From contig NC_049989.1 in assembly GCF_000003815.2 (NCBI RefSeq), positions 22,781,737 through 22,845,736 on the forward strand: 64,000 nucleotides of DNA. The letters run 5' to 3'. The notes under the pieces were generated by a model, which ran no database searches, was not told the origin of the DNA, and saw nothing but the letters and a program-made list of their open reading frames with translations. Source of the DNA: Branchiostoma floridae (lineage: Eukaryota; Chordata; Leptocardii; Amphioxiformes; Branchiostomatidae). The translations under genes were made by a program, and so were the position numbers. This document shows positions 1 to 64,000 of the stretch, one piece after another; the first letter of the stretch is position 1, and every line of letters starts with the position of its first letter.

Positions 1-3000
1 CGCTCTGTGAGACAGAAGTGTGTTGATTACTTTGTCACAGTTGCCATTGTACTGTGTACAACTGTCGAACTATAAAGTTCATTCATTCTTTTGATGAAGA
101 ATTTAACATGGAATTTGACTTGCACATGGTCCAAAGTTCCAAAGCTCATAAACCAAGAAAAAAATAAAGCAATGTAAAACATGTCAGTGCTAAACCTCTA
201 CAGTTTCATCCATTCCTTCATCCAAAAAAAGTACAGATCTCACCCCCATTTATACAATGTATTCTTCCAACACATCACAGTAAGATGGTTACTGGCATCT
301 CCCATTACGAACAGTAGGGGTGGTCACAACACATTAGAATCAAGTTTTGCTCATTACATGCAGTCATCACAGCAGAAAAGAATGTAGTGAACACTAAAAG
401 ACCGTTCGTTTGTGTGGTACACCAGTTTAATTCCTTGGTTTTCAAATTATGAACAAGAAAAAGAAGCAAGAAGATTATACATTGTATCTCGCCTATACTG
501 CAGATTATGATGAGAAAATGAAAATGTTACACAGATTTTTAAATTTAATTTTATGCATGACACCCATCTGTATATACACCGATATTTCTATTTTCAAAGA
601 TGAGAAAAATTTAATATTTTCACAAAATGGAATCAGTACTGGACAATACTTGCAACAATTTTTCTGGATCAGAATTGTGGTCATCCATAAAGTCAAGGTG
701 ATGTGTCGTTAGCACACACAGGCATCGATCATGAGAACAAACAGCTCTCATCTCACATCATACTTGTTGACATAACTTAATCTGGTCAATCTACTTAGAA
801 AACATAACGTATTTCAGAATTAGACTGTCAGTGTGTTACCTGTTTCCAGCATTACATTATTATTTTGTACTTCAAGTTTGAAAACCAGGAACAAAACATC
901 GGTGCTATGTTCACATTACTTATTGGCACTGTACAAATTCTGAATTTCTTCATAGGACCAAAGCAATTTATTTCGATGGTTCTCAGATTTAAGAAAAAAT
1001 TTAGCAAGAAGTCATGACAACAACAGAGTGCTGCGAGAAAGTTGCTTACGGCTATCTTCAGTCCCTGTATCAGATGTTGTACCATATGAAGGTATGGACA
1101 TGTTTTTACTTCATCTTTTAAAATCCAAATCCAAGAACCAAGACATTAAATTGCGCTCGCCTGAAATATATAATAATTCGTAACTAAGATGTCACATGAT
1201 ACTTTTACAGGATCTTTTAACAACTTCCACAAGTGTTCACATATTACACTTATGACAATGGTAAAGGATGTGGTTACTCCACCATTCAGTTTATGTACCA
1301 AAACACTTGACACTTGTGGTAATTCAAAAGGCTTTGTAGACATAAAAAGGTATAGATATTCTTCTGTTCAACCTTCATCATGTTGTGTTAGGCTGGAAAC
1401 AACTCAAATGTGGTGAAGAAACATGCCTGCATTAAGGAGAATGTCAAGTTCAACAGTGCAGCATTTTAAGTACCCCCCCCCCCCACTTCCAATGGTTTAA
1501 ACCTTAACATCAACAAATAAATTAAAATGGCTGACAGATGAGTGGGTCAATGCTACAAACATGTAGTTGTTGCTATTGGCAACCACTGGTGAGGTATGGC
1601 AACCAATAATGATTGACAGAGGAGTAGGACAACACAACTTGTTGCTACGGGCACCGTGGCGACCAATAATGTGGTCCCTCTACAGAGTGGCTGCAGGTTT
1701 TCAGATTTCTGTCAGAAATAATGTACTGTTTCTTCTCAGTTGCCCCTGCAACAAAGAAAACAACAACACAAAAAAGTAGCATTAGCATATAACCCGCTAC
1801 CCCTACTTTCAAATGAATCTGACATGGTACGGCTCAAAACTGTCAAAAACTGAGATCATCAGGAACATACCACTGTTACAAAGGGGTGATCTGTGTAATG
1901 TTTTTTGTATCCATATATTTTGTTTTCTCTCCCTGATGCATGCCCTGACCTTTGACCCTAAACTTCTAACTTGCTTGGCTGTCCAATGATGCAATCTTCA
2001 ACCTTTGACCTGTCTGGTTGCTATGGTAGCACATCACTTTCACTTTCTCTTAGGTCCCCTGAAATGAGAAGCACTCATGTAGGCCTGACCTTCTACAAAA
2101 CTTTGACCTTGAGAGAGATTAAAAAGAAAAGAAAGAATATTCCTATTTTTTACCCTAACTTTTTATCTAAGGCACTAAGGCACAATATCTGTGACAGAAA
2201 ATTTGTTAACAGCTATTGCTGACTTAGTTATCAGTGCTAACCAACCCATGCAGCAGTCAAGGTCATAGCAGCCTGTATGACCTTCAGACTCCACAGAATA
2301 AGGACACGTACCCCTACTTGTACTCTACTTGCCTCCTTGCCAACATCTTCCTATATTCCTTGCTAGTTGTTTGGACAGACAGAAACAGAGGACAACAGTA
2401 GCTAAGCACGTTCACTACTGACTCTCTTGTCCTAGTGATTAGAGACGCCTTTTTGTGCTGTCTTGCCCCTCCCCCCAATCTATTTTTCATTTTTCTGGCA
2501 TGCTGGGAAAAACAGATATCTCTGGGTATATAATAATGGGAGCAAGCCAAATTATCACCTCAGCAACATAGCTGAACCATAATACTAGGCATGACTTCAT
2601 TCGCACTGTTACAATGAAGTGTTGTCTGCACCGTGTTAACCACTATAAGCAGGTTCATGGTTTCAACTATGCATGGGCAAGGTCAAAGTTGAAGGCTGAT
2701 ACCTGGTAAATGCATTTGGTTCTTGATTCGATTGGTCTGTACTGACATCCAACCAGAGCTACTCAACTAGCCCGAGGCTATTAAAGAGGGCTATCCCTGG
2801 TAAGTTAACAGCCAATAGCACACAATACCAGTGGTTACATGGCACATGTGGCACGAGACTTAAGTATATATTTTTTACGTACTTTTCCAAAGCGATTAGT
2901 CCTTGACGGGAGGCGAGCTCTTGTGATGCCCAAGACAATTTTTTTGTGTGTACACAGGTTTTGTTTATATCTCGGGGGCCTTCAACTTTGACCTGTTACC

Positions 3001-3275
3001 CACAGTGCACCACAATCAGGGCTGTCTCCTTTTTTCCATCCCACTCATTGTCTACGAGCCTATTTTGTGGATTTTCCTTGTTAAATCTGACATTTGAAGC
3101 TCATGAAAATAAAATTTGAAGGTCACATTTTTTAGATAGATTGAGTAAAAAAAAACTGTCCCAACAAGCGAATTTCCATTCCGGGACAGCTGGACAGTCC
3201 TGACCACAATGCACATGAGCGGTTGGAACCATGATCCAGCTTATTGTGTGGTCCATCTGGGGTGACATGCAATAC
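1..3275. other. 3' flank of POLDIP2, no gene recognised
   Basis: I see no convincing exon in this stretch. The short open frames do not resemble a known family and lack splice signals that would join them. The far left end has an AATAAA on the plus strand at 163-168 inside A-rich sequence, which could be the poly(A) signal of a plus-strand gene ending just outside the window; that is inference. The part from about 3,030 to 3,275 must hold at least the start of the POLDIP2 3' untranslated region. It also carries a dispersed repeat listed separately. Confidence 0.5.
3030..3200. repeat. Dispersed repeat, copy 1 (second copy near 54,795-54,985)
   Basis: This stretch shares several blocks in the same order with 54,795-54,985. 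They are a 'cccactcattgt' block, a 'tgaaaata' block, and a block containing 'ccaacaagcgaatttcc' followed by a 'ggacag' block. The copies are diverged and have small indels, so this is an old interspersed repeat in the POLDIP2 3' region. The family is not recognised. Confidence 0.6.
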
Positions 3276-6200
3276 CTACACGAACCCATGGGGGGAGTTG
3301 TTGTCGTCAGACTTGCTCTCCAGTGAGAAGGGTGGGATCCTACAGTCAAACATGTGGCCATCCGACCGCTCCATTCTGAACGTGCCCCTGGAAAATAAGG
3401 AATAAATAGCAATTAAAATAAAAGTTTGAAGATTTCACACAGTCAAACATGTGGCCGTCTGAGCGCTCCATTCTGAATGTTCCCCTGGAAAAATACCCAT
3501 TCTAATTAAAACAAGAGTTTGAAGACCTTACACAATCAAATATGTGGCCAGCTCAGTGCTCCATTCTAAACATGCCCCTGGAGGAAAAAAACACCCACAG
3601 TAATCAATCACAGAGACTTAATATGTTCTAAATCAATAAAAACAATGAAAGAAATGAACAAATGTGGTCATTTAGGTGATGTTTTGATTTTTGTAACCAT
3701 TTCCTACCCGAATAAGCAGTTTCTACCTCATAAATATCAAAAGTCCTCAAACTAGTCAAAGCCATACCATGATGAACGAAGAAACAAACAAACAAACGCA
3801 CCACATGTGTCCGCTGGGAGCCTGCAGTGAGACGTGACTGCTGTACTGGAACGCTGGCTGCTCCTTCGACAGTACGGGCTCCCTCCCGATGACTCCGCGC
3901 CCGCGTACCGTCTCCAGTGTTCCTGACAGGCTGAAGATCCGCCAGTGCCGCTCACGTAGCTGGACTGTCTCCTCACCTAGGTTCTCTAGCCGGATGCAGT
4001 ACCGCCACTGGCATACAGGGGGCAGTCATGTTAGGTCACTGAAGTCTTATTTTACCAATGACACCACTGATCAAGTCTGGATGCAGCACTGCCATTATCA
4101 TACAGGGGGCAATCATGTCAGGTCACTCAAACTCTATTGTACTGATTACATCATTGATTACATTCCCCCCACACAGGTTCTCCAGCTGGATGCAGTACCG
4201 CCACGAGCATACAGGGGGCAATAAGCATTCATGCGTCTCACTAGGTCATTCAAACTTCATTGTGCTGATGACATCATCAACTAGAGTTCGGCGACCTCAT
4301 ACCTCCATTAAATTTTAGAGTTTTCGTAAATTTCATGCAATTGACTAACAAATTAACATAATTTATGCATCATTGACTAACGTACACATGTCACAATTAT
4401 AAAATTCTCATTATTAATCATAAAGTGGTTTTGCAATTTTTACATAAATTATGCAAATAAGTTCCTCATTACCATATTTTGTATCTGCTTATATTCCACC
4501 TATCATAATTAACATGTGTTACATGTATTGAGGTCTAGTTATTGAAAACAATGGAACTATACAATTTCCTCATTAATTATGCAAATTAAGTCATCATTTG
4601 CATAACATGTATATCATTATGAACATCTTTGCCTAAGCTACCTGCATGCCTAAAATGCAGGCAATCCGTCGTTCCTTTCTGCAGTTATCCTCTTTGGAGT
4701 GTCTTGACAAAAACACCCATGCAGTTCCACAATTAAATGTTAGGGGGCTGAAACTTGCCCCACTTGTTTATGACACTAAAAGCTATCTACCACCAAAATG
4801 TCAAGACCATAGCATGTCTGGAACAAGAGATACATTGAAAAAACTGCTATGATAGAATATTCTCATTAATTATGCAAATGTACTCCTGTTTTGCATAATT
4901 AGTATCTTATCTTGTACAACATTGTCTAAGGTACCTACATACCAAAAATCATGAAAATCCGTTGTTTCCTTCTTGAGTTATCATCTTCAGAAGTTTTTGA
5001 CAAAAATGCCCCTGCTATCCCAAAACTAGACGCTAGGAGGCCCAAACTTGTGTCATTTCTTCCTGAGCACAAGAGCTATCTAATACTCAAAATTTGTGAC
5101 CATAGCTTGTTCAGAACACCGAGATAGCAAAACCGGAAGTTGCGCTGCAGTACCATGGAAAGCCGCTAGGGAGCCCAAAATCTAATCATTTCCAGCTTTC
5201 ATCACAAGCTACCAACGCACCAAGTATGAAACCAATCCACCCAACCGTTCTTGAGTTATTTTGTTTACACACACACACACAGACAGACACACAGACAAAC
5301 GCGGGGTAAAATATAACCTCCATGACATTTCATGGAGGTAAATATAACCTCCATGACATTTCATGGAGGTAAATATGTCCCTTCCACAATAACACACACG
5401 GGTTCTCTAGCCAGATGCAGTACCACCACTGGCACACAGGGGGCAGTTATGTTTGGTTACTGAAGTCTGATTTTACCAATGACATCACTTATCAAGTTTG
5501 GATGCAGTACTGCCACAACCAGAGACATCATTATGCCCCCCCCCCCCCAGGGTTTCCTGACGGATGCAGTACTGCCACTATCATACAGGGGGCAGTCTTG
5601 TCAGGTCGCTCAAACTCAGTTTTACCGATGACGTCATTGAATCACTGATTACACCACTTGTCAATGAAAGAATATGCAAAAGCTTGGAACTGAACTAATA
5701 TTTCTACAAATCTGACCACACAGTGGTGTTTGGTACTTACCCAGTACACATTGGCATTGTGGGCCTCCTGCATGAAGAAAGGAAAACATGTCTTAGCACT
5801 TAGTACTGTGTGAGGATAAAGTAGTACAAAAGGAAGAAATGTAGGAATGTAGATTACACACACACACATGCACACAAACACACACACCACACACATACAC
5901 AATATACCACACACACACACATATATACAAATGTACCACACACACACACATANNNNNNNNNNNNNNNNNNNNNNNNNNNNNNNNNNNNNNNNNNNNNNNN
6001 NNNNNNNNNNNNNNNNNNNNNNNNNNNNNNNNNNNNNNNNNNNNNNNNNNNNNNNNNNNNNNNNNNNNNNNNNNNNNNNNNNNNNNNNNNNNNNNNNNNN
6101 NNNNNNNNNNNNNNNNNNNNNNNNNNNNNNNNNNNNNNNNNNNNNNNNNNNNNNNNNNNNNNNNNNNNNNNNNNNNNATCCTAGCTTACTTAAAGTTTAA

Positions 6201-9146
6201 CCTTCAGAAATCAAAAGTTTTCACCTACCTGGTATTGCATACAGAGATCTGCTGTTTTCTGTGTTCCCTAGAAATGTCACGCCTTCTGTCTGTGCTCTCT
6301 GGGGATAAAAACAACATCAGTGAATAGTTCCATCAGCTTTTTTTACTTGTTTGACCGGTCCGGAAAACACAGTCTTGAAAAATCAGATAACTTGTTGGTC
6401 CAATCAGAAAATTAACAGATGATACCCGCAGATGTTCACGTGTTTTGGAGCTTACCAGCCCAAGAAAAGTAGTGGAGCAGAGTAGAGGAGAGTTGATAGT
6501 CATTTTTACATGAAGACAGGAATTTAAAATGCCAGTAGGAGTCAGATACTACATGAAACAGATACCTTTACCATTGTTTTGAGTATTGTTCATTAACAAG
6601 TTTTCACAGATTTGTTTCTGCAATTTTTCCTTGACTCTCCTTTCTTAATCTTGCTCTCTAACACACAGGAGTAAGACTTAAAATATAGCGACAGCCCCTT
6701 GGGTGGTTTCTAAGAGACGTAGACATGAGACTTACAATATAGGGACAGTCCCTTGAGTCGATGAGAACCTGGTAATACGTGTGAGTCTTCCCCTTCACCT
6801 CCTTCCCAGCTGTTGTGTACAGACCTTCCTCAAGATTCCTACAAGATGTTTGGGACAGAAATAGGAGACTTTTAGTTAAGATTGTAAGGATGGAGTACAT
6901 GTACATGGTTTTTATTTAAAAAAAAATATAGGTGTAGTTCTTAAAGATAGACATGTTGGATGATTGACTTTCTAGACATTCTACAGCTATCAGATGACAG
7001 TCATAACTTAAGGCATGGTGAGTTTCTATAACCACCTAATAAATCACTGAGTGAGCAAAGTCAATCTCTATCTTACCTTTCTTCTGTTTTTGATAGCGAT
7101 TAGTCTGCGAAATCTGTCGTCAGAAGTTGATGTAGTTTTACTGAGTAATTTTTCTAGTTGTTCTGCATGCTTTTTCATGACCGGTCCTGAGGTGTTTATT
7201 ATGCCAGAATGAGCGGCTAGTTCCTATAACCACCTAATATACTACTGAGTGAGCAAAGTCAATCTCTTTCTTACCTTTCTTCCGTTTTTGAGGCGACGTC
7301 TCTGTCGTAGAGTCTGGCAACCCACGGGAATAGCACAATCCCACGGTAACCAAACACTTTGTGTAGGAACAGCTGGAAAATAAGAACAAACAAAGCTGTC
7401 AACAAATCCTTGGAGCAAACAACACAACAGAAAATTGTACCAAAAGATCAGAATTTCAATAATTGGACTTTTAAGGATTCTTGCCCGTGCAGTTGAGCAT
7501 AGTCTATACGCTGTGATCTGAACCTCCTAAGCTGTGATTTGTATCCATATATATGCTGTGATTAGGGCCTCTACACTATCTCAATCAGCGAAGGGGGCTT
7601 TACTGTTGTTTTGTAACAAAGGTAAAAAAATGTTGGATGCCCTCGGACCCCCCAACAATGCTTCACCACCCTAAAATGCCCCCTTTGCTGTGGAATTAAG
7701 TCTTGTTGAGAACCCTGTAAGAGTACGATGTTAAAGTGCCCCTGCCAGGCGACCTTACCTGACCTGTCTCGTACTTCCCCTGCTGTTTGGGCGTCTCCAG
7801 GATTCCCACTGACTGTAACCTACTGAGGAAACGGAAGGACACTATTATACACATAACTGATTATTCTCAAGCAGACGTCCAGCTTGTTTCTAGGGGAAGA
7901 ACAACATGGCATGAGCTTGAAGGTTCATCTGTGTTGGAAGTTACCATTGTAATGTGTGACCACTGCTAGAACTTGATATACAGTATAAGCCGTGTAATGT
8001 GCACACCTAGTCTCCAAGCAGACCCTACGGTACCTTAGAGATAGTATCAAAGCCGGCCAAAGGGAGTAAAACGGGTACCAGTGCCCGGCTATACTCCTTG
8101 GTCAGCTTTGATTCTATCTTATGTGGCACCGTAGGATCTGCTTGGAGAATATGCACACCCCATTAGTCAGTGTATTTCCTGCAATTATCCGGGTGGACAT
8201 CTTCCTGGCGTTTTTATCTCAGCGGTGAGCATCTTCCTCTCCATTATGGAAATATATGGGTCATTTTTCCGAAGTGTGACACATTCATTGGCTCGTCGAT
8301 GTTGGTCACCTATTGTTTAAGTTTGCAGGGATTTAATTTCGAGGTGGCAGGGTAAAGGACTTTTCGCTGTGGTTTTCAGTTCGCGGTAGCACCATGCACT
8401 CTCTTACTGCCATGAAAAAAGTGAAGCGGCCACTGCGAAAACTGCAAACATTAAACAACTGCGAAAGTTTCTGCATTAAACTACAAGTATAATTTATAGA
8501 TTACAGTATCCCAAAGAAGAAGAACCAGTACTTTTCTGCTGGAACAATTTCTAGACTGCCTCTAATCATCAAGTTGAATATTTTCATGTTTATACCGTAC
8601 TGTACAAATGCGCTACAAGAATACATTGGCCTTAGATGACCTAAAAGGGTGAAAAACATTTCATGCTCTATTTAGCGAAAGGTCATGAACTCGCGATCCA
8701 CGCAACTCTGCTCAGCCCACCAGTAAACATGCCCCCTCCCCCCTCACACGCACCTGACTTCCCAAGCGTTTTGGACAAAATCGTGACCACTTTTGCCGGT
8801 ATACAACTCAACAATCAGCTATGAATTTCCAAAAATCCCCAAATTAACAATTCCCACAAACAAAACGGAACAAGAAAGCGGAAAAGACAAACAGACATTG
8901 TGACGTTTGCATAAGTCTGGCATGGAAAAAACATATCCGTGCATGCGGTCACGTGTGTGACAGTCAGGTCCGAAAATACGGGTTCCCTTGCGGGCTAGCG
9001 GTTGGATTTCTGTCTCACCTTGAGTTCATCCTCCTCACCCATCCTGCCCGGCACACAAACGCCCCGCACAGCGTCGTTCTGGCGGAGTTCGCCACCAAAC
9101 CCGGCACCACGACTTTCAAAACACACAGTCTCCGGATGGCAGCCAT
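3276..9146 (-). CDS. POLDIP2: POLDIP2, polymerase delta-interacting protein 2 (one or more exons lost in gap)
   Basis: Exons on the minus strand: 9019-9146 (start codon at 9146), 7759-7819, 7275-7372, 6736-6838, 6229-6298, [missing], 5741-5767, 3802-4007 and 3276-3387 (stop TAG). All visible junctions have GT/AG and matching phases. The product shows an N-terminal basic, hydroxyl-rich leader that fits mitochondrial import. It then has a YccV-like region (FGYRGIVLFPW, RLYDRDVAS), the EVKGKTHTYYQVLID block, and a C-terminal ApaG fold (WRYCIRLENL, ERHWRIFSLSGTLETVRGRG, RIPPFSLES). These match my knowledge of vertebrate POLDIP2, a PCNA/Pol delta partner also found in mitochondria. About 75 residues between the exon ending YAIPG and the 27-nt exon EAHNANVYW are absent. 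The assembly gap 5953-6177 sits exactly there, so this is an assembly loss rather than a gene lesion. The 27-nt size of exon 5741-5767 is inferred from its acceptor; a longer version starting near 5815 is possible. Confidence 0.93.
3338..3600 (-). repeat. Tandem copies of the POLDIP2 last-exon acceptor junction
   Basis: Three tandem units of about 85-90 bp contain the 3' splice site of the last POLDIP2 exon plus the first part of that exon. The true junction is at 3387/3388. The next unit (about 3,430-3,490) still reads GTFRMERSDGHMFDC in frame after an intact AG. The third unit (about 3,525-3,580) is degenerate and has a stop after GMFRMEH. The intron part of each unit ('gtttgaagat...') is also shared. 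Confidence 0.85.
3985..4290 (-). repeat. Tandem copies of the POLDIP2 penultimate-exon acceptor junction (part 1)
   Basis: Three units of roughly 95 bp repeat 'tggatgcagtaccgccac...atacagggggcaatcatg', which is the reverse of the intron end plus the first codons (WRYCIRLEN) of exon 3802-4007. The true acceptor is at 4008-4009. Copies near 4,078 and 4,190 keep the pattern with substitutions. The array resumes at 5,398, so it is interrupted by about 1.1 kb of unrelated sequence. Confidence 0.85.
4300..5390. mobile_element. AT-rich element inserted within the POLDIP2 junction array
   Basis: This block separates two parts of one exon-junction array. It begins near 'acctccattaaat' (4,300) and ends near 'catggaggtaaatatg' (5,375), so the ends look inverted. 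Inside are two diverged ~280-bp units (around 4,555-4,850 and 4,860-5,130), each starting with 'ctcattaattatgcaaat'. There is also a short CA tract and a hairpin with the arms 'cctccatgacatttcatgga' that occurs twice in tandem at 5,316-5,370. No coding capacity is visible. The family is not identified. Confidence 0.6.
5398..5645 (-). repeat. Tandem copies of the POLDIP2 penultimate-exon acceptor junction (part 2)
   Basis: This continues the array at 3,985-4,290 with about three more units (around 5,400, 5,500 and 5,557). The first is close to the functional copy: its reverse complement has an intact AG followed by codons reading WWYCIWLEN instead of WRYCIRLEN. The intronic half with 'acacagggggcagt' and 'accaatgacatcact' is shared with part 1. 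Confidence 0.8.
5854..5952. repeat. (CA)n microsatellite at edge of assembly gap
   Basis: Dinucleotide CA repeats with interruptions run directly into the run of N. The repeat probably caused the assembly break. Confidence 0.9.
5953..6177. other. Assembly gap (225 N) hiding POLDIP2 exon(s)
   Basis: A run of N. By phase and by the known protein order, the POLDIP2 segment that follows YAIPG and precedes EAHNANVYW must lie here. The size of the gap may be an estimate. Confidence 0.95.
6345..6625. mobile_element. Old truncated copy of the ACCGGT-type hAT-like MITE
   Basis: This matches in order the interior of the two younger copies at 49,710-50,153 and 61,771-62,211. Shared blocks are 'accggtccggaaaa', 'ggtccaatcagaaaattaac', 'agtagagtagag'-like sequence, 'aaatgccagtaggagtc' and a 'gagtattgttcatt' block. 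The terminal inverted repeats are missing, so this is an older decayed copy within a POLDIP2 intron. Confidence 0.65.
7010..7295 (-). repeat. Duplicated donor junction of POLDIP2 exon 3
   Basis: The stretch at about 7,020-7,105 repeats about 7,210-7,290. Both contain 'tataaccacctaata', 'actgagtgagcaaagtcaatctct' split by small changes, and 'cttacctttctt' plus the exon end. The functional donor is at 7273-7274. The extra copy keeps the donor and about the last 15 exon bases. Confidence 0.8.
8011..8148. mobile_element. MITE with TCTCCAAGCAGA termini
   Basis: A 138-bp foldback sequence. The left end TCTCCAAGCAGA and right end TCTGCTTGGAGA are inverted, and the homology extends inward ('ctacggtacc' against 'ggcaccgtag'). 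A relative with the same interior lies at 44,077-44,240. It sits in POLDIP2 intron 1. Confidence 0.8.
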
Positions 9147-9556
9147 GTTCTTGTCCAACTCTCGCGTTGTCACGGCCAAACTCTCGCGTGATGATAGGTC
9201 ATTGACCCGCAGGTGCCATTGACAATGTTCGAACTTCAGAAAATCTGGACACACAACTCGTCTACAAAACGGCAGCAATTATGCGTAGATTTTTAAAGAA
9301 AAGGAGGAATGTTGTAGACTGATAACCACACTGTTCGTTTACTACGATTTCGTTCGCTATGTTTTCTCTTTGACATCAAATAAAAACTGAAAAGACTGAC
9401 CTTTAGTACTATTGATATTTGAGGGCATCAAAGTTTGTGATCTGAGCGACTTTCCGACCTGCAGGAAGAATACATTTTCCCACAGACCTGTACCAGTCTT
9501 CCTTAAGAAGTTCTGTTAGAATCACAGAGTATCACCAGGTGCATCAGTAACCCAGG
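9147..9556. promoter_or_regulatory. Putative bidirectional promoter between POLDIP2 and the MDR dehydrogenase
   Basis: The start codons of the two divergent genes are 410 bp apart (9146 minus, 9557 plus). The interval must hold both 5' untranslated regions and core promoters. I see no clear TATA box. The assignment rests on the head-to-head spacing, not on a recognised element. Confidence 0.55.
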
Positions 9557-12500
9557 ATGTCGGCTGAGAAGGTAGTTTTCCACGGCCCGGCCCACACGCC
9601 AGTCTGTACGGTGGAGCACGGCCCCGCCCCCGAGCCCGGACCTGGGGAGATGCTGGGCCGGGTCAGGCTCGCCACTATCTGTGGGTAAGGCGGGGTTAGA
9701 AGGGAAATAATTAGCAAATAGATTAATCTAAGGACAAATGCCAAACAATTTGGCTCATGAAGTATGCATCAGATGGTCATATCTAGTGCAACATTTACTT
9801 ATAAACACGGAGCAACCATGCATGTGGTTGGGTTCAAAGTCCTCTGGTGGAAGTTGTGAGACTGATTCAAACCGTTTTGATACTTTTCTGTCTAAAGGTG
9901 TGAAAATAAAGTTTGCATCGTGTGAAATGTTACATTTCGAGTTCCTGGCGACGATGTTTTAATTTTAGGCTGTCTAAAGAGGCCAAATAGGACCAAATAG
10001 TTTGGCGTTTATCTAACCGCATCATCGTCACCGTCCCCTCCCGGCAGGTCGGACCTGCACTCCATGTCGGGGCGGCGGCACCACGGGGTACCGAGCGTGC
10101 TGGGGCACGAGGCGGTGTTAGAGGTGGTGCGGGACCGCCGGGGGGACCGCGGGCTGCCCGCTGGATCACGGGTCACCTTCTCCATCATAGACTCGTGCTT
10201 CAACTGTGACAGGTGGGTGCTCTCTCTCTCATGTTTTCTCTCTCTCCTCTTCCCTTCTTTTCTTTCTCATTTATTAAACCTAATCTATTGGTCTATCCAT
10301 CTATCAATATATCTGTCTCTAAACGTTTTCAACGATCACTGTCGCCTTCTTCAACACTGATGACCAATCGCTTCAGAACGTAAACTTGCGAGAGTTATAC
10401 AGACACGCGATCTTATCAACATGTGATCTCTCGAACAGGTGACGTCAGCAATTGGTCAAACGTGCCAGGAAGTTCATGACGCCCAACGTCGTTCAGGGAT
10501 GGCTGGAGTGCCTTGATGTATACTTTGCCTCCTTTATACCTCGTTAGCATTGTACTATGACATGAATTTGGTTAGGGCTATTAAACATGTTTCCCTTCAG
10601 ATGTTCAGTCGGCCTCCCTCAGAAGTGTCGCCAGCTCTTCAAGTATGGCCACGCTCTCCTTAACAACGGGACGGGCTTCAACGGTTGCTACGCGACGCAC
10701 CTGGTTGTTAGGCGTGGTGTTCACGTCGTCCCCCTCCCCGATCACGTGACGGACAGAATGGCGGCCCCCGTCAACTGCGCCCTAGCAACGGTCGTCAACG
10801 CCGTGTCGTGCATTCCTGGGAACGAGAACATCGCCGCCGAGTTTCGACACCAGCTGAACGTAGGGCTGGAAAACGTCACGACTGGCGGCGATGACGTCAC
10901 CCCTAGTTACCACGGCAACAGCGACGTAACGAGCAAGGGCCCAATCATGGTGCAGGGTGCGGGTCTGCTTGGGCTGTACGCATGCGCGTTGCTAAGGGAA
11001 CGAGGCTACGAACACGTGTACTGCACGGATATTAACGAGGAGCGACTGAAGCTCGTTCCCAGGTTCGGAGGGACACCCGTCTTGGCGGGAAAAGAGGACC
11101 CGGAGGATTCTGGGAAGGAGAATACTTTCCATGCTGTTATTGAGGTAACATTGCGACACCTTGCCTTGTTATGTATGTACAGTGTTTTCTCTAGCTCCAA
11201 AAAAGTATCAGAATTTCAATGATATCGAAGTGCCCAAAGACCGATTTGAGCCCCTCATTAATAAACGTTGAAAGTTACCTGAAACTAAAGACGTCTTCAT
11301 TTTCCAGTTGCTCCTCTTCCACATCACCATGTTTGTTCGTATATTTCGTACATAAAATGATAAAAAGAATAACAATTGTTGGATATAGGGTTGTATATTC
11401 TTCCTTTCATCGATCAGAACTATGCCAGTGACGATGTTTGACACGTGAATGGGTTGCTTTCCTCACCTGCCCAGGTGTGCGGTGCTCCCTCGGTGGTGCC
11501 CTCGGGTGTCCGGCTGCTGCGGCCCGGGGGTACGTACGTGCTGGTGGGCATGGTGCACCCGCAGTCACAACTCGACATCAGGGGTTAGTACAACCTGGTT
11601 ACTGCTATATATGATAGGCTAGGTGATACCAGTGCAATGGCCGAAGTGTTCGCCTTGCAGTCGGTAGCTATAGGTCGTGAGTTCGATCCCCGTCGTGCCA
11701 TACCAAAGACACAGAGAAAGCAGCAAGTACCGTATCATACCGAGTTTTTGTCCGAGAACTGTCCAAGAGCCGATCGCGAAACGTCCCATAATTAAATAAA
11801 CATAGAAAATGTCTCGATTTACTTCATTTACATAGCATAAACAAACATTAGTACCAAGGAGTTCTTATCTAATCGTCTTGTTAGGGCACAGCCGAGCACA
11901 AACATGGTGGCAAGCGGTGGGATTCGAACGAACCCACACCCTTCGAAAATTTGTCATTGATAGCAGATTCAATTCTCCACTACGTTATCATAATACTTGA
12001 ACTTAAAACAGACTGAGTGAAAATACCATTGTGAACTCCCCGGTGCATCTACGTACACGATGCCGGGAGTTTTAATTTGCTCGCCCATGTCTATTAGACC
12101 ATGCCAGGCAATTTCATGGTGTTGGTTCCTACTTTAGAGAGGCCCGCTGGAAAGATGGGTTGCCACTTGCCAGAAAAAGAGCATACGTAGCCGACTGGGG
12201 ACGATAAACATCCACCCCAAGACCGTGGAAAATTGAACTTCTAACATACATATGTGAAACTAGTCTTAATAAATTATGAAAATAGGTGGTCAAGTGTGCA
12301 TGCACAGTTTTCCAAAATTTTTACATAACGTCTATTTTCCCCTCTTTTAATTCTCAGGCGATCAAATCATCCAGAAATGTCTGTCCATTCACGGCGTGCA
12401 TAACTACGCCCCCTGGCACCTGACAGCGGCGGTGCAGTTCCTGTCGCGGACGGCCAGCAAGTACCCGTATGAAGACCTGGTGGGGGAGGAGTTCCCGCTG

Positions 12501-12569
12501 TCCGAGTTCTCAGCCGCGGCAGAGATGGCAGAGAGACAGGTGTACCCTCGTGTGGCGCTCAAGCCGTGA
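9557..12569 (+). CDS. Zinc-dependent MDR alcohol dehydrogenase, phosphonate-catabolism-type subfamily
   Basis: Five exons (9557-9684, 10048-10212, 10601-11144, 11475-11583, 12358-12569) join in frame to 385 codons plus TGA. The protein is a medium-chain dehydrogenase. Catalytic zinc ligands are Cys42 (ATICGSDLH), His63 (LGHEA) and Cys157 (APVNCALATV). The structural zinc site is Cys93-x2-Cys96-x2-Cys99-x7-Cys107. A GAGLLG nucleotide-binding motif is at about 217-222, with Asp at the end of the next strand (YCTDIN), which favours NAD over NADP. The GLPQKC...LFKYGH signature resembles the bacterial alcohol dehydrogenases linked to phosphonate catabolism (as I recall the TIGR03366 family). Between the catalytic domain and the Rossmann motif there is an extra hydrophilic stretch of about 35 residues that typical members lack. 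The animal substrate is unknown to me. It is divergent from POLDIP2 upstream. Confidence 0.88.
11630..11705 (+). repeat. tRNA-like SINE fragment in dehydrogenase intron 4
   Basis: The stretch contains an A-box-like 'tggccgaagtg' and a B-box-like 'gagttcgatccc' at tRNA-like spacing. Downstream sequence does not fold into a tRNA tail, so I read it as a tRNA-derived SINE head rather than a tRNA gene. A second reversed B-box-like stretch ('gggattcgaac') occurs at about 11,920. Confidence 0.45.
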
Positions 12570-12702
12570 GACGCAGCGTCAAGGTGGTTGACCTCACTAC
12601 ATTAAAGGTTACGACCTTATGACGTAAGAGCCTCCAGGATCGAGGTCATCTCGTGGTTTGCTTTCATTACATTCTTAGCAAACACTTAGATAACTTTATA
12701 GG

Positions 12703-12708
12703 AATAAA
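12703..12708 (+). other. Poly(A) signal of the dehydrogenase gene
   Basis: AATAAA 134 bp after the stop codon, on the coding strand. Confidence 0.65.
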
Positions 12709-13313
12709 AGTTAATCTAGGAGGGTAATTTAGAATACATTGATACACTGTTTCTATTCACGAAGTACAGTATATACTTACCAAGAGGACTACTTTCTAAT
12801 TTGAATAGTCTAAAGAGGTCAAATACATCAGAGCCAATCAACCATCCCGAGACGGGGGCTGATACAGACTGCCGGTCACCTTTGACCTATTACCGAGGTC
12901 ACCTTTCCGTGCAGGGCACGTGATATAGATTTTGTATATATTGAGTCATTTTGCATTAAGAAGGATCAGATGACTGATCGAGAGTAAGCGCTTACTTTTA
13001 CTTTGTGTACGGAAGTAGTGTATAAAATCTGTGTATTAAAGGATAACTTTAATCAAGGGTTAATGACCCGCTTGAGACGTCGGTGTCATCATCAGGGTTT
13101 TCTGGCAAAGCTAACGATAATGAATACAGGAAGACCGGCAACGGTTAGTGATAGATGTCTAACGTGTTGACGAAGGATTGAAACCACTGATTACGCTTAC
13201 CTAGGAATTTATGGAACGGCTACAATCAACGGTAACTGATAACAACTACCTCTTTAGAAAGAAATGAAACATTCAAAAACGCTCTTGTTTCTCCTGTCTA
13301 GTCTTCTTCCTTT

Positions 13314-13319
13314 TTTATT
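13314..13319 (-). other. Candidate poly(A) signal of the protease gene
   Basis: AATAAA on the minus strand about 830 bp after the stop codon at 14,148. Position only. Confidence 0.35.
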
Positions 13320-14147
13320 CAGTTATAGTCCAATAAAAATGGGTACAAATTACGACGGAAATAAACGACAAGACAATGAGGAAACGGAAACGGTGAGGTC
13401 TACAGTGATAAGACAGTACCACGCTGTTGTATAGGTAATTCAGTAAAAATCAACTCTTAAGTTAAAAGTACCCATTTGATAAGTTAAAAGTATCCATACG
13501 CTCAATTGCTATACCGGTGTACATTTCACACAAAAAAGGTCAGAGAGTTAACTTGAGTTCACAGTTTCATTTCAAACAAATTCATGTCGGCCTGACCAGC
13601 AGATCTTTTATACAAGCAAACATCACTTCAAATGGGGAAATGTATAGTGTCCGCCGGACTGCTTTACCTAAAATAGTAGAAACTGACCCAATGGTGTTCA
13701 TCAGATTGCCAGAGGGGTTAGCTGGTCATAGAATCTATTACACAATGGCAGGTAAGCAGATGTATGGAAAGCTAGCCTCCATAGGCCTACGTCACATTTC
13801 CTACCCGGGGTCTGTTTTGTGTCTATCGTACATTTATTCCTCCAAACTGCCCGGTCAGGTCCCTTGTGCCAATGTGACATTAGCCTTAGCTTGGGGTGAG
13901 GGGTAGGGTGGGGATGGGTGTGGTTGGGCTTGTAATGGGCCTTTGTTCTGACACAGTTATACAATAGGAACTGACACATCATAGGGTCCAACAAATAACC
14001 CGACTCGTTGAGCCATGTAAAGCTACAACCAGGCTAATATCTCTGGCAAATCATTCAGCCCATTTGGCCAGATTCCACTTTTTTCCAGAAAGCAAACAGT
14101 CTTGTGGGGACTTAAGAAAATCTGAAGCAGAAGACAAACTGTCACTT

Positions 14148-17100
14148 TCAAGGGATGCGCGCTTCTATATCGTCATCGTCGTAAATGTCGTAGTCGTCGT
14201 AACCATGGTCACCGTTGAAGCTAGGATATGTGGTCTCCGGGACACGCCCACCGCCGTTGCTAGGATACGTGGTGTCGGGGACACGCCCACCATCGTTGCC
14301 TGGGTAACTGCCTCCTATACAGGAAAAAAGTTTTGGTTAGAAATGTAGCATAAACACATTTTTTTTTGAAAAATAGAAATGAATATCTCGTGAGTACGTG
14401 AAATATTTCTCGTATGTATTGTGTTATTGTAGTTGTATTGTTGTATCATTCAGCGTCGTTCATTGATATGGTGTGGCAGAAGTGGTGACACGAGAAGAAG
14501 GAGTTCATTAGTTTTCCAGTATCATCTATTACTCTTACTAGTAACGCTGAAGAAGAGTGATGGATGTCCGGAAGTAAATCTAGCAATTTTATCCAGTTGT
14601 AGAGATTGAATTGTCTCTAAAGTTTTTTGTTTATAATTACCTGTCTAACCCTCACAGTAGTATGTGTTATTCTATGGTTTTATTTGAAAAAAAAAGGGTT
14701 CCTTCCGGATGGATAATGGGCTGCTTGTTTCTGCGCCTTTGGCCCCGTGGGAAACCCTGTGGCTAATTTGGGGGCACGGCCGGGTCCTGAATTTTGTAAA
14801 ACTATGGGTGAAAATCAACCCGGGACCCGGCAGGAAACAGGCGCCGTGACGTAATTGTGAACACAACGGGATGTACCACTACGGTAGTTACACAGACTAG
14901 ATATCAGTCTATGATACCCCACGTAAACCTTGGACCTAAAAGAAGATGAATGTAGACTGAAGGTGGACTTACTTGTGCCAAAGGGGGAGTTACTCTCAGT
15001 AAGTCCAACCCACTTAGCCATGTTTGATAACCATTGGTGTTAGTTTTGAAGGACTATTATCAAAAGTCAGTCTCTTACATCAATTTAGGCAGTACGTCCA
15101 TCTTCATTCCTTCATGAGTAAGTCCATTTTTCAGACCACCGTGGGTGAAGAGACGACTATGGTCCATGGTAAGTCGTTTATAAGTCTAATGTTTGCAATG
15201 ATCATTACAAGGATTGCAGCAGAACTCACCCGCTGTCGGCGTGTCCGGCTCGCACCCGTACACCTCCGCCCTCAGACACGGCCACTCGTTATCCTGAATT
15301 ATGAACCTCAGGAACCGCGCCGTCAGAGGCTCGCTCACCCGATTGGTCACTGCGGTCAGGTGATCACAGTTGCCCTCGAACGTCTGGTGAGAAGAAACAG
15401 GTCTGTTTTTTTATGTGATGCTACATGTGCCTCTGCAAAAGATGTTCTATTTCAAGACATAAGAGGTTAAGTGTATAATTCTCCATTGAAAAATAAGGAT
15501 GCATATGTCTCCACCTATCAGGTCTTTTGAACTGTAGCCACAGTCTTCAAATGACAAGCATGTAAACAAATGACAGCAAGCAACCGTTATGTATGATTAT
15601 AGATATTTATGATTATTATATATTCGTAAATGTACACCTACCTTCACATAGCCGCCCTCCATGTAATCGTACCACGTGCGGGAGTCGTGGCTGTAGGCCA
15701 GGTTGTACGACTTCACGTGCTCGAACTGCTTCGGCCTGCCCTGAGTGGCCACCCCCGTGATGCGCTTGGTACGGCCCAGGTCGATCTGCAGGTACTCGCC
15801 ATAGTCACTGCTTCCCGCGCACCATGACCCCACCCGGTTCCTAGCAACCAACACAGAAAGGTGAAAAGTCAAAGCGAAAGGTGAAAAGTCAAAGGTTATT
15901 TCCATGAAATTTCAATTCAGCCCAACAAAAGAGTGAACTACTGCTGTGTCTATCTCTCTATCTCCATCTCTGTACAAGTCTGCTCATGTCTGTCTGTGTG
16001 TCTGCTTGTCTGCCCATGACCTTCTGGCGACCTATGACCTACAATGACGACCCATGACCCCCAGGTGACCCGTTACCTGTCGTAGTCGTCCTCCTGATGT
16101 AACCGCGCGTTCTCGGGCCCTGCGCTCCAGGCTGCCAGACTGAGTGTGGAGGAGGCGGTGAAGGCGGCGTCAGGCAGGGAGTACCCGCTCCCCTTCCCCA
16201 GTCCAAGGGGCGTGGAACACGACTCTGGTCGGGAAACAAAGTTCAGATAGGACGTTAAATGGAGGTCCCGTGTCTGGGAAGAGTCATACCCCAGGCACGT
16301 TAAAGAACCCCCACACGTGCGATGATGCGGTGTGAGATGGTGCAAATCCTTCCGTCTAGAATTGGCGATTCTCCACAAAACCCGGACTCCAGTGAGAATA
16401 GTGACATATCAGTCACTAACGGAGATCTGTATAACCAAACGAAACCAAACCAAGAATATGTTCACGGACGATCGAGGTAATCTGTCACTGGTCAACAGTG
16501 GTGAACAGGCACAAATCCTTCAGCACCTTGGACAGCATCAGTTTGTGTTACACAGAGATTCTCGAATCAGAGGGTGCGGTGTGAAGGTGCTACATGTAGT
16601 AGTGACCGTGAACGTTCGTCTTAATTCTGCTTGGAGAATACAGTAGAAGTCAGTTAACTGCACAGCGGATTACTACACACTTCTGTTAACTGCACTGAAT
16701 CCCCAAATCCCAAACCGGTGCGATCTAGCAGGATAACTTCGCATTGTTGCATGCACGGGCGGGATGATTGCACGAAATACACTGGCAAACGGGTGCAATA
16801 TCAAACGTCCTCTTCTGTATTACATATGCACATTGTCTTCCGAGACAGATGGATGCCAACATAAGTCAGGACTTACCCGGTAGCGGTGATTTGGTGGTGG
16901 TGCGGGTTGGAGGCCGCCATGTTGTCGTGGTTCTCCTGGTGGTGGTGGGCGGCTGTGTGGTGGGTGGGGCTGTGGAGTAAGTGTACACCGGGAAAATAGT
17001 TAACACTTAACACTTGATAAAAAAAAACAGTATAGCGACAAGATAAAGTGTTGATACTAGTGCCGATACTAGCGAAATTAGTCGTTAAGACGGACAATCT

Positions 17101-20100
17101 TAAACGAAATAGGTCAACATGGAAATCATGGCGCAAGACCGCAGCCTTTGGAGAAAGTGAGCCCATCGAGTTCAATGCAGTGTTGCGGGGGGATCTAAGG
17201 TAAGGTGAGTCGTTAACAGCTTGCTAACGTAAGAGCTTGTAAATATTACATCTCTGCGTACTACCATTGGTCTAGCCGGATGGACCAGCAGTCGTTAGAT
17301 TATACTACACAACTTCTGGAAGGGGGTGTCGGCCTGAAAGTAATATTTCTTCAGGAACACGTGCACAATAACATACCAACATATCAAAATCCATACAAAT
17401 CCATCAAACGAATTGGCAGTTCCAGATGTGAACACACAACTTTAGAGTAGATATGAAAACATAAATGCAGATGGTACACGGTACCCACCCCCTCCCCCCC
17501 AAAGGGTAGTGAACCAGCCCCGGTTTTGAGACATGGTGAGGGGAAGTAGGTCAGACCAAGGAGCTTTTATACTTGCTCCTTGGTCAGACAGTCAGTCTGG
17601 TGGAGAGATCTAGAGAGGCGAGAGGCTGGAAAGTGAGAGAGAATTTGGAATAATGAGCTCGAGCATTCGACTGCACTTGAGTGTCTTGACTCTTGAATCG
17701 AAAGAACGTAACACTGTTATTATATTGCAATCCATACGTAGTATGGGATTGCAATATATTGCTTTTCCTTTGTCTCTTCTCCTGTCAAATCTTCAAATTG
17801 ATTCAACTTTTTCATTTTTGGGCCAAATGAGCTGAAATTTGGCATGGAGGTAGGGATAGCAAATACCCCCAGGTGTTTTTTTCACTTTTTTGATAGAGGC
17901 CTTAGAAATTATGATATTTAGGGTTTTTGGTCATTTTTAGACAAAATATATATATTTTGGGCCCCTGTGCCCTGGTATTAAACCCTAATGACCTGAAATT
18001 TGGTACAGAGGTGCATTGGACATATAAGCACAGGAACCCAACAACATTTTCTTCATAGACCACTTCAAAAATTAGTTATTTGGAGGTTTTTAGCCATTTT
18101 TGACTAAAAATGTCTATTTTTGGCTCCTATGCCCTTGTATGAAAGCTAAATGACCTGAACTTTGGTATATAGGTGTATTGGATATATGAGCAGAGGAGTC
18201 CATCAACACTTTCTTCATAGATCACTTCAAAAATGAGTTATTTTGGGGTTTTTGGCCATTTTTGACTAAAAATGTATATTTTTGGCTCCTATGCCCTTGT
18301 ATGCAAACCAAATGTCCTGAAATTTGGTACATAGGTGCATTGGGCATATGGCCACAGGACCCTTTCAACGTTTTCTTCATTGGTCACTTAAAAAATAAGG
18401 TATTTTGGGGTTTTCGGCCATTTTTGACTAAAAATGTATATTTTTGGCTCCTTTACCCTTGTATGTAAACCTAATGACCTGAAATTTGGTACATAGGTGC
18501 ATTGGACATATGAGCACAGGGTCCCATTAACACGTTTTTCATAGATCACTTCAAAAATGAGTTATTTTGGGGTTTTCGGCCATTTTTGACTAAAAATGTA
18601 TATTTTTGGCTCCTATGCCCTTGTATGTAAACCTAATGACCTGAAATTTGGTACATAAGTGCATTGGACATATGAGCACAGGGTCCCATCAACACTTACT
18701 TCATAGATCACTTTAAAAATGAGTTATTTTGGGTTTTTCACCCATTTTTGACAAAAAATGTATACTTTTGGCTCCTATACCCTTGTATGAAAACCAAATG
18801 ACCTGAAATTCGGCAAAAAAGTGTGTCTGACAAGTGCCCACAGTACTTCATTTTCACTTTGAGCAGACATTACTTCAAATTGTTGAATTTGGGGATTTTT
18901 TTCCAGGATGAAGATGGATTGCAATATGCTGTATTTGCTCCTAAGCAAATGTCGGCCTTTCTAGTTAAAACTGTTCTTACGTTCCGTAACCTTCTCGTAG
19001 TAGTCCGTCTGCAGCCGCAGCCATGAGGGGCAGGAGTCGAATGCGGCGCGCGCCGTGATCCGGTTGTCTGTGGACAGGTGGCACGAGCGGTACGTGTGCA
19101 CGTAGTCGAAGGAACGGCAGCTGGGAGGAAAAATATTCATTTAAAAGATATCCATTAGTGAGTATACATGTGTACATACTAGTCTTCATGGAGTCATCAT
19201 AATAATAATTAAAAACATGCACATGATACAACACTGCCAACTCTGTTAACACATAACAGTTGTCTACACCTCCAATAACACTTAGCAGAGAATATATATA
19301 CTTATCCAAACTACAAAAACTACTCTTCTATCACAACAGAAGGATAGAAGTGACAGCTTCTGAAACGTAACTTTATAACTCATACGTTCGTTCCAACACA
19401 AATCAAACATTCGACCGACATTTCAGCTTGTTTCAGGTCAGCTGAGCCACGACTCACTGCTGCCACGTGATCCTCATAAAGACGTGACGTCATCAGTTGG
19501 TCAAAGATGCCTGGAAGTCTGACCCACCCCCGAACAGTATCCTTTAGCCAACGGAAATATTCTTCCTTTTTGGCTTAAGTTGCCAATTTTCATAGTAATT
19601 TTGTGGAGACTGTGACGAACCCACCTGTAGTCGTTTCCGCACCGCCCTTTGCACTGCTCCACCGTCTCGTCATAGAAGGACCCCAGTTGGTTCCTTCCCA
19701 GAATGCACCCCTCGTTGATGCGCAGGAAGTCGCCGATAGAGGGCGCTTCTGTACACAACGACAAACACAATAGCCTAAACCTGCAAAAGGGGAAGAAATA
19801 TCGAACAGACATACTCATTTGCAAAGACCATAAAAACTAGAAAGGCCGACATTTGCTTAGGAGCAAATACAGCATATTGCAATCCATCTTCATCCTGGAA
19901 AAAAATCCCCAAATTCAACAATTTGAAGTAATGTCTGCTCAAAGTGAAAATGAAGTACTGTGGGCACTTGTCAGACACACTTTTTTGCCGAATTTCAGGT
20001 CATTTGGTTTTCATACAAGGGTATAGGAGCCAAAAGTATACATTTTTTGTCAAAAATGGGTGAAAAACCCAAAATAACTCATTTTTAAAGTGATCTATGA

Positions 20101-23100
20101 AGTAAGTGTTGATGGGACCCTGTGCTCATATGTCCAATGCACTTATGTACCAAATTTCAGGTCATTAGGTTTACATACAAGGGCATAGGAGCCAAAAATA
20201 TACATTTTTAGTCAAAAATGGCCGAAAACCCCAAAATAACTCATTTTTGAAGTGATCTATGAAAAACGTGTTAATGGGACCCTGTGCTCATATGTCCAAT
20301 GCACCTATGTACCAAATTTCAGGTCATTAGGTTTACATACAAGGGTAAAGGAGCCAAAAATATACATTTTTAGTCAAAAATGGCCAAAAACCCCGAAATA
20401 ACTCATTTTTGAAGTGATCTATGAAGAAAGTGTTGATGGACTCCTCTGCTCATATATCCAATACACCTATATACCAAAGTTCAGGTCATTTAGCTTTCAT
20501 ACAAGGGCATAGGAGCCAAAAATAGACATTTTTAGTCAAAAATGGCTAAAAACCTCCAAATAACTAATTTTTGAAGTGGTCTATGAAGAAAATGTTGTTG
20601 GGTTCCTGTGCTTATATGTCCAATGCACCTCTGTACCAAATTTCAGGTCATTAGGGTTTAATACCAGGGCACAGGGGCCCAAAATATATATATTTTGTCT
20701 AAAAATGACCAAAAACCCTAAATATCATAATTTCTAAGGCCTCTATCAAAAAAGTGAAAAAAACACCTGGGGGTATTTGCTATCCCTACCTCCATGCCAA
20801 ATTTCAGCTCATTTGGCCCAAAAATGAAAAAGTTGAATCAATTTGAAGATTTGACAGGAGAAGAGACAAAGGAAAAGCAATATATTGCAATCCCATACTA
20901 CGTATGGATTGCAATATAACAAGGAAACAAAAGCACATTGCAACAACAAAGAGACTATACATAATCGATAACTCACATACGGAAAAGAGGAATAAGACTC
21001 TCACATAAGAAGAAAATAAGATCACCCACACGAGAAACGGCAAAAGCAATTGTCTACGAAGATACAATAGTTAACATCTACAAAAGACCTACAGCAGTGA
21101 CCACAAAAGCATTGCAGCATCTTCCAACAAGAAACATACATACCAGGAAAATGAAGATCGCACAAATTAATATAAGATCAATCAATACCTCGTCGGCTCT
21201 GGTCGAGAGAATGTGCGAACAAAAGAACATCGACGCAATCTGTCTATCAGAACTTTGGAACAAAAGTGAGCAACCAGTATGCTTAAAATCCTGGAAATGG
21301 GTACAAAGAAATAGAACTGGAAGAAGAGGAGGTGGAGTCGCAATAGCAACTAGAGAAAGCATTAAAGTAATGGAAGAACCACTAGATCAGACTACACATG
21401 CAGATGTTGTAGCGCTCAACATATACACAAATACCTTGAACTTCCTCTTGATATCTGCATACGTGCCTCCAGACGACAAACTAGCCATGCAGGAAGTAAT
21501 GAACATTATCAACAATCAAAGCACAAAAAGGAAGCATCTTGTGGTATGTGGCGACTTGAACGCCAGACATACATCCTGGGGAGATAGGAAAGATAACAAA
21601 CTGGGCCAAATGCTAAGCACTATGATGGAAGCAAGTAGGACTAGAATTATCAACAACAACACTCCCACAAGAGAGGAGAGCATCATCGATTTGACCATAG
21701 TAAACAGAGATACACAAAACCACATAAGCAACTGGAGAGTGGAGCCAGAGGTGCCACTACAAACAGATCATAACCTCATCACCATGATAGTGGGAACCAA
21801 AGAGAAGCTAGAGAAGCAGCAAAGATGGAACCTGCGTAAGGTGGATTGGCAAGAATGGGAAAGAAAGACAGACACAGCTTTCCAGAAGTTGGCCGAAGAA
21901 ACCAACAGTTCACGTGACAACTACGACGACAACACAGAAAAAATCTATGACACCTTTAAAGAAAGGGTAATGGAATGTGCCGAAGAGCTCATCGAAAAGA
22001 AGACAGTAACACAACACAGTAAAGGGCACTGGAATAAAACCCTGGAAGAGCAGATGAAAAACACCAAAAGAGCACTAAGGAAGTTCAGAAGGAGGAGAGA
22101 CCTCAACAACCTGAGAAAGTACCTGAATGAGAAACAAACTCTCAACAAAATGGAGGAAGAGGCACGAAACACATATTGGAATGAACAGCTCAAAGCTATG
22201 AACCCAAACAACCCTCAGAAATTTTGGAGAGCAATTAAGAACCAGCTAGGACGAAATGCCAAGCCCACGATTCAACCTCTAAAGCAGCAGAATGGGGAGA
22301 GAGCCACAACAGATGAACAAATAGCACAGGTGGTGAGCAAAGAATATGCACCAGGAGGAGTGGATATGCCAGATGAATTAGAACACTGGAAACAGAGCAT
22401 CACACACGCAGTAAAAGCAGTGGTAACACATGAGATGCACAGACTCCAGGAAGCAGACACACTGGAAGAAACCTCCCATGAAGATAGCCTCAACATGGAC
22501 ATAACACTACAAGAAGTTGAAGCAGCGGTGCATAAGATGGACTCACGATCTTCACCCAGTCCGCTAGAGGGAATTCTACCAATCATGCTCAAGAAAGGTG
22601 GAGAAGGGATATTGATAGCACTACACCATATGTTGAACAGAGTGTGGATAACAGGTCATGTTCCCAAGCAAATGAAACAGGACTGCAAGATACTGATAAA
22701 GAAACCAGGGAAAGAAGACTACAACCAAGTACGTAGTTACAGACCCATCACTCTGTCAAGCGTTATAGGGAAGATACTGGAAAGAATAATAAACAACCGT
22801 CTCACATGGTGGACAGAAGTGAACAGCACCATATCTCCCTACCAAGAGGCCTATAGGAAGAACAGAACAGCCACACATGGGGTGCTAAGGATGATACAAC
22901 ATATCAACGAAGGTTGGAAGAGAAGGGAATCCACAGTTGCAGTGTTCGCAGACTATGAAGGCTGCTTTGATAGAATCTGGCAAGAAGGCCTCCTCTACAA
23001 GCTGATGAAACATGGGATTAAGGGGAGAATGCTATGCTATCTGAGTGGCTTTCTGCGAGATAGAGAGATCTCCTTCAGAGTAAACTCAGTAACAACAAAA

Positions 23101-26100
23101 CCAACCCTAAGCAAGGTGGGAGTGCCACAAGGTGCAGTATTGTCTACTACGTTATGCAACATATATACATCTGATGCGTACAGTGACATTGACCTCAGCA
23201 ACTTTCAATACGCAGACGATGGGGCAGCTTGGAAGACAGGTCCAAACTTAAGAGATCTGATCACACATGTGGAGCTTCAAATTGCAAAACTCATAAGCCA
23301 GTGGTGCCCGAGATGGAATATGAAGGTGGAAGAATCAAAGACTAAGGCACTCATATTCCAAGCAAACCACCAAGCAGACACACGGGTCAACCATATCAGA
23401 GTCAATGGGAAAAGAATCGAAGTTCTCCCGGAAATAAAGCTAGTAGGCATCACACTAGATGATAGACTCACGTATACCAGTCACATCAACAACACAAAAA
23501 ACAAGGCCTACAAGGCACTCAAAGTAGTCAGCAGAGTGACTAATGCGAAGAAGAACCCAAACCAGGAAGCGCACCTGTTGTTGTATCGAGCACTGATTAG
23601 ACCGATATTAGAATATGGAGCGGAATGCACTATCATGGCAGGGAAGAAACAAGAAGATGCCTATGCACCCATCCAGAGAAGGGCCCTACTGGCAGCAACA
23701 GGTTGCAAACAAAGAACTAGCACCGAAGCGCTAGAAGCACTAACTGGAACCATTCCTGTAGACATCCATCTTACATGTCGGCAAGCACAGGCATATTTAA
23801 GACTCAGCACAAAACACACGGGCAACCCCATCTACGATACCATTACACATGAGTTGACAGAGGAAAGAAGAGGCACACCTGTACATCTACTTGCTACAAG
23901 ATTCAAAGAGCTGAAAGGTGAGCTGGAAACTGAGACAGTCGATAAAGAATGCTACTTTGATGCTAGGTTACCACCCTTCTCCATTGGAAGAATAACAGGG
24001 TCATTCACACCCAAAATGAACAACCAATGCAGCAAAGAGCAAGCGAAAGAAGAAATAGCACAGTTACTGCAAAGTATCAAGCAGACAAAGACAACCGTCG
24101 TCTTTACGGACGGATCGTCTCTAGGGAACCCAGGTCCGACAGGATGCTCGGCAGTGATCTACGAACATTGGGGCAGAACAGAACCATACACTGTCAAGAA
24201 GCCCGTTGCAGCAAAGTCAAACAACTATGAGGGGGAATTGCAGGGACTTCACCTGGCACTCAGCACACTGAGCAAGAGGGAAAGAAGTGAAGAGAGAGTG
24301 CTCATCTTATGTGACTGCAAGGCGGCAATAGAAAATGTCATCACCACTCACCAAGTAGATGCCTATAACGATCTAGTTAACAACATAAGACAGAAACTGC
24401 ACGAAATGAAGCAGAAGAGAGTCAACATTCAAATTGAATGGTGCCCAGGGCACATGGGAGTAGCAGGCAATGAGCTAGCCGACGAACAAGCCAAACTTGC
24501 AGCTGAAGAGGCCAGAAACAGCAACATGAATACAGTGTGGACAAGACAACAAGCCCTCAAACACATAGAAAAACAAGCAGAAGAAAGATGGAAAAGAAGA
24601 AGCGAGCTACATACTACCAGCAAACACATGCAGAAGATAAATGTACAAATGAAGAAAAAATGCAAAGTACTGGGACTGAGGTCAACCCAAATTGCAATAA
24701 ACCAGCTGGTGAGTGGGCACACCTCACTCAACGCCTACAGAAACTGGATAGACGACACAGAGTCACCCAACTGTGAAGCCTGTGGGGAGAGAGAAAGCAC
24801 AGAGCACTTCCTGTACTACTGCCCAAGGTATGAGAGCAGCAGACACAGAATGTACAACGAGGTGGACAACATATACCAAGAACTCAGTACACGGGAGAAA
24901 GAGAGAAGGCTGGACATAGTGACGCTAGCAGGGATGAGAGAAGATCTGGGAGAAGAAACAAACAAAATGATGTACAAGGCATTCTCAAAGTATATAGAAG
25001 ACACAGGGAGATTTGCCGGGGAGGACTAATAGGTCACCAACTTACTATACACGAATGTGCAAAGCACCAGAGTTCAAGCACCAATGAGCAACAACCACAT
25101 GAGAAGCACCTAGATGGAAATAGTACCTGGAGCTCACGTCTAGCGAAGAAATAGACGTTAAGCAGGGACAACAACAACAACAACAACAATAGCATGAAAC
25201 CTATAAAAAGGTGAAGCAGTCAACTTTAACTCAGGTGAAGCTTGATGCTTTCTCAAGTAGACAGTAGTGCAGTATGGCTTTTCAGTCAAGCATACTGGGT
25301 CACCCCTACTCTCGACATTAGTGTGCTGGGTCCTTTGACGATTGAGGCTCCCTATCACACCGGAAGAAAATTCTTTTTGTGTTCTTTTACGTGCTGGAGA
25401 TGTGGCGCAGAGGACCTCCAATTTTTATTTCGCAAACAAAAAATGAACAAATGCAAGCAGAGAGACGACGCATTCAATTTACGTCAACTTATAGGCGTAG
25501 CCATCGACCAATTAACGGGCAGACCTCGATTTAACGTCCTATCTGAGGCTCATCTCTAACCAAAGCTAGGTATGCTGATTTTTACCGTCGGGTATCTTCT
25601 CGTAGTAGTTGGTGATGGCGCTGTACTGTTCCGTGCAGAGCGCGTCCTCCCCGGCAGACACGCGGTCATCCACGGACAGGTGGCAGCTCTGGTACATCGC
25701 CACGAAGTCGAACGACTTACATCTGCAATCACGAATACACCTTAAATTTTAAGTCAGCCCTAGCGTGAAATGATACCGCTCCCGTCGGCCGGGGGAGCCG
25801 TAAGCCCCGCTCCCGGAGTTGTTTCTGTTTGGCGTGAGACACACGAACGTAGCTTCAGGGTTTCAACTCTACGAGCAGGACATATGTTTCAAGACATCTA
25901 CTTACACAGTATTTGCCTGGTATCCGGGCTAACACATTTTGTTTTCTTTTGGGGGAGAATTTGAAGTTAAAGTCGTCCGTACATGGTGATGTGTGTTTAA
26001 CTCCCATACGTTTCATCATTGTAGCCTCCTTCACCGGCCTCTCTGGGAAGCTTGGCAATTTTTTTTTTTTGGGGGGGGGGGGCTGGCGGTAGGTCGATTC

Positions 26101-29100
26101 GCGATTTTTAAACGGGAATATGCCGGGAAAGGAAATATGCCGGGAAAGGAATATACACCACCTGACGTCCGCTGAACACCTGGAGGCGCACTGGTCCAAC
26201 GTTTCGCCGTAGAAGTTTCCCAGCTGGTTCCTGCCCTTGATGCAGGTGTTTCTGATGACGCCGTAGCCGTCAGGTACTGTGGTAAAAGGTAAAAGCTATC
26301 ATGACTACGAATGCCTGTGGGCAAGATTTTACTATGAAATCAAACATTGTTGAGCTATACAGTAGCTAGTGTGAACTATCAGACCCCTTTATGCCACTGA
26401 CAGCCGTAGAAGTCGTGAGAAAATTGCCAATAAGAGCACTGCCCAAAGTTCCTTTACAAAAATCTGATTTCCATTTAGTACGCGGGCCATTCTGTTTTGT
26501 TTCACAACTTTACTTTGAAAAGAAGCAAGACAAATTTTTGAATCTTGTAAAATCGAATATTTTGCTGTTCATGTCGTTGCTTAAGTGATTTAGCCTGTAG
26601 TGCGGGGGTCTGGCATCCAGGGTACCTACCGTCTGATTCCGAACTGCGTTCTCTGGTTTTCTTCTTCTCGTAGTAGTTGGTGATGCGGCGGTACTCCTCC
26701 GTGCAGCCGTCGAAGTCGTGCGGGGCCGACTCGCGGTTGTCCAGGGACAGGTAGCAGCTCCGGTACGACGGGATGTAGTCAAAGGAGGCACACCTGCGAA
26801 CGGAACACACCTGTCAATGGACGCACACCTGTCAACGTAACAGACCTGTCAAAGGACGCACACCTGCGAACGGAAAACACCTGTCGGCGGATCAGCACTC
26901 ATAAAAAACATTTGTCAACCATTTCTTTTGTTATTCTCTTTCAAAATTGAAAATTTTGGCACCTGCATTAAGGAAATAAAGACACCACTTTCCGCCCCAA
27001 GATCTATTTACCACTCAAGAATCACACCGTGACCAAAGCATTTCCGTAACTTTTTTTTGTTTTTTTCTTACTCAATGGTCACCACGTAACAAGGCCTGAA
27101 GGCCACATCAAGGTTACGGGTTACATGATTGGAACTGTAACAGCAACTCTTCGCCCTAGGTCAGAAACATCATGATTGAGACCAGCCCAATTGCTCACTA
27201 TGAGTGAGGACTAACTGACCCAATAGGCGAAGCAGGGGTTACGAGGGCTGCTCGGGAGATTCCCTACCCCTATTTTGACCGGAATGGTTTGATCCGCTCG
27301 GAAGGATGTTCGCACAAATAACGGTTTTAACGGGAGCCTACATCTATGACCTGTGCAGGCGCAGTTGGGTCTGCGAACACGCCTATTATCGTCTGGTTTA
27401 TGTCCAAGTAAAGAATCAGCTGTTGTCGTCATGGTTACGCACCTGACGTCATCGTTACACCGCCTGACGCAGTGCCGTAAGCTCTGTCTCCGGAACGCCC
27501 CCAGCTGGTTCCGGCTCCGGATGCACGCATTCCGGATCACCAAATATGCTCGCAGCCCTGGGAAGGTAAAGTACATTAACATAATTTATGCAAGCGTTCC
27601 GGATCACCAAATATGGTCGCAACCCTGGGAAGGTGGATACCTTAACATAATTTATGCAAGCGTTCCGGATCACCAAATATGCTCGCAGCCCTGGGAAGGT
27701 GAAGTACATTAACATAATTTATGCAAGCGTTCCGGATCACCAAATATGGTCGCAGCCCTGGGAAAATATAATACATTAACATAATTTATGCAAATTTATC
27801 AGATCACCCCAAAAGCACTCTAATCTTATATAGGTTTCTAATAATCAGAAAGCTTTCTTTTTCAAATGTAGGGAGCCCTGTCTTTGAAGCCCCGTACATA
27901 ATAATATAAAGTACGGGATGTGCCTAAACGTGCCGTTTATACCATCACTATTTCTTCTTAACATAGATCATCTGACGGAAAATATATGGATGATAAGAAT
28001 TGGTCTCTGAAAGAAATGCGAACGTTTGCATCTGTTGAAGTTTTGGTTCAGTTATTGTCTTCTATCTGTTTCCATGTTTTAGTTATTTATTTTCTGTTAT
28101 TAATGTTTATTTGAAATGCAATAAAAAGCTAATGCTCACATTTCTTCTCCCTCTCCGCGATGGGGTTGCCCAGCAGCTCGGCCACGTTGTTCTCGTCGGT
28201 CTCTCCCCTCGCCAGTATCCCAGACTGCACCTCGGGCGGAAGTGCCTCCTCCGGGACGGTCTCGGGACCGACCGGCCGCATCATCAGGCCCGCTGCCATC
28301 GGTGGGGCGTCTTGGGATGGAGAAGGAGAAGGAGAAGGAAAGGTAAAGTTCGATCATTTAAAGAACATAAACTTTATATATATGGGGGTTCTGTAAAGAT
28401 TTAGCTCACAAACGCTGTGTACAGTAATTAGACTTTCGGTGCAATGAATAGTACTGGTGTCCGGCTAAGCTTCCCGTCCTAAACGTCTGTAACCTGGAAT
28501 CCAGTCTCCTTGTGGACGGTCTACCGTAGTTAGTGTAGGCTCTCTTCGGGGCCAGTGCGGCTCTCAGCCGCCGGGGTAATAGTTCACACCCAGTAGAATT
28601 TTCTCGCGGTAGGACTTTGTCCAGTTAGTAGGCCACAAGGATGGCAAATTTAACCCCACCGTGCAAAACTCCTACCGGGTATGAAAGATTATCCCGGCGG
28701 CAGAAAGACTCTCCTGTCCCGAAGGTAGCCTGGCTAATCCACGGTAGACTGAATTCCAGGTTAAAACTTCTGTAGAATCAGAGACGTTCGACCATTCAAA
28801 TGGCAAAAGGTAAAAGGTAGTCCAATAGCCCTTATAAGCCCACAGGGGCAGTGGGTAGTTATCCACTAGGTAGCTGCTAGAGTTGCAATTCAATTAAAGT
28901 CTAAAGTCACTGTGCCTAGGGCGCGGCATTGGACGGTGGAACACAGCACTCTCCTTCACTGCCTTTTGCCTTCCCAACCAAAGTCAGGTACTCACTTACA
29001 CCTGGGCGGAAGTGAGGAAGGTCGTGTAAAATGCCTTTCCCAATATAGGTAGCATGACAGGATTCTTTTGTTTTGTTGAAATTCAAATAAAGTGAAAGAC

Positions 29101-29293
29101 CCACGTGCGTGCTGCCCGGACACGCGACAGGACCGGCAGCTCTTGCGGCAGTTGAGCAGCATGTACTCGGCGTTATCCACACACTCTCCCTCCCGGGCCC
29201 ACTGGGGACATCTCGCCTCGCTGTCTTCACACGGGCCGTCTGGAACAACAGGTCATACGGTCACACACAGGCAGACACACACACACACACAGG

Positions 29294-29324
<31 letters not shown>

Positions 29325-32300
29325 AAACAAACACAAACACACACACACAGTCACACACACGCAGACACACACACACACTCTCCCTCCCGAGCCCACTGGA
29401 GACATCTCGCCTCGCTGTCTTCACATGGGCCGTCTAAACTGACAACAGGAGATTCTGTCACACACACGCGCACACACATACACATACACGCACACACACG
29501 CGCACGTGCACACACACACACACACACACGGACACACACACACACATATATATATATAAACACACACACAAACACACACACAAACACGCACGGACATGCA
29601 CAGACACAGACACACACACACGCACACACACACGCGCGCGCGCGCGCGCGACCTAGTCCCTACCGCATGTATTACAGCTGTCCTTGCAGTGGTACAGCAT
29701 CCAGTTGACGTTGTTCTCGCACTCTCCCGCCTCCGCCCAGTCCTTACAGGACGCGTCCAGATCGTCACAGACCGGATCTGGGGTTTAGGTTGGGAGTTGT
29801 AACACTGGTTAGAATTATGGCTAGGTTTTTTAAATACTGATCGAAGCTACCAATCGCCATGATAACGCAACGTGCACAGCTTATTATAGCCACACAAAAA
29901 GACAACAGTTGTGAGGATCTTCCCTCTGATACCTCTCTTCACGTAAGTAAAATTAACTGGTAAAACAATATTAGTACATAACATTTGCAAGAAGAACTTC
30001 TGGTAGCTCAGTTTAGTGACGCTGAAGAAGAGTGATGGATGTCAGTCGAAACGTCCTGAAGTAATCGTCAAATTTTATCCAGATTGAAAACATAAACACT
30101 GATGAGATGCATCTTGATTTTGGCCATTTACTTCAAGAGATGATCGCATGTTAGTAAGTCGTTCCCTACCTTCTCTATTCTCCACTGCAAAATCTCCTGC
30201 ATTAATCTCCTAGTAGCTGATGGAAGGTAAAATACTAAGGAAGGCCGTCTGTAACATAAGCGGGGGACTAGGAAAACTTCAAAACGTATTTGTCGTCCAA
30301 GATGCGCTAGGAGATTTCTACACAAGGTCTGAGATACAGTACTCACCGTCGGCGCCAGGCGGCAAGTCCGAGTCGGAACGGTCTGAAATAGAACAGTAAA
30401 CGGTATGAATGTCTCTGCCGTAAACTATAGTGAATAAACCTTTTTTCACCCATGATTGAATGTAAAATCAAAAGACATAGCTGCTATAGTGGCTGGTCTG
30501 AGTCGGTACGCTCTGAGACGTAACCACAGAATGTTTTGTGCTGTGCGATTGAGAGATCAAGTGGTTGCAATGGACCACTCTTGTTACCCATCATTAACTT
30601 TGATATTGAAAAACATTGTTCTTAAGTGTATTACAGTAAGATTATCTTAAAACTTTCAGCCTCTTTGAACTCCACTTCTTCTTCAGGACTACTTAAGTTG
30701 TGTCTGAGTAAACCATGAACCCTAACTTTACAACTTTGATCTCCTTACCTTTGCAGTTCTAATGTGTGAATTTTGAACTTTTCACTTCGACCTCCGTAGC
30801 TTTGCACCAACGAGGGATAAACTTTGAACTCTAACTTTTCACTTTGACCTCCATACCTTTGTGTACTACAAGGAGTGAACTCTAAACTATAACTTTTCCA
30901 CTTTAACCTCTGTACCTTTGCAGTAGCCGTACATGAGCTGGACCTGCAGCACGTTCTTCTTGCTGAAGAAGGCTGCTGTTTTACCACAGTGGCATGAATC
31001 TGAAATTTGAACCTGTTGGACCTATGAACTTTGACTTCCACACCATTGCGTCATGCAAGGAGTAAACTTTGACCTCTGTACCTCTGCAGAAGTCGTACAT
31101 GAGCTTGACCTGCAGCACGTCCTTCTCGCTGAAGAAGGCTGCTGTATTACCTTACCACAGTGGCATGAATATGAACTTTGAACCAGTTAAACTCTATGAA
31201 CTCTGACCTCCATACCTACATGCGTAAGAGTGAACTTTGACCCCCGTACCTCTGCAGTAATCGTACATGAGCTGGACCTGCAGCACGTCCTTCTCGCTGA
31301 ATAGGACTGCTGTTTTACCATAGTGGCATGAATCTGAACTTTAAACCCGTTGAACGTGTGAACTTTGACCGCCACACCATTGCGTCATGCTATGAGTAAA
31401 CTTTGACCTCTGTACCTCTGCAGTAGTCGTACATGAGCTGGACCTGCAGCACGTCCTTCTCGCTGAGCTGCCTGTACGGCTGCTGGGTGACCTCCTGCAG
31501 CGCGCGCAGAGTCTCCAGCCCGGGCGAGCGCGGGAAGGCGTTGAACGGGTAGTGCATGATGGAGCCGTAGTCATACTCCACGCCTAGAGAGTCGATCTCA
31601 GCCTTTCCGTACTTGTCAAAGGCCGTGTCGAGACCTAAAATGGGGGAAAATGGAGTGAAAAGTTTACATTATACACCTGGTACCTGTAGTATTTAAAACT
31701 CTGTTGCAGCGTTAACGAGAAGTGCATGATGGAGCCGTAGTCGTACTCCACGCCTAGAGGACCCTAGAGAGTCGATCTCAGCCTTTCCGTACTTGTCAAC
31801 GGCCGTGTCGAGACCTAAAATGGGGGAAAATGGAGTGAAAAGTTTAGATTATACCTAGTACCTATAGATTGAGCAACTCTGTTGCAGCGTTAAACGGGTA
31901 CTCAGTGAGTCAATCTAAGCCTTTCCGTACTTGTCAAAGGCCGTGTCAAGACCTAAGAGAAAAAATATGGAGTGAAACAACTGAGTTGGAGCAATGAGCG
32001 GGGTAGTGCTTGATGGTCGTGTTCCACACCAAGCGAGTCGACTTCAGCCTTCTAGTGCTTGATATGTCAAGAGCACGACTTGGCCAATATTTAATGGTCA
32101 CCTTGGTGGATAACCGGGGTAAGGTGGGTGCTATGAAGTGAGCGAACCTGGTTCGGTTTTGTCCCAGCTGCAGAGCCACTCAACCCAGTTGTCCCGATCT
32201 ATTCATTGGGCCACTGCGCTTTTGCTCACAATTACTCAAACAAAGAAATAAGCAAACAAATATATCTCGTGAGCGAACCTGGTTCTATGTTGTCCCAGAG

Positions 32301-35300
32301 CACCTCCACCCAGTTGTCCCTGTCGAGCCCTGACTGCTCGTGCCAGAACCCGATGGCGTGCCCGATCTTGTGAATCACAAACAAACAAACAAACAAACAA
32401 AGATAACCTGGTTCTATGTTGTCCCAGAGCACCTCCACCCAGTTGTCCCTGTCCGGACGGGACTGCTCGTGCCAGAACCCGATGGCGTGGCCGATCTCGT
32501 GGATCATGACGTGCGTGTACTCGCAGCCGTTGCCAACAGACAGCCGCTGCTTCCCGCCGATCCGGCCCACCGGGCACTGGCAGCTGGAAGGTGAAAGGTC
32601 ACAATTAGAGGAATGCACAGAGGGTGCATTTTCAACAGGTCCTGGTAAGAAAAGTGTTTTCTTATCTTTTTACAAGCCTCAAAGTTTTTCTTGGGAAATG
32701 TTGGCATTTTGGAGCTGCAAATTACAGGTAAGGGTTTTGGCTATTTTGTGTTGTTAGAATGATAGGATTTTGGCAGTTTTGGCCCTGTTTGACAAATCCA
32801 GCACACTCTAGAACAAGTGCAGTTTGGGAGTGTTTATTACTTGTCTAGAGAGGTCAAAGACCACCAGGGTTTGGTTCAGTGGTAGCGACTTTTTCAACGT
32901 TAGGAATATATATGTTTAAAATCACTAGGCACTGTTTGTTTATTTTTACGCACTATTTGTTCCTGTAGAAGTCCAGGTAGTCCCTCTTGTTTGTATATAT
33001 TGTTTGTTTGCTTGTTTGTTTGTTTGTTAGTTACGCACTATTTGTTCCTGTAGAAGTCGAGGTAGTCCTTCTCCGTTGTCCTCTTGACGAAGCGGATACA
33101 TGTCCTCTCCTCCCACTGCCGTATGGCGGTCTTAATGGCGGTCAGGGCGGCTGGAATGTTCTCTGGAAAAGAACAAGCAGAAATTGTCAAAATTTAGTGC
33201 TTTTCTGTCTTTCAAAGAATCTAACAGATGGGGGGGATCGTTACCATGCATATGGGGAACATGGAAATACGTGAAGTGGACTTATTCATCTCTTACGACG
33301 GTCCATTTCTCAAATGGTGGGGTATATGTGAAGGTTACACATGTAGGGAATTGAGTTTTGCTGTCAAATGAATCGCTCCGATAGGATGAAAGTTGTGTTT
33401 ACCTTTAGACAATATGTTCACCATATTTCCTTAGCGACGACTTTGACTTTGAAAGTTAGTTCTTCTAACTTTCATCCTGTCAGAGAGTCTCTTGCCAGCA
33501 GAAATATGGGGAAATGTTGACAGAGTCCGAGTTCTTAACCCTTTATTATCTAGTCTTTGCCGTGTGTGTTTTATTTGGTCAAATCAGGCACTTATCAGAA
33601 CAATTTGCTTACTTTTTCAGAGAGTTTGAAAAGTCTTTGAAGTGATATAGTCACAAAATGTTAGTGAACTACGAAACGAAGCGTTAGTAAAAACTGCAAT
33701 CTCTGCATTACGATTTTATCCTTTTTCCTTATGGGCGGAGATATCGCATGCGCTGTCCAACATACTCACGCAGACTGCAGTCTATGGTATATGGAATGAT
33801 TCCTTTGGGCCACCGCATGGACAGCCCGGCAATGGTGGGTGGAACGGCGGCCCTGCCGGTGCGGGTGGGCGGACGCCGACAGGGACCTGTTCCTGGAATT
33901 TGAGGTCAGTGACCTTGTGACGCCCGTTCCGGGAATCTCAGGTTAGAGATCGAGGGGTTTGAGGGGGACAGGAACCTGTTCCGGGAATCTCAGGTCAATG
34001 GCCGAGGGTCGTGAAAGGACAGGAACCTATTCCGGGAACTTAATGTCAATGACCGAGGGGCGTGAGGGGACAAGAATCTGCCGGGAATCTCAGGTCAGTC
34101 ACCCAGGGTCGCGAGAGGACAGGAACCTGTTCCGGGAATCTCAGGTCAATGACCGAGGAGCGTATGGAGGACAGGAACTTGTTCCGGGAATCTCAGGTCA
34201 ATGACCGAGGGACGTATAGGGAGGGAACCTGTTACGGGAATCTCAGGTCAATGACCGAGGGGTATTAGGGGACAGGAACCTGTTCCGGGAATCTCAGGTC
34301 AATGACCGAGGGGTGTGTGGGGCAGGAACCTGTTCCGGGAATCTCAGGTGAATGACCGAGGGAGTGAGGGGACAGGCAGCTGTTCCGGGAATCTCAGGTT
34401 AGGGGTCGTGAGTGGTCAAGAATAAGTTCCGGGAATCTCAGGTCAATGATCGAGGGCGTGAGAGGATAGGAGCCTGTTCCGGGAATCTCAGGTCAATGAC
34501 CGAGGGACGTGAAGGAAATGAATCGGGAATTTCAAGTTAACGACAGAGAAGGGAATCTCAGTTGAAGTTTAGTGATTCTATGATGACTTCATTGCGCAGG
34601 TCCTGACATCTGATTTCAGTGACATTGTTACCCTACATGAACCTGAATTCTATAGTCAGTGGCTTAATGGCATGGGAATCTGACCGCTGATGGCCCGACG
34701 GAACAGGAACCTGTTACGGGAATCTGCGGGTCGCAGTTTGGAATCAGGGGTTGGAACGGGCGTCATTAAAAGTGCTGCAAATTTTACCTGAGTGTGCCAT
34801 TTTGATCGTGCAGAGGCTTAAGTCAGCCATTTACATCCAGGCTGTTAGTTTTCCTAAAAAGCGGGGTGGTGCGTTTATCTTTGCTCTTGTGGTGTTTTTA
34901 TGTTTATTATTTATGTCTAAAAACCTCCAAGTATGCTCGTAAGGTGTTAGGCAGACGCGAAAAGCACAGGCCTTACAGCGATGCAAGAAACAAACGGGTA
35001 AATGGGCAGGCATTGTGCGATCTGTTGTGCTTTTGATGATAGCGCGGCCACAAGTGCAAGTCTTTTATTAGGCCACAGAAACTCAGTTTTAGGGATGACA
35101 TCACGTCCATAACATTTACCCCCCACATTTATAAGTGTACCAGTGTCCAACATGCCTGTCGGATACTGGTTGCCCCTCGGGGATCTGCTTGGAGATTACC
35201 TTTTTAGCTGAATTCATTTCAGTCTCCGTAGCTAGTTCATATAACGTCCTTGGTTAGTTCATTAGTCCATCGGAAACAAAACGGATGACACGGCTATCGA

Positions 35301-36673
35301 AAGAAGCAATTTTGAAATGGGATCGATACTTTATTCTTAGATGGGGGACTTCGATGTCATCGACAAAACTGTGTTCTTGTGGCCTTATGACGAGGTTAGT
35401 CGTTAGAGGCTCGGCTTACCGAGACTACAGTCGATGGTGTACGGGATGACGCCCTTGGGCCACCGGAGCGTGGCCAGCGCGGCTACGGCGTTGGCGGCGA
35501 CGTCCCCCGCCCGCTGGTTCTGCAGCTGCGCCTGGATGGCCTGCTGCTGCCGCGGGGTGATGGCGATGTCGCCCTCGAACGGAGTCTGGCCGACCGGCGG
35601 GCTCAGCGAGTCGGCTGCAGACGGACAGAACATGTTCGGATAAATCAATTCATCATATCAGTATCCACACATGTATCAATAATTATCATTAACAACGTTG
35701 AAGAGATTTATTAGCAACTCTCGCGAGAACTCGGTCACTCGGTGAGCAAGATGGACTGGATAGCCATCGAAAATTTGGAGGTACGTGTACTTACCTTTCA
35801 AAAATCAGTTACTGATTGATGACAATTCTATCAACTATCATTAACAAGAATCTTTATGAATGTAAGACATCCAGGTAAAGAATATTCAGGTGCAGTTCAA
35901 TCTCTATAACAGTTCAATCTCTACAACTGGATAAAAAACAAGAGATTTACTTTCGGAATTAAATCTTTCGGAAGTAAATCTACGTATCTTATTCAGTTGT
36001 AGAAATTACATTGTATCTGAATATTAACAAGTATCATTTTCGCTTATTATACTATATTGGCACATACCACTGAATTACGTTCTTAACTTAGTGTGCAATC
36101 CATTGTCATGGTCGAAATTCTCCAAGTCCAAGGATTGATGTATTCAAAAATTCGTACTTTCCCAGAACTATCGTAGATTGGAATTTGTTATCATTAAGTA
36201 CAGTAGGGGCATCTTCTCTGGATAGTTTTAAATAACGCTTGCAGATAGATGTGCAAAAGTTAGGTTTGACGGATCGTTCAATGTAATACAACCAGCTGCT
36301 GCCGCGCCGCGTGCCTGCGAAGCTGGTGTGTTACACCGAACGGCGGTTATACCGGCCATATACAGATACAGATACAAATTCAAAGAGAAGACTCGTATCG
36401 TACATGACTGACACTCTTCAACCATGCTTGTTAGTACCAAACAGGAAATATCTTTCTAAAAGCTAAACGAGTACGATTCCATATACAAGCACACATATAT
36501 ATTACACGCATTTTACAGCACAAAAAACTTGACAACGACTGACCTTCTTTGTTGACCTTGAGAATGCGTTCGAACGCGCCCATGGTGTCGTCATCCGGGT
36601 CCTGCGCGTGGCATCTGCCGCATATCGTCGTTGTCATGGCAACGATGACGCAGACAAATCTCCACAGCGTCAT
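14148..36673 (-). CDS. Secreted astacin metalloprotease with 2 ShK, 3 PAN/apple and F5/8C discoidin domains
   Basis: Twenty exons join without frame loss to 951 codons: 36544-36673, 35420-35614, 33039-33162, 32408-32583, 31416-31634, 30347-30382, 29664-29777, 29105-29239, 28140-28310, 27443-27557, 26630-26793, 26162-26276, 25586-25722, 19625-19748, 18981-19120, 16877-16969, 16077-16224, 15642-15840, 15230-15383, 14148-14314. Visible parts are a signal peptide (1-23), a propeptide with aspartate switch F-E-G-D (56-59), and an astacin domain from about 93 to 281 with [11 protein letters not shown] (178-188) and the Met-turn SIMHYP (233-238). Two six-cysteine ShK domains (about 294-376) follow, then a linker, and three PAN domains, each split over two exons (about 434-526, 527-610, 611-698). 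A Thr/Pro linker (699-729), one F5/8 type C domain (730-896) and an acidic tail with a 14-residue repeat (GGRVP-x-TTYPS) complete the protein. Nearly all exons are phase-1 bounded or paired 1-2-1, as in shuffled extracellular proteins. A strong acceptor at 36,726 implies an upstream noncoding exon. The substrate is unknown; matrix or mucosal action is inference. Confidence 0.92.
14544..14612 (+). repeat. Dispersed repeat end, copy A (relative at 30,018-30,086)
   Basis: The string 'gctgaagaagagtgatggat' is shared with 30,018-30,086, followed in both by 'aattttatccag'. It lies just downstream of the protease stop codon side within intron 20. It is a fragment of an interspersed element of unknown type. 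Confidence 0.5.
16228..16335 (+). repeat. SINE body fragment
   Basis: The stretch carries 'ggacgttaaatgg', 'ggtcccgtgtc' and 'ggcacgttaaagaaccc'. These resemble the body following the 5S-like head at 47,757-48,020 ('gggacgtaaaacggggg', 'gaccacgttaaacagcc'). No head is visible here. It sits directly beside the exon that starts the discoidin domain. Confidence 0.55.
17721..18966 (+). repeat. Satellite-like element, arm 1 (1,246 bp, ~162-bp units)
   Basis: The block starts with a near-perfect palindrome built on 'tatattgcaatcc' and ends at 'ggcctttctagtt'. Inside are about six tandem units of 158-164 bp, each with 'cctgaaatttggtacatagg' and 'catttttgactaaaaatg'. The same block, inverted, occupies 19,835-20,918. 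Its end lies only 14 bp from the donor site of protease exon 18981-19120. No coding function; open frames in it are fortuitous. Confidence 0.9.
19835..20918 (-). repeat. Satellite-like element, arm 2 (1,084 bp, inverted)
   Basis: This is the reverse complement of arm 1 with very few differences, apart from lacking one ~162-bp unit (arm 1 about 18,270-18,435). The spacer between the arms (18,967-19,834) holds both exons of PAN domain 3. The outer end, with the 'tatattgcaatcc' palindrome, directly abuts the 5' side of the non-LTR element. Confidence 0.9.
20919..25190 (+). mobile_element. Full-coding non-LTR retrotransposon (LINE, I-group-like with RNase H)
   Basis: The element spans from the end of satellite arm 2 to a (CAA)n tail at about 25,168-25,188. 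It encodes one long ORF (21151-25029) with endonuclease, reverse transcriptase, RNase H and a C-terminal zinc knuckle. No separate ORF1 is visible, though an open frame without Met runs in frame from 20,965, so the 5' end may be truncated. It lies in an intron of the protease gene on the opposite strand. I could not find clear target site duplications. Confidence 0.88.
21151..25029 (+). CDS. LINE ORF2-type polyprotein: endonuclease, reverse transcriptase, RNase H
   Basis: First in-frame ATG at 21151 ([10 protein letters not shown]), 1,292 codons, no internal stop or frameshift. The order is an apurinic-type endonuclease ([20 protein letters not shown] at its end), then reverse transcriptase with [42 protein letters not shown], and the catalytic QYADD. 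Next is an RNase H with all four acidic positions visible: [27 protein letters not shown] and NELADEQA. The protein ends in a Cys-x2-Cys-x7-His-x4-Cys knuckle (CEACGE...HFLYYC). The ORF is intact in every recognisable motif, so the insertion may be recent or even mobile. The domain order places it among the I/R1/LOA-like groups that keep RNase H; the exact clade needs a phylogeny. Confidence 0.9.
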   Translation: MKIAQINIRSINTSSALVERMCEQKNIDAICLSELWNKSEQPVCLKSWKWVQRNRTGRRGGGVAIATRESIKVMEEPLDQTTHADVVALNIYTNTLNFLLISAYVPPDDKLAMQEVMNIINNQSTKRKHLVVCGDLNARHTSWGDRKDNKLGQMLSTMMEASRTRIINNNTPTREESIIDLTIVNRDTQNHISNWRVEPEVPLQTDHNLITMIVGTKEKLEKQQRWNLRKVDWQEWERKTDTAFQKLAEETNSSRDNYDDNTEKIYDTFKERVMECAEELIEKKTVTQHSKGHWNKTLEEQMKNTKRALRKFRRRRDLNNLRKYLNEKQTLNKMEEEARNTYWNEQLKAMNPNNPQKFWRAIKNQLGRNAKPTIQPLKQQNGERATTDEQIAQVVSKEYAPGGVDMPDELEHWKQSITHAVKAVVTHEMHRLQEADTLEETSHEDSLNMDITLQEVEAAVHKMDSRSSPSPLEGILPIMLKKGGEGILIALHHMLNRVWITGHVPKQMKQDCKILIKKPGKEDYNQVRSYRPITLSSVIGKILERIINNRLTWWTEVNSTISPYQEAYRKNRTATHGVLRMIQHINEGWKRRESTVAVFADYEGCFDRIWQEGLLYKLMKHGIKGRMLCYLSGFLRDREISFRVNSVTTKPTLSKVGVPQGAVLSTTLCNIYTSDAYSDIDLSNFQYADDGAAWKTGPNLRDLITHVELQIAKLISQWCPRWNMKVEESKTKALIFQANHQADTRVNHIRVNGKRIEVLPEIKLVGITLDDRLTYTSHINNTKNKAYKALKVVSRVTNAKKNPNQEAHLLLYRALIRPILEYGAECTIMAGKKQEDAYAPIQRRALLAATGCKQRTSTEALEALTGTIPVDIHLTCRQAQAYLRLSTKHTGNPIYDTITHELTEERRGTPVHLLATRFKELKGELETETVDKECYFDARLPPFSIGRITGSFTPKMNNQCSKEQAKEEIAQLLQSIKQTKTTVVFTDGSSLGNPGPTGCSAVIYEHWGRTEPYTVKKPVAAKSNNYEGELQGLHLALSTLSKRERSEERVLILCDCKAAIENVITTHQVDAYNDLVNNIRQKLHEMKQKRVNIQIEWCPGHMGVAGNELADEQAKLAAEEARNSNMNTVWTRQQALKHIEKQAEERWKRRSELHTTSKHMQKINVQMKKKCKVLGLRSTQIAINQLVSGHTSLNAYRNWIDDTESPNCEACGERESTEHFLYYCPRYESSRHRMYNEVDNIYQELSTREKERRLDIVTLAGMREDLGEETNKMMYKAFSKYIEDTGRFAGED
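26778..26885 (-). repeat. Tandem copies of the PAN1 second-exon acceptor junction
   Basis: The true acceptor (26794-26795) is followed, on the intron side, by imperfect repeats of 'ggacgcacacctgcgaacgg' and shorter 'cacacctgtcaa' units. The copy at about 26,848-26,880 keeps 'gtcaaaggacgcacacctgc', i.e. exon start plus splice site. Confidence 0.65.
27530..27800 (-). repeat. Tandem copies of the PAN1 first-exon acceptor junction (~65-bp units)
   Basis: Four units start near 27,535, 27,601, 27,667 and 27,733. Each contains 'cggatcaccaaatatg', 'cgcagccctgggaaggt' and the intron part 'acattaacataatttatgca'. Read on the minus strand, each has a complete pyrimidine tract, an AG and then exon codons starting [11 protein letters not shown]. 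Only the first unit continues into the full exon. Confidence 0.9.
28491..28762. mobile_element. Foldback MITE with AACCTGGAAT termini, copy 1
   Basis: Ends AACCTGGAATCCAGTCT and its inverse (…GACTGAATTCCAGGTT) enclose further inverted segments ('ccgtagttag', 'cagccgccgggg' against 'cccggcggcag'). The same element is at 50,721-50,958. About 270 bp, noncoding, in a protease intron. Confidence 0.85.
28930..29065. mobile_element. SINE-like fragment (same family as 63,395-63,575)
   Basis: Shares 'aagtcaggtac', 'tacacc', 'ggaagtgaggaa', 'gtgcc'-type and 'catgacagga' blocks in order with 63,410-63,505. The latter copy has a tRNA-like head with Pol III boxes, so this is probably a head-less or diverged copy. 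Confidence 0.55.
29262..29660. repeat. Compound (CA)n tracts enclosing a copy of the ShK2 exon start
   Basis: CA-rich simple sequence runs from 29,270 to 29,650, ending in a (CG)n run. Between the tracts, 29,375-29,440 is a near copy of 29,190-29,245 ('ctctccctcccg', 'gacatctcgcctcgctgtct', 'gggccgtct'), which is the 5' part of the second ShK exon. In the copy the splice AG region has changed ('gtctaaactgac'), so it is probably dead. Confidence 0.8.
30018..30086 (+). repeat. Dispersed repeat end, copy B (relative at 14,544)
   Basis: Matches 14,544-14,612 ('gctgaagaagagtgatggat', then 'aattttatccag'). This copy also has 'cagtcgaaacgtcc', a string I associate with tails of interspersed elements in marine invertebrates. 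The family is not identified. Confidence 0.5.
30750..31480 (-). repeat. Tandem ~168-bp units over the donor end of the last astacin exon
   Basis: Four units. The strings 'gtacatgagctggacctgca' and 'cttctcgctga' occur at about 30,930, 31,098, 31,266 and the functional 31,430, at 166-168-bp spacing. On the minus strand each copy encodes the exon end ([15 protein letters not shown]) and a GT donor, followed by shared intron ('actttgacctcc'). Only the last is joined to the full exon. Confidence 0.9.
31590..31965 (-). repeat. Tandem copies of the acceptor end of the last astacin exon
   Basis: The intron end plus exon start (true acceptor 31635-31636) recurs at about 31,730-31,860 and 31,900-31,960. 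All share 'tcagcctttccgtacttgtc' and 'gtcgagacctaaaatggggg'-like intron sequence, the third less well. The same exon therefore has arrays on both its 5' and 3' borders. Confidence 0.88.
32140..32475 (-). repeat. Copies of the donor end of the zinc-motif exon
   Basis: The functional exon end (32408 onwards) is repeated at about 32,280-32,370, where 'gtgccagaacccgatggcgt' and 'cacctccacccagttgtccc' recur, including much of the HExxH codons and the donor. A third, degenerate copy is at about 32,145-32,210. The 32,280 copy would encode almost the same zinc motif but has no acceptor of its own that I can see. Confidence 0.85.
32941..33075 (-). repeat. Duplicated donor junction of the exon preceding the zinc-motif exon
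   Basis: 'cgcactatttgttcctgtag' plus 'aagtc.aggtagtcc' occurs at 32,948-32,985 and at the functional 33,034-33,072, separated by a (TTTG)n-like stretch. Both keep the GTGCGT donor. Confidence 0.8.
33770..33886 (-). CDS. Alternative astacin first-strand exon without aspartate switch
   Basis: On the minus strand a 117-nt exon with good AG acceptor (33887-33888) and GTGAGT donor ends in [16 protein letters not shown]. This is nearly identical in protein to the end of exon 35420-35614 ([16 protein letters not shown]). Both start with the second and third base of a codon and stop after the first base, so either, or both, can join exon 1 to exon 33039-33162 in frame. The remainder of this copy is Arg/Pro-rich and has no F-x-G-D propeptide motif. 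It could be a mutually exclusive exon, a cassette, or a relic; transcripts would decide. Confidence 0.6.
33886..34560 (-). repeat. Minisatellite of ~50 bp carrying the alternative exon's acceptor
   Basis: About fourteen imperfect units of 'ggacaggaacctgttccggg' followed by 'aatctcaggtcaatgaccga' and a G-rich stretch. On the minus strand each unit reads '...ttcccggaacag' then 'gttcctgtcc'. This corresponds to the splice acceptor and first bases of exon 33770-33886 ('ttccaggaacag' then 'gtccctgtcg'). The functional junction is the first unit of the array. Confidence 0.9.
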
Positions 36674-36726
36674 TTTACCCTTTCTACCTAGATGATACAA
36701 TGTACCTGCTGGAAGTTGTCGTTTTT

Positions 36727-37483
36727 CTGAAAAGTGAAAGAAATGATACAAATAATAAAGACGTTTTCGTCAGGCCGAACGATCCACATTCTTGGAACAA
36801 AATGTAAACGCGTGCAACATTTTTAGTTTGTTTCCTGATGAAAAAAGAAAAGTAAGTACTTGGACAGCATCTGTGAGTAATTTCAACAGTTTAAACAATC
36901 ACTTGATAACTAGGTGAATAGCAACATGCGAGAACATCTCTGTACTCGCAGTAGCAAGAAGTTCACTTTTGCGTCAAAGTCTTGCAAGCAAAGTTATATA
37001 TAACGCCGCTTGTCTTACATCAGATATTGTGGCGTTTGGTACGTCTTCAAGTTTTCAAGTTGGACCCAACATATCTGCTCGGAGACTAGCACTACGGACG
37101 ACACAACCAACAATGCCACCTAGCGGAACGTGTGGTACTACATCTCGGTCTGAACCCGCAACTTGTGATTCACCCCTTTCCCCATCCGGTTTCCCATACT
37201 GCTGCCTTTACAGTCAGACAAGAAGTAGCAGCCCTGAGGATGTATGACAATGCTGCATTGTATTAACTGGAAATCACAGAAACACGGATAAGAGACAGAC
37301 AGGCAGACAGACTGACTGTCACTCATATAGACAGATAGACAGACAGATAAAGCCCATGGTAATGCTTCTCACCCTTGCCGTTCGCGTGATGTAACAGCAA
37401 CAACTTGCCACAAAACAACCCACCTAATAGCCCTCTGACGTCTCGAGGTTTGGTTCTGGGGCACACAACAAGTGATGATGTCA
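36727..37483. other. Upstream of protease coding start, nothing recognised
   Basis: A pyrimidine-rich acceptor at 36,727-36,745 on the minus strand precedes the start-codon exon. Beyond it I see no exon, no TATA box and no known repeat, apart from a short (CAGA)n stretch at about 37,290-37,350. Confidence 0.5.
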
Positions 37484-37679
37484 TACTCTCCAAGCAGAGG
37501 TTAGGCTCCGGCTTTTTAAACGTTTTTTAGTTGTTTTTATCGAGCTTTCTATTTTGTTTGTTTCTTGAAGTCCACCAGCCAAACGTTAGGTTTTGACAAT
37601 ACAAGATACAATACAAAATAGAAAGATGGCTAAAAAACATTAAAAAAACAGTAGAAGCCTAACCTCTGCTTGGAGAGTA
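37484..37679. mobile_element. MITE with TACTCTCCAAGCAGAGG termini and 9-bp target duplication
   Basis: A 196-bp foldback with inverted ends TACTCTCCAAGCAGAGGTTA. The flanks are exact direct repeats ATGATGTCA (37,475-37,483 and 37,680-37,688). It is a sister of 45,438-45,642. No coding capacity. Confidence 0.92.
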
Positions 37680-38306
37680 ATGATGTCACGCAGACCACCT
37701 GTTCTGTTGACGTATGTGTGGTCAAGGACAAACAAGATCACGTGACTTACACACATGCACACATACAAACGGTACCGAAAACTACCGAAAACACAACCTT
37801 TTTGGAAAAGGTAATAATCGACCAGGAGAGTGGTTACGTGGGAACATCATCATTTGATATTCCATGGTGGCCAAGCTCCCATAGCAAGCCATTTCCCTAT
37901 TTAGCTACATTTGACTTCTTTTTCTAAATCTGACTAATTATAATTTTCAGCCAGTGTAGTTTCTCTGGCGGAGACTAGTAAAAACAACTAGGTGCACTTA
38001 AGAACACTTAACGACGTCACACGACCGGAAGTTTGACAGGTGAGGAGACTTTGCACAGACAACCACTTCCGGTCTGACTGTTTAGAAAGGAACAAATAAA
38101 AGAGGAGTCTTCTCTTCAGTACACAAATAACAACAGCGGCCATTCATGTTTTGGCAGGCGGACAGAAGAAGGGAGCCTTTGTTTTGGGGACAGATGCAGA
38201 AAACTAAATGGGGAAACAAGAAAGACCATGAGAAGTTATTCAAAGCCGCAACCAGGACAGGCACTCTGACTAGAGTCTGAGTTCTCTCTTTATAGCGGTG
38301 GCGAAT

Positions 38307-38878
38307 CATGCCCGTAGCCAGGATTTTGGTGGTGGTGGTGGTGGGTGGGGGGGGGGTCTTTTTAGTAATTGTGGGACCATCGACCGCCGCAGGCGTGAGT
38401 TACCTAGGGGGATCCGGGGGCATGTTCCCCCGGAAAAATTGAAATTTTGACCCTTTGAAACGCCATTTCCTGCATTTTGACGGGCAAAAATCGCTTGCGA
38501 AGTTTCATGGAATTTCTATTAAAGGACAAGGCTTTTGCGTAAGTCTTTGAGGCCTCGATATATTTTCACCAAGTCGTCCGACACCAAAGGCGCGAGGCGT
38601 CGCAATGGAGGTCCGGGGAAATTTTGAAATCTTGACCCTCTGAAAATTTCCTTCACTTTCTGGGGCAAATTTTGCTGATAGACTCACTACGATTGGCTGA
38701 AATGTCTATCAGGGAAAAATGCAAATCAGTCATGCCTTTGAAAAAAAATCTTGGACATGAAAAAGTGCCCCTTCGAGCCTGAAAAAGCGGACCTTTTGAG
38801 CGTGCGCGTGTGTGTGCGTGTGTGTGTGTGGGGGGTCTTCCACCGCCATCCCCCCCCCCCCCCCTGGCTACGGGCATG
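38307..38878. mobile_element. TIR element with CATGCCCGTAGCCAGG termini
   Basis: Left end CATGCCCGTAGCCAGG and right end CCTGGCTACGGGCATG are inverted; the flanks share 'cgaat'. The interior has poly-G/poly-C next to the ends and 'gggggcatgttcccccgg'. A similar 'gggggagcatgcccccgg' string occurs inside the hAT-like element at 56,494-58,281. 572 bp, non-autonomous. Confidence 0.8.
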
Positions 38879-39532
38879 CGAATTATTCATTGATCAAGCC
38901 TCTCCGCATCTGCTTGGAGATCAGACGTCCTCCACAAAAACGCACAGTCAGGTTTCCGTGGCCTAAAACGACCCAGACATGCCGGAAGTGGGGGTAACGT
39001 TAGACAAGCTCGCGGTCACGGGACTTCCATCAAGCGGTCCGCCTGAAGGCTAACCTCGTTTAAAGGCTCATTATGTAACATCTTTGCCCCCAAATCAGAA
39101 ACACTCTAGGTAACAAAACCTCCATGTCAATGACGTCAATGATATGTGCAACGGGACATTGCAGTGAATTGAAGTTTGCAGTAATATCCTGTTCCTTTTC
39201 ATCCCTTAGACTTGCTCGTCCATTTGATAAGAAACAAAGGAGATATACAGAAGCTAAGTTGACCTTAGAGTTATTGACATCACTTTATTTCCCGTCAAAC
39301 CTGTTGTTATTGAGCAACCTTGAATTCCCTCTGTCTGTTTTGCAGTAAAATTTTGTGCGTTTTCGCCCCTAGAATCCTTCCATGTTCGTCCCCAAACCTC
39401 CGCTATCACCTTTAATAAGAACCAGGAGAGGTGAGACAATGCAAAGTTCTGCAACAGGAAACAGAACTGAGGCGCTCAATGCTGCCCGCCAAGCAGATCT
39501 TCGGTTCCGGCTGTTTTTGACGTGTTTTAGGC

Positions 39533-40475
39533 TAATCTCCAAGCAGGTCTTGCTGTGGCAAATGGGAAGGNNNNNNNNNNNNNNNNNNNNNNNNNNNNNN
39601 NNNNNNNNNNNNNNNNNNNNNNNNNNNNNNNNNNNNNNNNNNNNNNNNNNNNNNNNNNNNNNNNNNNNNNNNNNNNNNNNNNNNNNNNNNNNNNNNNNNN
39701 NNNNNNNNNNNNNNNNNNNNNNNNNNNNNNNNNNNNNNNNNNNNNNNNNNNNNNNNNNNNNNNNNNNNNNNNNNNNNNNNNNNNNNNNNNNNNNNNNNNN
39801 NNNNNNNNNNNNNNNNNNNNNNNNNNNNNNNNNNNNNNNNNNNNNNNNNNNNNNNNNNNNNNNNNNNNNNNNNNNNNNNNNNNNNNNNNNNNNNNNNNNN
39901 NNNNNNNNNNNNNNNNNNNNNNNNNNNNNNNNNNNNNNNNNNNNNNNNNNNNNNNNNNNNNNNNNNNNNNNNNNNNNNNNNNNNNNNNNNNNNNNNNNNN
40001 NNNNNNNNNNNNNNNNNNNNNNNNNNNNNNNNNNNNNNNNNNNNNNNNNNNNNNNNNNNNNNNNNNNNNNNNNNNNNNNNNNNNNNNNNNNNNNNNNNNN
40101 NNNNNNNNNNNNNNNNNNNNNNNNNNNNNNNNNNNNNNNNNNNNNNNNNNNNNNNNNNNNNNNNNNNNNNNNNNNNNNNNNNNNNNNNNNNNNNNNNNNN
40201 NNNNNNNNNNNNNNNNNNNNNNNNNNNNNNNNNNNNNNNNNNNNNNNNNNNNNNNNNNNNNNNNNNNNNNNNNNNNNNNNNNNNNNNNNNNNNNNNNNNN
40301 NNNNNNNNNNNNNNNNNNNNNNNNNNNNNNNNNNNNNNNNNNNNNNNNNNNNNNNNNNNNNNNNNNNNNNNNNNNNNNNNNNNNNNNNNNNNNNNNNNNN
40401 NNNNNNNNNNNNNNNNNNNNNNNNNNNNNNNNNNNNNNNNNNNNATTTGCCACAGCAAGATCTGCTTGGAGATTA
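39533..40475. mobile_element. TIR element TAATCTCCAAG, interior lost in gap, 8-bp target duplication
   Basis: Left end TAATCTCCAAGCAGGTCTTG and right end with the inverse (CAAGATCTGCTTGGAGATTA) surround 874 N. The direct repeat TTTTAGGC flanks both sides (39,525-39,532; 40,476-40,483). This could be a larger, possibly coding, parent of the TCTCCAAGCAGA MITEs, but the interior cannot be read. Confidence 0.85.
39571..40444. other. Assembly gap (874 N)
   Basis: A run of N lying wholly inside the TIR element above. The apparent long open frames across it are artefacts. Confidence 0.98.
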
Positions 40476-41069
40476 TTTTAGGCGTCTGTGTCAGGCTTTC
40501 CATTTTGTCCCGTGGCTGTCGCGTCCTTCATGTTTGTCGGTCAAATTCTAGCCTGATTACCAGCCTTGTTAGTTCACCGGGGAGTATGGGAATCCAGGTT
40601 AGGTAACTAGGCTGATACTCAGTCACCCCGGCTAGAAGGACAAAAAAGAAAGCCCGACAATGAAATGACAAGTATAGTCTCAACCAGACTCACTACGCTG
40701 GATATTACAGGGAGAATACTAGTAATTTGCCAGGGGTGTTTTGCTTCCAGAGTAGTTAGCTGGCCAATTTTTCCGTACCCCCATAGGAGGGCCTCAGGTG
40801 AAGGCTAAAGAAATACTCAAAACAGCCGGAGTCGAACCTCTGCTTGGAGATTAACTCCAGGCGCCGGCAGTGACGTGACGACAGGACCGAAGGTCTGGGC
40901 TGAGCTGCCGTCTTGAGTTGTCGCCTCCGTATGTCAGACTGGCGCTAAACTGGCTACCCTGGACAACCAGACTTTTGTTTTAGACAGAACCGGCAGAGAA
41001 TTTGTTCGGCAGCCAAGGCCAACATCTCTGTTATGAAATTTAATTTCAATTTAATAAAAAGGTTAATAA

Positions 41070-41397
41070 GAACAGTAGGGAAGACCAGAAGGGATAAGAT
41101 CAGGAATGAGGCGATAAGGGGAATGGTTGGTGCCACCAACCTCAACCACTATAGTACTACATCGCCCGACAACAGATAAAGTGGTTCGGGCACCTCGTCA
41201 GGACGTCACCCAATCAACCGGCCCTGAGAGCCTACAACACCAGAGTGTCAGGGCGGCGGGCCAGAGGTCGACCACGACGCCGGTGGATCAACGGAGTGAA
41301 AGAGACCCTGAACACCCATGGACTGACACTCCAACAGGCCACGCGTCTTGCAATGGACCGCCTTCTCCTCCTCCCCGCGACACCCTCGACGGTATAG
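41070..41397 (+). pseudogene. Broken LINE reverse transcriptase C-terminus
   Basis: Translated in pieces, the plus strand gives TRRDKIRNEAIRGMVGAT, then after a frame change IKWFGHLVRTSPNQPALRA and GRPRRRWINGVKETL with ATRLAMDR. This is the conserved tail downstream of the RT domain in many non-LTR elements. At least one stop/frameshift lies near 41,178. It ends at a (GATA)n stretch, a common LINE tail. Confidence 0.75.
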
Positions 41398-41478
41398 GCG
41401 GACGGATATAGATAGATAGATAGATGTACAGCCAAACCAATAAATTGATAGATAGATAGAAAAAGGTTGAAAAAAATA

Positions 41479-42702
41479 CGACACAGTATCTCATGGCCTA
41501 TGCACAGCGGAGCATTATGCCATTCTCCTGTTTTTTGTTGATGAACTGTGTTCAGCAACTGTTGCTGTAGGTTTAGAAACGACCCACATTCAGTCATTGT
41601 TCCTTAAGTTCCACTATGCCTTATTTTTGGCAAGCTTCCTTCGGTGAGTCCTTGGCTCATTGACTATCTTTGCTTTGCTTTAAACTTCTCATTCATCACG
41701 TCAGTGTGTGTGTCGCGAGTCTTTCTGTTAAGGTTCAGTACGAATTCCCAACAACGCGTCGTGAATAGTTCCGCAAGGTCAACTTTTGGCAGTGAACTGG
41801 TTAACCTGGAAAACTAGACTGTTCGGCAGCTAAGGCAGCTTTTCCCAAGGACCTAGCTATAGCCTTAGATATAAAGCACACTGGGCCATGGGGATTTGTC
41901 ATACATGTAGCCTGAATGCCAGACCCCAGCCCGATCTAAGATATATATATATCTATCACGATAGATATTTTTGAGATCGTGCTAGCGTCTGATATCCAGA
42001 CTATCATACAGGGAGAGTTTGCCAGCCTAGCATGACAAGTCCCCGGTGTGCTTATCTAAGGTCCTCGGGACAACCTGCCTTGGCTGCCGAACAATTTCTC
42101 TGCCAGCCCTGCTTAATTTAAGTCTGGTTGTCATATTTCCAAACTGGGGCAGATTTCCGGAACGAAAAGAACAATATTAGATTCACTAAAGTACGCAAGA
42201 CGCAAAGTAGTTGGCATTATTTGTGTATATTTCTACGTATACATTTCTATTTTTTCGTTTCCACAAACAGCCCGGCCGGGCCCCGGTTACAAAATGTGAC
42301 GCTATCATTTCCAGGGTAATATCAAACTGGCAGCGTCGTGCCTTGTAACGTTCTCAGACAACTTAACCGGTCACGGTCAAAAGTCGAGCTTGCGGAACTT
42401 CTCACGACGCGTTGTTGGGAATTCTTACCGAACCGTAACAGAAAAGAGCTCTCGAAAGTCGTCACACACACTCACATGATGAATGAGAGGTTTAACAAAC
42501 TACAAAGAGTGCCAAGGAGCCAAGGACTCGCCGAAGGAAGCTTGCCAGGAATAAGGCAAAATGGAACTAAAGGAAGAAAGACTAAATGTGGGTTGTTTAA
42601 AACCTACAGCAACAGTTGCTGAACACAGTTCATCGACAAAAACCAGGATAATGGCATAACAATTAGGCTCCGCTGTGCATAGGCCATGAGATACTGTATC
42701 GT
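41479..42702. mobile_element. Long foldback element with ~350-bp diverged inverted arms
   Basis: The left arm starting 'acagtatctcatggcctatg' is the inverse of the right arm ending 'cataggccatgagatactgt'. The arms stay alignable for about 350 bp ('cccaacaacgcgtcgtga' against 'tcacgacgcgttgttggg') and further in ('gttcggcagctaaggcag' against 'ctgccttggctgccgaac'). Part of the inner arm is also repeated at about 40,955-41,025. The short open frame in the right arm is not a recognised protein. Confidence 0.75.
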
Positions 42703-43090
42703 ATCACTGTTTTTAAATTCATATATCATATTTGTGTATGAGCCATGGTGCCTGAAATAAACCCCAAACAACCAAAAACACTACGTGCATACAAGAACTT
42801 CTTCGTAAACTAAAGAGGGGACTTGATAATAAGGGCCGCTGCAATCCATATCTATGGTTCTCGTTCATCTTAAGTGTAAATTTAGCCACAGTTGGAAAAC
42901 AAACTTCAATCTGACTCTGTTAAAAAAATGTGTATCAAGGATATATGAGAATTCGAATTTCTTTTTTTTAAAACAACAATCTTTATTGACAACGACAAAA
43001 GTACAGCGACTTTCGTAAGGTCTACATGAATAACAACTACTTACAGTACAACTAAACACATATATATGGATATCTATAGGTATGAATACA

Positions 43091-43357
43091 TCAACATAAA
43101 GGGTCTAGCATGTCATTTACACTATTGGTTCTACGGTATAAACAATCGTGAATATATTTGCCTACTTGTACACAATGTGGATTTTCGCCTCCCAGAATGT
43201 ACTTGAATTTATCTATCGAACAGAGAGTAGCAAAGTCTTTAGAGCGAGCGGAAAGTAATGTGAACAGCTCTGTGCGTTTGTCATCATATTGAGAACAATT
43301 TAAATACACAACCTGGTGTCTGAGAGACATCGAAAAACGTAACCAATTTGAGCGCAC
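43091..43357 (-). pseudogene. LINE C-terminal tail fragment (minus strand)
   Basis: The minus-strand frame reads DKRTELF...DFATLCSIDKFKYILG and GKYIHDCLYRR. It resembles the part just after the zinc knuckle in the fragment at 47,166-47,537 (ERAELYRLIEP, NIDKFIFLMN, IKHICSYIFN). No catalytic motifs remain. It is an old insertion fragment. Confidence 0.6.
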
Positions 43358-43634
43358 ACTGGTTGTGTAAAAGTATCCTATATTCTACCAACCTGATGAC
43401 ATCATTTTCGGAATATGCATCAAGCTTACAAACTGTGTTAGCGATGCTGATCGGAACTTGAAAAGGACACTGCGAAGCTGGAAGAGTTTGCCGGTTCAGC
43501 GATGTCCTTCTTAAATTCCGTGAACCAACAAGTCGAGCCGAAGTGACCTTGTGATGACAGCAAAGGTCACTAAGAGGTACAGGTAGCCTTGCCAGACATA
43601 CAGTGGCGCCGTGTACAGCAACATGAGTATTATC

Positions 43635-43809
43635 GAACTAGTTAAACTGTAATATCCAACACAAAAAATGGACTCACCCAAATCTTAGACTGAAGTCACT
43701 GAACAGCACCAGTCTTCGTCAATGAATGAAAAGACTGGTGCTGTTCAGTCGAAAATTTGGTTGAGCTCGAGTCCAATTTTTGTGTTGGATATTACAGTTT
43801 TTCTAGTTC
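43635..43809. mobile_element. 175-bp hairpin MITE
   Basis: The arms 'gaactagttaaactgtaata' and their inverse at the right end enclose 'ccaacacaaaaaatggactc' and its inverse, then a central 'gaacagcaccagtctt' and its inverse. Almost the whole element can fold on itself. Confidence 0.85.
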
Positions 43810-44076
43810 AACAGTGACTTCTACCAACACAGGTGAACTTTCTAGTTAGCACGAGCACTGGTGCTAACAGGGGCTCCCGGGGGGGACTGGGATCGAGACT
43901 AAGCCGACCGTGACCTTGCTCAAGGATGAAAGGATCTGGATTTGACCTTGGCGCGTGACTTGAACGTAATTAGTTCAAGCAGCCACCGCCTATATAACCA
44001 GTACTAGTGGTTCGCCCCTAAACTATACTACCGGTAACTATAATATGTCTACTTCATTTGTTTTATCAAAGGGAAA

Positions 44077-44240
44077 ATCTCCAAGCAGATCCTACGATGG
44101 CAAAAGATATTACTAAACTGACCAAGGAGTGTAGTCAGCTAAGAGGTGTCTATTTGCCATGTAGCGGAACACACTCCAAGGCCGGCTTCACTCCTCTGCC
44201 AGCTTTTGATACTATCTTATGCTACCGTAAGATCTGCTTA
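44077..44240. mobile_element. TCTCCAAGCAGA MITE, sister of 8,011-8,148
   Basis: Left end ATCTCCAAGCAGATCCTACG, right end CCGTAAGATCTGCTTA (decayed). The interior 'gatactatcttatg' and 'ccaaggagtgtag' match 8,011-8,148 in reverse. It lacks the last bases of the right terminus. Confidence 0.75.
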
Positions 44241-44489
44241 CCAAAGGACCTTGATACTGGCGCGGTTCGAATCAAGTATTGGAAATCAATCCCCAAACTG
44301 CACATTCTTGAAGAAAGTGTGGCGCCCCCGTCTAGTGCCCATTCACTGATCGGAAATAGTTTATCTCCAAGCAAGCAGGAAAGTGCAAAAACCCCCGGTT
44401 CTGGGCAGTGCTTCTTGTCGCCACCAGACTCTGGCCTGGCCGTATAGTACGAGACTTTTGTTGGCCAACCATTAGTTAGGAATGAAAGC

Positions 44490-44732
44490 CTGGTAGGAGT
44501 TAACTGTTAAGCGTTATGGCCTTGGAGTTAACTGTTAAGCGTTATGGCCTTGGAGTTAACTGTTAAGCGTTATGGCCTTGGAGTTAACTGTTAAGCGTTA
44601 TGGCCTTGGAGTTAACTGTTAAGCGTTATGGCCTTGGAGTTAACTGTTAAGCGTTATGGCCTAGGACTCTAGGAGTTAACTGTTAAGCGTTATGGCCTTG
44701 GAGTTAACTGTTAAGCGTTATGGCCTAGGAAT
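44490..44732 (+). repeat. 28-bp minisatellite, about 8 units
   Basis: Nearly perfect units of 'ttggagttaactgttaagcg' + 'ttatggcc', with one unit extended by 'taggactc'. No spacers and no coding frame. The low divergence implies recent expansion or homogenisation. Confidence 0.95.
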
Positions 44733-45437
44733 GAACTGACCGGCCGGCGGAAAGCAGGATATATTGCAAAAGACTGACTGAAATCCCATGGCAACTTATT
44801 TGTCTCTATCTGGCCAAAAACGTTTTGTCATCCAGTTGACACGTCTGCTCGGAGACTACTTTGCTTCTGGAAATGGGAACTTGAGAACCGCCAGTTGCTG
44901 GTTTGCTTTTCCACGTCTGGTTAGAGACTAGGTATCTCCTGTAGGCTCATTTGGCTGTTGGATAAACAGAAGGAAATTGGCGCAGTGGGATAATTTTCTA
45001 GTAGAGTTCTCCGGCCATATTACAGTTATGTAACCTTGGTTAAAAAAGCATCTATCAAAGTCATCAAAATATCTATCCCTCTTGGTTAATTCTTAAGGTT
45101 TTTTAACTATGTTTTGTTTCCTTTTTTGTGTTTCTCTGTCTCTCTCTTTTACTGGTCGCTTACATGTGTCAACTCGCAGAAGCGGAAAGAGCAAACAAAC
45201 TTAAAAAACAGGTGCACTGCTAGAAAGACATGCTCTCTCTTTGTTTAACACTCGCTAAACACCGAGCTACATCTGTTATCAGATTCTGAGACTGAAGGTG
45301 GATTCTCACTGCGCTTAGGGCACTGGTGCGGCACTGCGGGGTTCGTTCACTGCGGCACTGTTTTATTATTTTCGCGATTTTTGATAATTTAGATATTGCG
45401 TGATAGGCAAAAATATAGCTTAGAAGACAACAAAACA

Positions 45438-45642
45438 TACTCTCCAAGCAGAGGTTAGGCTCCAGCTGTTTTTTAAACGTTTTTTTAGTCGTTTCTATCG
45501 GGCTTTCTATTTTGTCATTTTTCTTGAAGTACGCCAGTTAGGTTTTGACACAGCAAGATATAAAAAAAAATAGAAAGCCCGATAAAAACGACTAAAAAAA
45601 ACGTTAAAAAACAACCGGAGCCTAACCTCTGCTTGGAGAGTA
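45438..45642. mobile_element. MITE with TACTCTCCAAGCAGAGG termini and 9-bp target duplication, copy 2
   Basis: A 205-bp near-perfect foldback: both halves read TACTCTCCAAGCAGAGGTTA then 'ggctcc' and 'aacgttttttta'. Direct repeats AACAAAACA flank it exactly (45,429-45,437; 45,643-45,651). Same family as 37,484-37,679. Confidence 0.93.
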
Positions 45643-46194
45643 AACAAAACACACAAAACGGAAGAAAATTCGTTCTTTATCTCTGAAATTCGTCGAGTCA
45701 TCTATGAACCCCGCAGTGCCGCACCGGTACCCCGAGTGCCGTGAGAGTCCACCTTGAGGCACACTTGTCGTGCATGTTATTCAACAGGGATGATAGCTGC
45801 AGATTACCAGCTATCAGCGGATGACAGCGGCCGTCCCGCAAGTGTGCGGCACAGATCCCTCCGATAGGAACGCGCGGACTGAGGCTAACGCGCTGTGCCG
45901 GAATGATAAATGAATAGTTCTTCCTTCCGCTTTTCGGCAACTAGTACTGTTTGACTGTTCTGTAATCTCCAAGCAGACGGTGGGAGGCAAAGTCGTTTAA
46001 TGTTTTCTACGGGTACCAATTTTTCACAAGTGTGTGGCTCAGATCACACCTACCCCCACCAATAACCCACCACCCCACCCCATAGGAACTCGCGGTACGT
46101 ATACATGAGGCTAGCGCGCTGTGCCGGAATTATAAATGAACAACCCTTCCTTCCGCTTTTCGGCAACTGTAGGACTAGGATATACATGTTGTAG

Positions 46195-46280
46195 GGGAAT
46201 TCTTTTACACAACCAGAATGTACTTAATCTGCTTACGTTTCAAAGTAAGTACATTCTGGTTGTATAAAGGAATTCTCATA
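46195..46280. repeat. Perfect-arm hairpin
   Basis: 'acaaccagaatgtactt' and its inverse 'aagtacattctggttgt' are separated by about 20 bp, with 'gaattc' on both outer sides. The following 'tatattctaccaacctgatg' also occurs at 43,379-43,398, so it is the edge of an interspersed element. Confidence 0.8.
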
Positions 46281-46337
46281 TATCTTATATTCTACCAACC
46301 TGATGAAATTATTTTCGGAAACTGTTGGCCTGTTCTG

Positions 46338-46650
46338 TAATCTCTAAGCAGATGTTGGGAGGGAAAATCGTTAATGTTTTCTTGGTACCAGTTTGTTTTC
46401 CAGACTGCCAAACGTTTAAAAGAAAGAAATTTAGATTGTGTTGTTTTCTCGTACTTATTATATGTCACTTGATGTAATACTGCATTATTTCATTTAAATG
46501 TTCCACCGTATAATGTACATATATTTGATGGTACCCGACATCAGCATTGCCAGATGCCCTCTGTTTTGCATTTTTAATAAATTAATAAATATATAAACGA
46601 CATCCAGGAAAACGCGACGGTTTAGCCACCAAACATCTGCTTGGAGATAT
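46338..46650. mobile_element. MITE of the ATCTCCAAGCAGATG type
   Basis: Left end AATCTCTAAGCAGATGTTGG, right end CCAAACATCTGCTTGGAGAT. A separate left-end copy with the same following sequence ('gggaggcaaagtcgtt') is at about 45,962-46,020, so a partial duplication of the left half is present. Confidence 0.7.
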
Positions 46651-46652
46651 TA

Positions 46653-47165
46653 AGTTCTTAAAAGATACACATAGTCAAATTTGTAAACAATACGCTGAGG
46701 CACTGGTTTAGGCAAGGTTTTTAACATTGTCGGCACAAGCCAGAGCTAGACTTTTTGACTACAGGTTGCCCCTCAGACAAAGCCTTGTGAAGTGTTTTGG
46801 CTGGCACGGCGCATTGTCACATCTTCATTCAATAACACCCGTCTGCCCTCTCTGATCTCTAACTGCACCGCAGGCCACGAGGGCTGCCGAGGCTAACTGT
46901 TCAATACTCACCTCAACTTGGTGGGTATCCTGTACACACTGCGGCCTGCGTCTCAGTCCAAGACGTCTTGACGGTTGTGAGGAGTTTGTCGTCGTAAGAC
47001 GCCAGGCCTTTGTTTAAGTTTGTCCCCGTGCCGGTTCCTGGCCGCCGCTTAATGTTTACATCGGCAGGTGCGCATCCGCGCCGCTAGGGGTCGCTTTGCG
47101 AGGGACGCAACTTCCGGTGCACCGAGAGCGGCGCGGAAACAAGCGGTGTCGGGTTTCCAAACACC
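46653..47165. other. CpG-richer stretch with candidate minus-strand 5' exon end
   Basis: The region 46,900-47,150 is richer in CG dinucleotides than its surroundings. On the minus strand a good donor (GAG/GTGAGT) lies at 46,911-46,912, which could be the end of a noncoding first exon spliced to the acceptor at 36,726 of the protease gene, almost 10 kb away. This is inference only. Confidence 0.25.
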
Positions 47166-47537
47166 ATGCCAAGTCAATTTCTTGGCTGTCGTATGTTCAG
47201 GACGGCCGTCACAAAACTACGAGTCAGTTGCCACAAATTACACATCGAAACCGGAAGACATAACTGCACTCCTCTAGAACAACGAATATGTAGATACTGC
47301 AATCTAGATAAGTTAGAAGACGAACATCATTTTGTAGTAGAATGTAGTTTGTACAAGAAAGAGAGAGCTGAACTCTACAGACTAATAGAACCCATGTTCC
47401 CCCACTTCATACATCTAAGTAATATAGACAAATTTATATTCCTTATGAATATAGACAAACCTTTACTTATAAAGCATATCTGTTCTTACATTTTCAATAT
47501 CACAAAGAAACGAGAAGAAGCCGAATGTACGCAGTAG
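47166..47537 (+). pseudogene. LINE C-terminal zinc-knuckle fragment
   Basis: An open frame of 123 codons reads TKLRVSCHKLHIETGRH, then a CxxC...H...C knuckle (CRYCNLDKLEDEHHFVVEC) followed by a helical tail. This is the C-terminus seen in many non-LTR elements. No RT or endonuclease motif precedes it; upstream sequence is CpG-rich and unrelated. A fossil fragment is the simplest reading, although the frame is still open. Confidence 0.65.
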
Positions 47538-47756
47538 ATTACGATCCTTGAGTAGTGTAGATTCATTGTATCATTATATCATGTTGTATCATTTGTTGTG
47601 ACCTGTACTAAACCCAGTGGGTATATCATTGTTGCAAGAAACAAGTGCTGTGTGGGGAGAGTGAGCAAAGTTAGGCCATGTTGATGTGATTGTCTGGATG
47701 ACATCCATGGGAATCCCAAAACTGATGCGAGCGTGCGAATGAAAAAAAAAAAAGTT

Positions 47757-48020
47757 TTAGCCGCGTGGCGCTTTAGTACACCCGATCCCTCGATCTCGGA
47801 AGTTAAGCAACGCGACGGTCCGGATAGTGCTTGGATGGGGGACCAACCAAGGATGTCCGGATTGCTGTAGCCTCACGAAGTTTCCACGAAATCGTCTTCC
47901 GGGAGGGACGTAAAACGGGGGTCCCGTCCTCGAGGAGGTGCCTCGACCACGTTAAACAGCCTCATTACTCATACTTTGGGTACCTACCGGCTGGCAAAAT
48001 ACAACAGATGATTACCCAAA
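47757..48020 (+). mobile_element. 5S-rRNA-derived SINE (SINE3-like)
   Basis: The first ~115 bp follow 5S rRNA from the 'cacccgatc' block through 'gatctcggaagttaagca' (box A region), 'agtgcttggatgggggacc' (box C region) to 'tgctgtagcc', with small changes and an altered start. A SINE-type body follows ('gggacgtaaaacggggg', 'gaccacgttaaacagcc') and an A-rich end at about 48,018. It is not a functional 5S gene because the outer stem and several conserved bases are lost. Confidence 0.8.
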
Positions 48021-48330
48021 AAAAAGTTGCATTCATTTAATATGAAATCTTAAGTGGTCTGGAAGGTTGAACCAACGAGGTTGAAGAAAGGAACGGCACC
48101 GAAAAATAGATTCTTCATTTTTGTTTTCAGTCTTTTTTGACATTGAAATTAGTGTATGTTTCCTACTATATTTTTCTTTTAATCTACAGCGCATATTTGC
48201 TCCTTTTTACAGTAGTGCTTTATACGATTTAAAGCATGGTGGAAATCTTTTTAAAACTTGTTGGAAACGGGCGGATATTGATGCGCGCGGGATTGGCATC
48301 CATATAATCAAATCAACACGGTCTTGCGGT

Positions 48331-49740
48331 AATAACAAAAACACTTATTATATCAATTATGATTCATAAAGCAAACTACATGCCAAAACATGTTCATCAA
48401 TCTGTTCTCAAGGGGTAACCTCTCACAATTTTAACAAAACCGCAACTGCAGTTCCAGAACAAGTTAGTAGGAGGATCAAAGTACACAACTCTTTTCTAAC
48501 ATTACATACGAGCGAGCGCGATGATGTCACGGTGACGCAGCGGTAGGCAAAAAGCAGGTGTTTGGCAAAAGATTGATTTACATATTAACCAGTAATTTGA
48601 GCCGCTAATTTGAATATCAATTTTTGATCCAATCTACTGACGTCCTGGTAGGCCACAACCGTCCAATACCCCGGATATAAACAACAACAGCGATCGCTCG
48701 TACACTCTCAGCCACACACAAACACACACACACAAATGACGCCAAAGAAAGTAAAAATAGAAGTCACCAATGATCAAATATTGACAAAATTCCTTTCCAA
48801 TCTGGAATCATAAAAAGGCGCGATGAAAAATACACATCAGAGAAAAGTTTATTCATGTGCAAGCTTTATACTTACTCAAGAACTATAAGTACAAATATAG
48901 ATGTATGACTCATGTGCAACAGCAAAAATATACAAAACATGTAATACTATGTATAGCAGTTCTTCCTACATGTAAGTCCTTCATGTACATGTTAGGGGTG
49001 GGTACGGTGTACCGGTACAAAACCGGCCTTACAGTAATAACAAAAACACTTATTATATCAATTATGATTCATAAAGCAAACTACATGCCAAAACATGTTC
49101 ATAAATCTGTTCTCAAGGGGTAACCAGTCTAAAAAAAAAACTAAAAAAAAACTGCAGTTCCAGAACAAGTTAGTAGGAGGATCAAAGTACACAACTCTTT
49201 TCTAACATTACATACGAGCGAGCGCGATGATGTCACGGTGACGCAGTGGTAGGCAAAAAGCAGGTGTTTGGCAAAAGATTGATTTACATATTAACCAGTA
49301 ATTTGAGCCGCTAAATTAGAATATCAGTTTTTGATCCAATCTGCTGACGTCCTGGTAGGCCACAACCGTCCAATACCCCAGATATAAACAACAACAGCGA
49401 TCGCTCGTACACTCTCAGCCACACACAAACACACACACATAAATGACGCCAAAGAAAGTAAAATTAGAAGTCACCAATGATCAAATATGGACAAAGTTCC
49501 TTTCGACTCTGGAATCTAGGAAAGGCGCGATGAAAAATACACATGATCTGAGAAAAATTTATTCAATTGTGCAAGCTTTATACTCACTCAAGACCTGTAA
49601 GTACAAATATAGATGTATGACTCCTGTGCAAGAGCAAAAATATACAAAACATGTAATACTATGTATAGCAGTTCTTCCTACTGTACAGACAAGTCCTACA
49701 TGTACATGTTAGGGGTGGGTATGGTGTACCGGTACAAAAC
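48331..49740 (+). repeat. Tandem duplication of ~705 bp
   Basis: 48,331-49,035 and 49,036-49,740 align almost end to end. Anchor strings are 'aataacaaaaacacttatta' at both starts, 'acgagcgagcgcgatgatgt' at about 48,509 and 49,214, and 'atgacgccaaagaaagtaaa' at 48,737 and 49,443. Copy 1 ends with a truncated terminal repeat of the hAT-like element that is complete at the end of copy 2. Confidence 0.92.
49443..49712 (+). CDS. Small open frame in tandem duplication, uncertain
   Basis: An 89-codon frame starts MTPKKVKLEVTNDQIW and continues through FLSTLESRKGAMKNTHDLRK. The homologous frame in copy 1 (from 48,737) is broken by a stop after about 25 codons. A GTAAGT follows 'ctcaagacct' at 49,598, so the frame could be the first exon of a gene and not a complete protein. 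I recognise no family. The difference between copies argues against strong constraint on copy 1 only. Confidence 0.2.
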   Translation: MTPKKVKLEVTNDQIWTKFLSTLESRKGAMKNTHDLRKIYSIVQALYSLKTCKYKYRCMTPVQEQKYTKHVILCIAVLPTVQTSPTCTC

Positions 49741-50153
49741 CGATTTTTCTTATTGGACAGGTCCAGAAAAACCGGACCTGAAAAACCGGACCTGAAAAAA
49801 TTAGGTGGACCGGATGTTGGACCTATTGGAAAATGAACAGATTTTATGATGAGGCATTCACACGTTTCGGAGATTACCGGTCGAGGAAAATAACAAGAGT
49901 GATTCATAGTAGAGTAGAGTCTTTAGTAATTTCTACCAAGTTTTACAGTCAATTGTACAGAGGCAGTTAGCCTTGTAGGAAAATGAAACGCCAGTGGGAG
50001 TCGAATACTACACAAAACCGATTTCTTTGTTGCGATATTGAGTATCGTCCATTCACAAATTCTCACATACTGAATCAGGTCCAAGTTCAGGTCCATACCT
50101 GGACCTGATCCTCTGGACTAGAACCGGACGTGAATTTCCGGTACCCACCCCTA
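49710..50153. mobile_element. hAT-like MITE (ACCGGT family) with perfect 8-bp target duplication, copy 1
   Basis: Termini TAGGGGTGGGTA... and ...TACCCACCCCTA are inverted. The flanks are GTACATGT on both sides (49,702-49,709; 50,154-50,161). The interior is rich in ACCGGACCTG-like strings near both ends. Same element as 61,771-62,211. Confidence 0.93.
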
Positions 50154-50209
50154 GTACATGTACAGTGAAACCTGTCCAAGCAACCACCTGGCCATGATGA
50201 CTGATTTTG

Positions 50210-50515
50210 CAAATCAACGAAAATCATCTTGGACAGGTTTGGCCGTATTTCTTTAAGGAGCATTCTCTTGTCGATAAGACAATAAATTTCCCAAATATGC
50301 TACCAAAAATACTGCCCATTATACAAATGATACAGTAATGCAAAAGAATAATTAAACGAAAATGGACAGGTTTGGCCGTATTTCCTTAACGAAAATGGAC
50401 AGGTTTGGCCGTATTTCCTTAAGGAGCATTCTCTTGTCGATAAGACAATAAATTTCCCAAATATGCTACCAAAAATAATGCCCATGATACAAATAATACA
50501 GTAATGCAAAAGAGC
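50210..50515. repeat. Local tandem duplication (~165 bp)
   Basis: The block 'tttaaggagcattctcttgt' + 'cgataagacaataaatttcc' occurs at 50,251 and 50,418, and 'aaatggacaggtttggccgt' occurs at 50,359 and 50,393. It contains no gene. Confidence 0.85.
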
Positions 50516-50720
50516 AAGTTGTCTACTCTCTAGTGTCTTACTTCTTAAAGCTTTCTCTCCTATAGCTAGATTTTTATTCCACAGTTAGATACTAATTTTG
50601 CTGGTTGGTTGAGCAATAAGGTTGGGCAAGGAACACATGGCAATTTTGCAGTGGAGAGTTCACCGCAAACTTTTGACAAAGTCACAAAAATAAAGCAATT
50701 GTTTCCACATTCACAGTACT

Positions 50721-50958
50721 AACCTGGAATCCAGTCTCCTTGTGGCACGGTCTACCGTAGTTAGTAACTAGGCTCTCAACGGGCCAGTGTACCTGCTCTC
50801 AGCCGCCGGTGCCAGTAATCGTTCACACCCGGTAGCATTTTTAGCGGTAGGACTAATTATAACTGCGTGAAAATCCTACCGGGTGTGGCCGATTACCCCG
50901 GCGGCTGAGAGCTGCACTGGCCCCGTAGAGAGCCTACACTAACTACGGTAGGCAGGTT
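50721..50958. mobile_element. Foldback MITE with AACCTGGAAT termini, copy 2
   Basis: Same family as 28,491-28,762: AACCTGGAATCCAGTCTCC at the left, 'cggtaggcaggtt' at the right, and inner inverted 'ctctcagccgccgg' and 'ccggcggctgagag'. Nearly the entire 238 bp can fold. Confidence 0.88.
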
Positions 50959-50959
50959 A

Positions 50960-51970
50960 TCACAGCACTAGACTGTGACTTATTTGTCATGTATCAAAAT
51001 GCAGCTGTACTGACAGGAAAACTTTGGCATTAATACACAATTGTACTTGGCGCACGTACAATTGAAGAGACATTGCAAAGCTTGTTCTGTCTGCTTTGAA
51101 ACCTTTTATATAAAACAATGTATCCATTATCCTTTCTACACATCTCCTATAACTTATTCTTGTTTTTACTGACAAATATATCATTAAACCTAGAACATAC
51201 AGAAACAATGTCTTGCCATGGATAGTGACTGGCAATGTTACAAATAATTTACACAACTATTTTCTTTCCTATATCTTAATACAGATTAGCAGTGTATTAA
51301 CAACCACAGTGACACAACTGAAATAAATCATTATTAAGTACAATAGTAGTACCATCATGGTGTTAAACGTAGATATTCCTACCCATTCACAACCCCTTCC
51401 TCATTCTTACTCAACTATAGTACAGGGTGATTAGTATTTGTAATTTGTATAGTAATGACATGCCATTAATAAAACCAAAGGTTAAACGGAGCATGTGAAA
51501 TGCAACAGTTATGTTTTATTGCGAGTGAAAGATTGTGTGTGTGCACGCCCATGATAGTTGAGGCATTTTTTTTTCCGGGCAGTAAACATGGTACATTTAT
51601 TTGGTGACTACTTAGTATTATGAATCTATTAATTACAGAAGTAGAATAGTAATTCAGACAATGATCTACATGATTCTACAGTAATACTGATCTTCACCCT
51701 TTCGTCCTTGTCCTGACTGGCTCTTTCACTCCTTCTTGGCAACACCTTCTGATCTTTAAGACAGTCTCAGTTTCTTACAACACCATGAAGACATTAGACT
51801 CAAACCAAATTTTCAGTTGTGTTGCCAGCCTTCTTCAAGTAGAATGACCCACTGCACCTGACTTTAAAGTCATGTGACTGTGAGTCAAATGGGCCAGCTA
51901 GATTAAAAAAAAACAGTTACTCAAGCAACTGGATATGATTTTGGAAATGATCAGACGTTTGAGATAGCAT
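50960..51970. other. 3' flank of channel gene A, no gene recognised
   Basis: AT-rich sequence without convincing exons. A minus-strand AATAAA (TTTATT at 51,515-51,520) may terminate the BK-beta-like gene that stops at 52,619. Confidence 0.4.
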
Positions 51971-51971
51971 C

Positions 51972-52150
51972 TACCATCTTTTGTCAGTCGCACTGAAGTG
52001 ATCTGGTCTTTTATATCCTAACTGAATGCAAAAGGGCTGAAGACAATTTTGGGTGTCCTTTTGGGACACTGTCCTAGTTAGGAGATAAAAGACCAGTTTC
52101 TCCCAGATCACTGCAGTGTCACTGACGAAAGATGTTGGATGCCATCTGAA
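51972..52150. repeat. Hairpin MITE
   Basis: 'catcttttgtcagt', 'cactgaagtgatctgg', 'cttttatatcctaact' on the left are inverted as 'gttaggagataaaag', 'agatcactgcagtg' and 'cactgacgaaagatg' on the right. About 175 bp, lying in the presumed 3' untranslated region of the channel gene. Confidence 0.75.
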
Positions 52151-52272
52151 ACGAGCTTGAGCAACTGATTTTTGGTGTATCTTATTACCTGAATGTCTAA
52201 CCTTCATCGACGGATGTCACCCATATCATTTTCTTGCTGTGGCCTTACCGTCTCTCTAACATTATCCCTACC

Positions 52273-52606
52273 CAGGGCTCTAGCCAGCGTCCGTTTTTCC
52301 GTCAATTTAAGAAAATTTGGTGCATCTGACGGAAAAATCTTAAAACCAACCTGTCAACCTTGACGGACAAAAATCCTTGGTGGAAACTACAGGCGGCTTG
52401 GGGACGCCGTCCACGGCCGTAAAAGCCACACACTGTTTGTTTTGCCATTGTTAAGATTGTTGACGAAGTGTGTCGGCGCCCTTTTGCATACGATTATCTC
52501 ATTAAAAACCTGTTTTTCAAGGTCTCAGTTCAGTCTTTCTAGCTCCTGGAATAGCGTTTTAGCGAATTGGCTGACGGAAAAAAAATTCGACCTGGCTAGA
52601 GCCCTG
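52273..52606. mobile_element. hAT-like MITE (CAGGGCTCTAGCCAG) 12 bp beyond the channel gene stop codon
   Basis: Ends CAGGGCTCTAGCCAG and CTGGCTAGAGCCCTG are inverted. The flanks TCCCTACC and TCCCTGCC form an 8-bp duplication with one change. The interior has poly-A/T and 'ctgacggaaaa' at both sides. It lies immediately after the stop of the minus-strand BK-beta-like gene, so it is part of its 3' untranslated region. Confidence 0.88.
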
Positions 52607-52618
52607 TCCCTGCCCATC

Positions 52619-55448
52619 CTATGCAGGGACCCCGAACCTGCTGTAGTTACTGGGTGGGGAGTCGTCCTCGTCCAGCCAGCACTTGTACTTGGCACAGATC
52701 ACACAGGTGATCCCAATCAGCACGGCCAGCAGCAGCGAGGGCCAGAACATCACGTGGAAAATCACCATGTTGTCATAGTCCTTCCTCAGCAATACCTCCT
52801 GGGAAAGGGGCACAAAAGGGTCATAGTGAAACATGAGTACCAATTTTTGACATAAAAACATCACATGGAAAATCACCACGTTGTCATGGTCCTTCCTCAA
52901 CAAAACCTCCTGGGAAAGATGCAGAAAAGGATCAGAGTAAAACATGAGAACCAATTTTCTACATGAAAACATCACGTGGAAAATCACCATGTTGTCATAG
53001 TCCTTCCTCAACAAAACCTCCTGGGAGAGATGCAGAAAAGGTTCATAGTGAAACATGAGAACCAATTTTCTACATTAAAACATCACGTGGAAAATCACCA
53101 TGTTGTCATAGTCCTTCCTCAACAATACCTCCTGAAAGGGATGCAGAAAAGGTCCATAGTGAAACATGAGAACCAATTTTCTACATAAAAAGATCACATG
53201 GAAAATCACCATGTTGCCATAGTCCTTCCTCAGCAATACCTCCTGGGAAAGATGTAGAAAAGGTTCATAGTAAAACATGAGAACCAATTTTCTACATTAA
53301 AACATCACGTGGAAAATCACCATGTTGTCATAGTCCTTCCTCAACAAAACCTCCTGGGAGAGATGCAGAAAAGGTTCATAGTGAAACATGAGAACCAATT
53401 TTCTACATTAAAACATCACATGGAAAATCACCATGTTGTCATAGTCCTTCCTCAGCAATACCTCAGGGGAGAGAGGCACAAAAGGTAAAATTTATATATT
53501 AAAACATGAGAACCAATTTTCTACATTAAAACATCACAATGTCATGGAAGATCACCATGTTGTCATAGTCCTTCCTCAACAATACCTCCTGGGAGAGATG
53601 AAAAAAAGGTTCATAGTGAAACATGAGAACCAATTTTCTACATTAAAACATCACGTGGAAAATCACCATGTTGTCATAGTCCTTCCTCAACAATACCTCC
53701 TGGGAGAGATGCAGAAAAGGTTCATAGTGAAACATGAGAACCAATTTTCTACATGAAAACATCACGTGGAAAATCACCATATTGCCATAGTCCTTCCTCA
53801 GAAGAACGTCCTGTGAAAGGGGCAGAAAAGGTTCATAGTGAAACATGAGACCAATTTTCTACATTAAAACATGTCGTGGAAAATCACCATGTTGTCATAG
53901 TCCTTCTTCAAGAGAACCTCCTAGGAAAGGGACACAAAAGGGTCATAGTACAACAGGCAGGGCTCCAAATTCATTTTGGGGATTAGGTGCACTGGGATGA
54001 CGGCTTCTACTTCTAAGTGTCTCTTAAAAATAGTCTACTTAGAGTTATGTATGACTCTTGATATTTTTTTTGAAAATGAGTATCTAAGCTTCAGTAAGGT
54101 ACACATTTTCAGAAAAAGGTATTAATTAGTACATGTAGTGAGGTGAGGTGAGTATGCTAATTTGAATCCTAATTAGAAATCTGATCTGCTGATGTCCTTT
54201 TCCCAACCAGTCAGCTGAATACCCTGGATGTAAACAAAAATGGCAATCATTATGGAAACTGACCAACATTAATCTGGTGTCATCTATCATATAAAGTGCC
54301 AAGGACAGAACATCAGAGGCCTCTGTAAAGAAACCTACATTGGAGAGACCGAGAGATCGCTTAAGACCAGGTTCCTTGAGCACAAACGCAAGAGTTCTAA
54401 AACCTCAAAAATTTACAGAACGTACGTTCTCCTTGCCGGGGTTGTAGAAGCAGCTGTAAGTCTGCCCCACTTGTCCGTAGTTGTTCTCAAACCAGCTCAC
54501 AGAGTCCACGTTCAACTCCCAGCTTCGGCTACAGCTGTGGTAGGAGCACTGGGGGAATAAACGAACAAACAAACATCATCAAGTGTTACCCAGGAAAAAA
54601 CTCACCAAGTACCAACCAACCAAGCAAAGCACTCATCACCATCATCATCCTGTCGTACAGGATACAAGGATGAACATGGTTCTCTCTTCCTCCATCCATC
54701 CCTATCCGCCATAGTCTTGAGCAGATCTTCCCCTGAACTGCAAGTGTCTTTGCAAAATTAGTGTAGATAGGTCAGCAAAGCACTGCTCACCTCCAATTTC
54801 CAGCTTTGAATTCTTTTCTGTCCCACTCATTGTTTCATTTGCTTTTTGTCGTTAAATTTTAAGCATATGAAAATACGTTTTCATCACTTTTATGTGGGAT
54901 GTATTTTTTGTGGATGGCCCTGTCGCTTTTGTTGTTTTCCAACAAGCGAATTTCCGTCCCAGGATGGAAGGACAGGTCCAGTTCCAACCAGACAGCTGTG
55001 AAAAGGTCCCGGTGGAAAACTGGTTTGGACCGGATGTCTGTGAAAAGGTCCCGGTTGGGAATTTGGTGCAACCGGATGGCTGAACATGGTGAAAAGTTTG
55101 GTTTTTGAAAATTGATTTTTGATGAGTCAAACATCTAAAAGGAAACAAATTAAATCTGCCTGCAATTCATTCATCTTTCATTCAGTCTATCATTTTCTTC
55201 ATTCTTTAATTCATTCATTCATGCAGGCTGAGCCATTTTACAAAAAAAAATCAAATGAAAATTCACAATGATGACATGTTTGTTACCATGCTCCACTGGT
55301 CCAGCTCCCCCTCATCATTATGGAGCATTCCTGTTGCCGTGGCGTTCTGTCTGTCCTGGTACGTCACCATGACAACCAGGCACGGCATCTGGGTGTAGCA
55401 GTTCCGTCCGCAGCTACAGTCCACGTTGTCCTCTACAATTGATTATTC

Positions 55449-55485
<37 letters not shown>

Positions 55486-58400
55486 GTCAATGATTAGGCA
55501 CAGAATTGATTATTGTATTTAATTTTGTATTGATCGGTATTGGCAAGCATTATCTAGTTGGTGTCACTGGCCGACCATGGAGACCTGTACAGGGAAGTGG
55601 AGAGATGTGATTGTTACAGGACTACAGTAAACTCTGTATCCAAGGTAATGTAATTAATTGTGGTAAAAGATATAAAGTACAACGGTAGTCTGTCCATACA
55701 GTATCACTAAATTTTTCTTTCAAAATCCGAGCTGAGTTGAGCGTCCTTTCTTGCCCAAAAGGGAAATTAACGATTCTTCAATTTGTTTGAAACTTTTAAT
55801 CTTTATTCATAAGAAATTCAAATCCACAAGTGTCAGCAATCATGTTGCCACAACATAGACAATGCAGACCACGGTACAGGTTGGCTCGTGCTATAGTCAC
55901 CATTGACCACGGTACAAGTGGTACGTTCTATATATGGTATTTACCATAGTCAGAACTGACCATGGTACAGGTGGTAGGTTTGAAGGCGTGCCCGTAGATG
56001 GTACTTACCATAGTCAGCACTGACCACGGTACAGGTGGTATGTTCTATGGTACTTACCATAGTCAGCACTGACCACGGTACAGGAGGTATGTTCTATGGT
56101 ACTCACCATTGTCAGAACTGTCCATGGTACATGTGATATGTTCTATGGTACTTACCATAGTTAGCACTGACCACGGTACAGGTGGTATGTTCTATGGTAC
56201 TTACCATAGTCAGCACTGACCGCGTACAGGTGGTGGATTCTATGGTACTTACCATAGTCAGAACTGACCACGGTACAGGTGGTATGTTTTATGGTACTTA
56301 CCATAGTCAGCACTGACCACAGTACATGTGATGGATTCTATGGTACTTACCATAGTCAGAACTGACCATGGTACATGTGGTCCTATGGTACTTACCATAG
56401 TCAGCACTGACCACGGTACAGGTGGTATGTTCTATGGTACTTACCATAGTCAGCACTGACCACAGTACATGTGATGGATTCTATGGTACTTACCAGCGTT
56501 CCCGCCAGGCATACGTCTTTACGTCTTTGGACGCATTTTTTTCTGGAAAGACGCACTCGGCTCAGCTGAATGCGTCCATAAAAAAATATGAAAGAAAGGC
56601 TGACCTGTACCACCAGTGTACAAAATGTATCTGGAATCTTTTTAAAAATCTGTCTTTATAGGAAGGAATCCTACCTTTACAATTTATACTTCAAATTCTT
56701 CACTTTCCGGTCATCCTAGTAGTCTGGGCATGGGGCGGAGCGCGGCACGCTTTACAACTAGCGGACCCATGTGCGACACACCCAGCCACGCGCCAGTCTG
56801 AGCTGTCCGTTGCGCAATGTAATTTTTTGTAGTCCGTGAAATACGTCTGACAGTCAGCATTCTTTAACACTCGAAGAGATCTTATGCAGATTTTATATTC
56901 TGATTAATAACATGATACTTACTTGTCCTCAGTTTCACGTATTTGTTAAAGATTTGTGGGTAATACTAGTATTGAACAAGCAAACTGCTCTGCGCGAGTG
57001 CTGCACATCTCAACAAAAGTTCTCACACTGTGGGCAGTTGATTCGCAGTCGGTATCTTTGACAACAGGCCGCTAGCGCCAAGCAGTCTAGATTGGCCACC
57101 AGGTCCAAATCCAATCATCTTAATAACCAATCAGCGTTTGATAAATGTAATGTTGCACTCTGTTATTGGTCACCGGAAAAAAACAAAAGTTACCGAGTAT
57201 TAGCGCACGTGACGTTGGTAGCCGCCCGTGTCGTCTGGCAACTTGAGTTTCTTCCCTAGCTGCTAACAAAAAACGGTGCACGGTAAATAAGTGAAGAATC
57301 CAAAACTATACACTTTATTTCTTATTTACAAAATTTCTTTTATTTCAAAAAGACAAAATTTGCGGCAGAAAAGGGGCCGCAATATTGTTGTCAAGCGTCG
57401 ATCGAGTCGGCTGTGCACTCCGTGGCACATGTAACAGCACGCCCCCCTCCCCAGACGGACCGTCGATCGCAGCGCCGTCTTTCTGGCTACTGCTTCAAGG
57501 TTACACCGGCAATGATCACTGCCAAAGAGGCAGCAGATCGTCCTCCTCGAGTAATGTATAACGTTCTTGATCTATTTAAAAAGAAATCCAGCCAAAGATT
57601 TCACGCCGAAAACGGGGTTACCTGAGGTCGCAGGAACAAACGCACGCTCGTGGAAAATGACGGCAAGGCCTTGTAAAACCCCACCGATTCAAAAAATTTG
57701 ACTAAAATCATCGGGCAAAATAGAAAAAAGACACAAAGTGTGATGGCGCCATTATTTTATCGTCTCGGAAAAATTTTTGATGCGGAAGGGCGCAACATCG
57801 ATCGCACGAGGTAACGTTAGACATTTTTTTTTTCAATGACGGAAAATAATTAGCAGAATTTTTTTCACGGGCTGACGGACAGGCAAGGCCGCTAGAGCCC
57901 TGTTTCGAAGCATCAAAAATCCAAAATTTTCATATAGATATGTCTGGACAAATAATACCCGGGTCAGATCACGGAAGGCTGATTCCCTGTGCTTACAGTT
58001 GTTTTTAATATAACGTATTTTGATGAAGAGGGTGGTCGTCGATAACTGAAAATGGGAGTAAAAGAGGCAACCGACATCCAATCTCAAGTGCATGATTATC
58101 CTCTCAAATTGCAGGAAATTGTGTTCTAGAGGGTTTGAAAATCCAAATTTTCCCGGGGGAGCATGCCCCCGGACCCCCCTAGAATGCGAGCGCCTGCGGC
58201 GCTCGTCTCGCGCCTCCGGCGCTCATTACGCCCCTCCCAAATATTTGGACGCATACTTTCAAAAACCTGGTGGGAACGCTGGTACTTACCATAGTCAGCA
58301 ATGACCACATTACAGGTGGTGTGTTCTGTGGTACTTACCATAGTCTGAAGCACTGACCACGGTACAGGTGGTATCATCATTTCTATGGTACTTACCATAG

Positions 58401-58576
58401 TTAGCACTGACCACGGTACAGGAGGTAGGCATAAAGGCTTGCCCGTAGATGGCGGGTTTGACAATGAGGATGCCCAGCATGATGATGAGAGCTATGGCCA
58501 GGATCATCCCAGAACACAGCATCTTCCTGCAGACCGAGTGTTTCCGCTCGGGGGTCATGTTCTCACAACAACCCAT
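52619..58576 (-). CDS. KCNMB-like: BK (calcium-activated potassium) channel beta-subunit-like protein A
   Basis: Four exons (58396-58576, 55287-55432, 54426-54548, 52619-52798) join in frame to 210 codons including the stop, i.e. 209 aa, close to the ~210 aa of vertebrate KCNMB4. The protein has two membrane segments (MILAIALIIMLGILIV near 24-39; FWPSLLLAVLIGITCVICA near 169-187). Between them lies an extracellular loop with conserved cysteines (CSCGRNC, CLVVMVTY, CSYHSCSR, TYSCFYNPG). LLRKDYDNMVIFHVMFWP before the second segment is typical of the family. A sequon (NAT) lies in the loop. The C-terminal tail is acidic (WLDEDDSPP). Family role: tunes Ca2+ and voltage gating of the Slo1 pore. 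Borders of exons 1 and 4 are embedded in repeat arrays; a hAT-like element sits in intron 1 and another right after the stop. Confidence 0.9.
52740..53930 (-). repeat. Eleven ~110-bp units over the acceptor of the channel gene's last exon
   Basis: The functional junction (52798/52799) is the first of about eleven units. 'ttgtcatagtccttcctca' or close variants recur at about 52,773, 52,884, 52,992, 53,104, 53,216, 53,328, 53,438, 53,560, 53,668, 53,782 and 53,893. On the minus strand nearly all units keep a pyrimidine tract, an AG, and codons EVLLRKDYDNMVIFHVM. The unit then changes to intron with 'gaaaattggttctcatgttt'. Confidence 0.95.
53931..54278. other. Intron sequence with half a hAT-like terminus
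   Basis: 'caggcagggctccaaattca' at 53,955 resembles one end of the element at 61,315-61,663, but no partner end is visible. No exon is seen. Confidence 0.45.
54279..54418 (+). pseudogene. Penelope-like GIY-YIG endonuclease fragment
   Basis: Read on the plus strand from 54,279, the frame gives VIYHIKCQG, then CKETYIGETERS and LKTRFLEHKRKSS. The YIGET...R..L..R..EH pattern is the core of the GIY-YIG endonuclease found at the C-terminus of Penelope-like retroelements. Only about 45 codons remain. It lies a few bases from the donor of exon 54426-54548 on the opposite strand. Confidence 0.75.
54795..54985. repeat. Dispersed repeat, copy 2
   Basis: Counterpart of 3,030-3,200: 'ctgtcccactcattgt', 'gaaaatacg', 'ttttgtggatgg', 'ccaacaagcgaatttccgtc', 'aggacagg'. 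Here it is followed by two short direct repeats 'ctgtgaaaaggtcccggt' at 54,997 and 55,040. Confidence 0.6.
55885..58400 (-). repeat. ~50-bp array over the donor of channel gene exon 1, split by a transposon
   Basis: About twelve units at 55,885-56,493 and two more at 58,282-58,390 lead to the functional donor (58394-58395). Each unit has 'ggtacttaccatagtcagca' and 'ctgaccacggtacaggtggt'. On the minus strand each reads the exon end (CTVVSA-x-Y) followed by GTAAGTACCAT. The copy near 55,980 also keeps more exon ('aaggcgtgcccgtagatgg'). Nearly all potential donors are intact. Confidence 0.95.
56494..58281. mobile_element. hAT-like DNA transposon, 1,788 bp, perfect 8-bp target duplication
   Basis: Termini CAGCGTTCCCGCCAGG and (inverted) CAGCGTTCCCACCAGG. 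Direct repeats GTACTTAC flank it exactly (56,486-56,493; 58,282-58,289). The target is itself the splice-donor string of the array. The interior has no transposase frame that I recognise; a 70-codon open frame at 57,413 is unassigned. Internal 'gggggagcatgcccccggac' and 'cgctagagccctg' suggest nested or related pieces. Confidence 0.93.
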
Positions 58577-58672
58577 GCTGAACAAGCAACTAGATAGGAT
58601 ACGAACAAATTGTGTTGGTAGTTAAAATCGGACCCTGCCATAGTCCCTGACCCTCAAGCATGAGGATGGGAC

Positions 58673-58717
58673 AAGGTAAGGTAAGGTAAGGTAAGGTAAG
58701 GTAAGGTAAGGTAAGTT
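58673..58717 (+). repeat. (GGTAA)n microsatellite
   Basis: Eight or nine perfect GGTAA units just upstream of the start codon of channel gene A. On the plus strand each repeat reads as a splice-donor-like GGTAAG, but the neighbouring gene is on the other strand. Confidence 0.95.
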
Positions 58718-59013
58718 AAAATCATACTACTGATTGCTAAACTTTCTTCCATGAATACTGATGCCTCCTTCAGCAGAAAAAGTGTTGGAAGAATTCAGTA
58801 AAGCATCATCATCAATGTACTAGTCTAGGATTAAAGAACAGGCCATACAAGTTTCAACATTCTGGCAGCGTGTACGCGTGTATTATTATAGGTTTAGTTT
58901 GCAGTTGTTAACTACCTACACAACTTTATAAATAAGTATAGTCTGTATAGTCGTGCTAATTGTATAAATCGCAAGTTCTCCCTTTGTTCTCCACCTGTTA
59001 AGAAAACTTGTTT

Positions 59014-59327
59014 ATGGTGTACTGTGGCCAAATATATGGCGCGCAATTATGGAACTCTGTCAGTGCGGGTGTACTGTCCAAGTGCCGGGTCGCAATTACA
59101 ATATTTGTTTCCGGATCATTATGAATTTGCCACAACGGTGTAGCGCCAGTACAATGTTTGTGTACCATTCGACTGACAGTTTTGAAACAAGGCGAAGGAG
59201 GGTCTGTTATTCCTTTTTACAAAGATTACTATCCTCCAATAATACTATTGTCAATAACTTGCTGCATTCAGACATGTTCTACAGAAATACCTATTTCAGC
59301 CACTGTTATGGCTTATTATACAGGTAG
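59014..59327 (+). pseudogene. Frameshifted LINE reverse-transcriptase tail
   Basis: One frame reads YCGQIYGAQLWNSVSAG and LSKCRVAIT. After a frame change near 59,115 it continues NLPQRCSASTMFVYH, then ETRRRRVCYSFLQRLL and NTIVNNLLHSD. This is the conserved region following the RT domain in non-LTR elements. It lies between the two divergent channel genes. Confidence 0.7.
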
Positions 59328-59330
59328 AGG

Positions 59331-60905
59331 TTTTAATGTATATGTATGTATTTTTTGTATACCTATGGGTTTTTAACCTGAAATAAAGAATAAATAATAA
59401 ATGTCCAGCAATAAACAAACAAACAAACAATAAACATATTACATTCTACTAGTCAAGTGCTTTCAAAATATCCTTGTTGCTACTACGTTGTTGGCTGTTA
59501 TTGTCCCGATAGATGCAAATAAAACCTGTCACACCAGAATCTCCGCCATTTTTCCGCCTCGAGTACTAGTAACAAGATGGCCAAACGCCAAAACATGATG
59601 ATGACATGCTTGCGGCGGCTAGCGTTTTCCCGGCCTGAAAACGTACCTTTTATCCACTCTGCGACGTCCCTATTTGTTCACTGACGAGCTCTAGCACCGG
59701 TGCACCTACACACACGATTCTACCGGCTGTCAAACGCAAACAACTGCGGCAAGACTAGAAAAGCACCCAACAACAAATAATTCGAACAAGATCGGACATG
59801 TACGATTACGTCATACTACGTCACGTCCGGGAAATTATGGGCTCTGCTTGGGCTCTGCATGGGTGTTTTCGATCATACGAAATATTTCCTCTTTCAAGAC
59901 AAAACAAACAAACTAACAAACAAAATTTGAGATACACGTATTTAGCACGAAAAATTAGGTCATAATTTTTTAGCAGAAATGCACGGCTTAAGTCCCGTTT
60001 GGCAAAAGTGGGTTCTTATAAACCCCCTGACACAGCCTCTGTTTCCACCTGTCCGAACTGGTCCAGACTAGCATCATCCAGTGAGGATGAGGAGAGATGC
60101 GGGGATGAGATGACATCAGGTTTAAGGTGAGTGAATTGCTCATAAATAACGTCACATCAACGTCAACTGGAGAAGAGATAGGATATCGTTTCAGGATGGT
60201 TGAAGAAGAGTGATGTCTTACGTATGCTGGAGAGGGCTACAGGAATAAGGACGTTTATATATTATTAATCTCCTTCGCTGGAACTCTCCCTGTCATATGC
60301 AGACTTGCAAAGAGGTATTTGTCTTTGATCAATATTCACCTGAATGCATATCCTTCCATCATCCAACATTTCATCACTTATACTATGGAATTATGTTACT
60401 TATGTTAGTTCACGTTTATCCATAGGGTAACCTAATAATTATCCGTTGTATATAAAAATATTACTATAGGGTATTTGGTGATCGTTATGTCGATAGAAGG
60501 TACTTTCACATTACAATATTTTGAAAATGTAAAATTTGAAACCCACGTCGTTGACCTGAAATCTTTGAACGAATCTAGGTTACCCCACGGATTAAGGTGA
60601 ACTAGCATTAATGGTTTTATCCATCTTTGCAAGAAAATGTTTCACATTTAATAATGGATGCCTGTCCATCATCAGTGCACTGTAGCGTTGTTTCATCGCT
60701 TATAGCATGGAACGCTGATGAAACTAATTAGTCCTTTAGTTAATGTTTTTACATTGACATCTTTGCATGAAGAACGCTTCTACATGGAATGATTTGCACT
60801 GCAAATAATTGTAAATATTTGTATGTGTTACGTTATGTCATGCGTGTACTTTTATGTCCAGGAACTAGATCAGCAGTGTACATTTTACAATTTGTATCAC
60901 AGCTA
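59331..60905. other. Intergenic region between divergent BK-beta-like genes
   Basis: No exon is recognised. The interval between the two start codons (58,576 and 60,906) is about 2.3 kb and contains the GGTAA repeat and a LINE remnant. An AG after 'tttgtatcac' at 60,899-60,900, just before the start codon of gene B, could be the acceptor of a 5' untranslated exon. Confidence 0.45.
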
Positions 60906-63197
60906 ATGGACAAGATAAAGCCCCTCAAAGCGTCTCTCACAATGCCTGACTCCTGGGAAGTGGTCCAGAAGTGCGCCGGTTTCGTGGTGGTGATCTCAGC
61001 GGCTGCGCTCATCCTGACGGGCGCTCTGGTCGTGCATCCCATGCTGGAAAATTCCACCCTGTCGTATCGTCCAACTGTCTGCAAAACGTCCTACAGTTAC
61101 AAGTCTGGTCAGTAAATAATTCATTTGTGATGCTTATCACCTTTGCTAGCCTGGGTACCATTCTCCGTTGGTCGGCTTTGAGCTGCTTTACCTGGCCCAG
61201 TGCTAAGGCACCGACCAGCTTCTGTCAGTCTGTCTGATTAGCTGCCCTTCGAGATTTGGCAGACAGAGCTTGTAGCCGGCCTTTGGAGTTTACGCCGCCA
61301 GCAGAAACCTAACCAGGGCTCGAAATACTGGGGTTTTGTGCACCCAGGTGCACCCAAAATTGGAGCTGTGCACCCAAATATTTTCTGTGGGTGCACAGGG
61401 TGCACCTAAATATATTCTTAGGTTTCTGTATGTAAAGATATTGTAGTATACGTATACATCATATTCTTGACATTTAAGTGTTAGAAAGATAATAAAAATG
61501 TCTGTCATGGTACTTCTTTAAGAATTTGATGGCTTGTAATTAAGTTTTATCATTAGGTTATAACTTAAATTTAAGTGGTGCACCCAAAAATTTTTTGGTG
61601 CACCCACTTTTCTAAGCTGGGTGCACCAGTGCACCTTATCCCAAAAATGAATTTCGAGCCCTGCTAACCAACACTGAAGAACTCCCCTGGACTGCGCTAA
61701 TTAACTGCATGGGCCCGCTACGCCTAAACGCCAAAGAGTATCACGAGCGCCTCGATGGTATGGTACCCAGTAGGGCTGGGTACCGGTACAGCGTACCGGT
61801 AAAAAACCGTTTTTTCTTATTGGACCGGTCCAGAAAAACCGGACCTGAAAAAATTAGGTGGACCGGATGTTGGACCGATTAGAAAATTAACAGGAATAAA
61901 CTGAATTTTATCAGGCATTCAGACGTTTTGGCGTTTGCAGGTGGAAGAAAATAACAAGAGTGAAGTAGAGTAGAGTTTATAGTAATTTCGACCGAGTTTT
62001 ACAGCCAATCGTACAGGTGCAGTTAGCGTTGTAGGATTTTAAAATGGCAGTGCAAGTCTAATGCTCCACTAAACTGATCTCTTTGTAGTGAAATGGACCA
62101 TTGGTATGAGTCATACTGCATCAGGTCCAGGTTCAGGTCCGGACCTGGACCTGATCCTTTGGACCTGAACCGGACCTGGACCTGAATATTCTGTACCGGT
62201 ACCCAGCCCTAGTACCCAGGCTAATCCTTTGCCAGAAGGTTATAGTTTTGGTTGGATGCTCAGCAATGCATATCAATTTGTATTGATCTAAGTTTTACCT
62301 GGATGTCAAGCCTGAATGATATTCCATGATATCGAATATCATCATCGATATCAAATACCATAGTTGTTCTCCAATCCATCTTTATCAACTCTTAACTTGC
62401 ATTTAGCCTTTGGGCAAGGCCAACAAATGGTATTATTGATATCATTTCCTGCATTTTGTCGATCAGGAGGGGAGGCATGTTGGTGCGGGAAGAACTGCAA
62501 GTCTGTGGCACGCTGTCTGGTTGTCATGGTAACGATGAACTCCAGCAGCCCAGCCCTGCTTGTGCAGAGCGAGGAAGTCATGCGCGTCTCGGACAAGGTA
62601 ATTTTGGGAAATTACCTTGTCCCCTATGTTCCGACAGTGTCCCCTTTGTTCTGACTCCCCTATGTTCCAACAACCCTATTTTCTCAGACTTCCGACAGTG
62701 TCCCCTAATTGATCAGCGCTCGCGGCTACGGTTCTTTCCCAGGCCGCTAGCAACATAGCCCCGTAAACCGACTTTAGCCGGCCCGGGGAGATACTGCGTG
62801 AAGGCGTAAACTCCCTTAGCCGGCAAAGTTGTACTCTGATATCCAGGGTACTAATTGTTCCAACAGTGTCCCCTATGTTCCAACAGTGTCCCCTATGTTC
62901 TGTCCCATGTTCTGACACCCCTATGTTCCAATACCTCTATGTTCCGAGTCCGACAGTGTCCCCTATGTTCCTTCAGTTTCCTCTATGTTCTGACTCTGCT
63001 ATGTTCCGACACCCCTAATTCCGACACCCCTGTTCCGAAACCCCTATGCTCCGACACCCCTATGTTGCAACATCTGGTTTGGTAATATTGACTTACATGA
63101 TTGTACAAAAGGAAGTGACAAGTGTAATAGAAGAAAACCCACTACGTCATACAAAGTGTTGTACTGCGTCATCCATTGTAAGCCGCTACTGCAATAG

Positions 63198-63294
<97 letters not shown>

Positions 63295-63930
63295 TATTGC
63301 TGCACATAAGTGCAGTAGGTTGCTATCCACTGTGTATGTATGTAACTAATAGTATGTGTCTAGGGCAGGGTATCGGGAGGTGGAGCCCTCCTAGTCTTTT
63401 ACCTCCCCAGCAGAAGTCAGGTACCCATTTTTACACCGGGGGAAAGTGAGGAAAGTCAAAGTTAAGTGCCCTTCCTTAGAACACAAGATTTGCATCATGA
63501 CAGGACTTGAGCCCAGAATCTCTAACCTCTGGACCTAACTCCCTGTAGTTAAGCCACTCGACCTACAAAATAATTTTAGTCACAAAAGCATCTGATTCAC
63601 TTTTAAATTAGACTCTACCAGGCTTCGTGGATCGGTGGTCTAATTGTAGAAATTGGACAAATAGAATCTATAGTACGTTAGGGGAGTTAGCCGGCCAGAA
63701 GAGTACGTTTCCTCACCACGAAGACTGTGCGGGGTCGCTATGTTCTTTGAAGTCCACTAATCGCTATCTAAGCTATTTTAAATGAGAATTCCCCCTTCCA
63801 CCACCAGTGCTCCCTATACTACTGTCTGCGTGATAAAGACCGCATGGATCGACTTGTGGAGGAGTTTCAGACGGCATATGGACAGCAGGGACAGAAGTAT
63901 CGCTGTCTCTACAACGCTCATGACCCACAG
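60906..63930 (+). CDS. KCNMB-like: BK channel beta-subunit-like protein B, 3' part outside window
   Basis: Exons 60906-61107, 62467-62597 and 63808-63930 join in frame (152 codons) and end at a GT donor, so the last exon is beyond the window. The product starts MDKIKPLKASLTMPDSW and has a first membrane segment (CAGFVVVISAAALILTGALVV). The extracellular loop carries CWCGKNCKSVARCLVVMVTM and CSLYYC...YRCLYNAHDP. Exon order, phases and the 123-nt third exon are the same as in gene A (54426-54548), so the two are paralogs in divergent orientation. A Met further upstream in the same frame (to 60,789) exists, but the sequence before 60,906 looks like untranslated or intron sequence. Confidence 0.85.
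61315..61663. mobile_element. hAT-like MITE (CAGGGCTCGAAAT termini)
   Basis: Termini CAGGGCTCGAAAT and (inverted) ATTTCGAGCCCTG, 349 bp. Subterminal 'gtgcacccaa' repeats occur on both sides in opposite directions. The target duplication is unclear (CTAAC occurs on both sides). Confidence 0.82.
61771..62211. mobile_element. hAT-like MITE (ACCGGT family) with perfect 8-bp target duplication, copy 2
   Basis: Termini TAGGGCTGGGTACCGGTA and its inverse, 441 bp. Direct repeats GTACCCAG flank it (61,763-61,770; 62,212-62,219). It is closely related to 49,710-50,153, including 'accggacctgaaaaaattag' inside. It is inserted in the right end of the older MITE. Confidence 0.93.
62618..63070 (+). repeat. 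Degenerate ~20-bp minisatellite 'cccctatgttccgacagtgt', interrupted
   Basis: Irregular units of 'tcccctatgttccgacagtg' and 'ctatgttctgac' fill 62,618-62,705 and 62,855-63,070. The unrelated insert between them (about 62,708-62,850) is bounded by 'ctaattgat' and 'ctaattgtt', so it may be a small mobile element with a target duplication. It begins about 20 bp after the donor of channel gene B exon 2. Confidence 0.75.
63186..63304. repeat. (AT)n microsatellite bounded by inverted GCAATAGTAT ends
   Basis: About 90 bp of nearly pure AT lies between 'tgcaatagtatatat' and 'atatactattgctgc', an exact inverted pair. The block could extrude as a cruciform. It may be a tiny foldback element whose core has become simple sequence. 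Confidence 0.9.
63395..63575 (-). mobile_element. tRNA-derived SINE (minus strand)
   Basis: On the minus strand, 63,575 down to about 63,510 has an A-box-like 'gtcgagtggcttaac' and a B-box-like 'gggctcaagtcc' at tRNA-like spacing. The body continues to about 63,395 and matches 28,930-29,065. The acceptor stem is not preserved, so this is not a tRNA gene. Confidence 0.65.
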
Positions 63931-64000
63931 GTGAGTACTGTGTTACCTGGTCACACCTTACATTGTCACACAGGTGAGTACTGTCTTACCTGAGGTATCG

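Follow-up and report, generated by a model that had tools for sequence, protein, structure and literature searches.

Tandem arrays that lie over exon borders in a 64,000-nucleotide stretch of Branchiostoma floridae DNA (NC_049989.1, positions 22,781,737 to 22,845,736; hereafter the window, meaning the whole stretch analysed) are probably amphioxus 'mirages', that is, tandem duplications that crossed splice junctions by chance, with the exon-proximal site remaining in service. The loci in astacin, POLDIP2, BK-beta, ALDH and CCT genes are further cases of the mirages already known from amphioxus.

Gene models in the window

Four genes were annotated by reading and translation, which placed 51 junctions, and all counts given for the window cover these four genes:

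9.1-3.3 kb, minus strand: POLDIP2 homologue, with two spliced stretches matching PDB chain 6z9c (E 3.5e-45 and 3.3e-60)
9.6-12.6 kb, plus strand: zinc-type dehydrogenase, PF00107 below cut-off
33.9-25.6 kb, minus strand: astacin protease with ShK and PAN-like exons, PF01400
58.6-52.6 kb, minus strand: BK-channel beta subunit, PF03185 (E 1.8e-25)

A run of N separates the two POLDIP2-matching stretches, and further exons are expected there. Splicing the exon-proximal copies of the astacin gene yielded an astacin domain with a profile match to PF01400 (E 2.1e-56); its second ShK exon is supported by a ShK domain match, and PF00024 (PAN) scored below cut-off in the exon starting at 26793. The window also carries a 1354-aa open frame at 20965-25029, probably the ORF of a LINE-type retrotransposon, in which parts resembling endonuclease, reverse transcriptase and RNase H were recognised by eye. 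Next to this LINE-like ORF, two inverted 918-nt arms at 17800-20839, 93% complementary and 1.2 kb apart, contain 162-bp tandem repeats and look like a repeat-rich mobile element. A 28-bp tandem array of 8.4 copies with 91% matches lies outside the annotated genes at 44496-44738.

Tandem arrays at exon borders

Because BLAST self-hits missed several of the duplications already listed, we wrote a lag detector, an ungapped comparison with simple repeats masked that seeks a second copy of a junction within 1.5 kb; on shuffled sequence, about 0.1% of 1000 null positions reached a score of 16. By this measure 15 of the 51 junctions (29%; 16/51 at a coarser step) lie in a local duplication: 9/23 in the astacin gene, 4/14 in POLDIP2, 2/6 in BK-beta and 0/8 in the dehydrogenase. 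The preliminary description had placed the junctions of every multi-exon gene except the dehydrogenase in arrays, which holds for the three genes and, with 15 of 51 junctions duplicated, is overstated for the junctions themselves. Every array that it listed exists, eight being reported by Tandem Repeats Finder (TRF) and the others found by reading and the lag detector; those without a TRF call (3985-4290 with 5398-5645, 7010-7295, 31590-31965, 32140-32475 and 32941-33075) have few, diverged copies. Three duplicated junctions (acceptors 29239 and 30382 and donor 6736) were absent from its list. The arrays and associated features are as follows:

3338..3582, minus strand: acceptor of the POLDIP2-like last exon (exon start 3387), 3 copies of 93-97 bp, AG retained in 2/2 extra copies; TRF 3342-3582
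3980..4290, minus strand: acceptor array of POLDIP2-like exon 4007-3802, proximal half, from sequence reading
4291..5392, no strand assigned: high-copy repeat element within the POLDIP2 acceptor array, limits by eye
5398..5645, minus strand: acceptor array of POLDIP2-like exon 4007-3802, distal half, beyond the repeat element
6660..6760, minus strand: POLDIP2-like donor 6736, diverged two-copy duplication at lag 54, the copy lacking GT
7021..7291, minus strand: donor of POLDIP2-like exon 7372-7275, 2 copies at lag 198, 92%
26778..26885, minus strand: acceptor 26793 of the PAN-like exon of the astacin gene, 35/17-bp array; TRF
27521..27793, minus strand: acceptor of astacin-gene exon 27557-27443, 4 copies of 67 bp, AG present in 3/3 extra copies; TRF
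29185..29469, minus strand: acceptor 29239 of the second ShK exon, 2 copies at lag 194
30382: acceptor of the astacin gene, duplication scoring at the detection threshold
30750..31466, minus strand: donor of astacin exon 31634-31416, 5 copies of about 166 bp; TRF 30900-31466
31538..31977, minus strand: acceptor of astacin exon 31634-31416, 3 copies
32140..32475, minus strand: donor 32408 of the HEIGH-bearing astacin exon, 2 copies by the detector and a third by eye
32941..33075, minus strand: astacin donor 33039, 2 copies
33878..34516, minus strand: astacin acceptor 33892, about 12-13 copies of 50 bp; TRF 33926-34516
52746..53955, minus strand: acceptor of the BK-beta-like last exon (exon start 52798), 11 copies of 111 bp; TRF 52746-53949
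55998..56495, minus strand: BK-beta-like exon-end/donor unit, distal block, 10 copies of 49 bp about 1.9 kb into the intron; TRF
58280..58427, minus strand: BK-beta-like exon-end/donor unit at the donor itself (exon end 58396), 3 copies; TRF

Across these arrays the unit measures about 35-200 bp and occurs in 2-13 copies. The two halves of the POLDIP2 acceptor array share 90% identity (5401-5515 against 3980-4094); the stretch 4400-5300 between them has 5318 candidate matches, of which 40, counting the stretch itself, were scored and show 94-100% identity. Likewise, the BK-beta donor array consists of two blocks about 1.8 kb apart, and the intervening stretch, 56500-58240, is possibly a transposon insertion. 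In the 111-bp BK-beta array, 9 of the 10 extra copies retain AG, and the final three units, the working one among them, are open in frame.

Astacin exon 31634-31416 carries arrays over its acceptor and its donor alike, which the preliminary description included in the density that it called seemingly extreme; since an exon of ALDH gene L053 is likewise duplicated at both borders (acceptor 4972 and donor 5157), the feature is not unique to the window. Two other ALDH loci have repeats over a donor. At L050:4460-4969, in a gene unrelated to those of the window, repetition of the exon end over its donor forms an evident mirage; tblastn finds this exon end in four places, three of which encode one 25-residue stretch and the fourth that stretch with a different first residue. 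The ALDH donor at 5629 of L046 (gene strand) is repeated about 12 times in units of 51 bp, and in 10 of the 11 extra copies the donor matches the true one in strength.

Relation to known mirages and other duplications

PMC3087553 describes mirages in globin genes and cites Adh3, and PMC3902484 describes a PGBD5 mirage and cites Adh and troponin C; both report tandem copies of exon borders that include splice signals, with regular splicing by the authors' account. The mirages of Adh3, the globins BflGb6 and BflGb9, PGBD5 and troponin C share with the present arrays a unit that joins an exon end, its splice site and intron sequence, a location at either border of existing exons, and splice signals in many units, if not all. 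Their units, 10-72 bp in Adh3 and about 150-160 bp in the globins according to these papers, bracket most of those found here. The link to amphioxus mirages that the preliminary description had drawn is therefore borne out by the anatomy of the arrays as these two papers present it: we found boundary-spanning repeats at 15 of 51 window junctions, and a splice signal in 59 of 80 extra copies over 28 arrays of the window and other genes. The present loci go beyond the published ones in lying in astacin, POLDIP2, BK-beta, ALDH and CCT genes, and in that the frequency of affected junctions was counted and found at chance level outside the window. Our literature search, mostly without subscription papers, found no genome-wide count of amphioxus mirages.

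Two other forms of duplication resemble the arrays in part. The Rogers model, as outlined in PMC3087553, has introns arise when exon sequence that contains AGGT is duplicated in tandem. It shares with the arrays tandem copies that bear splice signals within a gene, but the copies described here sit in existing introns. Exon duplication, as in mutually exclusive exons, also places exon sequence in tandem, but here the unit comprises one border and part of an exon, never a complete exon bearing both sites: in 28/28 arrays measured, the exonic part of the match falls short of the full exon, contrary to exon duplication.

The exon-proximal copy and the state of the extra copies

Of the 15 mirage junctions, nine were joined with the exon-proximal copy (33039, 32408, 31634, 7275, 6736, 4007, 3387, 58396 and 52798); the other six (33892, 31416, 30382, 29239, 27557 and 26793) lie outside this joining. 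The joined proteins are open, and their alignments with PDB chains of tolloid-like 1, POLDIP2 and BK beta-4 contain no insert of array size. Protein homology runs unbroken over the nine joined junctions, where regular mRNA may be made from the exon-proximal copy.

The extra copies, all but one of 80 in 28 arrays, lie on the intron side. The splice dinucleotide is retained in 59 of the 80, so that the earlier statement that most units keep AG or GT stands overall; it fails at the 50-bp array at 33926-34516, where AG is found in just 1/12 extra copies. Scored with a consensus matrix, decoys were on a par with true sites: acceptors scored 4.59 for decoys (n=32) and 4.30 for true sites (n=16), donors 3.56 for decoys (n=27) and 3.20 for true sites (n=12). 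At least one decoy equalled or exceeded the true site in 17/28 arrays (10/15 in the window and 7/13 elsewhere), and 7 of the 191 junctions sampled outside the window (see below) have a decoy scoring no lower than the true site. Among 38 decoys with an unambiguous frame, nine would lengthen the exon by a number of bases divisible by three, two of these nine without a stop; a further 21 decoys, ambiguous in frame, fall outside the 38.

Across the 80 copies of the 28 arrays, identity was 0.856 at the splice dinucleotide and 0.861 in the adjoining exon core. Mismatches were spread evenly over codon positions (40/288, 47/304 and 54/308; chi-square P 0.47), and coding selection on the extra copies, looked for in this way, was not seen. 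By both measures, the extra copies show no constraint on splice site or reading frame. In the outer 22 bases of the comparison, identity was 0.729 on the exon side (-30 to -9) and 0.666 on the intron side (+9 to +30).

Junction overlap compared with chance

Because the arrays extend far into introns, per-position coverage in the window was dropped as the sole test. The chance expectation came from rotating the entire duplication mask inside each locus, and a version of the test used TRF arrays of period 20 or more. An independent sample was assembled from family matches in the genome assembly (513,431,437 bases, 431 contigs). For the chaperonins (CCT/HSP60), 54 of 60 matches were used, five in long single frames and one outside the fetched stretches having been dropped. 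The ALDH part consisted of 44 exon cores from nine regions around 14 matches, with 13 of 133 ALDH candidates scored, and six tblastn hits to repeated exon copies in the L047, L050 and L053 arrays were removed by hand from the exon list. Adaptin contributed eight exons of one gene among 35 family matches. Altogether, 191 of 212 borders were counted in 21 loci and 19 genes, all conserved genes of three families, the remaining 21 borders having a best site at or below 0 or standing first or last. Homology and the consensus matrix served to call the splice sites, over about 299 kb of loci that partly overlap one another and the window, in one assembly of one species.

Within the window, intron interiors were duplicated at 491 of 1600 positions (31%), not below the 29% of junctions, and rotation gave 13.8 duplicated junctions where 16/51 were observed (P 0.28). 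Counted as clusters, 16/28 touched a junction against 10.0 under rotation at the base threshold (P 0.008), 12/22 against 7.4 at the middle score threshold (P 0.010) and 7/20 against 5.3 at the highest (P 0.22). The comparison of repeat-finder arrays with randomised placement, made with homology-called junctions, came out divided: 8/12 TRF arrays held a junction in the window against 4.4 expected (P 0.012), and there was no excess in the 19 other genes, where 2/30 did so against 4.9. Exon interiors in the window showed no depletion (0.235 against 0.220 rotated).

Among the 191 sampled junctions, 13 were duplicated (CI 3.7-11.4%; chaperonin 4/100, ALDH 8/77, adaptin 1/14), four of them scoring just 16-18; nine (4.7%) scored 22 or more. 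Rotation gave 14.9, so that no junction excess was seen in the 19 other genes (ratio 0.87, Poisson CI 0.46-1.49), and the recurrent process targeted to exon borders that the preliminary description had proposed found no support in them. Clusters in these genes likewise showed no excess at junctions (13/105 against 13.2). The excess of arrays at borders over chance, also part of the original claim, therefore stands for the window clusters at the two lower thresholds and for neither the window junctions (15/51) nor the clusters of the 19 genes. Exon interiors in the 19-gene sample were depleted of duplications (0.024 against 0.072 rotated, P 0.002): duplicated positions numbered 2/556 in chaperonin exons and 28/488 in ALDH exons, against 435/4320 and 469/3342 in the respective intron interiors. 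In the window and the sample genes alike, duplication coverage did not fall with distance from the junction and was flat or rising into the intron.

Pooling the window with the other genes, 29/133 clusters touched a junction against 23.0 at the base threshold (P 0.074), 20/62 against 14.5 at the middle threshold (P 0.036) and 10/48 against 9.8 at the highest. In view of these pooled counts and the window cluster excess, arrays may have a modest preference for junctions in some genes; and since the independent sample comprises three conserved families, border targeting may occur in gene classes beyond them.

Discussion

The arrays are most readily explained as chance products of a general process. 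Local tandem duplications would arise all over the non-coding DNA of this genome, presumably by slippage or unequal exchange, and those within exons would mostly be purged by selection. A duplication crossing a junction would be tolerated, since the exon-attached copy keeps supplying a functional splice site and the extras land in the intron. There they could grow, shrink, diverge or accept insertions, and they show no sign of an independent function; in cells, the exon-proximal site would be the only one used. We count the high-copy element that splits the POLDIP2 acceptor array in favour of this account, and the cluster excess of the window, together with the lack of depletion in its exons, against it.

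That excess could point to a duplication process directed at exon borders, such as one guided by the structure or chromatin of splice junctions. It appears in clusters at two thresholds (16/28 against 10.0, 12/22 against 7.4), in TRF arrays (8/12 against 4.4) and, pooled, in 29/133 against 23.0 (P 0.074) and 20/62 against 14.5 (P 0.036). Such targeting is nonetheless improbable: the window was picked for its striking look, its junctions (16/51 against 13.8, P 0.28) and highest-threshold clusters (7/20 against 5.3, P 0.22) argue against it, the 19 other genes are at chance (13/105 against 13.2; ratio 0.87, CI 0.46-1.49), and the distance profiles are flat. The window excess might instead be partly a matter of ascertainment, which would complement chance duplication: because one copy is under protein constraint, the exon half of a junction-crossing copy would stay recognisable for longer. 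The higher identity on the exon side (0.729 against 0.666) and the disappearance of the excess among the highest-scoring duplications fit this idea, but the two sides differ little in identity, at the middle threshold the excess still holds, and high-identity arrays such as 52746-53955 and 27521-27793 are detectable without such help; we regard it as a possible, somewhat doubtful contribution.

Two further readings concern the arrays themselves. If distal copies were alternative splice sites or splicing regulators, one might point to the GT or AG in 59/80 extra copies, to decoy scores that match those of true sites, and to the open frame of the three last 111-bp units, including the working one. 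Such a function is unlikely, as splice dinucleotides and codon positions are conserved no better than their neighbours, and only 9/38 frame-clear decoys add a multiple of three bases, 2 of the 9 being stop-free. An assembly artefact, with repeats collapsed or expanded, is far less credible still. One amphioxus mirage appears to have been aberrantly assembled in the genome draft, according to a supplementary legend of PMC3087553, and the window has runs of N; yet many substitutions distinguish the copies, a high-copy element interrupts one array, and the published mirages were verified by their authors, through RT-PCR for the globins and re-sequencing for PGBD5, as stated in the two papers.

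The impression of border-aimed repeats gives way to a count: in an independent gene sample, junctions overlap duplications at chance level and exons are spared, and a rate of duplicated junctions is now available (13/191). Extrapolated with caution, roughly 1/15 junctions (13/191) may lie beside copies of themselves and 1/27 (7/191) beside a decoy of equal or greater strength, with the conserved protein coming from the exon-proximal copy only; the choice among them would then be made by position relative to the exon and not by the sequence of the site. We hold this broader proposition tentatively, as one that may prove correct. Since the sites in many copies equal the real ones in strength, transcripts of these animals offer a test of spliceosomal choice among near-identical sites. 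Were the proposition true, arrays at acceptors would oppose the first-AG scanning rule, and this genome would amount to a large natural experiment on exon definition.
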